This document shows positions 1-64,000 of a stretch of DNA of 64,000 nucleotides, piece by piece. The notes under the pieces are model-generated. The model saw only the letters and a program-made list of their open reading frames with translations, was not told the DNA's origin and did not search any database. The stretch's first letter is position 1. Each line of letters opens with the position of its first letter. Position numbers and translations under genes: made by a program. The DNA lies in the NCBI RefSeq assembly GCF_900104635.1, contig NZ_FNWC01000007.1, positions 1,649,421-1,713,420 on the forward strand, given 5' to 3'. The DNA is from Coprococcus phoceensis (GTDB lineage Bacteria; Bacillota; Clostridia; Lachnospirales; Lachnospiraceae).

Positions 1-1166
1 CCTTTAGAGCCAAACGTTTCCTGCGCTATAGATAACGCCTCTGTTTCTGTGCTGGCGTTTTTGATTCTGTCAATCGTCTTTTGCAGTGCTTCATTTGTGC
101 TTAATCCCTCTGCGGTATAATTCTTAACGGACTTTTTCAATCCTGCCATTGCTGTTGTTGCATCAACACCGTTGTTCTCAAATGCAGCCAGTAAATTTAC
201 ACTTTCTGTAATCCCCAGCCCCATTTCTTTTAAGGTGCTGCCGTTCTGCATCAATGAATTTTCCAACGTATCCATTGATAACCCGGTATCCTGTCCTGTC
301 TTTGTCAGAAGTCCCAGCACATTGCCTGCCTGTGATGCGTCAACATTGAATTTATTTAAAATCGTATCAACGTTATCTATTGATGTATTGAGGTCTGTAT
401 CATTGATTTCAGAGAACTCTATAAACTGCTGTGACAGTTTTTCAAGTTCTTCCCCTGTAAGCTGGAAACGTGTATTTACTTCTCCGATTGCCGTACCTGC
501 TGTTTCTGCATCAATCGGCAAACTTGTAAATATGTTTTCCATGCTGCCTTGCAGGCTTTCCAGTGCTTCGCCTGTTGCGCCTGTTTTGGTTATCACAATG
601 TCATAGCCATTATCTATGTCCATTGCTGCCGCATACGATGCAGCCCCCACCGCTGCCGCTCCTGCTGATAACGGTGCTAATGCTTTTGCCGCTGCTCCTG
701 CTTTATTGCTCACAGTGTCCAGCGCACTTGCCGCTGCATCAATCTTGCTTACTTTTTCTGCTGTATCGTCTGCTGCATCAGCCACGCCCTCAAGCTCTTT
801 ATTGCTTTCCTGCGCCTGCTGCTCCAAATCTCCCAGTTTGATTTCTGTTGATGCAATTTCTCTTTGTAACGCTCGGTACTGTTCCTCGCTTACTTCGCCA
901 TTTTCAAACTGCTCCTGTACCTGTTTTTCCGCTTCTTTCAGCGTATCCAGCTTTTCTTTTGTACTTCCTATAGCTTCTTTCAGAATCTTTTGTTTTTGTG
1001 CCAAAAGCTCTGTATTTGAGGGATCTAGTTTTAATAGCTTGTCTACTTCCCTCAATTCTTTCTGTAAAGAACTGCATGAGCTGTTTACCCCGGAAAGTGC
1101 TTTTGATAATTTGGTAGTATCGCCGCCAATTTCTATGGTAATGCCTTTAATGTTTCCTGCTGCCAT
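1..1166 (-). CDS. Phage tail tape measure protein (N-terminal part, runs off window)
   Basis: The first 388 codons of a long tail gene read from an ATG at 1164-1166, preceded by GGAGAG. The product starts MAAGNIKGITIEIGG and continues with an Ala/Glu/Lys-rich coiled-coil segment (about residues 30-110). A typical tape-measure core follows, with alternating Ala/Gly hydrophobic stretches and repeated 'TGATGEALESLQGS'-like segments. Tape measure proteins set tail length and help DNA entry. It directly follows the two tail assembly chaperone frames, which is the conserved position. The C-terminus is beyond the left window edge. Confidence 0.9.
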   Translation of the reverse strand, partial: MAAGNIKGITIEIGGDTTKLSKALSGVNSSCSSLQKELREVDKLLKLDPSNTELLAQKQKILKEAIGSTKEKLDTLKEAEKQVQEQFENGEVSEEQYRALQREIASTEIKLGDLEQQAQESNKELEGVADAADDTAEKVSKIDAAASALDTVSNKAGAAAKALAPLSAGAAAVGAASYAAAMDIDNGYDIVITKTGATGEALESLQGSMENIFTSLPIDAETAGTAIGEVNTRFQLTGEELEKLSQQFIEFSEINDTDLNTSIDNVDTILNKFNVDASQAGNVLGLLTKTGQDTGLSMDTLENSLMQNGSTLKEMGLGITESVNLLAAFENNGVDATTAMAGLKKSVKNYTAEGLSTNEALQKTIDRIKNASTETEALSIAQETFGSK

Positions 1167-1167
1167 G

Positions 1168-1443
1168 CTACCGCTCTCCTTTCCGCATCTTTTCCCGTAG
1201 TTTCTTTCTATCCGGCTTTGTTTGTTCCATTCTCCAGCAATTATCTAAGTACTCTCTGCCCTCTTTCGTCTGCATGAGCCTGTGTATATTTGCCTCTCGC
1301 ATAAAATACAAATACAAATCTATGGGCATTTCCTGTACGTCAGATATCGTGATATTCAGATAATCAATTACCAGTTTTTCCCCTTTTGTATTCAATCTAT
1401 AATGCACTTCGTCCCCGCTGCCGCCGCCCGGATAATACGGCAT
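1168..1443 (-). CDS. Tail assembly chaperone, distal (gpT-like) frame
   Basis: A 91-codon frame lies between the proximal chaperone gene and the tape measure gene. It is charged and lysine/arginine-rich, with an aromatic 'IDLYLYFMREANIHRLM' stretch. It sits in the -1 frame relative to the gene before it and is open upstream through the slippery heptamer at 1449-1455. It is therefore probably made mainly as a -1 frameshift extension of the 110-residue proximal product, like lambda gpG-gpGT. An in-frame ATG at 1441-1443 could also serve as an independent start, but no good ribosome binding site precedes it. Confidence 0.72.
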   Translation of the reverse strand: MPYYPGGGSGDEVHYRLNTKGEKLVIDYLNITISDVQEMPIDLYLYFMREANIHRLMQTKEGREYLDNCWRMEQTKPDRKKLREKMRKGER

Positions 1444-1445
1444 TT

Positions 1446-1778
1446 TTAATTTGGGTTATTCTTAATCGAATTGACAAAATCGCCGTAATCGTTAATGTAT
1501 GCCACGATTTCCTCAATGTCGTACTCTTCACTTTCCAAATACTCTGCTGTAATCCGCTCCCCATTTTTATTGTTAGATAAGATTTCAGCCATAAGTGACA
1601 GCATTGTTTTATATACCTCTTTGCCGTCTACTTCCTCTTCGTCCAGCTCGCTAATTTCCTGCATCTTTTCAAATGTGCTTTTCTTCGGCATGTTTACAAT
1701 TACTACTTTGCCGTCTTTCAGTGTTGTTGTATAAAAACTTCGTTTCATTTTTCCAAAATTAAAACTTTTGTTTGCCAT
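1446..1778 (-). CDS. Tail assembly chaperone, proximal (gpG-like)
   Basis: A 110-residue protein encoded between the major tail protein and the tape measure gene, the standard place for the gpG-type chaperone that coats the tape measure during tail assembly. It is small and acidic in its C-terminal half (LDEEEVDG, ESEEYDIEEIVAYINDYGDF), as usual for this group, although the fold cannot be assigned by sequence alone. The last codons CCA AAT before the TAA form part of a perfect X-XXY-YYZ slippery heptamer. The downstream frame supplies the expected T-like extension. Confidence 0.72.
   Translation of the reverse strand: MANKSFNFGKMKRSFYTTTLKDGKVVIVNMPKKSTFEKMQEISELDEEEVDGKEVYKTMLSLMAEILSNNKNGERITAEYLESEEYDIEEIVAYINDYGDFVNSIKNNPN
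1449..1455 (-). promoter_or_regulatory. Putative programmed -1 ribosomal frameshift site CCCAAAT
   Basis: On the minus strand the proximal chaperone ends ...AAC CCA AAT TAA. The bases C-CCA-AAT are a perfect X-XXY-YYZ heptamer placed directly before the stop. Slipping back one base gives CCC AAA TTA AAA ATG, which enters the 91-codon downstream frame without a stop. Position and direction match the conserved frameshift of siphovirus tail chaperones. Confidence 0.65.
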
Positions 1779-1828
1779 GCTTTACTCTCCTTATTTTTGG
1801 CTGCGGGAATTGCCCCGCAGCCTTTTCT

Positions 1829-2368
1829 TTACGCTTCTGTAACGATATCCTCGTCAAAAATCAGTAATGTACCGTCTTTATCCATTGGGTGTGCCTTAAA
1901 CTGCGGCTCTATTGTGCTTTCTGCATCTTTGGCAAATGTAAAGCTAAAGCCCGCCTCATTTCTTCCCACAATCGTTACTCTGATATCTCCGTCCTCACTA
2001 TCTTCGTGTAAAAATCTAATGAGATATTTTTTATGGTTCTGGTTTTTGATTCCACCGATTTTTACGGTTCTCTTTTTGGCTGTTTCGGTTACTCTCGCTG
2101 TTGCACACAGCTTTTCAAGTGTCTTTGCGCACCATGTAAGCAAGCCTGCCTTTAATGTCACATCTTCGCTGGTTAAAATCGTTTTCTGCACAACGCCCAA
2201 ATCGTCCTTTGCTGTATATGTTTCTGCGGTGTACTCCAACGATGCGCCGCCCTTGATATGTGCAAGCTGGTTTTCGTCTGTTTCAATCGCTGTATCTTCC
2301 GGGATTTCCCCAGTAAAAACCATGCAATACAGCTTTCCACTGCCTAAAATAATTCTTTCGCTGTCCAT
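1829..2368 (-). CDS. Major tail (tube) protein
   Basis: A 179-residue protein starting MDSERIILGSGKLYCMVF, with ATG preceded by GAAAGGAT. Phage major tail proteins often begin with such a 'lG.Gklyv..f' segment followed by beta-rich sequence, here with charged strands such as VKIGGIKNQNHKKYLIRF. It lies between the tail completion protein and the chaperones, the usual slot for the tube subunit that polymerises around the tape measure. Length is in the normal range. Assignment rests on gene order plus overall character rather than on a diagnostic motif. Confidence 0.8.
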   Translation of the reverse strand: MDSERIILGSGKLYCMVFTGEIPEDTAIETDENQLAHIKGGASLEYTAETYTAKDDLGVVQKTILTSEDVTLKAGLLTWCAKTLEKLCATARVTETAKKRTVKIGGIKNQNHKKYLIRFLHEDSEDGDIRVTIVGRNEAGFSFTFAKDAESTIEPQFKAHPMDKDGTLLIFDEDIVTEA

Positions 2369-2372
2369 ATCC

Positions 2373-2723
2373 TTATCCTTTCTTTTTCACTTTCTCGTAA
2401 ATTGTAAATTCGTATGCGGTCTGTACCATATCCTCGCTTTCAATCGTATCTTGGTACTTTGTGTAATCCACATCAAATAACACTTTTTCTTCAATTTCTT
2501 TCTCTAAACTGCCGTCTACCACCTTGTCTGTGTACAGTTCCAGTGCTGCGTGTATCTCATGTAACAAAATTCTTTCATCACTTCCACGCCCCACTACCTG
2601 CGGCACGATATACACAAGATACGGCGGCTCTGGTAACGGGTTTTCCTTTGTTTCCCGGAACGCATCTTTTGCAAGTGGCAGCCCCGTTGCTTTTGCCCTG
2701 TCAATAATTGTTTCTAATCTCAC
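2373..2723 (-). CDS. Tail completion / terminator protein
   Basis: A 116-residue protein from a GTG start at 2723 that overlaps the stop of the gp10-like gene by four bases, suggesting translational coupling. It contains PPYLVYIVPQ and a repeated acidic 'YTKYQDTIESEDMVQTAYEFTIYEKV' type helix-strand end, as in small tail terminator proteins of HK97-like phages. It sits between the gp10-like gene and the major tail protein. The role, capping the tail tube and joining it to the head, is inferred from gene order. Confidence 0.65.
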   Translation of the reverse strand: MRLETIIDRAKATGLPLAKDAFRETKENPLPEPPYLVYIVPQVVGRGSDERILLHEIHAALELYTDKVVDGSLEKEIEEKVLFDVDYTKYQDTIESEDMVQTAYEFTIYEKVKKKG

Positions 2724-3100
2724 TGCTGCACCGCCTTTTCTATGCGCTCCTGCAATTCTGTTACCATTTTTTCCTCTACAGGCTTAATATGTACCCTCGG
2801 CTTTACACGCCCGCCATTTCTGCTTGCATGTCCATATTCCAGTAAATGCGTAATCTGATAATCCGTTTTGTTAAACACAGTATTTCTTTTGGTGCGGGTA
2901 TCTGCATAGGTCTGTTTTTTTCTCCAACCTCTTCTATAACTGCCTGTCAGTTTTGGGCTGCTCTGTTGCAGTTCGTCCACGCCCTCTTGTGCCACATCAT
3001 CAACTATCGTTTTTATTTCGTCTGCTACATTCTGGTCGTACTCTGTAAGCCCGGCTGCAATCTCTGTTGCAAGGTCTTTTATATCTACTTCTTTGCTCAA
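2720..3100 (-). CDS. HK97 gp10-like tail component
   Basis: A 126-residue protein with the hallmark of the HK97 gp10 family: a helical N-terminus, then SPKLTGSYRRGW followed by a short strand, HLLEYGHASRNGG and RVKPRVHIKPVEE. The family pattern is 'tGaLrrSw...yly.yvEyGt...p.pfl'. gp10 proteins act at the head-tail interface or tail completion. The start is a TTG at 3100 with a purine-rich leader; it overlaps the preceding connector gene by four bases if that gene ends at 3097. The minus-strand gene order fits. Confidence 0.82.
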   Translation of the reverse strand: MSKEVDIKDLATEIAAGLTEYDQNVADEIKTIVDDVAQEGVDELQQSSPKLTGSYRRGWRKKQTYADTRTKRNTVFNKTDYQITHLLEYGHASRNGGRVKPRVHIKPVEEKMVTELQERIEKAVQQ

Positions 3101-3375
3101 CGTCTGCCCACCCGCTTTTCAGCATACAATTCTGTCTTTTCTTCGTTCTTCCGTTTGTATGTTCGGTATACCGTCAGCCTCTGCCCGTTGTATTCAATCT
3201 CTGTTTGATTGCTGTATTCAAAACTCCATACCACAAATTTATATTGCGGCTTTATGTCCTTTTGCCCTACCGCCTCAAACTCACTTTGCGTAATGCTCTC
3301 AACGTCACAGAAAATAATAGTTTTCTCTACCTCGCTGTCATTGATCTGCTCACATAACGTAATTTCTTCCTGCAT
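3097..3375 (-). CDS. Head-tail adaptor / head closure protein
   Basis: About 92 residues from the ATG at 3375, preceded by AGAGGGATAAG; the upstream gene's stop codon overlaps this leader. It is a beta-rich small protein with 'EFEAVGQKDIKPQYKFVVW' and 'TEIEYNGQRLTVYRTYKRK', the pattern of SPP1 gp16/HK97 gp7-like head closure proteins ('seyy.a...g.kp...f.i...dy..e..v.y.g..y.v.r..k'). It lies between the connector and gp10-like genes. Function is inferred from pattern and position; longer upstream starts exist but lack the ribosome binding site. Confidence 0.72.
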   Translation of the reverse strand: MQEEITLCEQINDSEVEKTIIFCDVESITQSEFEAVGQKDIKPQYKFVVWSFEYSNQTEIEYNGQRLTVYRTYKRKNEEKTELYAEKRVGRR

Positions 3376-3376
3376 C

Positions 3377-3664
3377 TTATCCCTCTTTTGTGTTGTAATC
3401 TCCGGCAAGACACAGCGACATTTTCAACGCCTCATAACTCTGTTTGTATCTATCTGCTGCATTTTGGTAATTAAACTCTGCTTTCACAAACAACGTAACG
3501 GCTCTGATAATGAGCGCATCATTTTCGTTGATATTTACCACGCCTGCAAGCTGTAAATCCAACTTGCAGGCTGCAATACTGTTGTTTATGTCCTGTTCAA
3601 TCACTGCGGATTTGCTTAAAATCCTCATGCTGCTTTTTATGGTATCTGTTAATATTGTTTCCAT
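3377..3664 (-). CDS. Head-tail connector (gp6-like)
   Basis: A 95-residue, nearly all-helical protein. Its middle holds NDALIIRAVTLFVKAEFNYQ followed by RYKQSYEALKMSL, the typical 'd.li..Av..yvka.f' helix and C-terminal helix of gp6/gp15-type connector proteins that form the ring under the portal. It lies between the capsid block and the head closure gene. ATG start, and the stop sits in the leader of the next gene. Confidence comes from the helix pattern plus gene order. Confidence 0.75.
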   Translation of the reverse strand: METILTDTIKSSMRILSKSAVIEQDINNSIAACKLDLQLAGVVNINENDALIIRAVTLFVKAEFNYQNAADRYKQSYEALKMSLCLAGDYNTKEG

Positions 3665-3674
3665 AAAACCGCCT

Positions 3675-4061
3675 CTACTTTGTGATTTTCGCCACTCCTG
3701 CTGCCACCAAAACCTCTGCCCGCTCTGTTGTTACAACAAATTCTTTGCCCGGTCTAAATGTCTGCTGTGCCTGTTTATCTTTGTAGGTTTCAATAATCGT
3801 TACTTTCACACTGGCTTTTTCGGTGTCCGTTTCGGACACTTCCGGCGTTGGCGTTTCCTGTTCTGCTTCTCCCGGTACTTCCGGCTGTTGCGGCTCTCCC
3901 TGCTGCGTTTCTTTCTCTTCCTGCTCTTCTGCATCTACTGCCGCAATTCTCTTTGCAAGCTCTTCTTTCGTTCCGATGTCACTCAACCCCAGCTCATTTG
4001 CAAGTTTCTGTAAATCTTCCTTTTTTCGCTTTTCAAGCTCTTTTACATCAAAATGTGCCAT
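3675..4061 (-). CDS. Small structural protein with HeH/SAP-like N-terminus
   Basis: A 128-residue protein in three parts. Residues 1-45 are a lysine-rich helix-extended-loop-helix motif (KKEDLQKLANELGLSDIGTK, then EELAKRIA) of the HeH/LEM/SAP kind that often binds nucleic acid. Residues 46-85 are a Glu/Pro/Gln/Thr linker. Residues 86-128 form a small beta domain. Such genes commonly follow the capsid gene in Firmicutes phages; some have been called head fibre or Rho-like terminator-domain proteins. The exact role is unknown and I do not assign one. Confidence 0.6.
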   Translation of the reverse strand: MAHFDVKELEKRKKEDLQKLANELGLSDIGTKEELAKRIAAVDAEEQEEKETQQGEPQQPEVPGEAEQETPTPEVSETDTEKASVKVTIIETYKDKQAQQTFRPGKEFVVTTERAEVLVAAGVAKITK

Positions 4062-4078
4062 ATTGTGCCTCTCTTTCC

Positions 4079-5317
4079 TTATACCGACTTAACGCCCTTT
4101 TTTACTAAGATAATGCCGTTTGCATCGGCTACCTTGCCGTCCACAACCATTAAGCACTTATTTTTGATTTTGTTGTTGTCGTGGTCTGTCCACTTCACTA
4201 CCTGCATTTCCATGTTGGTATTGATAACGTAATCAGAGAAACTCATAAATACCGCAATTACATCTCCCTCGTTTGCATCGTCCCAGCTCGGTAACACATC
4301 GTCCTCTACAGTTTCCACGTTCTTGCCCATGAAACGGTATGTTTCCTCTCCGTTCACGCCATAGTTTGTACGTCCAATCGGCTGCCCGTTCTTATCTTCC
4401 ATGCCGTCAATGCCTGTATCAAACGTGGACTGATTCATAACGAAACTGCCATTTCTGTACGCCTTTTTCATTTTGCCTTTTACTTTGTGCCAGCCATTCC
4501 AGCTCTCATACTCTTCCTGTGTCAGCGTAACAACCGTTGTTACCCTGCTGTCCTTTGTGACACCCAGCGGCTGCCCCTCTCCTGTACCGTTGAAAATGGC
4601 AATCTCAATAGCCTTTACCATTGCCTCTGTTGCCATAGGTACAAACAGATCAGTAAACATTTTCAGAGTAACGACATTGGCTAAAATGCTCTGTGAAATT
4701 TTGCACTCTAAGCCGTAATAGTTGAATGTTACAGAAGTTTTTGCAGATGCTTTCTGGTCATCGCTGCTCTTTTCCTCTGCAATCCAGTGTGCCGTAGGTT
4801 TTAAATCTGCAATCGGAATGGATACGCCGCCCTGTACGTTAATCTTGCGTACTTTTGCGTAAATGCTGCCGTAGCTTTCCAGCTTTGTAATAATCTCATT
4901 CATAATAGAGGTTGGAATTACTGCGCCGCTGTCTGCTGTTGTAGTGTTTTCTGCCGCTCTATACTCCTGCGGAATAACCACGCCCCTGCACACATAGTTC
5001 ATAAATGCTTTTCTGTATGCTACAGTGTCGTACTTATCCTCTGGCTCTGTTGCTGCTGCACCTGCGCCGCCTGCTCCTGCAAAGTTTCTAAATGTCATAG
5101 GCTCTGTGCCTGCGCCGCCTGTAGGCTCTCCCGCAGCAATTCTTGCAAGTAAATTTTTACGTTTTTCTGCTGCCGCCTGCAAAGAGGTTCTTTCTTCCTG
5201 TAATGCTGTTACCTCTGCTTCAAGTGCTGTCATTTCTTCGTCTGTAAGCTCTGCCGCTCTGGTGTTCAGCTCTTCTCTGATTTCTGCTAATCTTGCCTCA
5301 ATTTCTTTTAATCTCAT
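4079..5317 (-). CDS. Major capsid protein, HK97 fold
   Basis: A 412-residue protein beginning with a coiled-coil of about 65 residues (MRLKEIEARLAEIREELN) that corresponds to the HK97 delta/scaffold domain. A Gly/Ala-rich linker follows, then the capsid core with VIPQEYRAAENTTTADSG, VIPTSIMNEI and 'GIDGMEDKNGQPI'. It lies directly after the prohead protease, which is expected to remove the N-terminal domain during maturation. ATG is preceded by AAAAGGAG. Length and domain order match phage_capsid family proteins. Confidence 0.94.
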   Translation of the reverse strand: MRLKEIEARLAEIREELNTRAAELTDEEMTALEAEVTALQEERTSLQAAAEKRKNLLARIAAGEPTGGAGTEPMTFRNFAGAGGAGAAATEPEDKYDTVAYRKAFMNYVCRGVVIPQEYRAAENTTTADSGAVIPTSIMNEIITKLESYGSIYAKVRKINVQGGVSIPIADLKPTAHWIAEEKSSDDQKASAKTSVTFNYYGLECKISQSILANVVTLKMFTDLFVPMATEAMVKAIEIAIFNGTGEGQPLGVTKDSRVTTVVTLTQEEYESWNGWHKVKGKMKKAYRNGSFVMNQSTFDTGIDGMEDKNGQPIGRTNYGVNGEETYRFMGKNVETVEDDVLPSWDDANEGDVIAVFMSFSDYVINTNMEMQVVKWTDHDNNKIKNKCLMVVDGKVADANGIILVKKGVKSV

Positions 5318-5347
5318 GCTCTGTTTTTCTCCTTTTCATTTTCGCTT

Positions 5348-5947
5348 TTATAAGCTCGTCTTAATCTTTAGTATCATAGCCCGCCTTTTAAGCAACTCCT
5401 GCTTTTCCTGCTCATAACTCCTATTTGCAAAATTACGGGCACTTATTTCAGTATCGTTATTTGCCGGAATACTTACGGCTGATACATCATAAACTTTTTT
5501 GATTTTTAGAATCGTTCTTGTGTGTGTTTCCCTGTCGTAGCTTTCCTCTGCTACGGTAAACGCCCATGACATTTTTGTTATCATGCCTGCGTCAATGTCC
5601 TGATACAAGCCCCTTGCCAAATCTGTTTTACTTAAATCTGCTGCCACAAATAATCCTTTCGCATCTGGCTCTAAAATCAATGTTTTGTTGGACTGTCTGG
5701 CAAATACCCTGCCTGTATGGTCGTACTGCATGATAACGTCACTCATATCTGCATTATCCAGTGCGTGTGCGTCAATTCTTTCGTAAATCTTTGTACCGTC
5801 CTCAAATTCATATAAAAGATACGGTACGTTAAATGTAGTGGCGTATCCCTCTACATAACATTCTGTATTTATGCGCTTATCGCTCGCAACTTGGGCAGTG
5901 AGTGGTGTTACCAGCGTTCTGTATTCCCGTTCTTTTTTAACTGGCAT
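5348..5947 (-). CDS. Prohead protease, HK97 family (U35)
   Basis: About 199 residues from the ATG at 5947 with AGAGGG upstream; the first codons overlap the 3' end of the portal gene. The sequence has the family's GYATTFNVPY start, the catalytic-histidine region VIMQYDHTGRVFAR and the serine region MITKMSWAFTV, in the right order and spacing. The enzyme cleaves the capsid delta domain and itself in the prohead. Its place between portal and capsid is canonical. Confidence 0.92.
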   Translation of the reverse strand: MPVKKEREYRTLVTPLTAQVASDKRINTECYVEGYATTFNVPYLLYEFEDGTKIYERIDAHALDNADMSDVIMQYDHTGRVFARQSNKTLILEPDAKGLFVAADLSKTDLARGLYQDIDAGMITKMSWAFTVAEESYDRETHTRTILKIKKVYDVSAVSIPANNDTEISARNFANRSYEQEKQELLKRRAMILKIKTSL

Positions 5948-7196
5948 TATTAACACCCTCTTTCTCTGTTTGTCCGTCTTGTGTTTCTCCCGCTTCTGGT
6001 TGTGGGTTCTGTTCCCCTGCCTGCGGGACTTGCTGTATAACTACTTGTGGCTCATTGCCTTTTTGCAGTTCGCTTACCTCTGTATACTCTTTGCGGATAT
6101 AATATTTTTCTCCGTCCTCAACATGCGCCATATTCCATATATCCATTACGCCATTTCTGTTTAGTAATGCCCTGTCAAATAGCTGCGTGCTTACGCTCAA
6201 CTTTGTAGCATTGCTGGCGTATTGCAAACGGTTTGCAGAAAAGAAAATAGCATTTCCACACGCCCGCTCTCTTTCTGTAAAGCTCATGTTTGTCATTACT
6301 AAAGATAATTGAATTGCAAAAGGCTCTATTTTTCCCTCGTAATAGGCGTTCCATGTATTCTCGTCAAATTTGTTCTGCAAAATATCCATATTCGTACCAA
6401 AATGTGTACAAACATTTTCCTGTATGTGTTGCATCTGCAATGCGTTAGGTGTATACGGTTTACTCTCTACCTGCTTCAAGTCGGAAAATTTATTATCATA
6501 AATAATCATTCCGCTATCATTGTCTGCGCTTAAATTGTCCTCTGTAAAACGCTTGCGCTCTTTCTTTATATCCTCTGGTTTCAGCATGTTTGCAACCTTT
6601 GCTAAAAATCGGATATTTGCAGAGTTTTTTACTGCGTTTATGATTCCCTCGTTTTGCGTATGTATCAACTGCATTGTGGGTGCAAGTGTGCTGTTATCCT
6701 CTCCAAACAGATCGTCTTTATATTCAAAATCTGTCATAATCCCCACACGCTCAAACTCAATAGCTCCATAACTGCCATTTGCAAACAGGTAACGCAAATA
6801 TAACTGCCCCTCGCACTCTATTACCTCGCAGCGTTCGGCACGCAATGGATACCAGCCGCATAAACGCCCGTATTCGTCCTCTATCGGAATAATGAACGCT
6901 GTATGCTCTACAGCCACATACGTTGCCAGACGCTTAATAAATTTTGTCGTGTCCATAAAACAATTTGGTTTATGCTGTAATGTCTTTTCCAATGTTTTAA
7001 GGGCACTGCCCTCAATCTCTGGCTTTAATTTGCTGCAATGAGTGGCAAAATTGTTTACCGCTGTCCTTGTCAAATCCATTTCATATACACCGCCGCTAAA
7101 GCTGGTAAATGTCGGGCTGTAGCCGTTCAGCATTTTAAAATAATTTCCTATGGCTTTTAATTCTTTGCCATGAAAAAGATAATCTAAAAATCTCAT
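5937..7196 (-). CDS. Portal protein
   Basis: A 419-residue phage portal (HK97/SPP1-like family). The N-terminus MRFLDYLFHG is followed by a helical domain, the YPLRAERCEV strand and a conserved C-terminal core with 'NALQMQHIQENVCTHFGTNMD' and 'LSLVMTNMSFTERERA'. The last 35 residues are a Pro/Gln/Glu-rich tail. Portals form the dodecameric DNA gate at one capsid vertex and dock the terminase. The gene follows the large terminase closely and has GGAGAG upstream of its ATG. Confidence 0.93.
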   Translation of the reverse strand: MRFLDYLFHGKELKAIGNYFKMLNGYSPTFTSFSGGVYEMDLTRTAVNNFATHCSKLKPEIEGSALKTLEKTLQHKPNCFMDTTKFIKRLATYVAVEHTAFIIPIEDEYGRLCGWYPLRAERCEVIECEGQLYLRYLFANGSYGAIEFERVGIMTDFEYKDDLFGEDNSTLAPTMQLIHTQNEGIINAVKNSANIRFLAKVANMLKPEDIKKERKRFTEDNLSADNDSGMIIYDNKFSDLKQVESKPYTPNALQMQHIQENVCTHFGTNMDILQNKFDENTWNAYYEGKIEPFAIQLSLVMTNMSFTERERACGNAIFFSANRLQYASNATKLSVSTQLFDRALLNRNGVMDIWNMAHVEDGEKYYIRKEYTEVSELQKGNEPQVVIQQVPQAGEQNPQPEAGETQDGQTEKEGVNNAS

Positions 7197-7213
7197 GCCG
7201 TTTACTCTCCTTT

Positions 7214-8866
7214 CTATGCGGCGTTTTTCAGTAGTTCCCCTACCTCTTCGTGATATTTCTGTCTTACTGTCATTGCATCTATGACAGATACAAAACCGTC
7301 TATATGCGCCCGCTGCTCTATCTTTATCGGGCGGAACTTCCTTGTTTCCATGTTGTGCTTTAATGCCACATTTAAGAAATGCGACTGTAGCAATTTATTG
7401 TTTGCAATTTTAAAATCGCCGTCTTTAATAATGCCCTCAAACTCCCGTATTACAGGTGTGAGGTTTTCGCCTTGGTAAACATCGTCTGTATGGAATCCGT
7501 AATTTTTCAGATCGTCCACAAGGTACTGTGCGCTGTACCTATCGTATCCGATTTTTAAAACCCTTATGCCGTATGTTTCCAGCAACCATACATACCAGTT
7601 AAATACGTCTTTGTAATTAACGTAATTATCGCCGGATAAAGTGATAATGCCTTTCTTAACGAAAATGTCATACGGTACTCCATCTGTTGCCTGCAAGGTT
7701 TCCAGCCTGTTTTTAGGCATAAAGAATTGCGTAAATGCGTATAATACGCCCTCTTTCTCTATAACCACGCTTGCAGCTGTCAAGTCTGTTGTTTGGCTCA
7801 AATCTATGCCGCCCACTGCATAGCACTCTTTAAAATCTTCCAGCGTTTTTAATATTTCTGCTTTTTCCACTGTCTGATATTCCAGCCATGCAATAGAGCT
7901 GTTCTGTTTGATATTGCAGTATTTGGTAAGGAACTCTGCTTTTTTACTTAAACTGCCCTCTGCTACTGCAATTTCATCAATAAAGAAACTCTCTTTTACT
8001 GATACGCCCATATTAGGGTTTGCTTTTTTCAGTTCGTCTATGTCGTTCCATTTTTCCACATCATCAATCATGTACAAAAATGGTAATAACCTGCGCTCTT
8101 TGCTGTTTCCCTTTAAGAAACTTGTGCTACGCTTCATTAGCTCATCATAGATACTATCGTTGATATATCCGGCTGTACTTATGCTTAAAATCATCGGCTG
8201 TTTACGTGCGCCTAAAGCAGACTTCATAACCTCATACTGCTTTAATCCAGCGTCCCCGCTCCATGCCGCCATTTCATCACATACAACAAGCTGCGGGTTA
8301 AAACCGTCTGACTTTTTGGCATTAAATGCAATCGGCTTGATAACGGTATTGCTCTCTGCAATATAGATATCGCTGCGCCGTTTTTTCGCCAGTTCTTCCA
8401 ACTCTTCCTCTGCCTGTACCATTTGATAAAATCCGTCATATACAAGGGCTGCTTGGTCTAATTTTGGTGCTAAACAGTATATTTCCTGTCCATACTCCGG
8501 CTCTAAGTAAGCCATGTATGCGATTAGCGCAGACGCAAACAAACTTTTACCGTTTTTTCGTCCGATAACAATAAAAATTTCACGAAAAACACGTATTTTT
8601 TCTGCATCTTGTATGCCAAAAATGGTGGAAACTATAGCTTTTTGCCATAATTCCAACGTGATTAAATCATTACGCCCCTTGCTATGGTGGCAAAATGTTT
8701 CTATGAATTTTATAGCTTTATTGGCTGCCTTTGCATTAAAAAAATACTCCTGCGTTTGCAGCCCGTTTATGATGATTTCAAATATTTTTTTAATCCATTT
8801 TCCTACGATGATCTCGCCGCTGCTTATCTTTGCGTAGTACTCATAGATATAATTTTTATATGGCAT
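7214..8866 (-). CDS. Terminase large subunit
   Basis: A 550-residue DNA-packaging motor. The ATPase half has Walker A IGRKNGKS (about residue 105) and Walker B PQLVVCDEMAAW. The nuclease half has the catalytic acidic motif VGGIDLSQTTDLTAAS and a later acidic 'HIDGFVSVIDAMTV' segment. These are the markers of the HK97-type terminase_1 family. It is translated after the small subunit with a five-base gap. Together they cut concatemeric DNA and pump it through the portal. Confidence 0.95.
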   Translation of the reverse strand: MPYKNYIYEYYAKISSGEIIVGKWIKKIFEIIINGLQTQEYFFNAKAANKAIKFIETFCHHSKGRNDLITLELWQKAIVSTIFGIQDAEKIRVFREIFIVIGRKNGKSLFASALIAYMAYLEPEYGQEIYCLAPKLDQAALVYDGFYQMVQAEEELEELAKKRRSDIYIAESNTVIKPIAFNAKKSDGFNPQLVVCDEMAAWSGDAGLKQYEVMKSALGARKQPMILSISTAGYINDSIYDELMKRSTSFLKGNSKERRLLPFLYMIDDVEKWNDIDELKKANPNMGVSVKESFFIDEIAVAEGSLSKKAEFLTKYCNIKQNSSIAWLEYQTVEKAEILKTLEDFKECYAVGGIDLSQTTDLTAASVVIEKEGVLYAFTQFFMPKNRLETLQATDGVPYDIFVKKGIITLSGDNYVNYKDVFNWYVWLLETYGIRVLKIGYDRYSAQYLVDDLKNYGFHTDDVYQGENLTPVIREFEGIIKDGDFKIANNKLLQSHFLNVALKHNMETRKFRPIKIEQRAHIDGFVSVIDAMTVRQKYHEEVGELLKNAA

Positions 8867-8871
8867 TTGCC

Positions 8872-9225
8872 CTATTCTTCTCTAAGGGCTGCCAGCTTGC
8901 TTTGCTTGCGTTTTGCCGCAGGCACAAGCTCTGTTAATTGCTTGATGATAGCCGCATAATTCTTTGATAATGCTATGTATGTTTCTGCTTCCGGGCTTTT
9001 CTTTGTCCCGTACTGGTTCTCTCCGTTTTTGTACTCACTTGTCCAGCCCGTTTCCTCTATCACGTTCTGCAATTCATCAAGTTCTATCGACATAAAAGCA
9101 GCCTTTTCTATCAGCGGCGTTACCAACTTCTTTTTATTTTCGTCTAAGTCCTTGAAAATCCCTTTTAATCTTGTCTTTTCACTCTTTATCTTGGCTTCTT
9201 TACTCTTTTCCTTTCGTGCTGCCAT
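8872..9225 (-). CDS. Terminase small subunit (P27-like)
   Basis: A 117-residue protein with a highly basic N-terminus (MAARKEKSKEAKIKSEKTR), followed by helices 'KLVTPLIEKAAFMSIELDELQ', 'GWTSEYKNGENQYGTKKSPEAE' and a final helix with AAIIKQLTELVP. This is the layout of P27-family small terminases, which recognise the packaging site. It immediately precedes the large subunit. ATG is preceded by AAAGGGGTAAAAGAA. No variation from the family is evident. Confidence 0.87.
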   Translation of the reverse strand: MAARKEKSKEAKIKSEKTRLKGIFKDLDENKKKLVTPLIEKAAFMSIELDELQNVIEETGWTSEYKNGENQYGTKKSPEAETYIALSKNYAAIIKQLTELVPAAKRKQSKLAALREE

Positions 9226-9310
9226 TTCTTTTACCCCTTTCGATACACCCCACCCCCTCTACACCACGCATGTGCGACCTTGCAGAGTAAAATTAGGGTT
9301 ACCCCTCGGT
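9226..9310. other. Candidate cos region between HNH gene and small terminase
   Basis: An 85-base non-coding spacer, the only gap in the packaging block. It contains the short palindrome GCATGTGC near 9,270 and pyrimidine-rich flanks. HK97-type cos phages with an HNH gene next to the terminase normally carry cos here. No cohesive end can be read from a prophage sequence, so this is inference from position only. Confidence 0.3.
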
Positions 9311-9625
9311 CTATCGTGAGTGAAAAATATTTTTTTTGAATGGGGGGATTAGTTCGCCGTCAGCCGTAAACGCATATCGTTTTGCACGCACGTTCTTTGC
9401 ATGATGCTCTTTGTTGTGACAGTCCTGACACAATGCCTCTAAGTTGTCCCAGCATAACGTAATACTCTGCTCGTGTATGTTCTTTGGTGTCAGCCAAATC
9501 TTGTGGTGTACAATCTTTGCTGGCTCTCCGCAGCGTTCACACAAGTAATGCTGTGCTGTCATGTATGCGTCCCTCGTCTGCGCCCACTCTTTAGATTTAT
9601 AAAACAATTCTGCCCACTCTTTCAT
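9311..9625 (-). CDS. HNH endonuclease, terminase partner
   Basis: About 104 residues from the ATG at 9625, which has AAAGAGG at a good distance; longer starts would run through a hairpin and lack a ribosome binding site. Zn-binding and catalytic residues are all present: CERCG, the IVHHKIWLTP histidines, a conserved 'N' in DNLEALC, and QDCHNKEHH. HNH proteins beside the terminase are needed for cos cleavage in HK97-type phages. The position next to terS supports that role. Confidence 0.9.
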   Translation of the reverse strand: MKEWAELFYKSKEWAQTRDAYMTAQHYLCERCGEPAKIVHHKIWLTPKNIHEQSITLCWDNLEALCQDCHNKEHHAKNVRAKRYAFTADGELIPPFKKNIFHSR

Positions 9626-9641
9626 GTTGCCTCTTTCTTTA

Positions 9642-9669
9642 CCCAACGCCCTAGGTTTCATGCGTTGGG
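9642..9669. repeat. 8-bp inverted repeat upstream of the HNH gene
   Basis: CCCAACGC (9642-9649) and GCGTTGGG (9662-9669) form a perfect 8-bp inverted repeat around a 12-base loop, just upstream of the HNH ribosome binding site. It may be an operator, an mRNA hairpin or part of the packaging region. Sequence alone does not decide. Confidence 0.4.
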
Positions 9670-9689
9670 CAGGAGGTAAAAGTATGATG

Positions 9690-9739
9690 AAAAACAAAAA
9701 GGGCGCAACGAAAAAACATTTAAGTTCTTTCGTGCGTCC
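9690..9739 (-). terminator. Rho-independent terminator after the early operon
   Basis: On the minus strand GGACGCACGAAA pairs imperfectly with TTTCGTTGCGCCC across a short loop and is followed by TTTTTGTTTTT. It lies between the last early gene (ends 9835) and the late HNH-terminase block, so it would separate early from late transcription. Confidence 0.6.
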
Positions 9740-9834
9740 TTAACAGTTGTATTATACCGCCCGCACCGTTTCCCTGTCCACCGCAGGATTTGTGCAAATA
9801 TACCGCAAAATTTGTGCAGCTATTCCGCATAGCT

Positions 9835-10179
9835 TTACTCAATCCCATAAATCATAACTGCCAGCTCCTTTACTGCTGCCGTAATCCAGCGTCTTGGTGT
9901 ATCTTTCCCGGTATTCAATTCTTTCTCAATCTGCTCGTATGTATAGCCCTGCATGTAATACATACACAACGCTGTATACTCTTCCTCTCTTTCCGCCTGC
10001 TGCCTGCGCCGCTGTATCTCTTCCAGTGCCGCCGTAATATGCTGTACTGCTGCCTCTGTCCTCTGTTTGCTCTCTTCGTCTGTTGTGTGCTGCAAAAAAA
10101 ACTGTGCATCTCTGTACTGCTTTAACATCGCCACCGTTCTGTTATACTGCTGCCTCTGTATCTCTTTGTTATTTCCCAT
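9835..10179 (-). CDS. Phage late-gene regulator-like, sigma-70 region-4-like HTH
   Basis: About 114 residues from ATG 10179 with AGGAGCGG upstream. The N-terminal half is a helical Arg/Gln/Glu-rich stretch, and the C-terminus has YMQGYTYEQIEKELNTG followed by RRWITAAVKELA. This resembles the helix-turn-helix of ArpU/RinA-type regulators and of sigma region 4. Proteins of this kind sit at the end of the early region and switch on packaging and structural genes. Here it is the last early gene before the terminator and HNH-terS. Role inferred. Confidence 0.62.
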   Translation of the reverse strand: MGNNKEIQRQQYNRTVAMLKQYRDAQFFLQHTTDEESKQRTEAAVQHITAALEEIQRRRQQAEREEEYTALCMYYMQGYTYEQIEKELNTGKDTPRRWITAAVKELAVMIYGIE

Positions 10180-10462
10180 GTACCGCTCCTGCCTTATCGT
10201 CTTTGTACTGCTCTGCCACAGCATTAAATGCCTGCGCCTGTCTGCCAAACATCTGCGCCAGTGCATCGCATATGTTCCCTGCTGCGGCAAATACTGCCTC
10301 TGTAAATGTTTCCATTGCCTGCGTTATCTGCTCCACCGATATACCAGCGCAAGGCAAGGACTGTTGCGCCCTTGCCTTTCTTCTCTTTCGCTTATCCATG
10401 TATGCAGGTGGATTATATCCGTATCGCTTTTTATAATTCTTTTTCCACTGTCTGTGATTCAT
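10169..10462 (-). CDS. Hypothetical phage protein
   Basis: 97 residues from ATG 10462 with AAGAGG upstream; its end overlaps the next gene by eleven bases. The N-terminus is very basic (NHRQWKKNYKKRYGYNPP, then KRKRRKARAQQS). The C-terminal half is an alanine-rich amphipathic helix containing FTEAVFAAAGNICDALAQMF. I recognise no family. The basic N-terminus suggests nucleic-acid contact, but this is only a guess from composition. Confidence 0.6.
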   Translation of the reverse strand: MNHRQWKKNYKKRYGYNPPAYMDKRKRRKARAQQSLPCAGISVEQITQAMETFTEAVFAAAGNICDALAQMFGRQAQAFNAVAEQYKDDKAGAVHGK

Positions 10463-10814
10463 ACCATCGCCTCTTTTCTTCCCTGCTCCAAAACACCTTT
10501 CTTGTCTGTATTCCTGCCTCATTCAATTTTTGATATATTTCTCTTAACTGTTGTCTTTCGCAATCTTCCCTTGCAGTTCTTGGTGGACTTGAATAGTCTA
10601 ACGGTGTCGTTTCGCTAAAAAGCAACACCCGTAAACATTGAGCTGTGGTTGCTCCCATTTGTCTGTATGTTCCCATTGTCATGTATGTTTTTTGCCATAT
10701 CCACAGCTCTATCCCCAATGCCTCATTGATTTCGCTAAATAATTCATCAAGTGTCGGTTGCCCTATTTCTCTATGCTGCCATTCGTATTCTTGTTTTATT
10801 TTATCCTCTATCAC
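10431..10814 (-). CDS. Hypothetical phage protein
   Basis: 127 residues from a GTG at 10814 that overlaps the ParB gene stop by four bases. It contains 'PTLDELFSEINEALGIELWI', then WQKTYMTMGTYRQMGATTAQ and a basic C-terminus. The GTYRQMGATT stretch loosely resembles a nucleotide-binding or helicase-like start, but no complete Walker motif is present. The family is unknown to me. It belongs to the early operon by spacing. Confidence 0.6.
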   Translation of the reverse strand: MIEDKIKQEYEWQHREIGQPTLDELFSEINEALGIELWIWQKTYMTMGTYRQMGATTAQCLRVLLFSETTPLDYSSPPRTAREDCERQQLREIYQKLNEAGIQTRKVFWSREEKRRWYESQTVEKEL

Positions 10815-12094
10815 GCCTCTGCTCCTTTGGTGTCCGTTTCGGACACAATGCCCATTACCTTAATTGCCATGATGCAGTACCCCTCTGCAAGTCCTGCATA
10901 TTCCTGTAACATATACGTTACCTCTGCCTTTATGATTCTTCCTGTTACCTCTCCGTTCGTGTACTCTGCCAGCTCTAAAATATCGCCCTGTTTATAGCCT
11001 CTGTCATTCTTCCGCAGTTCAAACGACTTTTTGCCGCTTGCCACATCTTCAAAAAACATTTTTGCTAATCTTATTCTGTGTACCTTTGGCTGCTTTGCTG
11101 CATCACTTGGCAGATGCTCCATTTTTTCATTGTCTGCCTGCTGCCGCAGCTTCGCTTTTGTTTCCCGGTCTATTCTGTCCTGTTCTTCACTGTACCGCTG
11201 TTCGTCCGTTTTTTCTGCCTCTGCCTTATTCTGGTATTTATCGCACTTCTGGCATGTTCCCGTTTTTACGTTGCACTCTGAATAATATAGGCATGAGTAG
11301 CACAATGATGTAATACTTTCCGGGTGCGCTATTTCGTAATCGTCCCCCGGTCTTGGCTCTTCCAGCTTATCTGCTTTTTCTGTTGCTTTCTTCTCCGCAA
11401 CTTTCTGTGCAATCTCATTTGCCCGTATCTCTTTCCCGGCTGCTGCCTGCTCCGCAATTTCCTTTTGCTCTGCCTCTGGCAGCTTCGCAGCCTCATACGC
11501 TGCCGTTACTCCAATACTGCCACTTTTTAACTGCTCTTTGATTTCCGGCGTTGCATTGTTGTTGATACTTTCCATACGTGCTACGTTTGTGCTGCTTTCG
11601 TTCAGCATTGAGGCTATCAGATCACGCATTTTTCCTTTAATCTCCAATCCGTCCTCTTTCTTTGCCCGGATAAGTGCCACCTTTGTTCTCTCTACCAATC
11701 TCGTTTTTTCGTATGCCGTCAGCTCCTGCGTGTATCCATTGCCAGCCAGCAACGATAACTCATACATAGCCTCGCTCATATCCTTTGAACGGAAAAGCAC
11801 TTTTTCATACTCTTTGTGCCCTCGCTCCAAATTCAGCTTGTTTGCTTCGTTACGTCTGTGCCCGTCAATTATGCGGTATTCTCCGTTTACCCTTGCCAAA
11901 ACCGTTGGCTGCTCCTGCCCTACGTGTAAAAAGCTGTCTGCCAGTTCTTCTATGCCCTCTAACTTCTGGTGCGTGTTCTCTTCGGCTGCCTTTACCTCAT
12001 ACGGGCTTAAATAGATTTCTTTGTATCCCTGCGCCTGCTGCCCGGCTGCCTTTGTCTTTGCGTTCAGAATATCGTTAATGCCAAACTTTGCCAT
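10811..12094 (-). CDS. ParB-like protein fused to a DUF3850 (ASCH/PUA-like) domain
   Basis: 427 residues. Residues 1-110 are a ParB/Srx domain (LSPYEVKAAEENTHQKLEG, and EYRIIDGHRRNEANK with the GHRR box). A helical ParB middle follows with HTH-like 'GYTQELTAYEKTRLVERTK'. Around residue 270 a cysteine cluster appears (SLCYSCLYYSECNVKTGTCQ, then KCDKY) that probably binds zinc. The C-terminal 85 residues match DUF3850: HRIRLAKMFFEDVASGKKSF, ELRKNDRGYKQGD and LAEYTNGEVTG. It sits one gene after a ParA homologue, so a partition role or a regulator of phage replication is likely. The three-part fusion is unusual. Confidence 0.82.
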   Translation of the reverse strand: MAKFGINDILNAKTKAAGQQAQGYKEIYLSPYEVKAAEENTHQKLEGIEELADSFLHVGQEQPTVLARVNGEYRIIDGHRRNEANKLNLERGHKEYEKVLFRSKDMSEAMYELSLLAGNGYTQELTAYEKTRLVERTKVALIRAKKEDGLEIKGKMRDLIASMLNESSTNVARMESINNNATPEIKEQLKSGSIGVTAAYEAAKLPEAEQKEIAEQAAAGKEIRANEIAQKVAEKKATEKADKLEEPRPGDDYEIAHPESITSLCYSCLYYSECNVKTGTCQKCDKYQNKAEAEKTDEQRYSEEQDRIDRETKAKLRQQADNEKMEHLPSDAAKQPKVHRIRLAKMFFEDVASGKKSFELRKNDRGYKQGDILELAEYTNGEVTGRIIKAEVTYMLQEYAGLAEGYCIMAIKVMGIVSETDTKGAEA

Positions 12095-12100
12095 ATCTTT

Positions 12101-12889
12101 TTACCTCGCTTTTCCTGTGTATGCTGTTACAAACTTCTTGTATCCCTGCGCTGCTGCACAACATGGGCTGTACTCATAAATGGGCTTTCGTAAAAATGTG
12201 TTTTCTGCTACTTTCTTGGAATATCGGATAATCCCCAAAATATTAAAATCTGTGTTCTGCTCCAACCACTCTACGCCTGCTGCCTCTCCGTCTGTGTTCT
12301 GGTATGACGTAATCAAAACACCAGCCAGTTTTAACGCCGGGTTAAATGCTTTTGCGTCCTCTATCTGCTCTGTGACAATATCCAGCCCCTCTAATGCGTC
12401 CTCGTCCACCTTTACAGGTACTATTACCTCGTCCGTAATCGCCAATGCATTTACAACATTCAGCCCGATATCTGGCGGGTTATCAATGATGCAGTAATCA
12501 TATTTTCCGTATACGGTGCAATCTCCGTAATACTGCACTTTGGCGTATACCAGTGCTTTGTATCTTTCAATCTGGTTTTCGCTGTCCTCTTTGGTTAAAT
12601 TCCATGTAGCCCCAAACAATGACATATTCGCCGTTACAATGTCGATGCCCTCATACTCTGTATGCTGTATCAGTTCGTCTACGCTGTCCCAGTCCCCAGC
12701 CAGCAACTTTGTAACTGGTGCTATGTTCTCTGCATCGTATCTGCTGTACGCTTTGCTTAAATTGCCCTGCTTGTCGTTGTCAATCAGCAATACTCTGTAA
12801 CCTCTCCTGTAAAGCTCATATGCTACGTTTGCTGCCGTAAAGGTCTTTGCTACGCCGCCTTTTAAATTTAAAACGCTAATCACTCTCAT
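12101..12889 (-). CDS. parA: ParA-family partition ATPase
   Basis: 262 residues from ATG 12889 with AAAGAGG upstream. Markers: deviant Walker A LNLKGGVAKT at the N-terminus, the switch/Walker A' region VLLIDNDKQGNLSKAY, and Walker B YCIIDNPPDIGLNVVNA. ParA ATPases move or position DNA together with a ParB partner, here the next gene. Presence of a parAB pair in the early operon of a prophage suggests it might be kept as a plasmid in some state, or that the pair serves another replication role. Confidence 0.92.
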   Translation of the reverse strand: MRVISVLNLKGGVAKTFTAANVAYELYRRGYRVLLIDNDKQGNLSKAYSRYDAENIAPVTKLLAGDWDSVDELIQHTEYEGIDIVTANMSLFGATWNLTKEDSENQIERYKALVYAKVQYYGDCTVYGKYDYCIIDNPPDIGLNVVNALAITDEVIVPVKVDEDALEGLDIVTEQIEDAKAFNPALKLAGVLITSYQNTDGEAAGVEWLEQNTDFNILGIIRYSKKVAENTFLRKPIYEYSPCCAAAQGYKKFVTAYTGKAR

Positions 12890-12908
12890 ACTTTTACCTC
12901 TTTCGTGT

Positions 12909-13328
12909 TTATTCTTCGCTTTCCATTTCCTGCAATACTGCTGCCGCTTTGTCATTGTCGGCTTTTAATAAATATTCTTCTATCACTTTTGCCGCTTCAT
13001 GCCAGCCGTAACAGATCACTGCATAATACCCTTGGCTGTTTAAAAACTTCTGCCACTTTTCTTGGCTCTTTGTAGCCTTGTTTTTTCCTGCTTTCAGTTC
13101 GATGTACAACCCATGATATCCATTTCTTGCCACTGGTAAGCAAATATCCGGCACGCCAGCTTTTACGCCTTGCCTTTTCAGTGCTACCGCTGTCCTTTTA
13201 TCTCTCTTTCCCCCGTTTGGGATATGGTGCATATATTCAAGTTCCGGCATACAGTCCATGTGGTATGCTGCCCACTCAAATAATGCCTCTTGATGCCCGC
13301 TTTCATCGTCAAGCCTAAAATTTCTCAT
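12909..13328 (-). CDS. VRR-NUC domain nuclease
   Basis: 139 residues. It has the typical VRR-NUC order: 'SGHQEALFEWAAY', HIPNGGKRDKRTAVALKRQG, VKAGVPDICLPVA with the catalytic PD, GLYIELKAGKN with the E-x-K, then 'SQEKWQKFLNSQGYYAVICYG'. Such nucleases, often acting on branched DNA, are common in phage replication modules. It is coupled to the small cysteine-rich gene upstream, whose frame overlaps its start. Confidence 0.9.
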   Translation of the reverse strand: MRNFRLDDESGHQEALFEWAAYHMDCMPELEYMHHIPNGGKRDKRTAVALKRQGVKAGVPDICLPVARNGYHGLYIELKAGKNKATKSQEKWQKFLNSQGYYAVICYGWHEAAKVIEEYLLKADNDKAAAVLQEMESEE

Positions 13329-13449
13329 TCTTTCGCCCCTTTCCTCGTTTTACTTCTGAACGACATAAATCGTAATACTCACACCATAGGCAGCAATGCT
13401 TGCAATCTTTCCTCGTTTGGAATAACCAGTAAATAATTTTGTCAATCAT
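13315..13449 (-). CDS. Small cysteine-rich phage protein (44 aa)
   Basis: A 44-codon frame starting ATG at 13449 inside the end of the preceding small membrane-protein gene and ending inside the VRR-NUC start. The product MIDKIIYWLFQTRKD continues with a CKHCCLWCEYYDLC cluster and a basic tail. Five cysteines in 14 residues suggest a metal-binding knuckle. Overlap with both neighbours argues it is a real, coupled gene. Function unknown. Confidence 0.55.
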   Translation of the reverse strand: MIDKIIYWLFQTRKDCKHCCLWCEYYDLCRSEVKRGKGRKNEKF

Positions 13450-13585
13450 GTTTTTCTGCCCTCTCTATCCGCTCATTGTTTCTTTTGGCAGCAACTGCAA
13501 GTGCCATTAACACCATGCCCGCAACCACGCCTGCCATAAATATTGCTATCGCAGCTATCACAATCAAACTATCAACCCCTTTCAT
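13442..13585 (-). CDS. Small single-pass membrane protein (47 aa)
   Basis: A 47-codon frame starting MKGVDSLIVIAAIAIF. Residues 6-33 are one strong hydrophobic segment, followed by a basic/acidic tail KRNNERIERAEKHD. The ATG overlaps the stop of the Rep gene (ATGA), the usual sign of coupling. Small membrane proteins of this sort are common in phage early operons. No family recognised. Confidence 0.6.
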   Translation of the reverse strand: MKGVDSLIVIAAIAIFMAGVVAGMVLMALAVAAKRNNERIERAEKHD

Positions 13586-14337
13586 TCCAGTTTTACCAGC
13601 GTGTACCTCATGTACCCGTATCCGTAGTATTCCGGGCTATGTACTCCTTTGCTTACGCTGTCTTTGTCCACGTAGTAACCTTTTATCGCTTTCGGCTCTG
13701 ATTTGAACCATGCACGATCTGAAATTATTCTTATTTCCGGCTCTGGTCTTACAAGGTTTTTGCTGCAATTCCAACGCTTGCCCTGTAATGCCCCGTCTGC
13801 CTCTGTTCTGTGCGTATCTGTGTACTTGATAAAATAACTCGCCAGCTTTGCATAGTTTCCAGAATCATCTAACGGGAATACTTTAACCCGGTTATGTCCC
13901 TCATACGCTTTATACCAGCACCGTTGCAAAATCTCTGTATCAATCTTGTTGATAACTAAATGGTGGTGGCGTGCCCCTCTTTTACCAATCTCCATAACAT
14001 GCACATATTTAAGCTCTATGCCTGTCTTTTTGCACTCTTTGCGTAACTCACGTAAAAAAATATCCATGTCCTTGCGCATCTGCTCCCTGCTTCTATCCGG
14101 CTGTCCCTTTTTCCGTATGTAGTCCAGTTCTAAATGATAATCCCCATATCCAAAATTGGCGTTTAACAGTAATCGTAATTTTCTCTCTGCTGCTCTGGTA
14201 TTAACCTTTTTTTGCTCTTCCTTGGTTGGCTTTACTTTGTCCCCTCTCTTTATGCCCGGTTTTTTGTATCTGCTGGTAAAGTAACGCTCTACCTCTATCG
14301 TCTTTCCTGCTCTTGTAATTCTCTCTACATACGGCAT
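13582..14337 (-). CDS. HUH-type replication initiator (rolling-circle Rep-like)
   Basis: 251 residues. The middle has YVHVMEIGKRGARHHHLVIN, the two-histidine metal-binding motif of HUH endonucleases. About 60 residues later KLASYFIKYTDTHR carries two tyrosines spaced as in the nicking helix of Rep proteins. The N-terminus is basic. This matches the 'replication-associated ORF2/G2P' type in phages of Firmicutes, which nick an origin to prime rolling-circle replication. A strong hairpin lies about 140 bases upstream (14,476-14,505), a possible nick site. Confidence 0.78.
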   Translation of the reverse strand: MPYVERITRAGKTIEVERYFTSRYKKPGIKRGDKVKPTKEEQKKVNTRAAERKLRLLLNANFGYGDYHLELDYIRKKGQPDRSREQMRKDMDIFLRELRKECKKTGIELKYVHVMEIGKRGARHHHLVINKIDTEILQRCWYKAYEGHNRVKVFPLDDSGNYAKLASYFIKYTDTHRTEADGALQGKRWNCSKNLVRPEPEIRIISDRAWFKSEPKAIKGYYVDKDSVSKGVHSPEYYGYGYMRYTLVKLE

Positions 14338-14475
14338 ATGTTTTACCTCTCTTTTGTCGGATAGTTAATACTTTTATCAAGTGGTAAAGGCAGGCTCTAC
14401 GCCTGCAATTTCCTTGACTTTTCGCCATACGCCGTTTATACTTTTATTAGGTAATTTATTAAGGCTTATAGCTTT

Positions 14476-14505
14476 GCCCCTATGGTATTCCAGTACCGTA
14501 GGGGC
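14476..14505. repeat. 12-bp hairpin upstream of the HUH Rep gene
   Basis: GCCCCTATGGTA and TACCGTAGGGGC pair over 12 positions with one G-T wobble around the loop TTCCAG. On the minus strand, the direction of all phage genes here, no T-run follows, so it is a poor terminator for them; a T-run follows only on the plus strand. It lies in the 177-base gap between Rep and the gene before it, so a replication-origin role is possible. Confidence 0.5.
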
Positions 14506-14514
14506 TTTCTTTTT

Positions 14515-14841
14515 TCATTGTTTCTTTTCCTCTCTGTATGAGGTGTAAATAAGGCGTGAGTGCATATGTATTGGCTTGCTTTCGCCTCTCTTGAAATGGT
14601 CTGTACATTCCCAGTTTCCCAACCTTTTTAATAATCCACGTTTCCTTGTGCTGAAATGGTTATACGGGTATGATGTCAGCCATACATAAACTGTGCCTGC
14701 GGTCTGCTTCTCTGCGTCCCACTCTTTTACGCCTATCTGTGACCTGTCCACTTGTACAAAATCAATACCAGCGGCTTTTAATTGCCTCTCGGCTCTCTTA
14801 AAAAACCGCTCTTTGTCCTTTTCTGTCCATGCAAATTTCAT
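14515..14841 (-). CDS. Hypothetical phage protein
   Basis: 108 residues starting MKFAWTEKDKERFFKRAE, with lysine/arginine-rich helices, then 'QVDRSQIGVKEWDAEKQTAG', VYVWLTSYPYNHFSTRKR and a basic end. It overlaps the next upstream gene by four bases and so belongs to the same operon. The alternation of basic and aromatic residues suggests RNA or DNA contact, but no family was recognised. Confidence 0.6.
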   Translation of the reverse strand: MKFAWTEKDKERFFKRAERQLKAAGIDFVQVDRSQIGVKEWDAEKQTAGTVYVWLTSYPYNHFSTRKRGLLKRLGNWECTDHFKRGESKPIHMHSRLIYTSYREEKKQ

Positions 14842-15155
14842 TTTTTATCTTTCTCGCAATTCTTCTTGCATCTTTCCATTTCCCGTACGGTAAGCATACC
14901 TACCAACTCCATAAGTTCATCTGCGCCCTTTTCGTCAATAAATTCGCATCTAAGGCAGCAGGCATTATAACCACAAATCCCATCATATACAGCCTGTACC
15001 TCTCTGCATGTATTACAGTCTTTCAATGTTTCAATCAGTCCCACTAATCCGGTAACTGCCTTTATGCCCAACTCTCCGCCTTTTCCATGTATTGGTATTG
15101 AAATTTCCTGTACCTTTGCTGTACGATCTCCATTTACAAAAAATCTGTTTTTCAT
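14838..15155 (-). CDS. Hypothetical phage protein with cysteine cluster
   Basis: 105 residues from ATG 15155 (GGAATTAG upstream), placed five bases after the SSB-like gene. The first 30 residues look like a beta hairpin (FFVNGDRTAKVQEISIPIHG). The second half has DCNTCREVQAVYDGICGYNA then CCLRCEF, seven cysteines that could bind a metal. A charged helix ends the protein. It is part of the SSB-Rep operon. Function not recognised. Confidence 0.58.
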   Translation of the reverse strand: MKNRFFVNGDRTAKVQEISIPIHGKGGELGIKAVTGLVGLIETLKDCNTCREVQAVYDGICGYNACCLRCEFIDEKGADELMELVGMLTVREMERCKKNCEKDKK

Positions 15156-15160
15156 TTTGT

Positions 15161-15829
15161 CTAATTCCTTTCTACTGTTTCCGGCTGCCACCATACCTGC
15201 ATCTTTTCTACCGATACCTCGAAAGTGGTTCTTTTCTCTTCTGATTCTGCGTTATTATCGCCGTAATGCTTTTTCACATACTCCCGGCTCTGTAATCTGC
15301 CTGTGATTTTTACAATCGTGCCTCTTTTGTACTTTGCAATCTCGCTGGCGTTCTCCTGCCAGAAAATACATGGAATATGTACGTTTCCGCCCTGTATGCG
15401 GTTCTCCACTTTCAGCATTACATCAGCTATATGTTTTCCCCTTGGTGTTTCTCTTACTTCCGGGTTATTCACAATTTCCGCCGTTAATTGCACACCGTTC
15501 TGATATTCCGGAAACGCTACTGTTGCAACCTGCTCTGCAAGGATAAATACAGCCGTATGCCCGCTTTCTGTATTTATGGCTTTCTGCAAAATACCCGTTG
15601 CCATAATATCTCTGCCAGCTACCATATTTCTTGCTATTGCTTCTGCGTCTATGTTTTCATTTTCCTTTATCTTTGCAGCTACAATTACCGTATCCTCTGC
15701 CCCGCTTTTTCTCGGTACACATACCCGCAGGACTGCATAACGGTTTTCTGTATCGTATCCGCATACCCCGTTTGTTATCTCTGCCTGCTTTACCGTTCCC
15801 ATGATTCCGGCAAAATTTTCATTGTTCAT
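15161..15829 (-). CDS. Single-stranded DNA-binding protein-like, tandem OB folds
   Basis: 222 residues from ATG 15829 with AAAGGAGAACG upstream. The C-terminal half is a recognisable SSB/PriB-type OB fold: 'RGKHIADVMLKVENRI', VHIPCIFWQENASEIAKYKR, GTIVKITGRLQSREYVKK. The N-terminal half shows a weaker, similar strand order (MGTVKQAEI... VIVAAKI... ATGILQKAI), suggesting a duplicated fold. Phage SSBs protect single-stranded DNA during replication. The neighbouring HUH Rep fits this. It lacks the acidic C-terminal tail of bacterial SSB. Confidence 0.75.
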   Translation of the reverse strand: MNNENFAGIMGTVKQAEITNGVCGYDTENRYAVLRVCVPRKSGAEDTVIVAAKIKENENIDAEAIARNMVAGRDIMATGILQKAINTESGHTAVFILAEQVATVAFPEYQNGVQLTAEIVNNPEVRETPRGKHIADVMLKVENRIQGGNVHIPCIFWQENASEIAKYKRGTIVKITGRLQSREYVKKHYGDNNAESEEKRTTFEVSVEKMQVWWQPETVERN

Positions 15830-15855
15830 TTTCTGTTCGTTCTCCTTTCCGGGTG

Positions 15856-15873
15856 CGGGGGAAAAATCCCCCG
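15856..15873. repeat. 7-bp GC-rich hairpin just downstream of the variable region
   Basis: CGGGGGA pairs with TCCCCCG around a four-base loop (TTTT on the minus strand), nine bases past the restored stop at 15,882. In the Bordetella phage diversity-generating retroelement a short GC-rich stem with a four-base loop lies just downstream of the variable repeat and is needed for homing. Size and place are alike here; function is inferred. It could also act as a simple mRNA hairpin. Confidence 0.5.
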
Positions 15874-15881
15874 TTCCCCCT

Positions 15882-16011
15882 TTACTGCTCCGCAGCCGCA
15901 GGCATTTCACAAGAAAGACCGGGCGCAATGCACCAGTACGCATAGCCAGCGGTGTAGGCCCAAGTACACGCAAGCCCCGCAATACAGCCCGCTGTGGCAG
16001 CAGCCGCCCAC
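15882..16011 (-). other. Putative DGR variable region (VR)
   Basis: The last 40 or so codons of the target gene, counted to the restored stop. Codons at the expected variable positions (Cys, Cys, His, Ser, Leu, Tyr, and later Tyr, Tyr, Trp, Cys) sit between invariant Gly/Ala/Ser codons and have few adenines, as expected after adenine-directed mutagenesis from a template of AAC/AAT codons. No template repeat or reverse transcriptase occurs in the window. Confidence 0.55.
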
Positions 16012-17055
16012 AAGAGGCACAGCCACAATTTCTGTATCTACTGCCCCGCCGTCTGCTGCATATTTATGGCTTGTCCCATTAAATGAGATTGGCAAGCGTC
16101 CGTATGGTGTCATTACGGTTTTATCTACATAGCCATAACGCCAATCATTCCACATGTAGCGGTATACGTCTGTATATCCCTCTCCTGTAAAGTTTGGCTC
16201 TCCATACGGCAATACCTTTACAATTCCGTCTGCACAGATCAGCTTTGTTAAACGCTCCCATTTATCGCCCCACAATGCCTCTGTGTGGAATACCTTAACC
16301 TGTGTTCTGAAATCCGACGTACCGTAAAACTGCCCTTTGTCGTTTAATGTTCCTGTGGTTGCTGGCTGCCCGGTTCTGCTATTTCCTATTCCGTAAGCCG
16401 TCTGCAAATCGTCTGTTTTTGCCATAATCTTTAACAGGCAAATAATGTAGTTCCATTCCCACCATGAACTCATGCCCCATTTATCGCCGTTTGCCTTGCA
16501 AGCCTCGTTTTCCTGCTCCGCTGTCATATCTCCGATAGTCTGACAACCACTAAGGCTGCGTGCTACATTCTCAACCAGTGACGGTGTATAAATGTGTCTG
16601 TAGAATCCGGCATTTAATGTGCCGTCTTTTCCTGTTCTGTGGTATGCGTTGTATTCAGCATCGTATTTTACGTTGCTCCAAATGATATATTCGTCTGTAG
16701 CTGTTTCGTACTGACACAGCCAGCCGCCTTTAAAAGCGGACATTGCATTACCTGCATAATAAATATCTGTGATATCGCTCTTTGCCCCGTCCTCTTTCAG
16801 TTCGTAATTGTCCGGGCTTAATCTGTAATCCTCTGTACCGTCAAACTTAACCATGCAAGGGTAGTTATTCTTTACAAATTCCACACCGCCCCAGCTACCA
16901 TAGTTAAATGCACCCTCTACAAAATCCATTACCGCAGGTATCATACCTACAGCATCATACAGGTATGTTACCCGCTTGTTGCTGTCCTCTTCATTTTTGT
17001 TAATCTTAATTCCAAACCGTACAGCTTTTTCTACTGCTGCCATTGCTTCACTCAT
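15907..17055 (-). CDS. Variable receptor-type protein, probable DGR target with frameshifted C-terminus
   Basis: 382 residues. The body (MSEAMAAVEKAVRFGIKINK, VEGAFNYGSWGGVEFV, SWWEWNYIICLLKIMAKTDD, KVFHTEALWGDKWERL) matches a group of gut-phage proteins that I know as diversity-generating retroelement (DGR) targets with a C-type-lectin-like end. The C-terminus reads VPLVGGCCHSGLYCGAC, fitting the family's GGxxxxGxxCGxW start of a variable region. From about 15,970 the frame is lost: the +1 frame instead gives AYTAGYAYWCIAPGLSCEMP and stops at 15,882, the ending expected for the family. So one base is extra or two are missing in the variable region. The annotated stop at 15,907 is therefore premature or shifted. 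Confidence 0.72.
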   Translation of the reverse strand: MSEAMAAVEKAVRFGIKINKNEEDSNKRVTYLYDAVGMIPAVMDFVEGAFNYGSWGGVEFVKNNYPCMVKFDGTEDYRLSPDNYELKEDGAKSDITDIYYAGNAMSAFKGGWLCQYETATDEYIIWSNVKYDAEYNAYHRTGKDGTLNAGFYRHIYTPSLVENVARSLSGCQTIGDMTAEQENEACKANGDKWGMSSWWEWNYIICLLKIMAKTDDLQTAYGIGNSRTGQPATTGTLNDKGQFYGTSDFRTQVKVFHTEALWGDKWERLTKLICADGIVKVLPYGEPNFTGEGYTDVYRYMWNDWRYGYVDKTVMTPYGRLPISFNGTSHKYAADGGAVDTEIVAVPLVGGCCHSGLYCGACVYLGLHRWLCVLVHCARSFL

Positions 17056-17073
17056 ACTTTTTTACCTCGTTTC

Positions 17074-17385
17074 TTATATGCAAAATGTGTAATACAGTGT
17101 CATTGTCAAATCACTAAATTTATACTGCGGGTGTTCTCCCGGCTCTAATGGTTTCATTAACCCCAGCTTTTGCCAGTCCTTATGCTGGATATCCGGCACT
17201 ACTGCAAAATCCTTTACCTCTGCCTGCCATATCTCTTTACTGATCTGGCTTTTATCTTCCCGCAATATCCCTAGCCAGCCTATGTATACGTCTGCCTCAC
17301 TGGTTTCGTACCTGCTGCCCTTGCCTTTAACAATGCGTATTCTTGTAATGTTGTGTATTGGCTCTATAAATTGCTCTAGCGTCAT
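17074..17385 (-). CDS. Hypothetical phage protein
   Basis: 103 residues starting MTLEQFIEPIHNITRIRIVK, a beta-rich sequence with IGWLGILREDKSQISKEIWQ and a C-terminal 'KFSDLTMTLYYTFCI'. It ends 18 bases before the variable-receptor gene, so both belong to one transcript. Similar small proteins appear in early regions of Firmicutes phages. I cannot name a family or function. Confidence 0.55.
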   Translation of the reverse strand: MTLEQFIEPIHNITRIRIVKGKGSRYETSEADVYIGWLGILREDKSQISKEIWQAEVKDFAVVPDIQHKDWQKLGLMKPLEPGEHPQYKFSDLTMTLYYTFCI

Positions 17386-17576
17386 TCTTCTACAGCCCCG
17401 TCCTCTACAATCTCCATTTCTTCTGCAAATACGCCCACCTCTACGCCCTCACACATTACAAAATATACTGTGCCGCCATTTCTTTCGTTTGGCTCATTTG
17501 TTTTTGTTACCTCGTATACCTTGCCTATTTCCGGGCTTGGCTTTGTTGGTACATGCTGTACAATTTTAATTTTCAT
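17382..17576 (-). CDS. Small hypothetical phage protein (64 aa)
   Basis: 64 residues with a KPSPEIGKVYEVTKTNEPN start that looks like a small beta-barrel turn ('p..G..y.v..'), and a very acidic end (FAEEMEIVEDGAVEE). It overlaps the next gene by four bases, suggesting coupling. No known motif is visible. Confidence 0.5.
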   Translation of the reverse strand: MKIKIVQHVPTKPSPEIGKVYEVTKTNEPNERNGGTVYFVMCEGVEVGVFAEEMEIVEDGAVEE

Positions 17577-17587
17577 TGCTTTTTCTC

Positions 17588-17920
17588 CTATTTCTCTGGC
17601 ATTTCATATATTCTTGGTATCTCCGCTGCAAACGGCGGAAATGCTGGCGCACCTTTTAAAAATCCGCTACTGCCCGCTGAATACAAATAAGAAACGCACG
17701 CTTTCTGTATTTCGTCTATGACCTCTAAACAACGCTCTTTTGTTTCGTATGTTCCTATTTCTTCTAATACTCCGTCAGAAATAAAAATGCTGTGTGTTTC
17801 TTTTGGCTCTTGCCCCTTTTTGGCTCTTGCTGTTGCGCTGCCATACTCCACACATGCGTAATTTCCACCCAGCCTATACAGCTTTTCTCTGTCTTGGCTT
17901 CTTATGTACATATCGCTCAC
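17588..17920 (-). CDS. Hypothetical phage protein, MYIRSQD family
   Basis: 110 residues from a GTG at 17920 with GAGGAAAAAC upstream. It begins SDMYIRSQDREKLYRLGG and contains 'GVLEEIGTYETKERCLEVIDEIQKA'. This opening and the 'lGtY.tkeral.vldeI' helix are seen in many small uncharacterised proteins of Firmicutes phages and mobile elements. It overlaps the membrane protein gene before it by 47 bases. Function unknown. Confidence 0.62.
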   Translation of the reverse strand: MSDMYIRSQDREKLYRLGGNYACVEYGSATARAKKGQEPKETHSIFISDGVLEEIGTYETKERCLEVIDEIQKACVSYLYSAGSSGFLKGAPAFPPFAAEIPRIYEMPEK

Positions 17921-18209
17921 GTTTTTCCTCTCTTTCTTTTACTTCCCAATAATAAGCGTCCATTATCCACATTTCCTTGCTAAAGGTAAGTGATAATGCT
18001 ATCGGCATGAAAAATGCTGAAATCGTGATAATATCCAAATCCAAAAGAGGTGCAAACGGTGTTGCGATTCCCAACACCGCTATTACTGCAATCCCGCATA
18101 ATTTCTGCTTAATGAAATATCGTTTTCTTCTGCGTCTTTCATGTTCCCGTTGCTGTAATTGTTTTTTTGCATAATTCATGCCGTTATAAAAATCTTTTGT
18201 GCGTTCCAT
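17874..18209 (-). CDS. Small two-helix membrane protein
   Basis: 111 residues from ATG 18209 (GAGAGGGAAGT upstream). A basic N-terminus (KKQLQQREHERRRRKRYFIK) precedes two hydrophobic segments of about 18 residues each (LCGIAVIAVLGIATPFAPLL and ITISAFFMPIALSLTFS) and then a charged end. It probably spans the membrane twice with both ends inside. Similar small membrane proteins occur in phage early regions; the role is unknown. Confidence 0.58.
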   Translation of the reverse strand: MERTKDFYNGMNYAKKQLQQREHERRRRKRYFIKQKLCGIAVIAVLGIATPFAPLLDLDIITISAFFMPIALSLTFSKEMWIMDAYYWEVKEREEKRERYVHKKPRQRKAV

Positions 18210-18434
18210 ACTTCCCTCTCTTCCCGGCGGTGCTCTTGTTTTCATATTGCCCACGCTCCTGTAGTGGCTTTGTATGCTGTGTTGCCCCTTTTCGCATTAA
18301 AAAGTTGCCTAAAACCTGTTGACCATCCACACACTCTCTAGTTGGCGTGCCCACTGCTCCAAATTCACAGCACCCAGCGTGTAGTTGTTCGCCTGCTGCC
18401 ACGCTGTCGCAGGTTGCCACGTTCCTGCTTTCAA

Positions 18435-18508
18435 TGCGCCGTATGGGACTCGAACCCATGACTTACCGCTTATGAGGCGGTTGCTCTAACCAACTGAACT
18501 AACGGCAC
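18435..18508 (-). tRNA. Phage-borne tRNA with CAU anticodon (Met or Ile2)
   Basis: A 74-base cloverleaf on the minus strand. The acceptor stem pairs GTGCCGT with ACGGCGC. The D-arm is GTTC/GAGC with GTTGG in the loop, the anticodon stem ACCGC/GCGGT with loop CTCATAA, the T-arm ATGGG/CCCAT with TTCGAGT. The 3' CCA is not encoded. Anticodon CAT means elongator Met, or Ile if the C is made lysidine. It lies inside the prophage between early genes, so it is cargo and not an integration site. Confidence 0.9.
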
Positions 18509-18527
18509 TGGTGCGGCTCATTGCCGC

Positions 18528-19450
18528 TTATGTGTATTCCTCGTAAATATTTCCATCTAAATCAAATGCTAATTGACCGTCTAAATTTTCATCTTCCATC
18601 CACCACTTAAATACTTTTTTCCCTGTACTCCACATTTCCATAGTTTTTAACCCTCTTCGTTTTCTTTCATCAATCATTTTTTCAAACGCACGAATATACG
18701 CATCTCTATATTTTGGGTATCTTTCAAATTCTCGCCACCTATGTTTACCAGCCAACGGGCAGCCTATGCAGCCAACCCTACCCCAGCCACAACCATACAG
18801 CGGGTTTAATTCAATATTTTCTTTTCGTATGTACCAATATAAAAAATCATCGTCCCAGTCTATCAATGGATTTATTAACGTCTTTTGTGTCCTATAACAG
18901 TTTTCTACTATTCTTCGTGTTTCCGAATTATCTAAATTAAGAACAACCACCCCCCCTTGTTTGTTAATTGAAAATTTTCATTTTCTTCTATCTCACTCAC
19001 TAATTTTTTCTTTGGGTTCGTAATTGTAACTATTCCTTGATTTTCTTTTCTGTTCCTGCTTTCGGCTTTTCTTACTCCTGTTACTAACTTTTCGCCCAGT
19101 CCTGTATTTTCTTTTAAATCTTTACAGCAATACCGCATAATTCGTGTTGGCGGTGTTCCATGGCTTACAATTAACTGCCACATTGATTGTGCAGGATAGA
19201 ATATTTCGTACGGTACTCCCATTGCCTCGTATTTTTCTTTTTCTCTTCTTATGAAATACACAGTTTCTGGTGCATCTACTGTTGTATGGTTGTGTCTTAT
19301 CTTGTATTCCAATCCGTATCTGTTTTTTACCTTTAATGCAATATGCTTTAATACGCTGCTGTCTTTCCCGCCACTATCAGAAATTACGCACCCGTTATTC
19401 CCGCACATCATATGCAATATTTCTATTGCTTGTTTTTCCTGTTTTTCCAT
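18528..19450 (-). pseudogene. PAPS-reductase-family gene split at a G7 tract
   Basis: The first part (172 residues, from 19,450) has the PP-loop ISDSGGKDSSVLKHIA and the family's 'MRYCCKDLKE' cysteines. The second (140 residues, ending 18,528) continues the same protein with VVLNLDNSETRRIVENCYRT and CGWGRVGCIGCPLAGKHRW, a cysteine-rich iron-sulfur-type end. The frames meet in a run of seven G at about 18,948-18,954. One more G would join them into one protein of about 300 residues. So it is either an inactivated gene, a phase-variable tract or a sequencing error. The substrate of this phage family is not known. Confidence 0.8.
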
Positions 19451-19469
19451 TTCGTTCTCCTTTGTGCAT

Positions 19470-19661
19470 TTAAAGCGTTTCCTGCGCTTTCTCTGCGCTA
19501 TATGTATCCGCCGTAGCTCCGCAGCGGGCGTACTCCTTATAAATTGTGTCCCGGTGTACTCCTAAAGTAGCTGCAATATCTACTACCCTGCTGCCCGCCC
19601 GGCTCATTTTCTCTATTACTTGCCTATCTTCATAGCGCAATCTTTTGTATTTTCTTGCCAC
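19470..19661 (-). CDS. Small HTH protein (IS30-like N-terminal HTH)
   Basis: 63 residues from a GTG at 19661 preceded by GAAAGGAGCGG. The whole protein is one helix-turn-helix: RLRYEDRQVIEKMSRAGSRV then VDIAATLGVHRDTIYKEYAR. This resembles the HTH_38 domain at the N-terminus of IS30 transposases and small phage regulators. No transposase catalytic part follows, so it is likely a phage regulator and not an IS fragment. It is the outermost phage gene on this side. Confidence 0.62.
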   Translation of the reverse strand: MARKYKRLRYEDRQVIEKMSRAGSRVVDIAATLGVHRDTIYKEYARCGATADTYSAEKAQETL

Positions 19662-19693
19662 CGTTCCCGCTCCTTTCTCTTGAAATAAAATAA

Positions 19694-19791
19694 GCGCACA
19701 AGAGCTTTTTACACTCTTGCACGCTTTCTTTTCTTGCCATAAATAAAAAAGAAATCCGGCAAGAGATTTTTAATTTCTCTTGTCGAATTTC
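19694..19791. repeat. Two inverted repeats with shared CAAGAG/CTCTTG arms at the prophage border
   Basis: The first repeat pairs 19,694-19,704 with 19,714-19,724 (9 of 11). The second pairs 19,751-19,766 with 19,776-19,791 (14 of 16). Both contain CAAGAG and CTCTTG. On the minus strand each is followed by a T-rich stretch, so they may work as tandem terminators that shield the prophage from groEL transcription, or be part of the attachment region. Confidence 0.5.
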
Positions 19792-19830
19792 ATTCTAAAA
19801 CTTATCAGCTTTCTTCTAATTAAATTATCA

Positions 19831-19867
19831 TAAAATCAAAAGGCGGAACTGTCTCACAGCTCCGCCT
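19831..19867 (-). terminator. groEL terminator
   Basis: On the minus strand AGGCGGAGCTGT and ACAGTTCCGCCT form an 11-12 bp stem (one G-T) with a GAG loop, followed by TTTTGATTTT. It lies 20 bases after the groEL stop. Confidence 0.85.
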
Positions 19868-19886
19868 TCTGATTTTATATCATTGA

Positions 19887-21533
<1,647 letters not shown>

Positions 21534-21536
21534 TTA

Positions 21537-21821
21537 TTATTTAATAACAGCTAAAATATCACTTTGTTTTACAACAATATATTCTTCACCATCTAATTCT
21601 ACATCTGTTCCCGAATATTTCGAATAGATAACCTGATCTCCTTCTGATACGAGCATTGTTACTTCTTTCCCATCAACCATTCCACCTGGTCCTACCGCAA
21701 CAACTTCTGCCTGCTGAGGTCTTTCTTTTGTCTGTCCCGGCAATACAATTCCGGATTTGGTTGTCTCCTCTGCTTCTAATTGTTTTAATACGACTCTGTC
21801 TCCCAATGGTACTAATTTCAT
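21537..21821 (-). CDS. groES: Co-chaperonin GroES (Hsp10)
   Basis: 94 residues, normal length. It begins MKLVPLGDRVVLKQLEAEE, carries the mobile loop ETTKSGIVLPGQTKERPQQA that contacts GroEL, and ends 'GEEYIVVKQSDILAVIK'. It forms the seven-membered lid of the GroEL chamber. First gene of the operon, behind a CIRCE element. GAAGGAGGCAG stands at a good distance from the ATG. Confidence 0.99.
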   Translation of the reverse strand: MKLVPLGDRVVLKQLEAEETTKSGIVLPGQTKERPQQAEVVAVGPGGMVDGKEVTMLVSEGDQVIYSKYSGTDVELDGEEYIVVKQSDILAVIK

Positions 21822-21857
21822 ATCAAACTGCCTCCTTCATACTATGTTATCAGTTTA

Positions 21858-21884
21858 TTAGCACTCACTTTGTCCGAGTGCTAA
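21858..21884. promoter_or_regulatory. CIRCE operator (HrcA-binding)
   Basis: TTAGCACTC, nine bases, GAGTGCTAA: a perfect match to the CIRCE consensus. It lies 37 bases upstream of groES between the promoter and the ribosome binding site, so HrcA bound here should block groESL until heat stress. hrcA itself is not in the window. Confidence 0.98.
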
Positions 21885-21898
21885 TTTGCTTTAGTTAT

Positions 21899-21927
21899 AA
21901 AATATCACTCCACTTCCTGTTTGTCAA
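21899..21927 (-). promoter_or_regulatory. groESL promoter, sigma-A type
   Basis: On the minus strand TTGACA (21927-21922), a 17-base spacer and TATTTT (21904-21899), directly upstream of CIRCE. The -35 box lies inside the last codons of the upstream small gene. Confidence 0.6.
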
Positions 21928-22234
21928 CAGACTTTATACTATTTTTATAAAATCCATTTTCTATTTGGAATTCTAAAATTTTTCCGTGTTCATTGTAGTA
22001 GCGTTCTTTTATTCTTCCCTCACTGCCGTGCCATGTTGTTCCTGTCTCTATCCGACATTCATAGACTGCATCAAGTACAATATCCGCAAGTGAATCATCT
22101 TCTAAAAGTAAATATACGCGTTCCTCCTCCGCGTGATATGCTAAAATCTTACACTGAAATACTTTTGATTCCAATATTCCTCCGGCAAGAATCGCTTTTT
22201 TCATTTCTAACTCTGCTTTTTTCCCTTCGTACAT
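21905..22234 (-). CDS. Hypothetical protein between codY and groES
   Basis: 109 residues from ATG 22234 (GGAGAGGGAAAC upstream). It begins with a helical MYEGKKAELEMKKAIL; the rest is beta-rich: ESKVFQCKILAYHAEEERVY, LLLEDDSLADIVLDAVYECR, RIKERYYNEHGKILEFQIEN. The strand pattern recalls PilZ-type small barrels, but the PilZ RxxxR motif is not clear, so I make no firm call. It is co-directional with codY and its end contains the groES -35 box. Confidence 0.65.
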   Translation of the reverse strand: MYEGKKAELEMKKAILAGGILESKVFQCKILAYHAEEERVYLLLEDDSLADIVLDAVYECRIETGTTWHGSEGRIKERYYNEHGKILEFQIENGFYKNSIKSVDKQEVE

Positions 22235-22292
22235 GTTTCCCTCTCCTTGTACAACTCAAGGGAGCCAGAACTCTGACCCCCTTCTCTTATTG

Positions 22293-23075
22293 TTATTTCA
22301 ATTTTTTCTTTTTGATCGCATCTAGTTCTTCAAAAATATAGTCATTTACCACTTTAATATATGTTCCCTTCATACCGGACGAACGTGATTCAATCACCCC
22401 GGCACTTTCGAATTTTCGAAGTGCATTCACGATAACAGATCGCGTAATCCCAACTCTGTCTGCGATCTTGCTCGCCACAAGAATTCCTTCTGTTCCTTCC
22501 AATTCATCAAAAATATGAATGATTGCTTCCAATTCTGAAAAGGAAAGTGTACTGATCGCCGACTGCACAATCTGTTCCTTTCGAATCTCTTCGGCACTTT
22601 CTTCATTGACAGAGCGCAGCATCTCCAGTCCCACGACAGTTGTTCCATACTCACTTAGAATAATATCATCGATCTCGTAAAGTTCATCTTTTTTATAAAT
22701 GAACAACGTTCCAAGTCTTTCTCCCGCAATGTCGATTGGTGTCACGATCGCCTGATATCCTTTGACAACCTCTGGTGAAAATCCAAGTGTCTGAAGATTC
22801 ACATTTTCTTTGGTCGACAAAATACTAAGCAGTCTTTCATTGAGCATCTCATCAATATGGCTTCCAACTTCATTATCGATCAGCTCATGTATCACTTCTA
22901 CATCTTTCCACTGGCCACTTCCAAGCACTTTTCCTTTTTTGCTCACCACTAATACATTCGATGCGAGAATCTCATTTAATACCTCACAGATATCGTTGAA
23001 CACGACTTTACTTGAATTGTTATTGTGCAATAATCTGTTAATTTTTCTAGTCTTATCCAATAATTGTACACTCAT
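22293..23075 (-). CDS. codY: Global nutrient regulator CodY
   Basis: 260 residues from ATG 23075, chosen because TGGAGGCGAAGAT precedes it. The N-terminal half is the GAF-type domain that senses branched-chain amino acids (MSVQLLDKTRKINRLLHNNN, VVKGYQAIVTPIDIAGERLG). The C-terminal winged helix has ASKIADRVGITRSVIVNALR then KFESAGVIESRSSGMKGTYI, the invariant CodY DNA-binding segment. CodY with GTP and Ile/Leu/Val represses nutrient-scavenging and sporulation genes in Firmicutes. Confidence 0.98.
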   Translation of the reverse strand: MSVQLLDKTRKINRLLHNNNSSKVVFNDICEVLNEILASNVLVVSKKGKVLGSGQWKDVEVIHELIDNEVGSHIDEMLNERLLSILSTKENVNLQTLGFSPEVVKGYQAIVTPIDIAGERLGTLFIYKKDELYEIDDIILSEYGTTVVGLEMLRSVNEESAEEIRKEQIVQSAISTLSFSELEAIIHIFDELEGTEGILVASKIADRVGITRSVIVNALRKFESAGVIESRSSGMKGTYIKVVNDYIFEELDAIKKKKLK

Positions 23076-23158
23076 ATCTTCGCCTCCATTATGTGACACT
23101 TGATTTTACAAACTATTTACCTAATCATACACACAACTCAGAAAAAATATGTGTATAG

Positions 23159-23176
23159 TTGTATGTTATCATACAA
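23159..23176. repeat. Palindrome between topA and codY
   Basis: TTGTATG-TTAT-CATACAA is a perfect 7-bp inverted repeat in the 120-base gap between topA and codY. On the minus strand a T-run follows 11 bases later (TATTTTTTC), so it may be a weak topA terminator or an operator near the codY promoter. Confidence 0.4.
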
Positions 23177-23195
23177 TTTGTTTTTTTTCAACATT

Positions 23196-25280
23196 TCATT
23201 CATTTTTTTCATCATTTTTTATATCTGTTTTATACCCGCATTCTTCATTTGAGCAGAGCAGTTTATTTCCCTTTTCTACCATATAGCTTCCGCACTTCGG
23301 ACATTTCTCTTTGGATGGTTTTTGCCATGACATGAATTCACAAGTCGGATTATCTTCACATCCGTAATATTTTCTTCCTTTTTTTGTCTTTCGAAGAACC
23401 ACATCTTTTCCGCATACCGGACATGGTACACCGATTTTTTCAAGGTATGGTTTTGTATTTCTACATTCCGGGAACCCCGGACATGCAAGAAATCTGCCAT
23501 GTGGCCCGTATTTAATCACCATATTTCTTCCACATTCTTCACAGATTACATCTGTCACTTCATCTTCAATCTTGACACTTTCCTGCTCTTTTTCAGCTAT
23601 TTGCACTGCTTCCTCCAAATCAGGATAGAAATTACTGATCACAGACTTCCAGGCAACTTTTCCTTCTGCAACCATGTCGAGCAGGCCTTCCATGTTTGCT
23701 GTAAAATTCTCATCTACGATGCTTGGAAACGATTGTTTCATGATATTATTTACAACTTCACCAATCTCTGTCATGTAAAGGTTTTTGTTTTCCTTCGCCA
23801 CGTATCTTCTTGCAATGATTGTTGAAATTGTCGGCGCATACGTACTTGGACGCCCGATCCCGAGCTCTTCTAATGCCTTTACAAGTGATGCCTCTGTATA
23901 ATGTGCCGGCGGCTGTGTAAAGTGCTGTTTTGGATCCAGTTCTTCTTTTGTAAGCTTCGAATCCTTATCGATGCTCTTTACAAGTACATTGTTTTCTTCT
24001 TTTTCCTCATCCGCTTCCACATAAACAGCCCGAAATCCTTCGAATACGTTTTTGGATGCCGCAACAGAAAAACGATACTCGCCAGCTGCAATTTTGATCG
24101 AAGTCGTCTCATATTTTGCCGGGTTCATTCTACTTGCCACAAATCGCTTCCAGATCAGCTGATATAATCGGAACTGATCCCTTGTAAGGGATTCTTTCAA
24201 AGCCGCCGGTGTTCTTGTGATATCTGTCGGACGGATCGCCTCATGCGCATCCTGAATTTTCTTCCCGTCATCCGCCTTTTTCGCCACCGCCGATACATAG
24301 CTCTCTCCATAATTCTGCGAAATGTATTCTCTTGCATTCGCATCTGCTTCCTCGGAAATTCTTGTTGAGTCTGTACGCAGATACGTGATCACACCGACTG
24401 TTCCATTTCCTTTGATGTCAATTCCTTCATAGAGCTGCTGCGCAATTCGCATTGTCTTCTGTGTTGCAAAGTTCAGCACTTTTGATGCTTCCTGCTGCAA
24501 TGTACTCGTAGTAAACGGAAGAGGTGCTTTCTTTGTCCTCTCTCCCTTTTTGATATCGTCTACATAATATGGTACATCCTCGACTGCCTTCATAATCTGT
24601 TCCAGTTCTTCTTTTGAATGGATGACTATTTTTTTCCCATCTGTTCCATAGAATTTTGCAAGGAGAGGCTTTCTCTCCCCTTCTACTTTAATCTTTGCAT
24701 CCAGTGTCCAATATTCTTCCGGAATAAATGCATTGATCTCCTCCTCACGGTCTGCAATAATGCGCAGCGCCACAGACTGTACTCGTCCCGCACTCAAGCC
24801 TCTCTTTACTTTTGCCCAGAGAAGAGGACTGATCTTATAGCCAACAATTCGATCCAACGCTCTTCTTGCCTGCTGTGCATCTACCAGATTCATATCAATC
24901 TCTCTTGCGTCTTTGATCGATGCTTTTACCGCATTCTTGGTAATCTCGTTGAAACTGATACGGTACATCTTTTTGTCTTCCAGTTTTAACGCTTTTGACA
25001 AATGCCATGCAATCGCTTCTCCCTCACGGTCGGGGTCAGTTGCAAGATATACTTTATCCGCTTTCTTCACTTCTTTTCTTAAATTAGCAAGAATATCCCC
25101 TTTTCCGCGTATGGTAATATATTTTGGTTCAAAGTCATGTTCCACGTCAATTCCAAGCTGACTCTTTGGCAAATCACGTACATGCCCGTTTGACGCCGTA
25201 ACAACATAATTACTCCCCAAAAATTTTTTAATTGTCTTTACTTTCGCAGGAGACTCTACGATTACAAGATAACGTGCCAT
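23196..25280 (-). CDS. topA: DNA topoisomerase I (type IA)
   Basis: 694 residues. The N-terminal TOPRIM domain starts MARYLVIVESPAKVKTIKKF and has the DPDREGEAIAWH acidic triad. The active-site tyrosine lies in VGVITYLRTDSTRIS. The C-terminus holds three four-cysteine zinc ribbons (CEECG...CPGFPEC, CPVCG...CEDNPTC, CPKCG...CSNEEC). The enzyme relaxes negative supercoils behind RNA polymerase. It follows dprA in the same direction, a common order in Firmicutes. Confidence 0.98.
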   Translation of the reverse strand: MARYLVIVESPAKVKTIKKFLGSNYVVTASNGHVRDLPKSQLGIDVEHDFEPKYITIRGKGDILANLRKEVKKADKVYLATDPDREGEAIAWHLSKALKLEDKKMYRISFNEITKNAVKASIKDAREIDMNLVDAQQARRALDRIVGYKISPLLWAKVKRGLSAGRVQSVALRIIADREEEINAFIPEEYWTLDAKIKVEGERKPLLAKFYGTDGKKIVIHSKEELEQIMKAVEDVPYYVDDIKKGERTKKAPLPFTTSTLQQEASKVLNFATQKTMRIAQQLYEGIDIKGNGTVGVITYLRTDSTRISEEADANAREYISQNYGESYVSAVAKKADDGKKIQDAHEAIRPTDITRTPAALKESLTRDQFRLYQLIWKRFVASRMNPAKYETTSIKIAAGEYRFSVAASKNVFEGFRAVYVEADEEKEENNVLVKSIDKDSKLTKEELDPKQHFTQPPAHYTEASLVKALEELGIGRPSTYAPTISTIIARRYVAKENKNLYMTEIGEVVNNIMKQSFPSIVDENFTANMEGLLDMVAEGKVAWKSVISNFYPDLEEAVQIAEKEQESVKIEDEVTDVICEECGRNMVIKYGPHGRFLACPGFPECRNTKPYLEKIGVPCPVCGKDVVLRKTKKGRKYYGCEDNPTCEFMSWQKPSKEKCPKCGSYMVEKGNKLLCSNEECGYKTDIKNDEKNE

Positions 25281-25306
25281 TTATAATTCCTCCACTATCG
25301 TTCTAT

Positions 25307-26383
25307 CTATCTCAATCTAACATAATGATTTTTTGAAAATTCACGAATATATCCTTGTAACTCTAAACTCACCAGCACATCCATCAACGCCGGAATTGTC
25401 AGCCCTGTAAGGTCCGCCAATTCGTTTAGGTTCTTTGGATACAAATCGAGACAACTATACACCAAATTTTCTGGACTTTCAAGTGCTATTTTATTTTCCG
25501 TTAATTTTTTCACTTTTTCTTCACAAACAAACGATAGCTCTTCTAAGAGATCCTCAGGCGATAACAATATCCCTGCACCCTGTTTAATCAGGCGGTTGCA
25601 CCCCCTGCTCAGCTGACTGTTTATCGGTCCCGGCAGTGCATAGATATCCTTTCCCTGCTCCAATGCCATATCTGCGGTAATCAAAGATCCACTTCTTTCT
25701 TTTGCCTCCATCACAAGTACGATATCTGAAAGTCCACTGATAATTCGATTTCTGGCAGGGAAAAACTGCGGCAGCGGCTTTGTCCCGATGGGCTGCTCTG
25801 ATAAAATCCCGCCTTTTCTTTCCAGCTCCGTATACAGCTCAATGTGTTCTCTAGGGTAACAGACATCCACCCCGCACCCCAAAACCCCATAGGAATCTCC
25901 GCCTTCCTCCAATGCTCCTATCTGTCCGGCTCCATCAATCCCTTTTGCCATACCGCTTATGATCTGCGCTCCTGCACTTGCCAGTTTTTTTGCAAATTCC
26001 TTTGTCAATTGTCTCCCATAAGGACTGCATTCTCGTGCTCCTACAATCGCCACTGAAAGCCTGTCTTCTTTTGGCAGTCTCCCCTTTACATAAAGCGCAT
26101 ATGGCGGTGAACTGATTTGCTTTAATTTTTCCGGATAATCGCTGTGAAAAAACGGATAAAACTGAATTTTCTTCTGTTGCATCCTCTCATATTCTTCCTC
26201 CAAATCCCATGTTTCTATACTTTTCCGAATAATTTGAGCATCCTTTTCTTCCACTCCAAGTGCTTGTAAGCCTGTTTCTTCTATATAATATAACTCTTGT
26301 GCACTCACCAAGCGCTTACGAATTCTTTTCTTTTTCTGATTGCCAATTCCTTTTATATTTGCAAACCAATATTCATATTTCAT
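25307..26383 (-). CDS. dprA: DNA-processing protein DprA
   Basis: 358 residues. An N-terminal helical region with paired HhH-like turns is followed by the Rossmann-like DprA core: LSVAIVGARECSPYGRQLTK, IISGMAKGIDGAGQIGALEE, GVLGCGVDVCYPREH, NRIISGLSDIVLVMEAKERS, 'GSLITADMALEQGKDIYALPGP'. The C-terminus is the winged helix (NLNELADLTGLTIPALMDVL). DprA binds incoming single-stranded DNA and loads RecA during transformation. It lies between topA and comM, as usual. Confidence 0.97.
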   Translation of the reverse strand: MKYEYWFANIKGIGNQKKKRIRKRLVSAQELYYIEETGLQALGVEEKDAQIIRKSIETWDLEEEYERMQQKKIQFYPFFHSDYPEKLKQISSPPYALYVKGRLPKEDRLSVAIVGARECSPYGRQLTKEFAKKLASAGAQIISGMAKGIDGAGQIGALEEGGDSYGVLGCGVDVCYPREHIELYTELERKGGILSEQPIGTKPLPQFFPARNRIISGLSDIVLVMEAKERSGSLITADMALEQGKDIYALPGPINSQLSRGCNRLIKQGAGILLSPEDLLEELSFVCEEKVKKLTENKIALESPENLVYSCLDLYPKNLNELADLTGLTIPALMDVLVSLELQGYIREFSKNHYVRLR

Positions 26384-26387
26384 CCTG

Positions 26388-27914
26388 TCACCTGCCCCAA
26401 TATTTTTTATCCAATGTCCTGTATCCGATCGCCTCTCTCAAATGCGCCAAACCGATTTTCTCCTCGCCCGCCAAATCTGCAATTGTTCTGGCGACACAGA
26501 GGATTTTGTGATACATTCTCGCTGTGAGATTTAACTTTTCAAACGCCTGCCGCATCATCTTTTCCTCCTCGCTTCCAAGAATACAGTATCGCTTTATCTT
26601 CTCTGCATTCAACTGTGAATTTGTTGTAATCCCCTCCCCTTTATACCGTTCCTTTTGCCGTTCTCTTGCCATGATCACACGCTCTCGGATATCCTTTGAA
26701 GACTCTTCACGGGCTCCCTGTAAATCCTCGTAAGCCACACGTTCAGCCTCAACACAGATATCAATTCGATCCAATATCGGCTGACTGATCTTACTTAAAT
26801 ACGCTTGAATCTGAGTCGACGTACAAAGGCACTTATTCAAATCAGGATAGTTTCCACAAGGACATGGATTCATAGCCGCCACCAGCAAAAATTCTGCCGG
26901 GAAATGATACACTCCCCGATTTCTTATGATTTTTATAAAATGTTCCTCAAGTGGCTGTCTTAGCATTTCCAGCACCGGCTTTTGAAATTCTGCAATCTCA
27001 TCCAAAAACAAAACACCTTTATCTGCCAAACTAATCTCTCCCGGCCGAGGTATCAGACCGCCCCCTATCAACGCAGACGTTGTCGTTGTATGATGTACCT
27101 CCCGAAATGGCCGTTCCAAAATCAATGGCTGGTTTGCATTCAATCCTCCAACAATACTGTAAAGCTTTGTCAATTCCATGCTTTCTTCTTTTGTCAGCGG
27201 TGGCAAAATCGTCGGTATCCGCTTTGCAATCATTGTTTTTCCAGCTCCCGGCGGTCCGATCATCAACATATTGTGGTTCCCTGCAACTGCCACCTCGGCC
27301 GCCCGCTTTGCAAGCTTTTGCCCTTTGATATCCTGATAATCCAATTCGTATGTATGCTCTCCTGCATCTCTCACCGTTCTTGTCTCCGTAGGATCTGCAG
27401 CAACGCCCTCATTGAGCACATCGCATGCCGCTTTTAAATTTTCCACTCCGATCACTTCAATTCCCTCGACAAGCTTTCCTTCACTTTCATTTTCTTTTGA
27501 CACCACACAGGATTGAAAACCATGTTTTTTTGCCTCCAGGACAATCGGCAGAATTCCCGGCACACTTCTCACCCTTCCGTCAAGGCTTAGCTCTCCAACA
27601 AAAACTGTTTTTTCAAGCCTCTCCTGACTTACCACTCCAAGTGATGCCAAAATTGACACCGCTATCGGAAGGTCAAATGCTGTCCCTCTCTTTCTGACAT
27701 CTGCCGGTGAAAGATTCACAACAATCTTCTTCGCCGGAATCACAAGCCCCGAATTGCGAATTGCCGTTCGTACCCGTTCTCCTGCCTCTTTTACTTCTGA
27801 GGATAAATATCCTACCATATGAAACATCGGTAATCCATTGCTTAAATCCGCCTCCACATCAATAAATTCTACCTGTAATCCTTGTAGTGCAGCGGATAAT
27901 ACTGTGCTAAACAA
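26388..27914 (-). CDS. comM: YifB/ComM-family AAA ATPase (Mg chelatase-like)
   Basis: 508 residues from a TTG at 27914 with AAAGGAG upstream; the nearby ATG is out of frame. The N-terminal Lon-protease-like S16 domain (LSAALQGLQVEFIDVEADLS, TAFDLPIAVSILASLG) is followed by the AAA core with Walker A MIGPPGAGKTMIAKRIPTIL, Walker B GVLFLDEIAEF and a C-terminal lid 'LTARMYHKILCVARTIADL'. Relatives promote branch migration of transforming DNA. The four-base gap to dprA suggests one operon. The promoter region faces sigK divergently. Confidence 0.93.
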   Translation of the reverse strand: MFSTVLSAALQGLQVEFIDVEADLSNGLPMFHMVGYLSSEVKEAGERVRTAIRNSGLVIPAKKIVVNLSPADVRKRGTAFDLPIAVSILASLGVVSQERLEKTVFVGELSLDGRVRSVPGILPIVLEAKKHGFQSCVVSKENESEGKLVEGIEVIGVENLKAACDVLNEGVAADPTETRTVRDAGEHTYELDYQDIKGQKLAKRAAEVAVAGNHNMLMIGPPGAGKTMIAKRIPTILPPLTKEESMELTKLYSIVGGLNANQPLILERPFREVHHTTTTSALIGGGLIPRPGEISLADKGVLFLDEIAEFQKPVLEMLRQPLEEHFIKIIRNRGVYHFPAEFLLVAAMNPCPCGNYPDLNKCLCTSTQIQAYLSKISQPILDRIDICVEAERVAYEDLQGAREESSKDIRERVIMARERQKERYKGEGITTNSQLNAEKIKRYCILGSEEEKMMRQAFEKLNLTARMYHKILCVARTIADLAGEEKIGLAHLREAIGYRTLDKKYWGR

Positions 27915-28089
27915 TCATTTGCACGCTCCTTTCTTTATTCCTTTTTTCTTAGTTGAAATCTCTGGCAGAACTGCCTGATAGTACTATAGAAGAACGAATA
28001 TCTTCTGAAATATAGTGCTCTTATTCTTACATACTTCTCATTCATTGTCAATATTTGTAAGTGGAAAAGCACAAATATTTTTGTCCGCA

Positions 28090-28097
28090 CATACATT
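28090..28097 (+). promoter_or_regulatory. SigE-type -10 box upstream of sigK
   Basis: CATACATT matches the -10 consensus of the mother-cell factor SigE and lies 29 bases before the TTG start. A well-matched -35 (KMATATT) is not found 14 bases upstream; only GCA of it fits. In known sporulators sigK is read by SigE with help from SpoIIID, which can excuse a weak -35. Confidence 0.38.
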
Positions 28098-28125
28098 ATA
28101 CTAAATACGCTAAGAGGTGCTTTCC

Positions 28126-28391
28126 TTGAAATCATTTCCAATTCCCCTAACTGCAGCTGAAGAACAATACTATATACAAAAATATATCGAGGGTGACCTT
28201 GAGGCGAAACACATCTTGATCGAGCGGAACTTGCGCCTTGTCGCCCATGTCATCAAAAAATATCAATACTTAGACGATGATCCGGAAGATTTGATCTCCA
28301 TCGGAACGATCGGGCTGATCAAAGCAGTTGCAACTTTTAATCCTTCTAAAAATAATCGTCTCGGAACCTATGCTGCAAGATGTATTGAAAA
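28126..28391 (+). CDS. sigK: Sporulation sigma factor SigK, 5' part (interrupted gene)
   Basis: Codons 1-88 of SigK from a TTG at 28126, which has AGAGGTG six bases before it; the GTG at 28117 has no room for a binding site. An in-frame TAA at 28111 excludes any longer start. The product KSFPIPLTAAEEQYYIQKYI, IERNLRLVAHVIKKY, DPEDLISIGTIGLIKAV, NRLGTYAARCIEN matches SigK region 2 up to the 'CIENEI' point. There SigK homology stops; the frame runs on for 56 unrelated codons into the inserted element. Because it begins at FPIPL, it lacks the pro-sequence of Bacillus SigK. Confidence 0.95.
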
Positions 28392-28398
28392 TGCTATC
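28387..28398 (+). other. Left junction of the sigK element (attL)
   Basis: GAAAATGCTATC here aligns codon for codon with GCAAACGAGATC at 59,984-59,995. Identical cores are AAA (28,389-28,391) and ATC (28,396-28,398). In B. subtilis the skin crossover lies in the same Glu-Asn-Glu codons (AATGA), which favours the AAA-t/c-G core and would restore the canonical Glu-Asn-Glu-Ile. Confidence 0.85.
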
Positions 28399-28445
28399 CT
28401 ATCGCCAATGGGGTTTTACTCCCGGGAGAAATCCCCCAGCAAGGA

Positions 28446-29042
28446 TTGCAGTCACATTGGAAGGTATTTACAAAGTTTTCAGATGAAAATTATCTCATGT
28501 GCAGAACAGAAGACGGCATTGTACAGTACGCTCCTCTGTGCATCCATACATTCCGGCTGATTGCTCCCCGCAAGCTCCTGGAAGCCCAGCAGTTCAATCA
28601 GCAGTATCACAGCTACGAAGAAATACAAAATGTTCCTGACCGTCTGCGCTGGTGCCGCCACCACATGGGTCTGATGCAGAAAGAGGTTGCAGAACAGATT
28701 GGAATCTCCAGAGGACACTATATAGATTATGAAGTGGGATATGTTGATTACTACCCGAAAGAAGTGGTGGACAGGCTGGCAGACTTCTATCATATCCCGG
28801 TTGAAGACCTTCTGGATGAATACAATCTTTTCTTATATAAAGGTCAGGGGAAAATGCTAAAAGAGTGCCGGGAAAAAATGGGGTTAAAGAAGAAACCCTT
28901 TGCGAGAATGCTGCATGTGGATCCAAATACTTACCGGAACTGGGAATCAGATAAAAAAAGAATGTTTAAGCTTACCTGGGAAAAGTATTTTCGTGAAGTG
29001 CTCTTAGCCAATCAGAATGCATCAAATCAGAATAACATTTGA
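28446..29042 (+). CDS. Helix-turn-helix (XRE-like) regulator at the element's left end
   Basis: Up to 198 residues. Two HTH parts are visible: VPDRLRWCRHHMGLMQKEVA then EQIGISRGHYIDYEVG (about residues 63-98), and MLKECREKMGLKKKPFARML then HVDPNTYRNWES (about 137-168). The start is doubtful: TTG 28446 and ATG 28497 both lack a clear ribosome binding site. The frame is open upstream to the left junction but closed by a TGA at 28386 inside sigK. After excision it would be continuous with the recombinase frame. It may thus be expressed only, or differently, from the circle. Confidence 0.75.
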   Translation: MQSHWKVFTKFSDENYLMCRTEDGIVQYAPLCIHTFRLIAPRKLLEAQQFNQQYHSYEEIQNVPDRLRWCRHHMGLMQKEVAEQIGISRGHYIDYEVGYVDYYPKEVVDRLADFYHIPVEDLLDEYNLFLYKGQGKMLKECREKMGLKKKPFARMLHVDPNTYRNWESDKKRMFKLTWEKYFREVLLANQNASNQNNI

Positions 29043-29062
29043 ATAATTGAAGTCATACTTCG

Positions 29063-29105
29063 ACAGACTGACCATCTTGAACCCAGATCGTCAGTCTGTT
29101 TTTTC
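29063..29105 (+). terminator. Terminator after the HTH gene
   Basis: ACAGACTGACCATCT and AGATCGTCAGTCTGT pair at 14 of 15 positions with a seven-base loop and run into TTTTTTCTTT. It lies just past the HTH gene and overlaps the end of the opposing small gene. Confidence 0.82.
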
Positions 29106-29303
29106 TTTGACAGCTGAATGGATGATCTCATCAATCAACTGTATTTTCTGTTCTGAGGGGCAATTCAACCTGTTGATATACTGACCGACCATATCAGCGT
29201 GGACGCCTGCCGCCCGGACTGCCAGCTCATGTCTGCCCTCTTCTGTTTTCGGATAATGAACGATCACATGGATCGGAGCACTTTTCCTTGCGATACCACG
29301 CAC
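29091..29303 (-). CDS. Small hypothetical protein (70 aa)
   Basis: 70 residues from a GTG at 29303 with GGGGAGGTG just before it. Sequence: an N-terminal strand HVIVHYPKTEEGRHELAVRA then a helical VHADMVGQYINRL and 'SEQKIQLIDEIIHSAVKEK'. It resembles short proteins accompanying integrative elements in Firmicutes, but I cannot name a family. Opposite strand to its neighbours; its end overlaps the terminator. Its small size and basic/hydrophobic character would fit a recombination directionality factor, but that is only a thought. Confidence 0.5.
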   Translation of the reverse strand: MRGIARKSAPIHVIVHYPKTEEGRHELAVRAAGVHADMVGQYINRLNCPSEQKIQLIDEIIHSAVKEKTD

Positions 29304-29512
29304 CTCCCCGGTATTTCAGTTTATGAACGAGAAGTTGTCCGCTATTCTTCCGGAGACTGTTTCCTTTTTCTGCATCATCAGATTAAATTTGATGTTATAA
29401 TATATAGAAGAAACGCATTAAAACTTCTTTGTGATACCATCTTATCAGGGAGTTTGCAAAAGCTCATTGAGCGCAGTTTGAGCATAAATTGACCAGGATC
29501 AGGAGGAAATAT

Positions 29513-31822
29513 ATGGAACGCTGCGATTTCAGTTCAATCATTACCACGGTTCGCAAATATATCGGCGATGACAGAGGAATGAATCAGATTGATCTGCTTT
29601 ATGAATTGTTTGAAGGTTTTCTTGAAGAGGAATCTTCACAGGACTTTGATTTTGACAACGGTCTTGTCTGCCGCTGGTTTAACGGACAGGCCCGGATCAG
29701 CCCCCGCATCTCCGGATATTATCTCCATACAGACAACAGGAACCGTCTGGCTGATGATATAGAAACAAATATTCTGCCGCTAATGTGTGACAGCGCAATG
29801 GCAATACAGGAAATCTACAAGATCCTGATACAGGATGGAACTATTTCCGATCAGAAAAAAGAACAGCTTACTCAGGATTACCCGTGTCATACTTCTGAAG
29901 AACAGGCTGCTTTTCTTGCGTCTGTTCTTTGCTTTGGAATGGAACGGACATTTGTTAAAAGGAACGCTGCCACCAAAAAACTGCTTGCTGCCGGAACACT
30001 GTCTCCGGTAATCAGTGATTTTGTTTATAACGGAGAAGTTCCCAAGGCGTGTGCTCATTTCTGCGGAAGGAATCAAGAGCTTTCCACACTTCACGAATTA
30101 ATTTCAGAAAAGCGGATCATTTTTCTGCAGGGGATTGCCGGTATCGGGAAAAGCGAGCTTGCCAAAGCATATGCAAGAGCTTACAGAAAAGACTATACAA
30201 ATATTTTGTATCTGACCTACAGCGGTGATCTGCGGCAGGATATCATTGATCTGGACTTTGTGGATGATCTGCCGGAGGACACGGAAGAAGACCGTTTCCG
30301 CAAGCACAACCGTTTCCTGCGGTCACTAAAAGAAGATACTTTGCTTATCATAGACAACTTTAATACTACAGCCGGAAAAGACGCCTTCTTCTCTGTACTG
30401 TTAAAATACCGCTGCCGTATCCTTTTTACTACCCGAAGCCGTTTTGATAACTATGCGTCTTTCAATCTTGGCGAAATATCTGATCCTGATGCTTTATTGT
30501 CACTAATGGGATATTTCTACTCAGATGCAAAGAGGAAACAGTCTATCCTGAAACAAATTATTCAGACCGTTCACAGCCATACACTGGCGGTAGAATTATC
30601 CGCACGGCTGTTGGAAACAGGTATCCTGGAACCACAGGAATTACTGGCACGGCTACAGGTTGAAAAATCTGCCCTTGGCGCAACGGATACCATTGATATC
30701 GTAAAAGACGGACAAAGTCGGAAAGCTACCTATTATGAGCATATACATACGTTGTTTTCTCTGTATCGTCTCTCCGAGGAAGAACTTAATATTATGCGGG
30801 GGCTGATTTTTGTTCCCGTCAGCGGAGTCAGCGGACGACTGTATGCAAACTGGATGAAACTTTCGGACATGAACAGGATCAATGACCTGATTGAGAAAGG
30901 CTTTGTACAGACACAATCCGGAAGACAGATTTCTCTTCATCCCATGATACAGGAAGTGGCAATTGACGAGACCAGACCGTCAGTAAATAACAGTGCTGTA
31001 CTGCTTGACAGCCTGCAAACCATCTGTCTGCTACATGGACATGACGTCACCTGGTACAAACCGCTGTTTCTGACCATCGAGAACATCATTCGGGAGATTG
31101 CAGATGACAATACGCCGGCTTATTTGAGTTTTCTGGAAGATGTATTTCCCTACATGGAAAAGTACCACTATACAGCTGGAATGGAATTAATCATCGGCAA
31201 ATTATCCGGGCTGCTCACAGATGAAACTGTCGGGCGCAGTACAGACCGGGCGGTCCTGCTGGATTATCGTGCCGCCTGTGAAGAGAAAACGGAAAAAGCC
31301 ATCAAACTGGAAAAGGAAGCCATCGCCCTGATCCCGGAGATCTCAGAAGAAAATGCTCACCTTGTTTCCAATCTCTACTCCAATCTGGGCGGGCTTTACA
31401 AAAAGGCAGGGAAACGGGATCTGGCACAGCAGGCTATGGAGCAGGGGCTTCGGATCCTGGAACAGTATGATCTGCTTTACTACCATGACAGCATTGCCCA
31501 GACTGCGAACTATGCCGTTCTCCTTACTGAAATGGGGCAGCCGGAAAAAGGGCTCTCCGCTCTAAAAAAACTATCCCGGATGATCCGGGACTTGAACTCT
31601 GACCAGACCATGGATTACGCTACAGTTCAGGAAGCAATAGGCGGTATCTGCCTGGCTACAGGCGATATCCGTCAGGCCACCACTCATTTCAAAAAAGCTC
31701 TGGCTATCTATGAAGCGGTACATAATGGGGAACCGGATATGATTGAGACAAAAAAGCAGGAAATCCTTCAGGCTTATACACAGACAGGGATAGCCTTAGG
31801 ACAACAGCTGCTTAATAATTAG
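29513..31822 (+). CDS. STAND NTPase: NB-ARC domain with C-terminal TPR repeats
   Basis: 769 residues from ATG 29513 with CAGGAGGAAATAT upstream. Residues 1-190 are a helical domain of unknown type. The NTPase core follows: CGRNQELSTLHELISEKRII, Walker A FLQGIAGIGKSELAKAYARA, Walker B TLLIIDNFNT, and sensor RILFTTRSRF. A winged-helix-like region and a tetratricopeptide array (about residues 600-760, e.g. VSNLYSNLGGLYKKAGKRDL) complete it. STAND proteins oligomerise upon ligand binding and act in signalling or anti-phage defence. No toxic effector domain is recognisable at either end. It stands alone between terminators. Confidence 0.88.
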   Translation: MERCDFSSIITTVRKYIGDDRGMNQIDLLYELFEGFLEEESSQDFDFDNGLVCRWFNGQARISPRISGYYLHTDNRNRLADDIETNILPLMCDSAMAIQEIYKILIQDGTISDQKKEQLTQDYPCHTSEEQAAFLASVLCFGMERTFVKRNAATKKLLAAGTLSPVISDFVYNGEVPKACAHFCGRNQELSTLHELISEKRIIFLQGIAGIGKSELAKAYARAYRKDYTNILYLTYSGDLRQDIIDLDFVDDLPEDTEEDRFRKHNRFLRSLKEDTLLIIDNFNTTAGKDAFFSVLLKYRCRILFTTRSRFDNYASFNLGEISDPDALLSLMGYFYSDAKRKQSILKQIIQTVHSHTLAVELSARLLETGILEPQELLARLQVEKSALGATDTIDIVKDGQSRKATYYEHIHTLFSLYRLSEEELNIMRGLIFVPVSGVSGRLYANWMKLSDMNRINDLIEKGFVQTQSGRQISLHPMIQEVAIDETRPSVNNSAVLLDSLQTICLLHGHDVTWYKPLFLTIENIIREIADDNTPAYLSFLEDVFPYMEKYHYTAGMELIIGKLSGLLTDETVGRSTDRAVLLDYRAACEEKTEKAIKLEKEAIALIPEISEENAHLVSNLYSNLGGLYKKAGKRDLAQQAMEQGLRILEQYDLLYYHDSIAQTANYAVLLTEMGQPEKGLSALKKLSRMIRDLNSDQTMDYATVQEAIGGICLATGDIRQATTHFKKALAIYEAVHNGEPDMIETKKQEILQAYTQTGIALGQQLLNN

Positions 31823-31837
31823 AAAACAAAAAGAACA

Positions 31838-31892
31838 AAAGCCTGCACGGTGAAATCAGAAAATTTTTTCTAATCCGTCAGGCTTTTTATTC
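31838..31892. terminator. Bidirectional terminator between converging genes
   Basis: AAAAGCCTG...CACGG and CCGT...CAGGCTTTTT form a hairpin with a T-run on the plus strand and A/T-rich flank on the other side, between the STAND gene and the small HTH gene. Confidence 0.75.
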
Positions 31893-32102
31893 TTTTACAT
31901 ATACGATCAGTTCTCCAATCTCACAGTCCAGATAACTGCATAATTTACAGACCAGATTTGCATCTATCCGTTGAAATTCATTTCTGCAATACCTGTTAAA
32001 ATTCGCTCTTGGAATATCCAGATCACGGCAGATCGTATTCTTGCTGATTCCCTTTTCTTTCAGCAATTCTTCTATTCGCATTTCCAGATGACCATAATTC
32101 AT
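31887..32102 (-). CDS. Small XRE/Cro-type HTH regulator
   Basis: About 71 residues from ATG 32102 (GAGGTG six bases before). One helix-turn-helix fills the protein: MRIEELLKEKGISKNTICRD then LDIPRANFNRYCRNE, with a C-terminal LVCKLCSYLDCEIGELIVY that is typical of the Cro/C1 family (DUF739/HTH_26-like). Such proteins control mobile-element genes. It is divergent to the small secreted protein gene, with which it shares the 106-base promoter region. Confidence 0.82.
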   Translation of the reverse strand: MNYGHLEMRIEELLKEKGISKNTICRDLDIPRANFNRYCRNEFQRIDANLVCKLCSYLDCEIGELIVYVKE

Positions 32103-32208
32103 TCTCCTCACCTCAACACAAAGTATATTTGATAAATCTTTATGTAGTAATTCACTATATAGTGAGGTACTATATAGTTATCCCATGTTGAAAAGCGAGG
32201 TTAAAAAA

Positions 32209-32523
32209 ATGAAGCGAAAAATGGTCATCCTACTTATTTCCGTTATTCTATTATCGGCAATCTACTATTATATCAGCCTGCCTGACTACGTTGTTGTAAA
32301 CAGTATATCATTTAGCAGTAAAAATACCCGGGATACGGAAATAAAGGTTGTGATTTACAAATATCACGATATAGACAATACGGTCAAAGCCATTGAGCAG
32401 GAGCATAACCGGATCAACGGCACACCGACCTCTCTTGAGATGGATCTCTATTATTCCCGCTGGCACCTCAGGCATGGATCAGGGCCATTTAAAACAGTAA
32501 TCTTCAATTATACTCATAATTAA
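32209..32523 (+). CDS. Small membrane-anchored or secreted protein
   Basis: 104 residues from ATG 32209 (GCGAGG upstream). The N-terminus MKRKMVILLISVILLSAIYY is a signal peptide or signal anchor without lipobox. The rest, about 80 residues, has strands and an 'NTVKAIEQEHNRINGTPTSL' helix. No family recognised. It faces away from the small HTH gene. Its membrane anchor and orphan state suggest a small surface or immunity-type protein, unproven. Confidence 0.6.
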   Translation: MKRKMVILLISVILLSAIYYYISLPDYVVVNSISFSSKNTRDTEIKVVIYKYHDIDNTVKAIEQEHNRINGTPTSLEMDLYYSRWHLRHGSGPFKTVIFNYTHN

Positions 32524-32721
32524 TTTGCGGATTATCCCGGCAAAATCATATAGCATCGGTTCTGAAAACCGGTGCTTTTCTTTTGCTCAATTTCCGCTCA
32601 ATCCCCTCTCAATGTTCTTACAGCCTTCTTTCAGTAGAATGAACTTGCAGTGAATACAGCACCATTTCTTTAAAACCGGTGCTGCTTTCCAGACAAATCT
32701 ACAGAAAGGAGGATTTATTTT

Positions 32722-32772
32722 ATGAGCAAAAAGACAAATCAGGGAGGTGCAAAGACGCATGAAAGAATTTAA
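32722..32772 (+). CDS. Putative 16-aa leader peptide of the partition operon
   Basis: ATG 32722 with the strong site AGAAAGGAGG opens a 16-codon frame (MSKKTNQGGAKTHERI) that stops 13 bases inside the ParM-like gene. The ribosome binding site of that gene lies within the leader, so translation of the leader may couple to or tune ParM synthesis. No protein family; real translation is inferred only from the strong start signals. Confidence 0.45.
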   Translation: MSKKTNQGGAKTHERI

Positions 32773-33682
32773 AAATCTCATGATCATCGGCGTGGATCAC
32801 GGCTACGGCAACATTAAGACCGCCGGTACTGTCACTAAAAACGGCGTGACAGCCTATGAGACCGAACCGATCTTCTCCGGCAACATCCTGGAATACGGCG
32901 GGATGTACTATCGGATCGGGGACTGCCACAAGGAATTTATCCCGGACAAAGCTGCGGATGAGGACTATTACCTGCTCACGCTGATGGCTGTGGCAAGGGA
33001 GCTGAACCTGTACGGCATCCGGGAAGCAGACGTTCATCTTGCGGCCGGACTTCCACTCACATGGATCCGCAGACAGCGGGAAGAATTCCGAAGCTATCTG
33101 CTCCGTAATCCGGAAGTAACCTATCGGTTCAACAAAAAAGAGTATCACATCCGCTTGGCCGGATGCAGCCTGTATCCCCAGGGATACCCTGCCGTTGTCA
33201 GCCGTCTCAAAGATTTCAGAGGGACAAATCTTCTGGCAGATATCGGGAACGGTACTATGAACATTTTGTATATCAACAACAAAAAGGCCGTGGAGAGCCG
33301 TTGCTGGACAGAAAAGTTCGGTGTCAGCCAGTGCATGACCGCAGCACGAAATGCAGTCATGGATACCTTCGGTGTCAGGATCAATGAAGCAACGATTGAA
33401 CAGGTATTCCGCCACGGTACTGCTGATATCGGGAAACCTTATCTGGACTGTATCACCTCTGCGGCAAGGCAGTATGTGGCAGATATTTTTACCACCCTGC
33501 GCCGGTATGAATACAATCCGGATCTCATGCGGCTGTATATTGTGGGCGGCGGTGGCTGTCTGATCCGAAACTTCGGGCGGTATGAGGAAAGCCGGGTAAC
33601 GATCATTGATGATATCTGTGCCACGGCAAAAGGATATGAAGCTCTTGCGCTTGCCGCTCTCCGCAGGAAGGAGCGCCCATGA
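32759..33682 (+). CDS. parM: ParM-like plasmid-segregation actin
   Basis: 307 residues from ATG 32759 (AGGGAGGTG upstream). It has the actin-ATPase marks: phosphate 1 LMIIGVDHGYGNIKTAG, phosphate 2 NLLADIGNGTMNILYINNKK, and adenosine motif LYIVGGGGCLIRNFG. ParM/StbA filaments push plasmid copies apart. The next gene overlaps by four bases (ATGA) and encodes its probable DNA-binding adaptor. Presence in a chromosomal sigK element implies a stage as free circle. Confidence 0.9.
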   Translation: MKEFKNLMIIGVDHGYGNIKTAGTVTKNGVTAYETEPIFSGNILEYGGMYYRIGDCHKEFIPDKAADEDYYLLTLMAVARELNLYGIREADVHLAAGLPLTWIRRQREEFRSYLLRNPEVTYRFNKKEYHIRLAGCSLYPQGYPAVVSRLKDFRGTNLLADIGNGTMNILYINNKKAVESRCWTEKFGVSQCMTAARNAVMDTFGVRINEATIEQVFRHGTADIGKPYLDCITSAARQYVADIFTTLRRYEYNPDLMRLYIVGGGGCLIRNFGRYEESRVTIIDDICATAKGYEALALAALRRKERP

Positions 33683-34056
33683 CAGACAGAATCCGAAGCA
33701 CCAATGTCCGGTTTAACCTGGACAAGGAGATCCCTGCCCAGGCATGGCAGTATCTCCAGACTATGGACAGGCAGGAATTCAAATCCTACAGTCAGGTGAT
33801 CGCCGCCGCTCTGGTAGATTACTTTGACCGCTATTACAAAAGCCGGGAAGATCCCTATCTGGAAACTCGGGAGCGGGAAGAACAGTTTGTACAGCAGATC
33901 GTCTCTGCGGTGGAGAAGTCTATGGAAAAAGCACTTCCAGTCTTTCTGGCCGGCTGCATGGCCGGGCTGTCAAAGTCCAATGCAGCCGTTCCCCCTGCAG
34001 AATCTCCGGCGACTGACCCTGACGCCGATGTGGACTGGGATTTTCTGGGCGAGTAG
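33679..34056 (+). CDS. ParR-like DNA-binding adaptor
   Basis: 125 residues. The N-terminal 50 residues look like a ribbon-helix-helix: RSTNVRFNLDKEIPAQAWQY, 'KSYSQVIAAALVDYFDRYY'. A charged helix and a Pro/Ala/Asp-rich end DPDADVDWDFLGE follow. ParR proteins bind centromere repeats by such a fold and contact ParM by an acidic/hydrophobic C-terminus. Four-base overlap with the ParM gene supports the pairing. Confidence 0.75.
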   Translation: MTDRIRSTNVRFNLDKEIPAQAWQYLQTMDRQEFKSYSQVIAAALVDYFDRYYKSREDPYLETREREEQFVQQIVSAVEKSMEKALPVFLAGCMAGLSKSNAAVPPAESPATDPDADVDWDFLGE

Positions 34057-34089
34057 TCCCTGAACCTGTCATATGAGGGGAGGTAGCAC

Positions 34090-34638
34090 ATGACACATTT
34101 TCTCACGCCGGGCAGCCAGATCCTGAACTATCTGGTATTCCCAAAATTTTTACTGGAAATAGATGATCTGAATGAGACAGCAAAGATCCTTTACATGATC
34201 CTGCTCGACCGGGCAAGGCTGTCACAGAAGAATGACAGATGGACGGATGAAAATGGCCATGTATACCTCTTCTTCACCATACCCTCTCTGGCAGACGCCA
34301 TGCATAAGAGCGAAATGACCATCAAAACGGCGCTGAAAGCACTGGAAGAAAAACAGCTCATTTATCGAAAGCGTCAGGGGATCGGACGTCCTAACCGCAT
34401 CTATGTAAAGTATCCGGATGCCCTGCCGTCCACAGACAGAAAACTGTCCATCAGGGAGACAGAAAACTGTCTGTCAGAGAGACAGGATCTTGTCTGTCAG
34501 AAAGACAGGAATCTGTCCGGTAGTAAAAATAAGAAGAACAAATATCAAGAGAGAAACCGATGGGATCGGGGAAACCGCATTCCTTACGGCCCCGGTTCCG
34601 ACCGGAAATATGAATGCAAGGAGGAGGAAAGCCTATGA
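34090..34638 (+). CDS. RepA_N-type plasmid replication initiator
   Basis: 182 residues, ATG with GAGGGGAGGTAG upstream. The N-terminus FLTPGSQILNYLVFPKFLLE, 'LNETAKILYMILLDRARLSQ', GHVYLFFTIPSLADAMHKSE and 'TALKALEEKQLIYRKRQGIGRPNRIYV' is the RepA_N initiator winged-helix domain. The C-terminal third is a low-similarity basic/acidic tail shorter than in large RepA_N proteins. Four 23-bp iterons lie within the gene, just as origins of RepA_N plasmids lie inside rep. The initiator likely binds them. Confidence 0.86.
   Translation: MTHFLTPGSQILNYLVFPKFLLEIDDLNETAKILYMILLDRARLSQKNDRWTDENGHVYLFFTIPSLADAMHKSEMTIKTALKALEEKQLIYRKRQGIGRPNRIYVKYPDALPSTDRKLSIRETENCLSERQDLVCQKDRNLSGSKNKKNKYQERNRWDRGNRIPYGPGSDRKYECKEEESL
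34435..34517 (+). repeat. Four 23-bp iterons, putative plasmid origin
   Basis: Palindromic 14-mers begin at 34,435, 34,458, 34,481 and 34,504, exactly 23 bases apart: GACAGAAAACTGTC twice, then GACAGGATCTTGTC and GACAGGAATCTGTC, separated by TGTCAGAGA-like spacers. The exact period, the symmetry and the location inside a RepA_N gene indicate initiator binding sites. Confidence 0.82.
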
Positions 34639-35447
34639 CCTTAAAAGAGGACGAATATTTAAACGAAGCGGACGGGCTCATTTACTGTTCCAAATGCCAT
34701 ACGCCGCGGCAGTGCAGAGTCCAGCTTGGCGGGAAAGAATTCCGTCCGGCCATACGGTGCCGCTGTCAGCAGGACGCATACGAACAGCAGGAGAAAGAAC
34801 GGAAACAGCGGGAATTCCTGGAGCATATCTCACGGCTCAAAGCCAGCGGCCTGCAGGACAAAGCGCTGCGGGATTATAACTTTTCCAATAACAAAGGCTA
34901 TAATCCGGAAATCCGGAAAGCACATGAGTATGTCGCCCACTGGAAGGAGATGAAAGAAAAGTCTCTGGGGCTTCTGCTCTGGGGAGATGTAGGAACAGGG
35001 AAATCCTTTTTTGCCGGATGTATCGCTAACGCACTGTTGGAACAGGGCGTGCCGGTTCTGATGACCAATTTTGCCCGCATCCTGAACACCTTGACCGGGA
35101 TGTACTCCGATGACCGGAACCGGTTCATTGAAAGCTTCAATCAATACAGCCTGCTGATCATCGATGACCTTGGCGTAGAACGCAGTTCTGAGTTTGCCCT
35201 GGAGCAGGTATTCAGTGTCATCGACAGCCGTTACCGGAGCAGGAAACCCATAATCATCACAACAAATCTGACTCTGGAAGAGCTGAAAAAACCGCAGGAT
35301 CTGGCACACGCCAGAATTTATGACCGCATACTGGAGCGCTGTATTCCCGTGAAGATCAGCCGTCAGAATATACGGGAGATGAATGCCGCTTCTAACCTGA
35401 AAGCAGTACGGAAACTGTTCCAATCTGACACCGTGGACAGGAAATAG
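34635..35447 (+). CDS. DnaC/IstB-like helicase-loader ATPase
   Basis: 270 residues from ATG 34635 (AAGGAGGAAAGCCT). An N-terminal cysteine region (LIYCSKCHTPRQCRVQLGGK, RCRCQQ) probably binds zinc. The AAA core has Walker A LLLWGDVGTGKSFFAGCIAN, Walker B SLLIIDDLGVERSSEFA and sensor 'RKPIIITTNLTLEEL' with the arginine finger region 'YDRILERCIPV'. It would load the host DnaB helicase at the element's origin. It overlaps the rep gene by four bases, so both are coupled. Confidence 0.9.
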   Translation: MTLKEDEYLNEADGLIYCSKCHTPRQCRVQLGGKEFRPAIRCRCQQDAYEQQEKERKQREFLEHISRLKASGLQDKALRDYNFSNNKGYNPEIRKAHEYVAHWKEMKEKSLGLLLWGDVGTGKSFFAGCIANALLEQGVPVLMTNFARILNTLTGMYSDDRNRFIESFNQYSLLIIDDLGVERSSEFALEQVFSVIDSRYRSRKPIIITTNLTLEELKKPQDLAHARIYDRILERCIPVKISRQNIREMNAASNLKAVRKLFQSDTVDRK

Positions 35448-35471
35448 CATACCAGAAGAACAGGAAAACCA

Positions 35472-35550
35472 TACCGGTCAGATCAAGACCTCACACGCAC
35501 ACAGGTATCAGTACCGGAACACGGCACAGCCGGTACCGGACAGATACCGG
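35472..35550. repeat. Four TACCGG repeats upstream of the DUF3847 gene
   Basis: TACCGG occurs at 35,472, 35,512, 35,534 and 35,545 in the 115-base gap between the loader gene and the DUF3847 gene; one copy extends to the palindrome CCGGTACCGG. They may be protein-binding sites near the transfer genes or for partition. Confidence 0.4.
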
Positions 35551-35562
35551 AAAGGAACTTTT

Positions 35563-35784
35563 ATGGAAAAATTATCAACAGAAGAAACAAAAAAGCAGTT
35601 ACTGCAGGCAAAACACCGGATGGAGGCTGCCCAGGCCAGAGACCGGAAAAAAGAGCGGAGCGCCCGGACAAGGCGTCTGATCCTGGAAGGAGCGGAACTG
35701 GAACGTGTTGTACCGGAAGTCCGGGAGATGACAACGGAGGAGCTTCGGCATTTTCTTCTGCTCCATTTACAGAAACATTCTTAA
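35563..35784 (+). CDS. DUF3847 family protein (mobilisation accessory)
   Basis: 73 residues, ATG with CGGAAAGGAAC upstream. A coiled-coil start (STEETKKQLLQAKHRMEAAQ), then RKKERSARTRRLILEGAELE and MTTEELRHFLLLHL. This is the DUF3847 layout, small proteins found directly before MobA/MobL relaxases in Firmicutes elements. It may act like MobC at oriT; that is inferred from neighbourhood. Confidence 0.78.
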   Translation: MEKLSTEETKKQLLQAKHRMEAAQARDRKKERSARTRRLILEGAELERVVPEVREMTTEELRHFLLLHLQKHS

Positions 35785-36135
35785 GCAGCAATAGCTCTGC
35801 ATGTTTTTATTCCCGAAGGGCGCACTTACTCACCACTTCGTCGTCGCAAAGTCCGCTTTGCGGGATCCCCGTGAAGCGGTGGTATCCCTCCCGCTGGTCG
35901 GGCTCGTGCGCTCTGCCGAGGGCTATCCGCTGCTGGCAGGCAGCACCGGCTATGCAGCCATCCATCCGCCAGACTCCGGCGGATACACCTGCCGGAAGAA
36001 CACCGGCAAATTTTCCGGCAGGATCCTCCAGCCGGAGATGGCTGTCTGAGAAAACCTGCCACCGGCAGCTTTTCTGTAGAAAAACATGGAAACAACCATG
36101 CTCCTTTATAGTACAGCGATATTCACAGGAAGGAG
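35785..36135 (+). other. 351-bp gap before the relaxase, candidate oriT
   Basis: No gene is seen. A perfect hairpin CGCAAAG-TCCG-CTTTGCG lies at 35,845-35,862 after the CACTTCGTCGTCGCAAAG stretch, followed by GC-rich DNA with several short Gly/Cys-codon-like repeats. Relaxase recognition sites with a short hairpin next to the nick are usual directly upstream of mob genes. The nick itself cannot be read. Confidence 0.45.
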
Positions 36136-37854
36136 ATGATCGTTATCGCAATTTACCATATGTCGGCAAAAGTGGTCAGCCGTGGCGCAGGCCGTTCCGC
36201 CGTTGCTGCTTCTGCCTATCTTAGTTGCAGTCGCATGTATAATGATTACGATGGTGTCCAGCATGATTATACCCGGAAACAGGGACTTATTTTTCAGGAA
36301 GTCCTTCTCCCTCCAAAGGCTTCACCAGAATGGAAAGATCGGGAGCAGCTCTGGAATGCCGTGGAACGAGCCGAGAAAACCAAAGACAGCAGGCTTGCCA
36401 GAGAATTTGTTGTCGCACTTCCCATTGAACTGCCAAGGAAGGCACAAATCTCATTACTCCGTGATTTCATCCAAAATAATTTTGTCGATATGGGAATGTG
36501 TGCTGACTTTGCGATCCACGACACAGACGGTCATAATCCCCACGCCCATATCCTGCTAACCGTCCGCCCGCTGGAAACTGACGGAACCTGGCAGTATAAA
36601 ACACAGAAAGAATACCTCTGCATCAGGAATGGGGAAGAAAAAGGCTTTACTGCCTCCGAATTTAAAGATGCTCAGACAAAGGGGTGGGAAAAGCAATATC
36701 CTTATAAAGTCGGAAAAAAAAAGGTATATATGACACCTTCAGCAGCCCAGGAACATGGTTATATCCGAGCAGACAAACATCCGAAAAGCACCCGTTTCGG
36801 CAGACAGAATCCTGTTTCAGAACAGTGGAACAGCGAAGCACAGCTTCGAGAATGGCGGAAAGCATGGGCAGATGCAGTCAACCATACTTTACAGGAACAT
36901 CAGATCGACACCCGGATAGATCACCGTAGTTTTGCTGATCAGGGACGTGATGAACAGCCTACCATCCATGAGGGATACCATGCAAGAGATATGGAGAAGA
37001 AAGGATTGATTTCCGACCGCTGTGAGATCAACCGGCAGATACGATCAGACAATCGACTCTTCCGGGAATTAAAACGGCAGGTAGAAAAACTGGCAAAGAC
37101 AATCAGCGCAAATATCCCTGCCATCGCCAGACGATTGGAACAGCTCCGGGGTACAATGATTATGATCCGCTATTATCTGTTCCATAACCGTATGCAGGCA
37201 TCCTCCGCAAGTAAATGGATCTCTATGATCACACCGGTTTTGAAGAAATACAAAGCCATCACAAAGACAATCCGGACAAAGCAGGCTGAAAAGAAGTCCC
37301 TCCAGTCACAGAAAAAGGAACTCAACTTTCTGCAGCCGGTTCAGTACTATCAGATCAGCCGGAAGATCACGACTCTTACTGAGGATATTGAGGAATTACT
37401 ATCGCTGAAAGAACGACTTATCTCTGATAATTATTTTCACAATGAATCTGAAATTAAAACTAGCGAATTAACTCTACAAAAACAGCAAGATTTTTTAAAT
37501 AAACTGAACTTACAAAACGAAAACTTATGGAACCAGCTAACAGAAAATCAAAAACTATTTCAGGAAATAAAAAAAACTGTTTGCTCTGAAAAATTGGAGG
37601 AACTGTTTGACACCAGAGCTGATATGAGAGAAACCGTCAGAAATCAGATTTATCAGAAATTATCTCAGACAATAGGACAGGAATTCGATACATCCCTGTT
37701 TTATGACTCTGTCAGAGATATAGATAACCGCCTACTTGAAGATTCAGAAGCATTCCGTACCCAAGCTTTTCAAAAACAGATTGCAAAAGAATTGGGATTC
37801 AGGAAAGATCAATCTAGCCTGCAAAAAAGAAAAATTCAAGATTATCAACGATAA
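36136..37854 (+). CDS. mobA: MobA/MobL-family relaxase
   Basis: 572 residues. The N-terminal relaxase has IAIYHMSAKVVSRGAGRSAV then AASAYLS (family start), 'LAREFVVALPIELPRKAQIS' and the metal-binding HUH motif IHDTDGHNPHAHILLTVRP. The remaining 300 residues are long coiled coil, AT-rich toward the end (37,430-37,600). It nicks oriT and pilots single-stranded DNA to a recipient with a helper conjugation system. The ATG at 36136 abuts the AGGAAGGAG site; homologues begin at the Ala-Ile-Tyr six codons later, where this copy has ATC instead of ATG. The start is thus slightly uncertain. Confidence 0.92.
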   Translation: MIVIAIYHMSAKVVSRGAGRSAVAASAYLSCSRMYNDYDGVQHDYTRKQGLIFQEVLLPPKASPEWKDREQLWNAVERAEKTKDSRLAREFVVALPIELPRKAQISLLRDFIQNNFVDMGMCADFAIHDTDGHNPHAHILLTVRPLETDGTWQYKTQKEYLCIRNGEEKGFTASEFKDAQTKGWEKQYPYKVGKKKVYMTPSAAQEHGYIRADKHPKSTRFGRQNPVSEQWNSEAQLREWRKAWADAVNHTLQEHQIDTRIDHRSFADQGRDEQPTIHEGYHARDMEKKGLISDRCEINRQIRSDNRLFRELKRQVEKLAKTISANIPAIARRLEQLRGTMIMIRYYLFHNRMQASSASKWISMITPVLKKYKAITKTIRTKQAEKKSLQSQKKELNFLQPVQYYQISRKITTLTEDIEELLSLKERLISDNYFHNESEIKTSELTLQKQQDFLNKLNLQNENLWNQLTENQKLFQEIKKTVCSEKLEELFDTRADMRETVRNQIYQKLSQTIGQEFDTSLFYDSVRDIDNRLLEDSEAFRTQAFQKQIAKELGFRKDQSSLQKRKIQDYQR

Positions 37855-37930
37855 AGGGGATCACCTTTCTCTAATATTTATGTGCAAAACTATATAATAT
37901 TTATATAAACGAAATTTTAAATATCAATTT

Positions 37931-37996
37931 TATGCCCTCCTGCGCTGTTTATTTGCAGTTTGCAAACCAACATTAATCCGAGCGCAGGAGGGCATA
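37931..37996. repeat. Perfect 16-bp inverted repeat after the relaxase
   Basis: TATGCCCTCCTGCGCT (37,931-37,946) and AGCGCAGGAGGGCATA (37,981-37,996) are perfect complements around a 34-base spacer. It lies in the 217-base gap between the mobilisation module and the sugar cargo. No convincing T-run follows on either strand, so a plain terminator is doubtful; a protein-binding or recombination site at a mosaic border is possible. Confidence 0.6.
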
Positions 37997-38071
37997 TTTA
38001 TATCTAAAACTCTGTGTTTCTCAGGTATAGCAGGAGAAGTTTATAAAATTTTTATGGGATAATGAATCTTT

Positions 38072-39097
38072 CTACGCTGTCCTGATCAATGAAAATTCGG
38101 ACAATTCTACTGTTGAAGCAAGGGTATCAATTTCTGCAATTGCTCCCATTGAGATAACCATAGAAGCATTCGTCTCTGTTTCGTCATTCATTGTAAACTC
38201 TACTGTAAACTCTTCCTCCTGATCTTTATCCAGCACCAGGTCTTCTCCACCAAACCAATTGTAGCTCGGGCTGAGCATTGCCAGTTTGATCGTCCGGGCT
38301 TCTGAAGACTTTGCCTTGAATGTAACTTTGTAGTGCTCTCCCTGTTCAAGAACGATTCCATTCTGTTTTAGCTGTACATTCCAGTCCTCGGTTCCAACAT
38401 TGCTAATCTTATATACGGCACGCCCATTCTCAAAAGAAACATCCGCTGCTCCCGGAGATGTAACCGCATTCTCCCAGCCTTCATTTCCGGAAGAAAAATC
38501 ACTGTTTACCAGAAGGTTTTCTCCTACTGGCTGTTCACCGATATCCGGTGCATCAATTTTTTCAAGATTAATATTGTCAATACATATCCGATGTTTTTCT
38601 GTTATCTGCCTTCCTCCAACTGCTCCCATAGAAATACTGAGAAGCGCTTTCGGATCTGTTTCGCCTGTCATCTGAAAAACAGTCTCATATTTATTATAAT
38701 CGGTTCCCAGTTCTACGATTTTTTCTCCCGAATAAGGTGTCCCGTCATCATCACTAGATCCATCTCTCTGGATCGCAAACATCAGCTCTCTTGGTATACT
38801 TGCCTTAGCATCAAGAGAAAGCCTGTACCACTGTCCCTTTTCAAGTTCCACATTGTTTTGCTTCAGCTGGATCTTCCATGCCGCATCTCCTGTATTATTA
38901 ATTGTAAAATCCGCAGCATTGTCTTCGCTCAGGCTGCTTTCCTGGATATAAACTTCTGTCCCCGGAACGAGAAGTTCCGCACAACGTCCTGTATTTTTCA
39001 CATGAACAGTCTCCCGTTTTCCTTCCAGATCCACATGGGCGATAAAACGGTTTGGTCTTTCTATAAAAACAGCCTTCCGTATTCTGTCATATTTCAT
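38072..39097 (-). pseudogene. Chimera: SfsA N-terminus joined to two CBM-like domains
   Basis: 341 residues from ATG 39097 (CAGGAAAT upstream). Residues 1-50 (KYDRIRKAVFIERPNRFIAH, ETVHVKNTGRCAELLVPGTE) are the start of SfsA, a cytosolic nucleic-acid-binding protein normally about 230 residues long. From about residue 55 the protein changes to two carbohydrate-binding modules of the CBM4/9 type: NTGDAAWKIQLKQNNVELEK ... and NLLVNSDFSSGNEGWENAV ... NVQLKQNGIVLEQGEHYKVT. There is no signal peptide, which extracellular CBM proteins need. The likely origin is a deletion that joined sfsA to the end of a secreted glycanase. It may be a dead remnant. Confidence 0.72.
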
Positions 39098-39204
39098 ATT
39101 TCCTGAACCTCTTCCTTGTGTTACGAACTTACAATATAAAAACATCATTAAAATGTTTTGTAAATCTTTATTATGATTCAAACATTTTATCATATATTTT
39201 TTCA

Positions 39205-39252
39205 GATAAAAAGGGATTGATGCTTTGATAAAAGTCTCAATCCCTTTTTGAA
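39205..39252 (-). terminator. Terminator of the sugar operon
   Basis: AAAGGGATTGA (39,210-39,220) and TCAATCCCTTT (39,237-39,247) form a perfect 11-bp stem; T-runs flank both sides. It follows the GH13 gene, the last gene of the minus-strand operon. Confidence 0.82.
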
Positions 39253-39290
39253 CGATATAAATTAGATTATTGCATGTAAATGCACATATA

Positions 39291-40709
39291 TCACATTAAC
39301 GAGCAAATTTCTTCAATACGGTATGCCCGTACCCCTCCCCCGGCATTATAATCACCAGGAACAGTAACTTTAAGGCATTTCATATTCTTTGCCCGCACAA
39401 TTTTTATTTCATTTGTCCATAAATTTGTAATTTTATATTCGCCCTCTTCCTTCCATCCCATCTCATTTAAAGGAATTTTAATAACAAAATCCCTTTCTTC
39501 TATCCCCTCATTTCCCACAACCAAAATGGCCTGTCCAAAAGCATTATATCTTATATATGGAGTCGAACCACTCTTAGGAATACATTTAGTAGAAAGAATG
39601 TTTGTAGCTTTTCTGTCATAATGAAGCAAATCCGAATTTTCGTTTCTAATACGTAATATTTTTTTGCAGTCTTCCAACATCTCCTTTTTTGTAGGCAAAT
39701 CAATTTCTGACCAATTCAACCTATTTCCTAACAGCCAGCCTCCTGCTGGTGTATCATGATTATCATCATAGAAATCAATTTCTTTACTCGTTTCAAATCC
39801 ATCATAAATCTTTTTCTGCAATTTACTAACACAATGCACGTTTGCATTAAACTCTTCTCCTGCCATAAAAAGAGGAATGTTATACCCAAACACTGCGCAA
39901 TATCCAAATTTGAATCTGCTCCCTCTAAGTGCATAATAATTTCCCTCTCCCATTAGAATTCCTTCATCATGACAGCTAATCTGCATAGTTGCATATTGCG
40001 GATTCGGGCTAAAATCAGCTGCCATATCATGACTAAAGTTATCTCTATCACATTGTCTAATATGGTAACGACTGTTTTCACCCATAATAACAATCTCATG
40101 GCCCTTATTACGACATTCCCAGGCAATTTCATCCCATACACTAAGAACTTGTTCAAAAGAAGAAACACCGTTCGGACCATCTAACCGATATCCGTCAAAT
40201 CCAAATTCTATCGTGTTCTTAATCCAAAGATCAATCCACCACTGACGAAATTTAGAATTAGAATAATCAAAATCTGCCATCCCCCATTCGCTTCCTCGAA
40301 ACCAATCCGGATGCTTTTGTACTAATGGACTCTCGAAAATCACACCATGTGTCACTGCTTCTGCAATAACACGAATCCCCAATTTATGAGCCTCGTTCAC
40401 CAGTTCTTTTAGTTCTTCGACACTTCCCAGCTCTTCATCTGGATATTCTGGTGTAACCATAGCATAAACTGTCCAAAACCCAGAAAAGAACTCACTTCCT
40501 TGTGTCACTCCAGCCAACCATATAGTATTAACCCCAAGCTCTTTCAAATATTCCAATTTTTCTTTTGTACTTCTAAACGTCCCGCTTCCTGATCCACTTC
40601 CTTCTCCATCTGGAGAAGTAAATGTTTTAGGATTCAATTCATAAATCACTGCATTTTTAAGCCATTGAGGAGAGGGAGTGGGATTTTCTGTTTTTACTTC
40701 AATATGAGC
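39291..40709 (-). CDS. GH13 alpha-amylase-family glycosidase, cytosolic
   Basis: 472 residues from ATG 40709 (AAGAAGGAGAACA). The barrel starts AVIYELNPKTFTSPDGEGSG and has the GH13 regions: LGIRVIAEAVTHG (region I changed from DxVxNH), GFDGYRLDGP with the Arg and nucleophile Asp, VIMGENS with the acid/base Glu, and DDNHDTP with the third Asp. Without a signal peptide it must act on a sugar taken up by the ABC transporter. Region I is unusual, so the substrate may differ from starch. Last gene of the cluster; its start overlaps deoC by 11 bases. Confidence 0.85.
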   Translation of the reverse strand, partial: AHIEVKTENPTPSPQWLKNAVIYELNPKTFTSPDGEGSGSGSGTFRSTKEKLEYLKELGVNTIWLAGVTQGSEFFSGFWTVYAMVTPEYPDEELGSVEELKELVNEAHKLGIRVIAEAVTHGVIFESPLVQKHPDWFRGSEWGMADFDYSNSKFRQWWIDLWIKNTIEFGFDGYRLDGPNGVSSFEQVLSVWDEIAWECRNKGHEIVIMGENSRYHIRQCDRDNFSHDMAADFSPNPQYATMQISCHDEGILMGEGNYYALRGSRFKFGYCAVFGYNIPLFMAGEEFNANVHCVSKLQKKIYDGFETSKEIDFYDDNHDTPAGGWLLGNRLNWSEIDLPTKKEMLEDCKKILRIRNENSDLLHYDRKATNILSTKCIPKSGSTPYIRYNAFGQAILVVGNEGIEERDFVIKIPLNEMGWKEEGEYKITNLWTNEIKIVRAKNMKCLKVTVPGDYNAGGGVRAYRIEEICSLM

Positions 40710-41412
40710 CATTGTTCTCCTTCTTTCTCTTCCAATCTTCAAACTCTTCAAGGATTTTTATCGAACTGCTTGTTCCAATTCTTACAGCACCCGCATCGAT
40801 CATTTTTGCGCAAGTTTCCCAATCTCTGATTCCACCTGCCGCTTTTACATTAACGCAGCTCCCTACTGTCTTTTTCATTAACCGAACAACATCCTCTGTT
40901 GCACCCCCAGTGCCAAACCCTGTACTTGTTTTTACAAAATCCGGTTGGACATCTTTAGCTATTTTTGCGATATTTACAATCTCTTCCTCTGTTAAATAGC
41001 ATATTTCAAAAATAACTTTTGATATTACATTGCTCTTTTTACACAAGGAAACCATTTCTTTCATTTCATTTCTGATATAATCCCAATTTCCCTCTTTTGC
41101 TTCTCCAATATTAATAACATAATCTATTTCATCTGCTCCATCAGCAATCGCTACTTTTGTTTCAAATATTTTCACTTCCATTGAAACTTGTCCCAACGGA
41201 AATCCTATTGCCGCCCCTACATGAACAGAAGTTCCTTTCAGAAACTCTTTGCACACTGCCGTTTGTACAGAATTAACCGCAACCATAGCAAAATTATTAG
41301 CAGACGCTTCAGCACATAATTTTTCAAAATCATTTTTTACTGCATATGGTTTTAAATTTGTATGATCAAACATAGCACACAACTGTTCTCTTGTAATATT
41401 TTCACTTTTCAT
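40699..41412 (-). CDS. deoC: DeoC-type class I aldolase
   Basis: 237 residues from ATG 41412 (GGAGAATGAT). It has MFDHTNLKPYAVKNDFEKLC, the family's VGAAIGFPLGQVSMEVKIFE, DEIDYVINIGEAKEGNWDYI, the Schiff-base lysine in DFVKTSTGFGTGGATEDVV and 'VKAAGGIRDWETCAKMIDAG'. DeoC cleaves 2-deoxyribose-5-phosphate to glyceraldehyde-3-phosphate and acetaldehyde. In this cluster, with a sugar kinase and isomerase, it may cleave another phosphorylated ketose or deoxysugar. All catalytic residues are present. Confidence 0.92.
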   Translation of the reverse strand: MKSENITREQLCAMFDHTNLKPYAVKNDFEKLCAEASANNFAMVAVNSVQTAVCKEFLKGTSVHVGAAIGFPLGQVSMEVKIFETKVAIADGADEIDYVINIGEAKEGNWDYIRNEMKEMVSLCKKSNVISKVIFEICYLTEEEIVNIAKIAKDVQPDFVKTSTGFGTGGATEDVVRLMKKTVGSCVNVKAAGGIRDWETCAKMIDAGAVRIGTSSSIKILEEFEDWKRKKENNGSY

Positions 41413-41504
41413 ATCATTCTCCGTACGATGCTTGCAAAAGCATATTCTCATACATATCCTTTCTATAGAGTAACTGTTTTTCTTTACTAAAGTTCTTTTT
41501 TAAT

Positions 41505-42569
41505 TTACCCCCATAATTGTGAAGTCGTAGTCACACTCTTCCTTCCCTTCATACATTCCTGCATCACAAAAGAAAGATATGTATCTTGCAAAGCATCCCG
41601 TAATGAAGAAAATTCCGTTCCGCTATCCACATAGATTTTCATCTTCTCTAAACATACTGCCACTGCGATCTCATCATCATTTATTCGAATTCCTGGATAT
41701 GGACTTTTATAAACGAAATCTTCTCCAAATTGCATACCGTAATGGCTCCAACCACTGTTCCCCATAACCCCTATATCTTTTCGCCGAATTTCTGATTCAA
41801 TCCCTTCATTTCTGTCATTCAAAAACCTGACGGTAAAATCGTTTATTTCCCCTCTAATTCCTTGAATATTTATTCGTCGAGTTCTAATTACGGAATTGTA
41901 TTGTTCTCCGTTAAAATCATAAATTGCAGTTTTTCCATTACTGAATTCAATTAAAGCTATATCGCGTTGTGCCGATATAATTTCTCCCGAATAATCAAAT
42001 CCTTCCCTACTTTCAGTTTTAACCAAACTCGTGGGAAATGATGCTCCTTGTATTTTACATGTTTCAAATCCTATATCCAAAAACTTTCGAACCAGATTCA
42101 TTGCATGATAATCGTGAACTGCAGAAATCATAATCGATTGCGTTTCACCTATTATTCCCCTGTTGATAATATTCTTTATTGCACTGTAAAACGGCCAGAA
42201 AATATACTGTTCCGCCACCTGAATTTTCATCGAATTTTCGTTTGCCAATTTCCAGAGTGCATTAAGATCATTCACATTTTCTCCCGGAGGAGTCTCACAC
42301 AAAATCGGAATCTGTTTTTTCGCCAGTATATTTAAATACTTTTTCACTTCACTTCTTGGAACACACAACACCGCAAAATCGCACTCAGATTTCAGAGCTT
42401 CATTTAAATCTGTTGTTGCATTCTCTCCCTTGCAGCTCAATTCTTTAGCTCTTGACTCTGTCCTTACTACCCTAGCCGTAACACAAAATCTATCCGGCAT
42501 TTTTCTGGCTGCCTGCATATAAAAATCAGCACGCCAACCGTACCCTATAACAATGTATTTTATCATCAT
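41505..42569 (-). CDS. Gfo/Idh/MocA-family protein with altered EKP motif
   Basis: 354 residues. The Rossmann start IKYIVIGYGWRADFYMQAAR is clear, but the usual CEKP motif reads LCETPPGEN, so the conserved lysine that helps hydride transfer is replaced by threonine. A C-terminal domain with 'HDYHAMNLVRKFLDIGFETC' takes the usual place of substrate binding. It may be a dehydrogenase with other chemistry, an isomerase/epimerase or a non-catalytic partner. It lies between an alcohol dehydrogenase and deoC in the operon. Confidence 0.8.
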   Translation of the reverse strand: MMIKYIVIGYGWRADFYMQAARKMPDRFCVTARVVRTESRAKELSCKGENATTDLNEALKSECDFAVLCVPRSEVKKYLNILAKKQIPILCETPPGENVNDLNALWKLANENSMKIQVAEQYIFWPFYSAIKNIINRGIIGETQSIMISAVHDYHAMNLVRKFLDIGFETCKIQGASFPTSLVKTESREGFDYSGEIISAQRDIALIEFSNGKTAIYDFNGEQYNSVIRTRRINIQGIRGEINDFTVRFLNDRNEGIESEIRRKDIGVMGNSGWSHYGMQFGEDFVYKSPYPGIRINDDEIAVAVCLEKMKIYVDSGTEFSSLRDALQDTYLSFVMQECMKGRKSVTTTSQLWG

Positions 42570-42581
42570 TGCTCCTCCTTT

Positions 42582-43634
42582 TTACATTTCTTTTCCAAAA
42601 CAAATTATTGTCTTCAATCCCACTGCACTTTCCGCATACGCAAAAGCCTCCAAAAAATTGTGCACAGCAAATTCTTTTGTAATCAGATCCTCCAGAGATA
42701 ACTGCCCCTCTTTTACCATCTCATAAATCTTTTTGCACTGATTCACACTACATCTTGTCGACCCACACAGTTTTAATTCTTTATAATGCAAAAGGTTTGA
42801 ATGCACTTTAATCTCATCTTTATTTTTAGGCAAGCCTCCGAAAAATAAAATACGTCCTTTTGTATTCATAATAGAGAAAGTTTTTTCCTGAACATCTTTA
42901 GATGCACACGCAGTGATGCAGACATCCACGCCTTTTCCATTTGATTCCTTGTCAATGATGTCGGCCGCTCTTTCAGGCGTTGCTGTAATAATAAAAGAAG
43001 CAGCTTTTGCAGCTCTGTTCAATCGATCCCGGGATAGGTCGCTAACAATAATCTTATGTGCCCCCTGTGCTTTTGCAAGCATAGCATGAAGAACTCCAAT
43101 GGGACCTGCTCCTACAATAAGTACACAATCCTTTTCATGAATTTCGATCTTCTCTTGTCCATTCAACACACACGCTGCAGGCTCAACTAAGGCCGCAGCT
43201 CGCATAGTTGTCTTTTCATCAATACATATCACATTTCCTTGTCGCACAGCCTCTTTTGGGATCCGGACATATTCTGCAAATCCACCATCAATGTTTATTC
43301 CAAAAGCCTGATAATTGCTACACAAATGAGAATTACCCTCTTGACAGAAATCACACTCACCACACCCAAAATTTGGTGCGATCACTACTTGCATTCCTTC
43401 CTTGTAATAAGATACTTTTTCTCCTACTTTAACAATTTCTCCGCTAATTTCATGCCCGAGTATTAGTGGATGTTCTTCATCTACGCCCTGATAACCATTC
43501 TTTATCATACGAAGATCTGATCCGCAAATTGCAGCAACACATGTCTTGACCAGAATTTCTTCCTCCTCGATTTTGGGGATCTCACATTCTACCAACCTTA
43601 CATCATTTGCTCCGAAAAGTTTAATCGCAAACAT
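42582..43634 (-). CDS. Zinc-dependent medium-chain dehydrogenase (polyol/threonine type)
   Basis: 350 residues. Catalytic zinc: CGSDLRM and LGHEISGEIVKVG. Structural zinc: CGECDFCQEGNSHLC with four cysteines. Cofactor: VLIVGAGPIGVLHAMLAKAQ then GAHKIIVSDLSRDR, which favours NAD. It resembles sorbitol, threonine 3- and galactitol-phosphate dehydrogenases. It probably oxidises a sugar alcohol or sugar hydroxyl in the pathway that involves the Gfo/Idh neighbours. ATG with GGGAGGAATTC upstream; 12 bases separate it from the next gene. Confidence 0.9.
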   Translation of the reverse strand: MFAIKLFGANDVRLVECEIPKIEEEEILVKTCVAAICGSDLRMIKNGYQGVDEEHPLILGHEISGEIVKVGEKVSYYKEGMQVVIAPNFGCGECDFCQEGNSHLCSNYQAFGINIDGGFAEYVRIPKEAVRQGNVICIDEKTTMRAAALVEPAACVLNGQEKIEIHEKDCVLIVGAGPIGVLHAMLAKAQGAHKIIVSDLSRDRLNRAAKAASFIITATPERAADIIDKESNGKGVDVCITACASKDVQEKTFSIMNTKGRILFFGGLPKNKDEIKVHSNLLHYKELKLCGSTRCSVNQCKKIYEMVKEGQLSLEDLITKEFAVHNFLEAFAYAESAVGLKTIICFGKEM

Positions 43635-43683
43635 TTAGAATTCCTCCCATTAAATATGCCTATCGTTTTCAGCAGCTCTCTCA

Positions 43684-44703
43684 TCACTTTATTTTAATAA
43701 TCTTTCCAGTTATTATAGATTCATTTCCTGCACTCACTATTGCTACTGCTTTTAATCCATCCTCCCCTCCTACTAAAGGCTCCTTCCCCTTCAAAATAGA
43801 ATCAATAAAGGCACGATCCTCATTTTCATATGCGGATATAAACAGCTCTCTCCACCCCTTAACTATTTCCTCCTTTTTCTCTCCACAGAACATATACGTC
43901 CGCACTGAATCTGACTCTAGATTTCCAACTGTAATCATCCCCTTTGTTCCTAATATCTCCATACGAGCATCATAGCCATATCCAACTCCTTGAGCGCCTT
44001 CTATACAACCAATGACTCCGTTTTTCATTTTTATATTCATTACGACTGTATCATAAAAATCCGGATATTTGTTTTTTGCATCAGGGCATCTGTAATTTCC
44101 TCCTAAAGCATATACACTTTCTGGTTCACTTTCAGAAAACCACCTCAACGCATCAATATCATGACTGTTAACCTCCGCTAACGGACCATTGCTTTTCCTT
44201 ATATCATACATCCATTCATGAGGAGTACTCGGACCTCTGGTCAACGATCTTATTGTCACAATTTTTCCGATTGCACCTGAATCGATCATTTCTTTCGCAT
44301 GAATAAAATCTTTAAACGATCTTCTCATAAAGCCAATTTGAAGAATAACATTATTTTCTTTTGCTACGCGTATCATTTGTTCGCATTCATAAGTATCCAT
44401 TGCCATCGGCTTTTCACAAAAAATATGCAATCCTCTCTTGGCCGCCGCAACTGCAATCTCACAATGATATTTCGTAGGCGTAGCTATCACTACTGCATTT
44501 GCCCCACTCTTTTCAATTGCTTCCAGATAATCACAATAATAGGGTATTCCATCAAGTTCAACAGAGGCAGACTTAGCCGTTTCAACACACATATCTGATA
44601 TCGCAATCACTTCCGCTTGTGGTATTTTATAGTGAAAATTTCTTGCATGAATCATTCCAGCTCTTCCACTTCCAATTATGCAAAGCTTGACTTTTGTTTT
44701 CAT
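43684..44703 (-). CDS. Gfo/Idh/MocA-family oxidoreductase (inositol 2-dehydrogenase-like)
   Basis: 339 residues. KLCIIGSGRAGMIHARNFHY (NAD-binding), GLHIFCEKPMAMDTYECEQM with an intact EKP, and 'GPLAEVNSHDIDALRWFSES' with the catalytic Asp/His of this family. It resembles myo-inositol 2-dehydrogenases. First gene of the lower half of the minus-strand cluster, divergent to the deoR-type gene with 283 bases between. The substrate is unknown, but three such genes in one cluster suggest oxidation-dependent sugar chemistry. Confidence 0.9.
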   Translation of the reverse strand: MKTKVKLCIIGSGRAGMIHARNFHYKIPQAEVIAISDMCVETAKSASVELDGIPYYCDYLEAIEKSGANAVVIATPTKYHCEIAVAAAKRGLHIFCEKPMAMDTYECEQMIRVAKENNVILQIGFMRRSFKDFIHAKEMIDSGAIGKIVTIRSLTRGPSTPHEWMYDIRKSNGPLAEVNSHDIDALRWFSESEPESVYALGGNYRCPDAKNKYPDFYDTVVMNIKMKNGVIGCIEGAQGVGYGYDARMEILGTKGMITVGNLESDSVRTYMFCGEKKEEIVKGWRELFISAYENEDRAFIDSILKGKEPLVGGEDGLKAVAIVSAGNESIITGKIIKIK

Positions 44704-44986
44704 TTTCGTTTTCCTCCGTTTCTTTTGTTTATTTTCGATTTATTTCATTTTTATATATATTATTTAAGCTTATTTCCTCTCTTTTAAACATTCTTATTCT
44801 ATTGTTTTTGATCATTTTATTCTTTTTTTAACATTGACGCTAAAAGTAAAATATCCTATAATTAGTAATAAATACCATATTTATGCGAAATTTAATGCAT
44901 CTGTGTTTTTTCGATTACTTTTTCTTTTTTCGCAATATGTATATTTCCCTCAAAAAAAATCTAATAATGTATAAATGGAGGTATAT
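44704..44986. promoter_or_regulatory. 283-bp divergent promoter region of regulator and lower operon
   Basis: A very AT-rich gap between the Gfo/Idh gene (minus) and the DeoR gene (plus). No gene is seen. It holds several short T-rich motifs such as TTTCGATTTAT and CATTTTTATATATATT, and GGAGGTATAT before the regulator start. Operators for the DeoR protein are expected here by the usual divergent arrangement, but I could not define them. Confidence 0.5.
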
Positions 44987-45775
44987 ATGAAAAATGTATC
45001 GCAACCACTCTTTGCAGAAGAAAGAAAAAAAGAAATCCTAGATCTGCTTGAAAAACAAAACAAAGTTTTCGTCCCTGATCTATGTGACTTTTTTAATGTT
45101 TCACCTGCAACTATCCGAACCGATCTCCGTATCTTAGATAATGAAGGCTTATTAAAACGCACCCATGGCGGCGCCGTAAAATTAAGCAAGGCAACTTACG
45201 AACCAACATCTGATTTTAAATTATCTCAAAAAAGCGAAGAAAAGAAGAAAATAGCTGAATATGCAATACAGCTTATCGAAAACAGCGACACAATAGCATT
45301 GGACACCGGAACCACCACTCTAGAATTAGCAAAATTGCTTCCTTCCAAGCACGGACTCACCGTCATCACAAACGATATTGCAATTGCAACTTTTCTAGAA
45401 CAAAATTCTGACGCAAAAGTTATTATGCTGGGCGGCATCATCCGAAGAGGCTTCAATTGTACCGCAGGTTCATTTGCCGCAAAAATGATGCAACCTTTCA
45501 ATGTAGACAAAGCTTTTATTGCTTCTAACGCATTTTCCTTTGAATCTGGTTTTTCTACACCAAGCACTGAACAAGCAGAAGTAAAAAGAGCCATGATTCA
45601 TTCCGCTGCAAAAGTAAATATGCTTATTGATAGTTCTAAATTTAATTGCATTGCCTTTTATAGATTTGCTGAACTTGAAGACATCGACCAACTGATTACA
45701 GATAACCTTCTTTCATCTGAAGACAGAGCAATATTAAACGGTTATCAAGATACATTAAAGCTTGCCATCGTCTGA
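44987..45775 (+). CDS. DeoR/GlpR-family sugar regulator
   Basis: 262 residues from ATG 44987 with ATGGAGGTATAT. N-terminal HTH: ERKKEILDLLEKQNKVFVPD, LCDFFNVSPATIRTDLRILD, NEGLLKRTHGGAV. The C-terminal DeoRC sensor has DTIALDTGTTTLELAKLLPS and 'MLGGIIRRGFNCTAGSFA'. Such regulators repress operons until a sugar phosphate binds. It is the only plus-strand gene in the sugar cluster and divides it into an upper (transport) and lower part, so it probably controls both. Confidence 0.94.
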   Translation: MKNVSQPLFAEERKKEILDLLEKQNKVFVPDLCDFFNVSPATIRTDLRILDNEGLLKRTHGGAVKLSKATYEPTSDFKLSQKSEEKKKIAEYAIQLIENSDTIALDTGTTTLELAKLLPSKHGLTVITNDIAIATFLEQNSDAKVIMLGGIIRRGFNCTAGSFAAKMMQPFNVDKAFIASNAFSFESGFSTPSTEQAEVKRAMIHSAAKVNMLIDSSKFNCIAFYRFAELEDIDQLITDNLLSSEDRAILNGYQDTLKLAIV

Positions 45776-45778
45776 TCT

Positions 45779-45820
45779 ACAAACCGGGATATTTCTTTTA
45801 AGGAACTTTTCCCGGTTTGT
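45779..45820. terminator. Bidirectional terminator between regulator and kinase gene
   Basis: ACAAACCGGGA and TCCCGGTTTGT form a perfect 11-bp stem around a 20-base loop between two converging genes, with T-rich DNA after it on the plus strand and AT-rich DNA on the other side. Confidence 0.8.
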
Positions 45821-45841
45821 ATTTAATTTGAAAAAGCATAT

Positions 45842-47335
45842 TTATTCACTTTTATAATAATCTTCAAACATCTTTATTGCTTTCTGATACCTTTCCAACA
45901 TTACTTTATAAGTTTCAACTCTCTCTGGATCTGGTTTGCACACATCCGTTTCCCTCACCGCCCTTTCAAATTCAATCGAAACACCAATGGCTTTTGCGGC
46001 AAGCTGTGCTGTTCCCCTTAATGCTGTATCGACTTCATTACATATAAAAGTTGTTGTTTCTAGAACATCTGCTTTAATCTGGCGGAACAATCTGGATTTT
46101 GCTCCGCCTCCCATGGTATATAACTTATCGAAAAAATATTGCGGATACATTTCTTTAAATCTTTTTACATAACCAGCATATTCATATGCGATCCCCTCCA
46201 TGATACTTCTATATATTGCACCTTCTGTCTGATTCCACGTCAAACCAATAACCCCACCTCTCATTTCTGGTGCATATGGTAAAATTCTGCCTCCAAAATG
46301 AGGAATCACTATCATTCCCTTACATCCTGGTTCTTCTTTTTCTGCCGCATTTTCTAAAGCCTCATATTCTAGCTCTCCACTTCCTTTCAGGCAATCCCTT
46401 GCCCACCTAACACAAAGCCCGCCTCCATTAATGTATGCCATCGGATACCACACACCATCTATCGGAGCACGCATCATTGTAATTGTCTGTTTTTCGATAT
46501 CGGGCAAAAAAATATCTGTTGAAGTACATAACACAGAAGCTGTGCCTGCACAATCCAAAAGATTTCCTTTTTCCAATACACCTGCCCCGTATATGGATGC
46601 CGATGTATCACCGCATCCAGCAATTACAGGAATACCCGCTTTCACCCCCGTTATTTTCTCAAAATTTCGCGACGTATATCCAACTATATCGCAAGGATCG
46701 ATTATTCTTGCCATTTTGGATTTATCTATTTTAAAATTGTTTAACAATTCATCTGACCATTTTTTATTAAGATTATCACCAAAACCCGAATATTGAAGCC
46801 CTGTAAAATCAAAGAAATATTTTTCTTCCTTTGATACAGAAATTTTCCCTGTAATGAATGCTGAAATAGTCACAAATTTATACACTTTTTTATATAAATC
46901 CGGATATTCATTCTTTAACCACAATATTTTAGGACCATGGGTAAACGAAACGGGACCGCCAGTTATTTTTGTAATATCACTCGCACACTCCTTCTGCATA
47001 TACTCAGCATAACTCCGACAACGTGTATCCAGCCAAGAATCATAGGAGGTAACAGCTTTTCCATCTTCATCCACTCCCATAATTCCGGCCATTTGTCCAT
47101 CTATCCCAATTGCCGCAACATTATTTATCGCATTCGGTTCCTTTTCTGCAAGTTCTTGAATGGCCCCCAAACATGCTTTGTATATTTCCTCCGGATCCTG
47201 CCAAATCCCCACTTTCTCATTTCCAATTAATCGAAGAGATCTAAAAGATGATGATACCTTATTAATATTTTCATCATACAGAGCCGCCTTACATCCTTGA
47301 GTCCCTATATCAACACTTACTATATATAAAGGCAT
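45842..47335 (-). CDS. FGGY-family carbohydrate kinase (xylulokinase-like)
   Basis: 497 residues from ATG 47335 (AGGGGGGATTTGATA). The N-terminal ATPase half starts LYIVSVDIGTQGCKAALYDE, with DGQMAGIMGVD; the C-terminal half has 'MEGIAYEYAGYVKRFKEMYP' and LYTMGGGAKSRLFRQIKADV. It phosphorylates a ketose or polyol. The fucose-isomerase-like enzyme three genes upstream probably makes its substrate and the DeoC-type aldolase probably uses its product. Sequence does not define the sugar. Confidence 0.92.
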   Translation of the reverse strand: MPLYIVSVDIGTQGCKAALYDENINKVSSSFRSLRLIGNEKVGIWQDPEEIYKACLGAIQELAEKEPNAINNVAAIGIDGQMAGIMGVDEDGKAVTSYDSWLDTRCRSYAEYMQKECASDITKITGGPVSFTHGPKILWLKNEYPDLYKKVYKFVTISAFITGKISVSKEEKYFFDFTGLQYSGFGDNLNKKWSDELLNNFKIDKSKMARIIDPCDIVGYTSRNFEKITGVKAGIPVIAGCGDTSASIYGAGVLEKGNLLDCAGTASVLCTSTDIFLPDIEKQTITMMRAPIDGVWYPMAYINGGGLCVRWARDCLKGSGELEYEALENAAEKEEPGCKGMIVIPHFGGRILPYAPEMRGGVIGLTWNQTEGAIYRSIMEGIAYEYAGYVKRFKEMYPQYFFDKLYTMGGGAKSRLFRQIKADVLETTTFICNEVDTALRGTAQLAAKAIGVSIEFERAVRETDVCKPDPERVETYKVMLERYQKAIKMFEDYYKSE

Positions 47336-47348
47336 TATCAAATCCCCC

Positions 47349-48635
47349 CTAATTTCCAAGCATAATCTGCAAAATTATATTATCCGTGTTTTCCATCCCC
47401 TGGCTGGCCATTCTTCCAATACTTTTTATGGTGTTTTCTGCTGTATCCATCACAAGCCCCTCCCCAACCGAAAAAGCACTTCCTCTTTTTGCCATTTCTA
47501 AAGATAAAATAGCTGTACCAAGTGCGGCTGCAACTTTTGATGCACATGACGGTTTTGCACCATCGCAAACCATTCCGCCCACCGTACATATCGTATTGAT
47601 TATTGTCTTTTTGATTATTTCCTCACTTTCTCCATCAAGCCACGCTATACCGCTTACAGCACCAGCCGCTGCCGATACAGCCCCGCAATATGCAGAAAGT
47701 TTTCCAATAAAGACTTTTTGATAAATCGATACCAAATTCGCTAATACAAGTGCGCGATATAATGTTTGCTCGCTTGCGTGTATTTCTTTCGCATATTCAA
47801 TTACCGGAATCGAAACAGCCATTCCTTGATTCCCACTTCCTGAATTTATTACTACAGGCATTGAACAACCACTCATTCTGGCATCAGCTCCAGCTGCGGC
47901 ATATGCGATTACTTTATGTTTCAAATCATCGCCATAACTTTCCATCAGAATTCGACCTACGCACATTCCATACGGCTTATTCATCCCTTCTTCTGCAATT
48001 AAAGAATTGTAATTAATCTGCCTCTCTAGTACTTCACTAATATCGGATAAATTTACCGAATCAACAAATTCAAAGATGCCATTCAAATCCATAAAATTCC
48101 TATTATCATACTTCAGGCACTCTTCATTTTTGTCAGAAGACTCCAACGAATCCTTCTTCCATACAATTATTTCATTCTTTCGAATTTCTACCACGCCCGT
48201 GTGGCTCCCAATTACTGTTACAACCGCACTCTTTTTCCCTTTTTCAGCCCGGGCAGATATGTATAACTTATCTGCCCCAGCATTGAGTTCACATGAGATT
48301 CTTTTTTCTTTTATTATTTGTTTCGCTTTATCTATATGGCTCTTTTTTATTCCATTAAGCACCTCCAATCCCTTTTTGTGGTCTCCACCAACGGTCCCCA
48401 GAGCCGCAGCGGCTTCAATCCCTTTCATTCCGTCAGAGTTTGGCACTGTAACGCCTTTGACATTTTTAATAACATTTCCACTACATACAATTTTTATAAT
48501 CTGTGGTTCTTCGCCTAATACGTTTCGCGCATATGCCGCTGTATACGCAACCGCAATCGGTTCTGTACAACCAAGTGCCGGAACAAGTTCTTCCTTTAAC
48601 ACTTGAATATATTTTCCATATAGCTCTGGTCTCAT
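47349..48635 (-). CDS. UPF0597 / CyuA-like [4Fe-4S] desulfidase or dehydratase
   Basis: 428 residues. It has VPALGCTEPIAVAYTAAYAR (first cysteine), SGCSMPVVINSGSGNQGMAV and GGMVCDGAKPSCASKVAAAL: the conserved cysteines that hold an iron-sulfur cluster in the L-cysteine desulfidase / serine dehydratase alpha-like family. Known members release sulfide from cysteine (CyuA) or act as dehydratases. In a sugar operon it may remove water from a sugar acid or amino sugar instead. The stop overlaps the kinase gene's leader. Confidence 0.88.
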   Translation of the reverse strand: MRPELYGKYIQVLKEELVPALGCTEPIAVAYTAAYARNVLGEEPQIIKIVCSGNVIKNVKGVTVPNSDGMKGIEAAAALGTVGGDHKKGLEVLNGIKKSHIDKAKQIIKEKRISCELNAGADKLYISARAEKGKKSAVVTVIGSHTGVVEIRKNEIIVWKKDSLESSDKNEECLKYDNRNFMDLNGIFEFVDSVNLSDISEVLERQINYNSLIAEEGMNKPYGMCVGRILMESYGDDLKHKVIAYAAAGADARMSGCSMPVVINSGSGNQGMAVSIPVIEYAKEIHASEQTLYRALVLANLVSIYQKVFIGKLSAYCGAVSAAAGAVSGIAWLDGESEEIIKKTIINTICTVGGMVCDGAKPSCASKVAAALGTAILSLEMAKRGSAFSVGEGLVMDTAENTIKSIGRMASQGMENTDNIILQIMLGN

Positions 48636-48659
48636 TTCTTCACTCCGTTTTACTCCATT

Positions 48660-49772
48660 TTATTCGTAAAAATTTTTTCCTTTTGCAATCTCATCTGCCA
48701 CCTCATCAATCACCTCACGCACCAGAGGGAATCTGTGAAGTGCATCATGATTCCATCCGCATCCACCTGAAAGGACAAATTTGGGACCTGCGGCTTTCAT
48801 TCCTTCTTCTAAGCGCCGCCGTATTACCTGCTTAACTTTTTCCCTGTCTGATCCAGAAAGATCAGTCGTTCCCGGAGCGACAGAACCATCTCCAATAGAC
48901 AGATAGCCACTGGATCCCAAATCATGATCCAAACCACCGATCAAAACTTTATCCGTAATCTCCCTCATTTCTCTTAACGTTCTATGTTCTTTATGTGTAT
49001 CCGCCCAGTTAAATGCCTGAACAGGATAATCCATAAACTGATCGGTATCATTTCTATCGCCATGACACAAATGTGCAAGATTAAACCATGTTTTATCTTT
49101 TATTGCATTTAGATTCCTAAGATCATATTTCGCAGCACATTCCTCATACATTTCTTTACCCATTTTTTCATACATTCCCATTTGATATCCAAGAAAGAAA
49201 CCATCGGCACCTGCATCTACAAACGCTTCCATCAGTCGTTCATTTGTCTCAGCAACTACTTCCATACCCATTTTTGCGTATTTCTCAGATTGTTTAAATT
49301 GGGAAACAATGACTTCCTGATGATAATGTCCTGCTGTCATCTCCCCCATCCATACAATATTACTAAAAATAGTAGGAAGGACAGGCACATCCCCTTGATA
49401 ATGATCACACAATCTTTTCACCACTTCTATTTCCCTTGCAAGCGCACCTTTTTTTAAATCCGGCACTTTTATTTTCGCCCAATCATGAGGATCCTTAATC
49501 GCAAACTGAAGTGTATTCATCCATGTATCATCCAAATAATTTTCTGCCGGACGAATAACCTGTCCAAAATCTTCCGTAAAATAAATTCCATTCGGCATCA
49601 CTTTAATAAAATCAAAATCATAGGCTTCCTGATACCGTATAGTTGCATCAGTAAAATCTTTAACATTTCTATCTTCTAGATTAAAATGTGGCCCCCACAT
49701 AGCGTATGCCGGGCGATCTAAAATTTTTCCTTCCAATGCAGCTTCAATTCTTTGTTTGTGTGTTATCATATA
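48660..49772 (-). CDS. UroD/MtaA-family protein
   Basis: 370 residues from ATG 49772 (AAAAGGAGGATGTGTAT). It starts MITHKQRIEAALEGKILDRP, the common opening of uroporphyrinogen-decarboxylase-like methyltransferases ('r.r..aal.g...DR.P'). It has the zinc-type NLAHLCHGDRND and a C-terminal KFVLSGGCGWNHDALHRFPL. True heme UroD is unlikely in a sugar operon. MtaA-like members transfer methyl groups to or from corrinoids, so removal of a methyl group from a methylated sugar is a possible role. Confidence 0.8.
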   Translation of the reverse strand, partial: YMITHKQRIEAALEGKILDRPAYAMWGPHFNLEDRNVKDFTDATIRYQEAYDFDFIKVMPNGIYFTEDFGQVIRPAENYLDDTWMNTLQFAIKDPHDWAKIKVPDLKKGALAREIEVVKRLCDHYQGDVPVLPTIFSNIVWMGEMTAGHYHQEVIVSQFKQSEKYAKMGMEVVAETNERLMEAFVDAGADGFFLGYQMGMYEKMGKEMYEECAAKYDLRNLNAIKDKTWFNLAHLCHGDRNDTDQFMDYPVQAFNWADTHKEHRTLREMREITDKVLIGGLDHDLGSSGYLSIGDGSVAPGTTDLSGSDREKVKQVIRRRLEEGMKAAGPKFVLSGGCGWNHDALHRFPLVREVIDEVADEIAKGKNFYE

Positions 49773-49816
49773 CACATCCTCCTTTTCTTTTTTATCAAAA
49801 CAGAACTTGTCTGTTT

Positions 49817-50851
49817 TTAATATACTTTTTCCCATGTTCCCGTCTTAGCCGATCTACGCGCAGCGTCAAGAACTTTCATGCACTGCACTCCTTCTTCCGG
49901 CGTTACAAATGGTGTTTTCTTTTCTAGGACACAAGAAATGAATCTGTTTATAATCTCCGTTGCTCCTTCAGATCCTCTTGCCGCCCATTTTTTTAAATCA
50001 TAAAATATTTTTTCACCATTCTTCTTATAAACTGCAATCGACCATGGGTCTTCAAACAATTTCATAACCCCTTCTGTACCAAAAATATGAGTTTCACGAT
50101 CATTACACCCATACACACACCAACTTGTATATAACATGCCACTTAACCCATTCTGACACTTTAGGAGCAACATAGCGGTATCTTCATTATCAATAGGTAT
50201 TCCATTTGATTTTTTCTTATCCAACACAGTTGCAAAAGTCATAATTTCTGTAATCTGCGTTTCAAACATCCAAGGAATCAGATCAATACGATGACAGCCT
50301 ACCGATAAAAGAACGCCACCGTTCCCTCCGTTTTTGTCAAAAAAATCGGATCGCCCAGTCCTTTCCATATACGGTATTTCCGGACCACCATGCGATAAGA
50401 AACTTCGAAAAGCTATTGGCTTTCCAATTATATCTTGTTTTAACAACTCTTTTGCTTTCCAATGAGGTTCGTAAATCCGCTGATTATACGAGATCATAAG
50501 AATCCTTTTGGTTTTTTTTGCCACCTTAAGCATTTCTTCCGCCTGTTTTGAGTCAAGAGCCATTGGCTTTTCACATAAAACATGCTTTCCTGATTTCAAT
50601 GCCTCGATAACAATATCTCTATGAGTCATTTCCGGCGTACATACACTTACAGCTTCAAGCCCCGGATGCATTAACATCTCACTCAGATTCTTATACGCTT
50701 TTACTCCATACTCTTCTTCAATTTTCTCTCCCTTTTCTACAGACGAATCATACACTGCCACCAAATCTGTATTGGGATTATTGATATACGCCGGAATATG
50801 CCTTCCAGTGGCAATCCCCCCGCAACCTATTACACCGACTTTAAGTTTCAT
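49817..50851 (-). CDS. Gfo/Idh/MocA-family oxidoreductase
   Basis: 344 residues. KLKVGVIGCGGIATGRHIPA, HVLCEKPMALDSKQAEEMLK (intact EKP) and 'GGVLLSVGCHRIDLIPWMFE' with the family Gly/His-Asp motif. It is the third member of this family in the cluster. Placed between the fucose-isomerase-like gene and the UroD-like gene, 16 bases after the former. The substrate is unknown. Confidence 0.9.
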   Translation of the reverse strand: MKLKVGVIGCGGIATGRHIPAYINNPNTDLVAVYDSSVEKGEKIEEEYGVKAYKNLSEMLMHPGLEAVSVCTPEMTHRDIVIEALKSGKHVLCEKPMALDSKQAEEMLKVAKKTKRILMISYNQRIYEPHWKAKELLKQDIIGKPIAFRSFLSHGGPEIPYMERTGRSDFFDKNGGNGGVLLSVGCHRIDLIPWMFETQITEIMTFATVLDKKKSNGIPIDNEDTAMLLLKCQNGLSGMLYTSWCVYGCNDRETHIFGTEGVMKLFEDPWSIAVYKKNGEKIFYDLKKWAARGSEGATEIINRFISCVLEKKTPFVTPEEGVQCMKVLDAARRSAKTGTWEKVY

Positions 50852-50866
50852 CTATTATTTCCCTCA

Positions 50867-52219
50867 CTAAAACAGTTCTACTTCTATATCAAAAACCTTT
50901 CCCATCTGCTGAATAAGATGTGCAACATCACCTTGAATCACAATAGCATGATGAGAAGACAAACTTTCCATAATTTTATGCCCACTCTTGTTTTTATAAT
51001 GGAAAATTGCCCCGTTTCTACAATCCGAACCAGGATATCCTACATATCTCTTCAATTCTGCTTCTATAACTGTTATTTTCCTCATATTGGCATGAATCTT
51101 TGCCAAAACCACAGGGCCGCAAGACATTTCTGCATCCGGCATAACGGCATGATCATTTACAATTTCCAGCACCTTGGGTTTTAAAATCCATTTTTCAGAA
51201 AAACTTTGGGGCAAAAAACCAAAATATCCACAATGTACACCTAACGCATGATTATCACTGTCCTCTATTTCAGGAAAACTATCAATTTTCTCATGCTTAA
51301 GAGCTGCCATTCCCACAAGAAATGGATAGATGTTTGTCATCATTAACGGTTTTTTCATTGAATAATAAAACAAAACTTCACTCAGAAGAGTAACCAAATC
51401 ACCCTCACACGCCCATAAAATCTTGTCATATTCAAATAACCAGTTCCAAGCCAGGCAAGGTGTTGTTCCAGAAAGGAACGACTCATTCAGACAATTACTT
51501 CCTACCCCCAATACATTTCCTTCTTTTTCTACTTCATCTCGAATTGCCAAATACAATTTAACTGCCCTGACAGCAGATAGTCTGTCCACTCCTTCTGCAG
51601 GCACCTTTTTTTCCTGCCAAACTCTTTCGGCAACATCATCGGAAATAGTTTCAGCTTTTTGATTTATCTCCTTCCAGCTTTTATAAACAATATTTGTACC
51701 AAAATAATCCTCTATTTTATTGACGCATTCTTTTTCCCACCAATAGAATCGTTTAAAAATATTGGCTTGCATACCTTCTCCCGGCGAATCTTGAAAAATA
51801 AGAAATTTCCACTTATTTTTTAAAATCTTTTTCAATGCAATTGAACGGAGAATTGTTTTTCCTATATCTACATTGTACGGTGTAAAAACATTGTCCATGT
51901 TAAGATTTTCTCTTAAATATGCAGCAATTTCCCAATCCCACATTTCAACAGTTCCAAACTGTGACGTCATAAGAATAACTGGCTTCATAATGCATTTAAT
52001 CAATTCACCGCTCCGATATACCGCACCAATCATTTGCGGAAAAACAACCGCATCTGCCTGTTCCGGCACGCATTCACCAAGCATCTTTTCAGGAAGGAAT
52101 TCTGCTTCATCCTCGTATAAAGCAGAAATATTTTTCATCTGCTCATCATACTCTTTTTGTTCTCTTTCGTTTCTTTCCCTAAAATATAAAGGCTGTATAA
52201 TACATTTCCCTACATTCAT
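50867..52219 (-). CDS. L-fucose/L-arabinose isomerase-family protein
   Basis: 450 residues from ATG 52219 (GGGAAGGAGAAGGAAAG), overlapping the end of the OppF-like gene. It has 'PVILMTSQFGTVEMWDWEIA', the isomerase-type acidic metal-ligand region WACEGDLVTLLSEVLFYYSM, and 'HHAIVIQGDVAHLIQQMGKV' at the end, as in the fucose-isomerase C-terminal family. It would interconvert an aldose and a ketose, feeding the kinase. The first 100 residues are divergent, so the sugar cannot be named. Confidence 0.8.
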   Translation of the reverse strand: MNVGKCIIQPLYFRERNEREQKEYDEQMKNISALYEDEAEFLPEKMLGECVPEQADAVVFPQMIGAVYRSGELIKCIMKPVILMTSQFGTVEMWDWEIAAYLRENLNMDNVFTPYNVDIGKTILRSIALKKILKNKWKFLIFQDSPGEGMQANIFKRFYWWEKECVNKIEDYFGTNIVYKSWKEINQKAETISDDVAERVWQEKKVPAEGVDRLSAVRAVKLYLAIRDEVEKEGNVLGVGSNCLNESFLSGTTPCLAWNWLFEYDKILWACEGDLVTLLSEVLFYYSMKKPLMMTNIYPFLVGMAALKHEKIDSFPEIEDSDNHALGVHCGYFGFLPQSFSEKWILKPKVLEIVNDHAVMPDAEMSCGPVVLAKIHANMRKITVIEAELKRYVGYPGSDCRNGAIFHYKNKSGHKIMESLSSHHAIVIQGDVAHLIQQMGKVFDIEVELF

Positions 52220-53202
52220 CTTTCCTTCTCCTTCCCAGCACAATGGCATGCTATACAATGGCCGTTTCCAATATCATTTAATTCAGGTCTTAATTCTCTA
52301 CACTTTTGGGAAGCATATTGACAGCGTGTATGAAATCTGCAACCGCTTGGAGGATTTAACGGACTCGGAACCTCGCCTTCAAGATAAATCTGCTTTCTTT
52401 CTGCATCTACATCCGGAATTGGAATAGCTGATAACAGCGCTTGGGTATACGGATGAAGCGGATTAGAAAACAGTTCATTTTTCTCCGCTATTTCTACAAT
52501 ACTTCCCAAATACATAACTGCAACTCGGTCACTTATATGCTTTACTACACTTAAATCATGAGAAATAAATAAGTAAGACAAATTATATTTCTTCTGGATA
52601 TCATGAATCAGATTTAGAACCTGACTCCTTATAGATACATCTAGGGCCGAGACCGGTTCATCACACACAATAAATTCTGGATTTAAAATCAATGCCCTTG
52701 CAATAACTATTCTTTGACGTTGCCCCCCCGAAAACTCATGTGGATACCGATTCATCGCATCAGCATTTAGGCCGACTATTTTTGCCATTTCAAGCACTTT
52801 TTCAATCCGTTCTTCTTTAGTTCCAATTTTATACACATCAAGCGGCGCTTTAATTATTTCCATTACTGTCATTCTCGGATTAAGTGACGCGTACGGATCC
52901 TGGAAAACCATCTGCAATTTTCGTCTCATTTTCCGCATTTCATCTTTACTAAATTGCAGCAAATCTTTGTTCTCATACAAAACTTTCCCTTCAGTTGGCT
53001 CAATAAGTCTAAGAACACATCTTCCAAATGTAGACTTTCCACAACCGCTTTCTCCAACTAACCCCAAAGTCTCTCCTCTTTTTATGTCAAGAGATACATT
53101 ATCAACCGCTCTAAGTTTTTGTCCTTTTTCCAAAAAACTTCTTCCAACGTCAAACTCTTTGGTCAATCCCTCAATCCGTATAAACCTCTCGTTATGATCC
53201 AT
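52216..53202 (-). CDS. Opp/Dpp-type ABC transporter ATPase (OppF-like)
   Basis: 328 residues: Walker A GLVGESGCGKSTFGRCVLRL, Q-loop MVFQDPYASLNPRMT, signature HEFSGGQRQRIVIARALILN, Walker B EFIVCDEPVSALDVSIRSQ, H-loop LFISHDLSVVKHISDRV. The C-terminal extension has the four-cysteine pattern RFHTRCQYASQKC of oligopeptide importer ATPases. Second ATPase of a five-gene importer; its neighbours suggest an oligosaccharide rather than a peptide as cargo. Confidence 0.95.
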   Translation of the reverse strand: MDHNERFIRIEGLTKEFDVGRSFLEKGQKLRAVDNVSLDIKRGETLGLVGESGCGKSTFGRCVLRLIEPTEGKVLYENKDLLQFSKDEMRKMRRKLQMVFQDPYASLNPRMTVMEIIKAPLDVYKIGTKEERIEKVLEMAKIVGLNADAMNRYPHEFSGGQRQRIVIARALILNPEFIVCDEPVSALDVSIRSQVLNLIHDIQKKYNLSYLFISHDLSVVKHISDRVAVMYLGSIVEIAEKNELFSNPLHPYTQALLSAIPIPDVDAERKQIYLEGEVPSPLNPPSGCRFHTRCQYASQKCRELRPELNDIGNGHCIACHCAGKEKER

Positions 53203-53203
53203 A

Positions 53204-54196
53204 CTAATTTGACTCCTCTCTGTTTGTATCGTCGTATAAAAAACAACGAATCATCCGTCCTTCCCTATGTATCAATTCAGGATTCTCCTCTCTGCACCTT
53301 GTCATTGCTGATGGACACCTGTCGCAAAACCTACAACCTTTAGGCATTTTCTTCAAGCTCGGAACAACACCTTCAATTGTATATAAACGATCAACACTTT
53401 TCGACAAAGAGGGAATGGAAGCAAGCAATCCTCGTGTGTAAGGATGCATGGGATTTTTAAAAAGCTCTCTCTTTTCTGCTTTTTCCACTACATTTCCCGC
53501 ATACATCACCATAATCTCATCAGCCATTTCTGCAACAATTCCCATATCATGTGTAATAAGGATAATAGACGTACCGGAATTAGTTTGTAATTCCTTCATA
53601 AGTTTCACAATCTGTGCCTGTATCGTCACATCCAATGCGGTAGTTGGTTCATCCGCAATCAATATTTCTGGATTGCACGATAACGCCATTGCAATCATAA
53701 TTCTTTGTCTTTGTCCCCCACTCAACTGGTGAGGATATTGCTTCATTTTTGCTTCAGGCGATGGTATTCCAACTTTTTTTAACATCTCCAACGCCTTCTG
53801 TCGTGCCTGTTTCTTTTTCATATTCTGATGAATAATAAATGGTTCCATCATTTGCTTCTCAATAGTCATAACCGGATTTAACGAAGTCATTGAATCTTGA
53901 AAAATCATTGCAATTTCATTTCCTCTGATTCGGCACATTTCTTTTTTACTTACTTCTGTCAGTTCACGATCATGAATTTTTACAGACGACTCGTCATCAA
54001 TCTTTGTATTTCTCTCAGAAAGCAGTTTCAACATCGATAAACAAGTTACACTTTTTCCGCATCCACTTTCTCCAACAATTCCTAAAGTTTTTCCTCGCTG
54101 TAAGGAAAAGCTGACGTCTTGTACGGCATAAAACAGTTCTTTATCTGACCAGAAACCTACTTTCAGATTATTGACATTCAATACGGTGCTTTCCAT
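53204..54196 (-). CDS. Opp/Dpp-type ABC transporter ATPase (OppD-like)
   Basis: 330 residues from ATG 54196 with GGAGGAGTGAAG. Walker A IVGESGCGKSVTCLSMLKLL, Q-loop MIFQDSMTSLNPVM, signature HQLSGGQRQRIMIAMALSCN, Walker B EILIADEPTTALDVTIQAQ. C-terminal cysteines in CRFCDRCPSAMTRC. It pairs with the OppF-like subunit to drive the two permeases. No defects seen. Confidence 0.95.
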   Translation of the reverse strand: MESTVLNVNNLKVGFWSDKELFYAVQDVSFSLQRGKTLGIVGESGCGKSVTCLSMLKLLSERNTKIDDESSVKIHDRELTEVSKKEMCRIRGNEIAMIFQDSMTSLNPVMTIEKQMMEPFIIHQNMKKKQARQKALEMLKKVGIPSPEAKMKQYPHQLSGGQRQRIMIAMALSCNPEILIADEPTTALDVTIQAQIVKLMKELQTNSGTSIILITHDMGIVAEMADEIMVMYAGNVVEKAEKRELFKNPMHPYTRGLLASIPSLSKSVDRLYTIEGVVPSLKKMPKGCRFCDRCPSAMTRCREENPELIHREGRMIRCFLYDDTNREESN

Positions 54197-54216
54197 CTTC
54201 ACTCCTCCAAATCTGA

Positions 54217-55083
54217 CTATATTTTCATTTTCGGGTCCAAAGCATCTCTCAATCCATCTCCAAACAAGTTAATGCTCAAAATTGTTATCAACAGGCATAT
54301 TCCTGGCGGAAGCCACATCCATGGCTTAGAAGATATAACAGAAACTGACTGTGCTGCATACAACATATTCCCCCAAGATGCTTCTGGAACCTGTACTCCC
54401 ATTCCTAAAAAGCTAAGTCCCGATTCCTGCAAAACAGCATTTGCAATACCAAAAGTAAACGCAATAATAATTGGAGCAAAAGCGTTGGGCAAAATATAGC
54501 GAAACATAATAACAAAATTAGATGTTCCAATAGCTCTCGCCCCTTCTATATAATCTTTTTCTCTGACAGATATAACGCTTCCATATAGTTGCCTGGCAAA
54601 TCCTGGCCACCCCATTATACCAATCACAACAGTCGCCGATGTTATTGAAGGACCGATCACTGAAACAAGTACTAATACAAATACCATTGATGGAAATGAC
54701 AGAAAAACATCAGCAATACGCATTATAACTGTTTCCGCTATTCCGCGATAAAACCCTGCTATCATTCCCAGAGGAACTCCGATTGCAAAACTGATCAATA
54801 CAGAAAAAAATCCAACAAATAAAGAAGTCCTTCCACCATAAATTAATCTCGCAAACAAGTCCCGACCTGTGCTGTCTGTCCCTAATATATGTTCTTTACT
54901 AGGGGCGGAACCAAATCCGCTGTAAATTTCATAAGGTTCCAACTTCATAAGTAATGGCAAAAGAAAGAGTAAAACTAATTCTACCAACAACACGCATAAG
55001 CCTGCCATAGCCAGTCTGTGTGTGCAAAATCTTTTTATTACATCTTTCATATATGAACTCTTCTGCACTTTATCTACCTCCAA
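54217..55083 (-). CDS. ABC importer permease (OppC/DppC-like)
   Basis: 288 residues with an N-terminal membrane helix (LAMAGLCVLLVELVLLFLLP), the OppC-type GTDSTGRDLFARLIYGGRTS loop, further helices and the EAA loop 'YIEGARAIGTSNFVIMFRYI'. It forms half of the membrane channel with the OppB-like gene, whose stop is adjacent (the start and stop codons nearly touch). Six membrane segments in total. Confidence 0.94.
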   Translation of the reverse strand: MEVDKVQKSSYMKDVIKRFCTHRLAMAGLCVLLVELVLLFLLPLLMKLEPYEIYSGFGSAPSKEHILGTDSTGRDLFARLIYGGRTSLFVGFFSVLISFAIGVPLGMIAGFYRGIAETVIMRIADVFLSFPSMVFVLVLVSVIGPSITSATVVIGIMGWPGFARQLYGSVISVREKDYIEGARAIGTSNFVIMFRYILPNAFAPIIIAFTFGIANAVLQESGLSFLGMGVQVPEASWGNMLYAAQSVSVISSKPWMWLPPGICLLITILSINLFGDGLRDALDPKMKI

Positions 55084-56037
55084 TCACCTGGACACCCTTG
55101 GATCCAGTACACTATAAAACAAGTCAATCACAATATTTCCTACCAGAACAAATCCTGCAATCAACACAGTAATTCCCATTATTGTTGGATAATCCCTGTA
55201 ATTAATTGACTGAACCATTAACGTACCCATCCCCGGCCAGCCAAACACCTGTTCTGTAATAATAGTGCCTCCAATCAAAGCCGGAAGTGATAAACCTACT
55301 TGTGTAACTAATGGAATCAATGAATTTTTTAGAGCATGTTTAAAAATCACCGTTTTTTCTCTCAGTCCTTTTGCCCGAGCAGTTCTTATGTAGTCATCAC
55401 TTAACACTTCCAGCATACTGCTTCTCATATATCTCGTATAAACACCTACATATTGAAGCATCAGAGTTATAACCGGAAGAATAATATGGTGTACCAATGT
55501 CGCTAAATTTTGTGGTCCCTGCACATCATACATGCCACTTGTTGGCAACCATCCAGCCTTTATGCTAAACACATAAATGAGAATCATAGCCGCAAAAAAA
55601 TTAGGAGTTGCCGCACCAATAAAAGCAAATACAGACGAGCCATAATCCCATGCAGAATAAGGTTTATATGCCGATATAATCCCTAACGGGATTGCAATAA
55701 CAAGGGCAATAATAAGGGCTGTAACCGTAAGCATTAATGTCGGACCTATTCTCTCAGCAACCATTCCCGCTACTGGTCGCATTGTTCTATACGACGTCCC
55801 AAGGTTACCCGAGAGTACATTTTTCAACCATATGAGATACTGAACATATACCGGCTGATCCAGTCCTAACTGAGCCTCTAACCTTTCCACGTCACTTTCC
55901 GTCAAATTACTAGTACTTCCAAGTATCATTTCCACCGGACTCCCCGGAGCCAAAGATGCCAAAACATACACAAGCACTGTTATTCCTAGAAATGTAAGTA
56001 TGGCAATCAACATTCGTTTAACAATATACTTCGCCAT
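55084..56037 (-). CDS. ABC importer permease (OppB/DppB-like)
   Basis: 317 residues starting MAKYIVKRMLIAILTFLGIT, the conserved OppB N-terminal helix, then LAPGSPVEMILG, periplasmic loop, five more helices and the EAA loop DYIRTARAKGLREKTVIFKH. The first gene of the permease-ATPase block. A separate promoter or regulated read-through from the binding-protein gene is likely because of the hairpin at 56,158-56,201. Confidence 0.94.
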   Translation of the reverse strand: MAKYIVKRMLIAILTFLGITVLVYVLASLAPGSPVEMILGSTSNLTESDVERLEAQLGLDQPVYVQYLIWLKNVLSGNLGTSYRTMRPVAGMVAERIGPTLMLTVTALIIALVIAIPLGIISAYKPYSAWDYGSSVFAFIGAATPNFFAAMILIYVFSIKAGWLPTSGMYDVQGPQNLATLVHHIILPVITLMLQYVGVYTRYMRSSMLEVLSDDYIRTARAKGLREKTVIFKHALKNSLIPLVTQVGLSLPALIGGTIITEQVFGWPGMGTLMVQSINYRDYPTIMGITVLIAGFVLVGNIVIDLFYSVLDPRVSR

Positions 56038-56078
56038 TAATTCTCGACTCCTCCTGTCTTATTATTTTTATACTTATA

Positions 56079-56141
56079 TATTATCGTTTATTATTTAATT
56101 TGTCAATATTTTCTTTCATTTACAATTGTTTATTATCGTTT
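56079..56141. promoter_or_regulatory. Two TATTATCGTTT repeats, putative operators
   Basis: TATTATCGTTT occurs at 56,079-56,089 and 56,131-56,141, exactly 52 bases or about five helical turns apart, in the 215-base gap before the OppB-like gene. Related TCGTTT motifs are found upstream of the binding-protein gene at about 57,899 and 57,941. They are candidate sites for the DeoR regulator. Confidence 0.42.
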
Positions 56142-56157
56142 TCAAGCTTTTTAAATC

Positions 56158-56201
56158 AAAACGGCGTATTCTTGTAAAACTAATTCAACAATACGCCGTT
56201 T
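56158..56201 (-). terminator. Hairpin between binding-protein and permease genes
   Basis: AAACGGCGTATT and AATACGCCGTTT form a perfect 12-bp stem with a 20-base loop, followed on the minus strand by TTTTGATTTAAAAA. It would partly stop transcription after the binding-protein gene, giving more binding protein than permease, as is usual in such importers. Confidence 0.68.
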
Positions 56202-56252
56202 CATCACTATATTACCCCAAATGCAGAATCCATATAATAAGGGCAAATATAT

Positions 56253-57881
56253 TTACTTAACTTTCCAATTCCAATAATCAAATACAGACGAAGACATGTC
56301 GCTTGTATTCATATTGCTGAGTCTATTATTATAAATAACCGTTATGTCCGGTGCATAAAGAAAGTAATAGCATGACGCATCAGCCTGCCATAATTGCAGT
56401 TCACTCGTATATTTCTTTTCTTCTTCTTCCGTAAGTGCCGTTGCAATTTTGCTATATAATTCCTGACCTGTTGGATCTGTTACATGTGCAAGGTTATATA
56501 CCCCCCCTATTGTAAAGAAGTCCTGATTTTCCAACGGATTAGCACCATCACTTGAAGTTTTCATTATTGCAAAATCAGCTTCCTTATCACGCATCATCTG
56601 CATCATTGTCGACAAATCTACTGATTGAGCATTTACCTTTACTCCTATTTCCTCCATATCACGTTGAAATAACGTTGCAGTCTGCTCACGAAGACTGTCT
56701 CCAGTAACATAAAGAATAAGTAATTCTTGAGAAAAATCAAAATTATTCTCTTCCAAAATCTTTTTCGCTTGTTCTGGATCATACTTATTACTAAAACTTA
56801 CTTCTGAAATGGCAGGATCATAGTATTTATTATTACTTGCATACATTCCTTCTCTAATTTTTCCTTTTCCATCCAATAATTCTTCAACCATTTCCTCTCT
56901 GTTAATAGCCATATCAAATGCCTGGCGTGTGGTTTTATCAAACTTCTCATTATCGACAATAATCCATACCTGACCAGGAGACTCCAAAGACTCCACTGTC
57001 AGATAATCCTGTTCTTCAGCCATCGGAATATCTTCCAACGGGAACGACACTCTTCCTCCAGGTACTAAATCAACTTCACCGCTCATTAACGATGCAAGAA
57101 TATTGGTAGATGAAATACATCTGATCACAAGTTTGTCAAAATCAATATCCCCAAGATAATAATCGGGATTTGTAGTATATACCACGCGTTCTCCTGGCAC
57201 TGTACTTTCAAACATAAACGGACCATTTCCAACCGGATTGTTCCAAAAATCTGCTTCCATAAATTCCGACGGTTCCAAATCATTCAACATATGCTCCGGC
57301 AAAACAAAAAAGTAGGATGCCTGCTTCAAAAACATAGTATCTGACATTGCTTTTTTCAAATTCATTGACACTGTTAAATCATCAATCTTCTCTACCTCAA
57401 CGCTATCTGTAGATGTCTCTACCCCACTTTCATCTGTTCCCGCAATATTCTGAAAAAACTGTCTTCTGCTTGTCGTAATTTCTGCTTTTGTTATCATCTT
57501 ACAAGTAAAAACCACATCATCTGCAGTTACAGGCTCGCCGTCCTGCCATTTTGCATCAGGATTCAAATGAAATGTTATAGTCATATAATCATCACTCATT
57601 TCCCACGACTCTGCCAACCGTGGATACAAAACTCCTTGTGCACCTACTGCAACCAAATTATCAAACATCTGGTTACAAACTGTATCACCTACCACCCCCG
57701 TAGACGAATAAGGATTTAAGCTGTTCCATGTTTGATCATATGCCATTGTTACAACTTTTTCTTCCTGACTCGTATTTGTTTCTTCCAAATCGGTGCTTTC
57801 TGTTTTGCTTCCACATGCCGTCAATGCAAGCACAGCCACAATAATCGCACTAATCCATATTCTTTTTTTCGCTTTTTTCAT
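56253..57881 (-). CDS. Extracellular solute-binding lipoprotein, SBP family 5
   Basis: 542 residues. Signal peptide with lipobox: MKKAKKRIWISAIIVAVLAL then TACGS, where the cysteine is lipid-modified. The mature part is family 5 (peptide/nickel/oligosaccharide binding): 'SWEMSDDYMTITFHLNPDAK', WQDGEPVTADDVVFTCKM, 'RQAFDMAINREEMVEELL'. It captures the substrate outside and passes it to the two permeases. First gene of the upper operon, behind a 313-base promoter region shared with the recombinase. Confidence 0.95.
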   Translation of the reverse strand: MKKAKKRIWISAIIVAVLALTACGSKTESTDLEETNTSQEEKVVTMAYDQTWNSLNPYSSTGVVGDTVCNQMFDNLVAVGAQGVLYPRLAESWEMSDDYMTITFHLNPDAKWQDGEPVTADDVVFTCKMITKAEITTSRRQFFQNIAGTDESGVETSTDSVEVEKIDDLTVSMNLKKAMSDTMFLKQASYFFVLPEHMLNDLEPSEFMEADFWNNPVGNGPFMFESTVPGERVVYTTNPDYYLGDIDFDKLVIRCISSTNILASLMSGEVDLVPGGRVSFPLEDIPMAEEQDYLTVESLESPGQVWIIVDNEKFDKTTRQAFDMAINREEMVEELLDGKGKIREGMYASNNKYYDPAISEVSFSNKYDPEQAKKILEENNFDFSQELLILYVTGDSLREQTATLFQRDMEEIGVKVNAQSVDLSTMMQMMRDKEADFAIMKTSSDGANPLENQDFFTIGGVYNLAHVTDPTGQELYSKIATALTEEEEKKYTSELQLWQADASCYYFLYAPDITVIYNNRLSNMNTSDMSSSVFDYWNWKVK

Positions 57882-58194
57882 ACAGTTCCTCCTTGTCTTT
57901 TCGTTTACTTTTGTATGTTTTTATTTTCTATTATTATATATTCGTTTTTGTATATTGTCAACAACTTTCAATAGATAATGATAGTATTTTTAATAAAAAC
58001 GTGAGCTTATATTACTATTTTTTTGCATTGAAAAGAAAAAAACGACACATATAACAAAGAATCATAATTTATCAAAACAAATCTCAGCAATGTAACAAAA
58101 TAGCTTTATATATCTTGCACGATCTTTTATTTACCCAATTTATACTTTATGTTATAATTTTATATGTCATATATCATAAAATATGGAGGAAACC
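57882..58194. promoter_or_regulatory. 313-bp divergent region: sugar operon and recombinase promoters
   Basis: An AT-rich gap without a gene between the binding-protein gene (minus) and recombinase gene (plus). For the recombinase a sigma-A-like promoter TTTACC (58,130-58,135), 17 bases, TATAAT (58,153-58,158) is visible, then GGAGGAAACC before the ATG. On the other side TCGTTT motifs at about 57,899 and 57,941 may be operators. No convincing SigE promoter with a usable leader was found for the recombinase. Confidence 0.55.
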
Positions 58195-60048
58195 ATGAAC
58201 GGAAATGAGAAGTACATTGCCATTTATTCCCGGAAATCAAAGTTTACCGGAAAAGGCGAAAGTATCGGGAATCAGATAGAACTCTGTAAAGAATATATTC
58301 AAACTCATTATACTGAAATTCCACAGGATCATATTTTAGTGTATGAGGATGAAGGCTTTTCCGGCGGCAATCTCAACCGGCCGGACTTTAAAAAAATGAT
58401 GGAAGCTGCAAGGCAGCGTAAGTTCAAAGCGATCATTGTCTACCGCCTGGACCGAATCAGCCGGAATATCAGTGACTTTTCCAGCCTTATTGAAGAATTG
58501 TCAAGACTGGACATTGCTTTCATATCTATCCGAGAACAGTTTGATACCGGAACTCCCATGGGACGGGCCATGATGTATATAGCTTCTGTTTTTTCCCAGC
58601 TGGAGCGTGAAACCATAGCCGAGCGTATCAGAGATAATATGCATGAACTGGCGAAAACCGGACGATGGCTTGGGGGAACAACTCCCACAGGATATGCCTC
58701 AGAATCGGTACAGAAAGTTACCATAGACGGGAAAGCAAAAAAGGCCTGCAAGCTGAAACTGATACCGGAAGAATCAGAAATTGTCCGTCTGATCTACAGC
58801 CTGTATATCGAACACGATTCTCTGACTTCTGTAGAAGCAGAATTAATAAAGCGGGGACTTAAAACAAAAAACAATAAACTCTTTACCCGTTTTTCAATCA
58901 AGTCTATCTTACAGAATCCGGTTTACATGATCGCGGATGTAAACGCATATAACTTTTTTGTAAAAGAGAACGCAGATCTTAATTCTGCCAAAGATGAATT
59001 CGACAGCGTCCATGGCATGATGGTATATAACCGCACCAAACAGGAAAAAGGGAAAGCCGTCACCTATCTTCCGCCCGATGAATGGATTGTTGCGGTAGGT
59101 CTGCATCAGGGCATTGTTCCGGGCAAAGTCTGGATTTCTGTACAGGAGTCTCTGGATCGGAATAAAAGTAAGGCATACCGAAAGCCTCGGAATAACGAAG
59201 CACTCCTGACCGGTCTTTTATACTGCACCTGCGGCAGCCGTATGTATCCGAAGATCAGCAAGCGAAAAACTGCTGACGGGAAGCCGATATACACTTATGT
59301 ATGCAAATTAAAAGAGCGCAGCAAACGTTCAATGTGCAACAGTAAAAATGCCAATGGGAACACACTGGATCTGGCTGTGATCGAGCAGATCAAGCTGCTG
59401 GAAGATGACAAAGGTTTCTTCATTGACCAGCTGGAACAAAGCCGGAAATTCTATACCGGCAACCGTGCAGCCTATGAAGATCAGCTGGCTTCTATCGGTC
59501 ATGAGAAAGAAGAACTGGAAAAGAAAATTGAAGGTCTGGTTGATTCCCTGGCCGATTTGGGTGACAGCACGGTTAGGAATCAGGTGGCACGACGCATTGA
59601 ACAGCTGAATCAGAAATGTGAGGAAACAGACACCCGGATCCATGAACTGGAAGCACTGACTTCCCAGCACACTTTCAGCGATATCGAATTTGACGTCATG
59701 CGGCAACTGCTGTCCGTTTTCAAGACAAGCATAGATGAAATGACCGTAGAACAGAAACGTGCGGCGATCCGCACACTCGTCCGCAAAGTTGTATGGGACG
59801 GTGTCAACGCCCATATTATCCTCTTCGGGGTGCAGGATGATGAAATTGAATATCCGCCGCTTTCCTATCAAGCAAATGAAGCAGACAGCACAGAAGACGA
59901 CTTAGAAGAGTTGGAACGGTTCAGTGATGTGGATTATGAAGATGAAATCGCTGACGGCTCAAAAACTCATTGGGGTGAGGATAGCAAACGAGATCTTGAT
60001 GATGCTGCGCAGCAAAAAGAAAGTATCGAAAGAGATTTCTCTCTATGA
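58195..60048 (+). CDS. Large serine recombinase of the sigK element
   Basis: 617 residues from ATG 58195 (GGAGGAAACC). The N-terminal resolvase domain has IAIYSRKSKFTGKGESIGNQ with the catalytic serine in YSRKS, AIIVYRLDRISRNISDF and MGRAMMYIASVFSQLERETI. The recombinase and zinc-ribbon domains follow (LLTGLLYCTCGSRMYPKI with later Cys), then a coiled coil (about 440-520). This is the SpoIVCA/TnpX architecture. Its last 20 codons cross the right junction and are read from the sigK 3' half in another frame. After excision the frame instead enters the HTH gene at the left end. Confidence 0.96.
   Translation: MNGNEKYIAIYSRKSKFTGKGESIGNQIELCKEYIQTHYTEIPQDHILVYEDEGFSGGNLNRPDFKKMMEAARQRKFKAIIVYRLDRISRNISDFSSLIEELSRLDIAFISIREQFDTGTPMGRAMMYIASVFSQLERETIAERIRDNMHELAKTGRWLGGTTPTGYASESVQKVTIDGKAKKACKLKLIPEESEIVRLIYSLYIEHDSLTSVEAELIKRGLKTKNNKLFTRFSIKSILQNPVYMIADVNAYNFFVKENADLNSAKDEFDSVHGMMVYNRTKQEKGKAVTYLPPDEWIVAVGLHQGIVPGKVWISVQESLDRNKSKAYRKPRNNEALLTGLLYCTCGSRMYPKISKRKTADGKPIYTYVCKLKERSKRSMCNSKNANGNTLDLAVIEQIKLLEDDKGFFIDQLEQSRKFYTGNRAAYEDQLASIGHEKEELEKKIEGLVDSLADLGDSTVRNQVARRIEQLNQKCEETDTRIHELEALTSQHTFSDIEFDVMRQLLSVFKTSIDEMTVEQKRAAIRTLVRKVVWDGVNAHIILFGVQDDEIEYPPLSYQANEADSTEDDLEELERFSDVDYEDEIADGSKTHWGEDSKRDLDDAAQQKESIERDFSL
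59984..59995 (+). other. Right junction of the sigK element (attR)
   Basis: GCAAACGAGATC, aligned with GAAAATGCTATC at 28,387-28,398. To the right SigK coding resumes with Ile-Leu-Met-Met-Leu-Arg-Ser-Lys. Joining at the AAA core gives Glu-Asn-Glu-Ile-Leu-Met, the usual SigK sequence. The junction lies inside the recombinase gene, so integration state changes the recombinase C-terminus. Confidence 0.85.
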
Positions 60049-60340
60049 ACCAATCGGCACAGACCGTGAAGGAAACGAAATACAGCTTTTTGACATCATA
60101 GAAGCTGACGATGATGATGCACAGACAAAGGTTGCTCTCAAAGAGGATATTAAAATGCTCTACACAAAAGTTGAATCTGAACTTTCACCTCGCGAGCGGC
60201 TTGTTTTGAAAATGCGATACGGTCTCTACGACGAGGAAGAATATACACAGCGGGAAATCGCCGCTCAGCTTGGTATTTCTCGTTCCTATGTGTCTCGTAT
60301 TGAAAAAAGTGCAATAGAAAAACTGCGGGAATTTTTTTAG
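59987..60340 (+). CDS. sigK: Sporulation sigma factor SigK, 3' part
   Basis: About 117 codons from the junction to the stop. It continues SigK: NEILMMLRSKKKVSKEISLY, EPIGTDREGNEIQLFDI (region 3), then region 4 with ELSPRERLVLKMRYGLYDEE, EEYTQREIAAQLGISRSYVS and RIEKSAIEKLREFF. No start codon or ribosome binding site suits it; it can only be made after excision joins it to 28,126-28,391. The joined protein is 205 residues. SigK directs late mother-cell genes for spore coat and cortex. Confidence 0.95.
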   Translation, partial: NEILMMLRSKKKVSKEISLYEPIGTDREGNEIQLFDIIEADDDDAQTKVALKEDIKMLYTKVESELSPRERLVLKMRYGLYDEEEYTQREIAAQLGISRSYVSRIEKSAIEKLREFF

Positions 60341-60352
60341 AATCCCGCAGTT
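60321..60352. terminator. Stem-loop at the sigK 3' end
   Basis: AACTGCGGGA and TCCCGCAGTT form a perfect 10-bp stem that includes the last sigK codons. On the minus strand TTTTTC follows, so it can terminate the trhP transcript; on the plus strand it would close the sigK mRNA. Confidence 0.7.
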
Positions 60353-60369
60353 CTAACTGCCACAATTTC

Positions 60370-61596
60370 TTATGGTTCACGTCGTCTTAAAATATCATAT
60401 GCATCCACTTTGATTCCCAAATCCACATACAACACCTGTTTCGGATGCGGTGCACTTTCCTGCTCCTCTCCGTCCTCTGTGAGAATCCGTTTTACAGTGA
60501 CTTCAACGTTCTCGCCATTTGGCTTCATCACCTCGATCGTCTCTCCGACAGAGAATTTATTTCTCTGTTCAATCCGATAGGTTCCCTCTTTTTCTTCTCC
60601 GATAATACCAAGATAGGTATATTCCTTCACATAGGTATTGCTGTCATAGATCTGTGTTGTCTCATCCGGCTTTCCAAAGAAAAATCCGGTAGTAAACTGA
60701 CGGTATGTGCAATTAGATATCTGTTCCAAATACCATGGCATATTCTCTTCGTAAAGTTTCGGATCTTTTTGATAATCGTCAATTGCCTTACGGTATGTCC
60801 TTGCAACAGTCGCCACATAAAGCGCTGTCTTCATACGACCTTCAATTTTCAGGCTGTCAATTCCAGATTCTAAAAGTTCCGGAATATGCTCGATCATGCA
60901 CAAATCTTTCGAGTTAAAAATATAAGTGCCTCTTTCATTTTCAAATACCGGCATCACTTCGCCCGGTCTTGTCTCCTCTACGATTGAATATTTCCATCGA
61001 CACGGATGTGTGCATGCTCCTCGGTTCGCATCTCTTCCGACCATAAAATTACTCAGAAGGCAGCGTCCTGAATAAGAAATACACATTGCACCATGTACAA
61101 ATGTCTCAATCTCCAGATCATCCGGAATATTTGCACGGATCTCTCTGATCTCCTCCAAAGACAATTCTCTCGCTGTAACCACACGGGTTGCGCCAAGCTT
61201 ATGCCAAAAATTAAATGTACCGTAATTTGTGTTATTCGCCTGCGTGCTGATATGACGCTCTATCTCCGGACAAATCTCGCCCGCAATCTCAAAAATTGCA
61301 GGATCTGCGATAATGAGCGCGTCCGGTTTGATTTCTTTCAATTCTTGAAAATATTCCCTCACGCCTTCCAAATCATCATTGTGAGCTAAAATATTTGCAG
61401 TCACGTACACTTTCACATCATGCTCATGGGCAAATGCGATTCCCTCCCGCATATCTTCCATCGAAAAGTTCTTTGCTTTTGCCCGAAGTCCAAATGCCTC
61501 TCCTCCAATATATACCGCATCGGCTCCAAACATAACTGCTGTTTTCAATACTTCCAGACTGCTTGCCGGAATTAATAATTCAGGATGTCTTGCCAT
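60370..61596 (-). CDS. trhP: U32 peptidase-family tRNA hydroxylation protein TrhP (YrrO-like)
   Basis: 408 residues. It opens RHPELLIPASSLEVLKTAVM then FGADAVYIGGEAFGLRAKAK, with 'FVHGAMCISYSGRCLLSNFM', RDANRGACTHPCRWKYSI (cysteines for a metal cluster) and DSLKIEGRMKTALYVATVAR: the U32 signature. YrrO/TrhP with YrrN adds a hydroxyl to tRNA uridine 34 using prephenate. The methyltransferase gene just upstream (gap of three bases) is TrmR-like, which methylates that product, so the pair forms one pathway. Confidence 0.93.
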   Translation of the reverse strand: MARHPELLIPASSLEVLKTAVMFGADAVYIGGEAFGLRAKAKNFSMEDMREGIAFAHEHDVKVYVTANILAHNDDLEGVREYFQELKEIKPDALIIADPAIFEIAGEICPEIERHISTQANNTNYGTFNFWHKLGATRVVTARELSLEEIREIRANIPDDLEIETFVHGAMCISYSGRCLLSNFMVGRDANRGACTHPCRWKYSIVEETRPGEVMPVFENERGTYIFNSKDLCMIEHIPELLESGIDSLKIEGRMKTALYVATVARTYRKAIDDYQKDPKLYEENMPWYLEQISNCTYRQFTTGFFFGKPDETTQIYDSNTYVKEYTYLGIIGEEKEGTYRIEQRNKFSVGETIEVMKPNGENVEVTVKRILTEDGEEQESAPHPKQVLYVDLGIKVDAYDILRRREP

Positions 61597-61599
61597 TTT

Positions 61600-62250
61600 T
61601 TATTCCTCTCTTATCTTTGTACTAAGTGCTACTCCATCTCCCAATGGGATAATGGAAGTTTCCAATAATTTATGGTGTTTCAATTCATATAAATATTCTC
61701 TCATTCTGCTGTGGATCGTGCGATTTCTGCGTTCTACCGCAAACCGGGACTCAATGATATCTCCTTCTTGCAGCACATTGTCTGACACCAGCACACCTCC
61801 ATGTTCCAACAGACGAACCACTTCCGGCATATAATAAATGTACTGCCCTTTCGCCGCATCCATAAAAATAAAATCATACGTCTCATCAAGTGATTTTAAG
61901 ATTTCCAGTGCATCTCCCTCAAGCAGTGTGATCTGTTCTTCTTTTCCTGCTCTTTTAAAGTTCTCGCGGGCGATCGGAATCCGCTTTTCATATTTTTCGA
62001 TTGTTGTAATCTTACAATCTTCCGAAACATATTCACTCATCAAAAGTGCGGAAAATCCAACTGCTGTTCCGACCTCCAATATCCGCATCGGCTTTTTGAT
62101 CTGCAAAAGTACTTTCAAAAAGCTCTGCATCTCCTTTCGGATAATCGGCACATAAGTATCGAGCGCTTCTTTCTCTATCGTCTCCAGTATCTCACTGTTT
62201 TCCGTCTCCAGCGAATGAATAAACGTCACCATACGTTCATCTACTATCAT
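61600..62250 (-). CDS. trmR: O-methyltransferase family 3, tRNA TrmR-like
   Basis: 216 residues. SAM-binding MRILEVGTAVGFSALLMSEY, ITTIEKYEKRIPIARENFKR and metal/catalytic TYDFIFMDAAKGQYIYYMPE, VRLLEHGGVLVSDNVLQEG. This is the YrrM/TrmR type, which methylates 5-hydroxyuridine 34 of tRNA to 5-methoxyuridine. It is followed by trhP after three bases, as in B. subtilis yrrM-yrrN-yrrO. ATG precedes Ile-Val-Asp-Glu with GGAAGGTAAGGGAC upstream. Confidence 0.92.
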   Translation of the reverse strand: MIVDERMVTFIHSLETENSEILETIEKEALDTYVPIIRKEMQSFLKVLLQIKKPMRILEVGTAVGFSALLMSEYVSEDCKITTIEKYEKRIPIARENFKRAGKEEQITLLEGDALEILKSLDETYDFIFMDAAKGQYIYYMPEVVRLLEHGGVLVSDNVLQEGDIIESRFAVERRNRTIHSRMREYLYELKHHKLLETSIIPLGDGVALSTKIREE

Positions 62251-62282
62251 GTCCCTTACCTTCCTCTATTCATAACGAAACC

Positions 62283-62312
62283 AAAGACGGAGAAATCATT
62301 TTCCCCGTCTTT
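62283..62312. terminator. Stem-loop after RNase J
   Basis: AAAGACGGAGA and TCCCCGTCTTT pair (one mismatch/wobble) with an eight-base loop in the short gap between the RNase J and trmR genes. The following T-tract is weak, so read-through into trmR is possible. Confidence 0.55.
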
Positions 62313-62322
62313 CTCTCTAATT

Positions 62323-63987
62323 CTATACATCCATAATAATCGGAAGAATCATAGGTTTTCTCTTTGTCCTCTTCCATATAAATTCATTCATGGTATCACG
62401 TATCACAAGCTTAATACGGCTCCAGTCTGCATTCCGGTTCGTCAGACATTTCTCCAGTGCTTCCTGAAGAACTTGTCTTGCCTCTTCCATCAGACTCTCA
62501 GATTCTCTCACATACACAAATCCTCTGGATACAATATCCGGTCCTGCAAGAAGCTGATTCGTTCTCTTTTCTAACGTAAGAACAACGATTAAAATACCAT
62601 CTTCCGCCAGATGCTGACGATCACGTAATACGATATTTCCCACATCTCCAACGCCAAGTCCGTCGACTAAAATTGCTCCGGTGTGTACTTTATCTACAAT
62701 CTTTGCCTCTTTTTCATCTAATGCAAGCACGTCTCCGGAATGCATGATGAAAATATTTTCTTTCGGAATACCAAGGCTTTCTGCCAATTTTGCATTTGCT
62801 TTCAAATGACGATACTCTCCATGTACCGGAATTGCATATTTCGGTTTTAACAGGGAATAGATCAGCTTTAGTTCTTCCTGACAGGCATGTCCTGATACAT
62901 GGGCATCCTGGAAAATGACATCTGCCCCTTTCTGTGATAATTCATTAATCACACGTGACACTGCCTTTTCATTCCCCGGAATCGGATTAGAACTGAAAAT
63001 AACGGTATCTCCCGGCTTGATTGTCACTTTTTTATGAATGTCTGCCGCCATACGTGACAATGCAGCCATTGACTCTCCCTGGCTTCCTGTCGTGATCAAA
63101 ACTGTCTTTTCGTCCGGATAATTTTTCAGCTGGTCAATCTCGATTAATGTCTTGTCCGGAATGTGAAGATATCCAAGCTCTGACGCTGTCGAGATAATAT
63201 TGACCATACTGCGTCCTTCCACAACTACTTTTCTGTCGTACTTATATGCAGAGTTAATAATCTGCTGTACTCGGTCTACATTGGACGCAAATGTCGCAAT
63301 AATAATTCTTGTATTACGGTGTTCCGCAAATATCTGATCAAATGTCTTTCCAACTGTCCGCTCAGACATCGTAAATCCCGGTCTCTCTGCATTCGTACTG
63401 TCTGACATCATCGCCAAAACACCTTTTTTACCAATCTCTGCAAATCTCTGCAGATCAATGGCATCGCCAAATACCGGTGTGTAATCTACCTTAAAGTCAC
63501 CTGTGTGTACTACAGTTCCCGCCGGCGAATAAATTGCAAGCGCTGCCGCATCCTGAATACTGTGGTTCGTACGGATAAATTCAATACGAAACTGTCCTAA
63601 ATTAATCGACTGTCCGTGACGCACTACTTTTCGTCTTGTACTGCGAAGCAGATTATGCTCTTTTAATTTATTTTCAATAATCCCCATTGTCAGCTTTGTC
63701 GCATAAATCGGGAGATTCATATCCTTCAATACATACGGAAGAGAGCCAATATGATCCTCATGTCCATGTGTGATAACAAATCCTTTTACTTTTTTAATAT
63801 TGTCTCTTAAATAAGTGATATCCGGAATCACAAGATCGATTCCAAGCATATCATCTTCCGGGAATGCCAATCCGCAATCCACTACTATAATACTGTCCTC
63901 ATATTCAAAGGCAGTAATATTCATTCCAATCTGCTCTAATCCGCCGAGTGGAATAATTTTCAATTTTGAGTTACTTTCTTTTTTCAA
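62323..63987 (-). CDS. rnj: Ribonuclease J
   Basis: 554 residues, full length. Metallo-beta-lactamase core: LKIIPLGGLEQIGMNITAFE, the metal motif VITHGHEDHIGSLPYVL, AVAS-type TGDFKVDYTPV and 'MSDSTNAERPGFTMSE'. Beta-CASP part: TFASNVDRVQQIINSAYKYD, LITTGSQGESMAALSRMA, 'FQDAHVSGHACQEELKL', AIPVHGEYRHL. RNase J is the main 5'-3' exonuclease/endonuclease for mRNA in Firmicutes. TGGAGGTGTAA stands before the ATG at the window edge. Confidence 0.97.
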   Translation of the reverse strand: MKKESNSKLKIIPLGGLEQIGMNITAFEYEDSIIVVDCGLAFPEDDMLGIDLVIPDITYLRDNIKKVKGFVITHGHEDHIGSLPYVLKDMNLPIYATKLTMGIIENKLKEHNLLRSTRRKVVRHGQSINLGQFRIEFIRTNHSIQDAAALAIYSPAGTVVHTGDFKVDYTPVFGDAIDLQRFAEIGKKGVLAMMSDSTNAERPGFTMSERTVGKTFDQIFAEHRNTRIIIATFASNVDRVQQIINSAYKYDRKVVVEGRSMVNIISTASELGYLHIPDKTLIEIDQLKNYPDEKTVLITTGSQGESMAALSRMAADIHKKVTIKPGDTVIFSSNPIPGNEKAVSRVINELSQKGADVIFQDAHVSGHACQEELKLIYSLLKPKYAIPVHGEYRHLKANAKLAESLGIPKENIFIMHSGDVLALDEKEAKIVDKVHTGAILVDGLGVGDVGNIVLRDRQHLAEDGILIVVLTLEKRTNQLLAGPDIVSRGFVYVRESESLMEEARQVLQEALEKCLTNRNADWSRIKLVIRDTMNEFIWKRTKRKPMILPIIMDV

Positions 63988-64000
63988 ATTTACACCTCCA

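Follow-up and report, generated by a model that had tools for sequence, protein, structure and literature searches.

A mobilizable plasmid-type element splits sigK in Coprococcus phoceensis and is probably excised in the sporulating mother cell

We found that the gene for SigK, a regulator that acts late in sporulation, of the gut bacterium Coprococcus phoceensis, within the 64,000-nucleotide stretch of DNA that we analysed (hereafter the window), is split into two halves with 31,597 bp between them. Very probably, the recombinase of this plasmid-like element removes it in the sporulating mother cell with the help of a small factor, rejoining a sigK of 205 codons, and we infer that such mother-cell excision takes place in this strain during sporulation. 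Bacillus and C. difficile supply most of what is known about interruption of sigK, the textbook example of programmed DNA excision in bacteria.

Results

The two halves of sigK rejoin in frame

As an earlier note on this DNA had proposed, codons 1-88 of sigK are separated from the remainder of the gene, with the halves and the junction where it had placed them (Table 1). For either half, the best NCBIfam models were those of SigK (TIGR02846 and PRK05803, E about 1e-39 and 1e-44), with scores under the full-length cut-offs, as expected for half proteins. Counted from the TTG at 28,126, the rejoined gene is in frame and 205 codons long, as had been claimed; a GTG at 28,117 is an alternative start in the same frame, a stop codon stands at 28,111, and there is no room for a pro-sequence ahead of the TTG. 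The promoter region upstream is conserved 5' of intact sigK genes in relatives (15 in the alignment), and we assume its sigma type from the consensus. In B. subtilis, the junction reads AATGA, which we take to be the Asn-Glu codons of sigK. The break in our element falls in the same codons, in agreement with the junction given for skin in the available part of the published description (PMC10745906). The AAA suggested as core is common to attL and attR, and the palindrome of the circle, GGATAGCA-AA-TGCTATCC, centres the crossover on AA (28,390-28,391 / 59,987-59,988).

Table 1. Features of the split sigK locus and of the intervening element (window coordinates)
Feature	Position	Strand	Basis or remark
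sigK promoter region (GGAAAAGCACAA ... CATACATTATAC)	28062..28101	+	window aligned with 15 intact relatives
sigK 5' part, codons 1-88 and core	28126..28391	+	TTG start
attL (GAAAATGCTATCC)	28387..28399		crossover AA at 28,390-28,391
HTH-domain reading frame	28392..29042	+	opens exactly at core; extends recombinase frame on circle, 216 aa
Candidate recombination directionality factor, ~70 aa, start codon uncertain	29091..29303	-	conservation and co-occurrence
Promoter-like block of factor gene (GGACAA box, CATA -10)	29310..29347	-	conserved across loci
STAND-type NTPase with TPR repeats	29489..31822	+	family scan
ParM-like actin (plasmid partition)	32747..33682	+	PF17989; phrog_691 partition protein
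RepA_N-type replication initiator	34090..34638	+	PF06970
DnaC/IstB-like ATPase (helicase loader type)	34614..35447	+	family match
MobQ-family relaxase	36136..37854	+	PF03389, E 2.7e-90; NF041496 above cut-off
Carbohydrate cargo, ~20 kb	38072..57881	-	family matches
DeoR-type regulator within cargo	44,975-45,775	+	family match
Recombinase promoter, vegetative-type (TTTACC-N17-TATAAT)	58130..58158	+	sequence, cross-locus comparison
Large serine recombinase	58195..60048	+	598 codons to core, final 19 codons sigK DNA
attR (GGATAGCAAAC)	59979..59989		core AAA 59,986-59,988
sigK 3' part	59986..60340	+	SigK model match, in-frame join

A second intact sigK elsewhere in the genome had been named as the observation that would speak against this reading. 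None was found in the 3.6-Mb genome: TIGR02846, run over all 3,599,803 bp (7 contigs, completeness 100), returned the two halves and nothing else above cut-off. The sole other long match, C7:1919978-1920613, does pass PRK05803 at its looser cut-off of 252, but was rejected as a second SigK, being SigE (389 bits for SigE vs 262 for SigK); the gene adjoining it resembles spoIIGA by eye, with no family match at the cut used. The search for an intact sigK in a related genome, suggested as a check, was successful in another genome of the genus (G123), where the uninterrupted gene is 81% identical. As for the proposed flanking genes comM and trhP, the former is a YifB/ComM-type ATPase above cut-off, while TrhP is the best match of the latter, below cut-off. 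Among the 120 proteins listed, no joined, full-length SigK was identical to that of this strain, and the closest complete joined one is 92% identical; an excision product of our own element was thus not seen. P0140 corresponds to the joined SigK of this strain over the junction, except for its start residue and one 13-residue gap, and both P0140 and P0152 bear in-frame deletions.

The element is skin-like in position and plasmid-like in content

The description of the element as skin-like held for position and logic: sigK is interrupted, its flanks rejoin in frame, and a site-specific recombinase lies at one end. It did not hold for content, which is that of a mobilizable plasmid-type element with sugar cargo. 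A Pfam scan of the large ORFs revealed no phage structural or packaging genes, and we rejected a phage remnant or prophage-like skin on these grounds. A MobQ relaxase accompanies the integrase, without type IV secretion genes or conjugation-pore families among the large ORFs scanned, which is the composition of an integrative mobilizable element. The cargo encodes a CBM4/9 protein, an amylase-type GH, a DeoC aldolase, three GFO/IDH/MocA oxidoreductases, a zinc dehydrogenase, an FGGY kinase, SDH_alpha and URO-D family proteins, an oligopeptide-type ABC transporter with its binding protein, and one ORF without family match. The STAND protein has homologues in a Sellimonas element (93% identical) and a C. 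fessum element (60%). We also rejected a defence island, as PADLOC returned nothing for the STAND protein and HTH-level matches only for the HTH protein, and a free plasmid form in PLSDB, where the recombinases of all six records were less than 60% identical and the context examined for one was unrelated. The attP palindrome had 0 matches in IMG/VR.

Recombinase and candidate directionality factor

The recombinase, starting at 58,183 or 58,195, is a large serine recombinase with Resolvase (PF00239), Recombinase (PF07508) and zinc-ribbon (PF13408) domains, all above cut-offs. The earlier note had it ending at the right junction; it is present there, but its frame runs 19 codons into sigK. An identical hexamer pair with the same spacing precedes the gene in 13 of 17 loci, and the vegetative hexamers are missing upstream of it in the other four.

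Besides the recombinase, a gene for a protein of ~70 residues was the only window ORF of at least 40 aa with relatives in all 15 two-ended elements initially compared, and it was then also found in both added ones (17/17), even in elements down to 3.6 kb. It lies at most 1.3 kb from attL in 16 of the 17, and the lone exception is located 139 bp from the recombinase. Published directionality factors likewise sit near att sites or the integrase, according to the available part of PMC6957869. Across 397 genomes of the family, the recombinase occurs in 14 and the factor gene in 11, of which 10 also have the recombinase; thus, the factor was not detected in four recombinase genomes, and one genome carries it without the recombinase. 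The block preceding the gene resembles a promoter whose sigma type, judged by consensus, we take to be that of the mother cell; it reaches 22 of 35 in 18 of 34 loci, scored with a consensus built partly from these same 34 loci. Neither Pfam nor PHROGs gave a significant match for the protein, and searches of phage and plasmid records returned none. Its predicted structure consists of two helices (pLDDT 87.7, pTM 0.58). The ~70-aa gene likely encodes the directionality factor.

attP lies inside the recombinase reading frame

Judged from sequence, the position of attP inside the recombinase reading frame is a new feature. All 65 recombinases whose frame extends to the core enter it in one and the same phase, with no stop codon before it, although they are not independent because they are related; in 51 of 74 loci, the stop codon is supplied by sigK right at the core. 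On the circle, the recombinase frame would run into the HTH domain in 9 of 17 two-ended elements, three of them with damaged HTH frames (L013, L022 and L023), and 162-216 open codons beyond the core are kept in six. No HTH homologue is present at the left end in seven of the 17; four of these read through the core, with tails of 16-50 residues, roughly the chance expectation. In L031, the recombinase stops ahead of the core, though an HTH relative comes next.

Continuous recombinase-HTH fusions are represented by five database proteins, 803-815 aa long; in two of them, the extension resembles its closest predicted counterpart at just 40-44%. For the C. fessum element in its integrated form, whose ends lie 19.8 kb apart, the ORF expected on the circle is identical to the metagenomic protein P0001 over 815/815 residues. 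The circle junction of this relative's element is thus seen exactly, as protein.

Related elements repeatedly occupy sigK

A SigK 3' half lies downstream on the same strand in 73 of the 80 nearest recombinase relatives kept, in hosts belonging to Lachnospiraceae, other Clostridia and Holdemania; 64 of these 73 recombinases have a frame reaching the core itself. Three further loci (L063, L078 and L080) showed SigK-N only. Across 17 loci, two of which contributed attL only, the att sites resemble each other; L013, L084 and L053 deviate slightly, and the attL of L072 is divergent. The plasmid module is common to other sigK-linked elements. A Lachnospiraceae-type host, as anticipated, is borne out by genomes of the same GTDB family that include Sellimonas caecigallum, a member of the Lachnospiraceae. 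Two other copies share 99.8-99.9% DNA identity with our recombinase, while the sigK genes of their hosts are only 70-73% alike, which argues for recent movement.

Presence of the recombinase went along with lack of a full-length SigK match (10 of 30 genomes whose best match was in the SigE range only vs 2 of 230), a comparison that was counted by eye with a 1e-55 cut chosen after seeing the values, treats genomes as independent, and leaves out our own genome and 136 genomes without matches. The following observations count against our model. Distant recombinases (43% and 55%) occur in two genomes, one with an intact sigK and the other with a SigK-range match. A 98% identical recombinase belongs to a genome without SigK/SigE matches at 1e-40, on a fragment beside ribosomal genes.

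Discussion

By analogy with C. difficile, we propose that the recombinase, given its vegetative-type promoter, would probably be found in every cell and, acting by itself, would do no more than integrate, and that the ~70-aa protein, in a role assigned like the sigma type of its promoter block by resemblance, would probably reverse the reaction. As SigK has no pro-sequence, the main post-transcriptional gate known for it would be excision. The sequence shows that the recombinase gene of the integrated element terminates within sigK, whereas in the circular form the frame reads on into the HTH domain, in exact agreement with the metagenomic protein of a sister element. The MobQ, RepA_N and ParM genes, together with the recent movement between species, suggest that the excised circle can probably be mobilized and maintained temporarily in a new cell until it re-enters sigK.

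A close parallel is the C. difficile skin (CD1231 / CD1234), for which the available part of the report describes a recombinase made constitutively from a sigma-A promoter, sigma-E and SpoIIID control of a 72-aa factor, a recombinase gene just 5' of the sigK 3' part, as in our element, and a SigK without pro-sequence (PMC5025042). Judged by sequence features, both elements share a sigma-A-type recombinase promoter and a second, ~70-aa gene with a mother-cell-type promoter; in neither does SigK have a pro-sequence. The factors are likened by size and promoter, whereas their pI differs (5.5 in C. difficile vs 6.8-10.1, mostly basic, here). Unlike our element with its plasmid module and sugar cargo, the C. 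difficile skin is described as prophage-like, 14.6 kb long and inserted elsewhere in sigK than that of B. subtilis. The latter (SpoIVCA / Skr) shares with ours, in the descriptions available, the target codons, a large serine recombinase and a small factor (64 aa), but measures 48 kb with mostly phage genes, has its recombinase under sigma-E and splits the gene of a SigK with pro-sequence. Its recombinase is presumably also oriented differently. A genome paper published in 2012 for a Lachnospiraceae relative (PMC3416734) mentions skin, in its available part, for B. subtilis only.

Non-phage elements that split sporulation genes are also represented by gin, in gerE of Bacillus cereus, and by a 22-kb sigK insertion in a B. 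cereus group lineage. In the text available to us, the authors deem gin partly plasmid-derived and possibly moved by the conjugation genes of a host plasmid; it differs in its three serine recombinases, its lack of structural conjugation genes of its own and its target, while the 22-kb insertion carries a restriction-modification system. Neither of the two is credited, in the portions of these descriptions at hand, with a relaxase, a replication/partition module or sugar cargo. Integrative mobilizable elements share the integrase, the relaxase and the lack of conjugation machinery (here among the large ORFs scanned); our element, unlike these, targets a developmental gene, and its excision is therefore predicted to be tied to sporulation. 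The near-identical recombinases in unlike hosts would be in line, if only indirectly, with transfer by a helper conjugative element. An attP within a coding frame is also described for the mycobacteriophage BPs switch in the available part of PMC4557955, and integration therefore shortens a protein there; in BPs this is the repressor, whereas here the recombinase itself is shortened, losing the HTH domain.

It is very improbable that the element is stuck, with sigK simply broken and normal spores no longer made. The lack of an identical full-length joined SigK among the 120 proteins listed would fit such a loss, but the three-domain recombinase, both att sites, the factor gene and the promoters all look intact, the recombinase moved recently, the circle junction of a sister element is found in nature, and P0140 equals the joined gene but for a start residue and one gap. 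Somewhat more credible, though still improbable, is that the ~70-aa gene is another conserved gene and that direction depends on the HTH protein or some other product: the small protein matches no known family, its model has two helices only, and four of 14 recombinase genomes showed no such gene. Against this stand its presence in 15/15 elements as the sole such window ORF besides the recombinase, its location, which is no more than 1.3 kb from attL in 14 of them and beside the recombinase (139 bp) in the other, as in published factors, and the expected promoter type that often precedes it.

The shared frame is a more delicate matter, and the chance that it is incidental, attP just overlapping the recombinase end and the HTH gene having its own start, comes fairly close to even. 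Seven of 17 elements lack the left-end HTH homologue and the four read-through tails look like chance; the HTH frame is damaged in three elements, the L031 recombinase stops early, and a TTG at 28,446 could start the HTH protein in the integrated state. The uniform phase of the 65 related, stop-free recombinases, the long open extensions in six elements and the five continuous fusions, two with diverged extensions, point the other way. We advance only tentatively, as a joint reading that is possible but somewhat doubtful as a whole, that one crossover completes SigK and turns the truncated recombinase, which takes its stop codon from sigK, into a circle-only recombinase-HTH fusion; that this fusion would signal that the element is outside the chromosome and alter the role of the recombinase (integration, autoregulation or plasmid maintenance); and that these elements may be widespread mobilizable plasmids of gut Firmicutes, at home in sigK, that ferry sugar operons between species.

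With its shared frame of recombinase, attP and HTH domain, the element would embody an on/off switch that is self-contained and open to testing, and a large set of recombinases gains a candidate factor in the ~70-aa family. More broadly, sigK emerges as a recurring insertion site of mobile elements, some of them plasmid-like, in gut Lachnospiraceae and other Clostridia. Our element, moreover, carries metabolic genes. This pattern is relevant to the question of why sigK is split again and again: a mobile element loses nothing by leaving the chromosome of a doomed mother cell, and sporulation genes may for that reason be safe harbours.

A single interrupted sigK

The earlier note proposed that sigK is split and that its halves can be rejoined, and this is borne out, as the halves joined at the AAA core (the triplet shared by the two ends of the element, attL and attR) form 205 codons without a stop. 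Both halves scored highest with SigK models among NCBIfam models, and they are separated by 31,597 bp. A second intact sigK, which would have spoken against the proposal, was not found: a SigK-model search of the genome (3.6 Mb, 7 contigs) matched the two halves, SigE as the sole other long match and, more weakly, other sigma factors, with no match above the model cut-off. A search of related genomes for an intact sigK had also been suggested, and the gene is uninterrupted in a same-genus genome and in many family members. In the window, just three codons, counted from the earliest in-frame start, precede the TTG start, and several intact relatives have 4-8 open codons there, others having longer open frames. 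Because so few codons are open upstream, the window's SigK lacks a pro-sequence and those several relatives have no room for one.

Positions of element features and recombinase-relative loci
Feature or locus	Position	Observation
Core at attL	28,389-28,391	End of sigK 5' part
HTH frame	28392..29042	Opens at core
Small gene	29091..29303 (minus)	~70 aa; candidate recombination directionality factor
STAND/TPR protein	29489-31822	Beside left end; 93% identity in Sellimonas element, 60% in C. fessum element
Core at attR	59,986-59,988	sigK 3' part restarts at 59,986
L063		Inverted SigK 5' part after recombinase
L078, L080		SigK 5' part upstream
L010		Ends at core
L046		Short contig; next codons SigK-like by eye
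L081		No SigK seen
L006	G117:C1:350000-360000	Located elsewhere than sigK
L033	3851-5146	431-aa AAA_14/DUF4143 protein

The element resembles a mobilizable plasmid

The left part of the element carries the HTH frame, the small minus-strand gene and genes for a STAND/TPR protein, ParM, RepA_N, a DnaC-like protein and MobQ, while the middle 20 kb is taken up by carbohydrate genes, most of them minus-strand. Neither phage structural nor type IV secretion families were found among the large ORFs scanned, and with this gene content the element therefore has the appearance of an integrating mobilizable plasmid. Parts of the plasmid module recur near family recombinases (RepA and DnaC in 7/80 flanks, Mob in 11/80 including L006, ParM in 4/80). 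The Lachnoclostridium sp. An169 copies of RepA, DnaC and ParM (the last in part) match those of the window at 99-100% identity, and its Mob does so at 86%. The 25.4-kb element of Sellimonas caecigallum has in common with the window its left end, RepA, DnaC, a Mob that spans two frames and, at the cargo edge, a CBM domain; no ParM was found among its ORFs of at least 120 aa. Its remaining cargo comprises glycoside hydrolase and transport genes, and a Catenibacillus element has a gene pair of GH1 and PTS type. Within the 10-kb flanks compared for the 80 relatives, the window's sugar operon otherwise showed no counterpart beyond ABC-transporter similarity (26-51% in L068, elsewhere mainly ATPases below 35%) and a few matches at 22-31%.

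Three C. difficile plasmid records of ~24 kb (NZ_CP149756.1, NZ_CP149669.1 and NZ_CP149734.1) also carry a large serine recombinase. The one examined is circular, consists otherwise mainly of an ethanolamine-utilization operon, and looks like an excised metabolic island entered as a plasmid.

A recombinase family at sigK

From a collection with one genome per species, we kept the nearest 80 of 423 recombinase relatives. Of these, 73 have SigK-C, the 3' part of SigK, downstream in the same orientation; in 64 of the 73 the recombinase frame itself reaches the core, and in L026, L040 and L057 1.4-4.6 kb separate the recombinase from SigK-C. The other seven (L063, L078, L080, L010, L046, L081 and L006) are described in the table. 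Hosts include Lachnospiraceae, Oscillospiraceae, Christensenellaceae and Holdemania (Erysipelotrichia), and elements with both ends recognised (two-ended) span about 3.6 to 31.6 kb. In the 3.6-kb element, L033, the AAA_14/DUF4143 protein is the sole other sizeable gene; five further elements have relatives of it. In L088, from a 38.8-kb IMG/VR viral contig and also with a small-gene relative, the SigK 5' part after the recombinase relative is inverted, as in L063; both are the same kind of element inserted in opposite orientation. At L006, a 98% identical recombinase belongs to a fragment of an element whose neighbours, judged by eye, are rplM-rpsI and lipoprotein-like genes, and that genome gave no SigK or SigE match at 1e-40.

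The DNA comparison reported 11/80 loci, those with recombinase DNA above 80% identity. Recombinase DNA is 99.8% (1,794 bp) and 99.9% (1,683 bp) identical to the window's in L005 and L008, respectively, against 70.0% and 72.7% for sigK 3' DNA. On these alignments, near-identical recombinases beside unlike sigK are read as recent movement.

The recombinase frame crosses the joined site

The large serine recombinase reported at the right end is present, but it does not end at the junction, its frame continuing past the core. In the predicted excised circle, this frame runs through the joined site, attP, into the HTH frame, for 814 codons in total. SigK-C is present at 74 loci, the window and its 73 relatives. 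At 51 of these the recombinase frame terminates precisely at the core, where the sigK codons AAT-GA supply a TGA; at 14 it passes the core and at 9 it stops ahead of it. The 65 frames that get as far as the core all share one phase, and at loci with AAC-GA in sigK, the window among them, the frame continues. Circle frames cross the core in 13/17 two-ended elements and stop before it in four. Nine of the 13 enter an HTH homologue (216, 216, 206, 206, 176, 162, 99, 93 and 93 codons, of which the last three are damaged); the other four have tails of 16-50. One of the four elements whose frame stops before the core, L031, nevertheless has an HTH relative behind it.

Six database proteins matched the 814-residue fusion when scoring was restricted to residues 585-814. 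Five have 803-815 aa in the order recombinase, GE(D/N)SK-C, HTH, with P0003 differing at its end, and P0004 (583 aa) has the same module joined to a different recombinase. P0001 comes from a contig of 2,675 bp and agrees at 815/815 residues with the circle ORF predicted for the integrated C. fessum element. Its two coding ends lie 19.8 kb apart in the C. fessum chromosome, and it therefore stems from excision, an unintegrated copy or a tandem copy; a tandem copy may account for P0006, whose contig spans 401,826 bp. Outside gaps, P0140 is the nearest protein to the window's SigK among the matches listed, equalling the joined form across the junction except for the start residue and missing 13 residues further on, in frame. 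P0152 misses 12 residues at the junction, in frame, between flanks sharing ATGCTGC, and differs by one substitution and the start residue. These source-less entries may lend weak support to a joined SigK.

A small gene with a candidate mother-cell promoter

The small gene occurs in 15/15 two-ended elements and in both added later. In 14 of the 15 the distance to attL is at most 1.3 kb (the L082 copy is 139 bp from the recombinase), and by coordinates it is ~0.7 kb in the two additions. Among 397 family genomes, 11 have the small gene, 14 the recombinase and 10 both (Fisher 5e-16, uncorrected for kinship). The protein has 335 database relatives, and among the best 120 of these the named ones are annotated as hypothetical.

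Upstream of the recombinase, 13/17 loci have TTTAC(C/T)-N17-TATAAT. The small gene is preceded by a block of GGACAA and CATA(G/A)ACT, whose consensus 18/34 loci fit at at least 22 of 35 positions (AATA replacing CATA in L061, L066 and L071) and 16 do not; each of the 18 outscores every one of 200 first-order Markov shuffles of its own sequence, a test that is partly circular because the consensus was drawn from part of the same loci. Read with the B. subtilis consensus of sigma-E and SpoIIID sites, the block is a candidate of the sigma-E plus SpoIIID type. The C. difficile case (PMC5025042) offers a further basis for this reading.

Proposed working of the element

Among the papers listed from the open-licence literature, none dealt with Lachnospiraceae sigK elements, with plasmid-module sigK elements or with a recombinase whose stop codon is supplied by sigK. 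We propose that in growing cells the element would reside in sigK, with a recombinase made that terminates on sigK DNA; in the circle, the recombinase would bear the HTH domain. Spread would be accounted for by rare excision in growing cells, aided by the relaxase and a helper. The small factor would likely be produced in the mother cell at about the same time as sigK; the element would then be excised and SigK made whole, while the spore would retain the split sigK.
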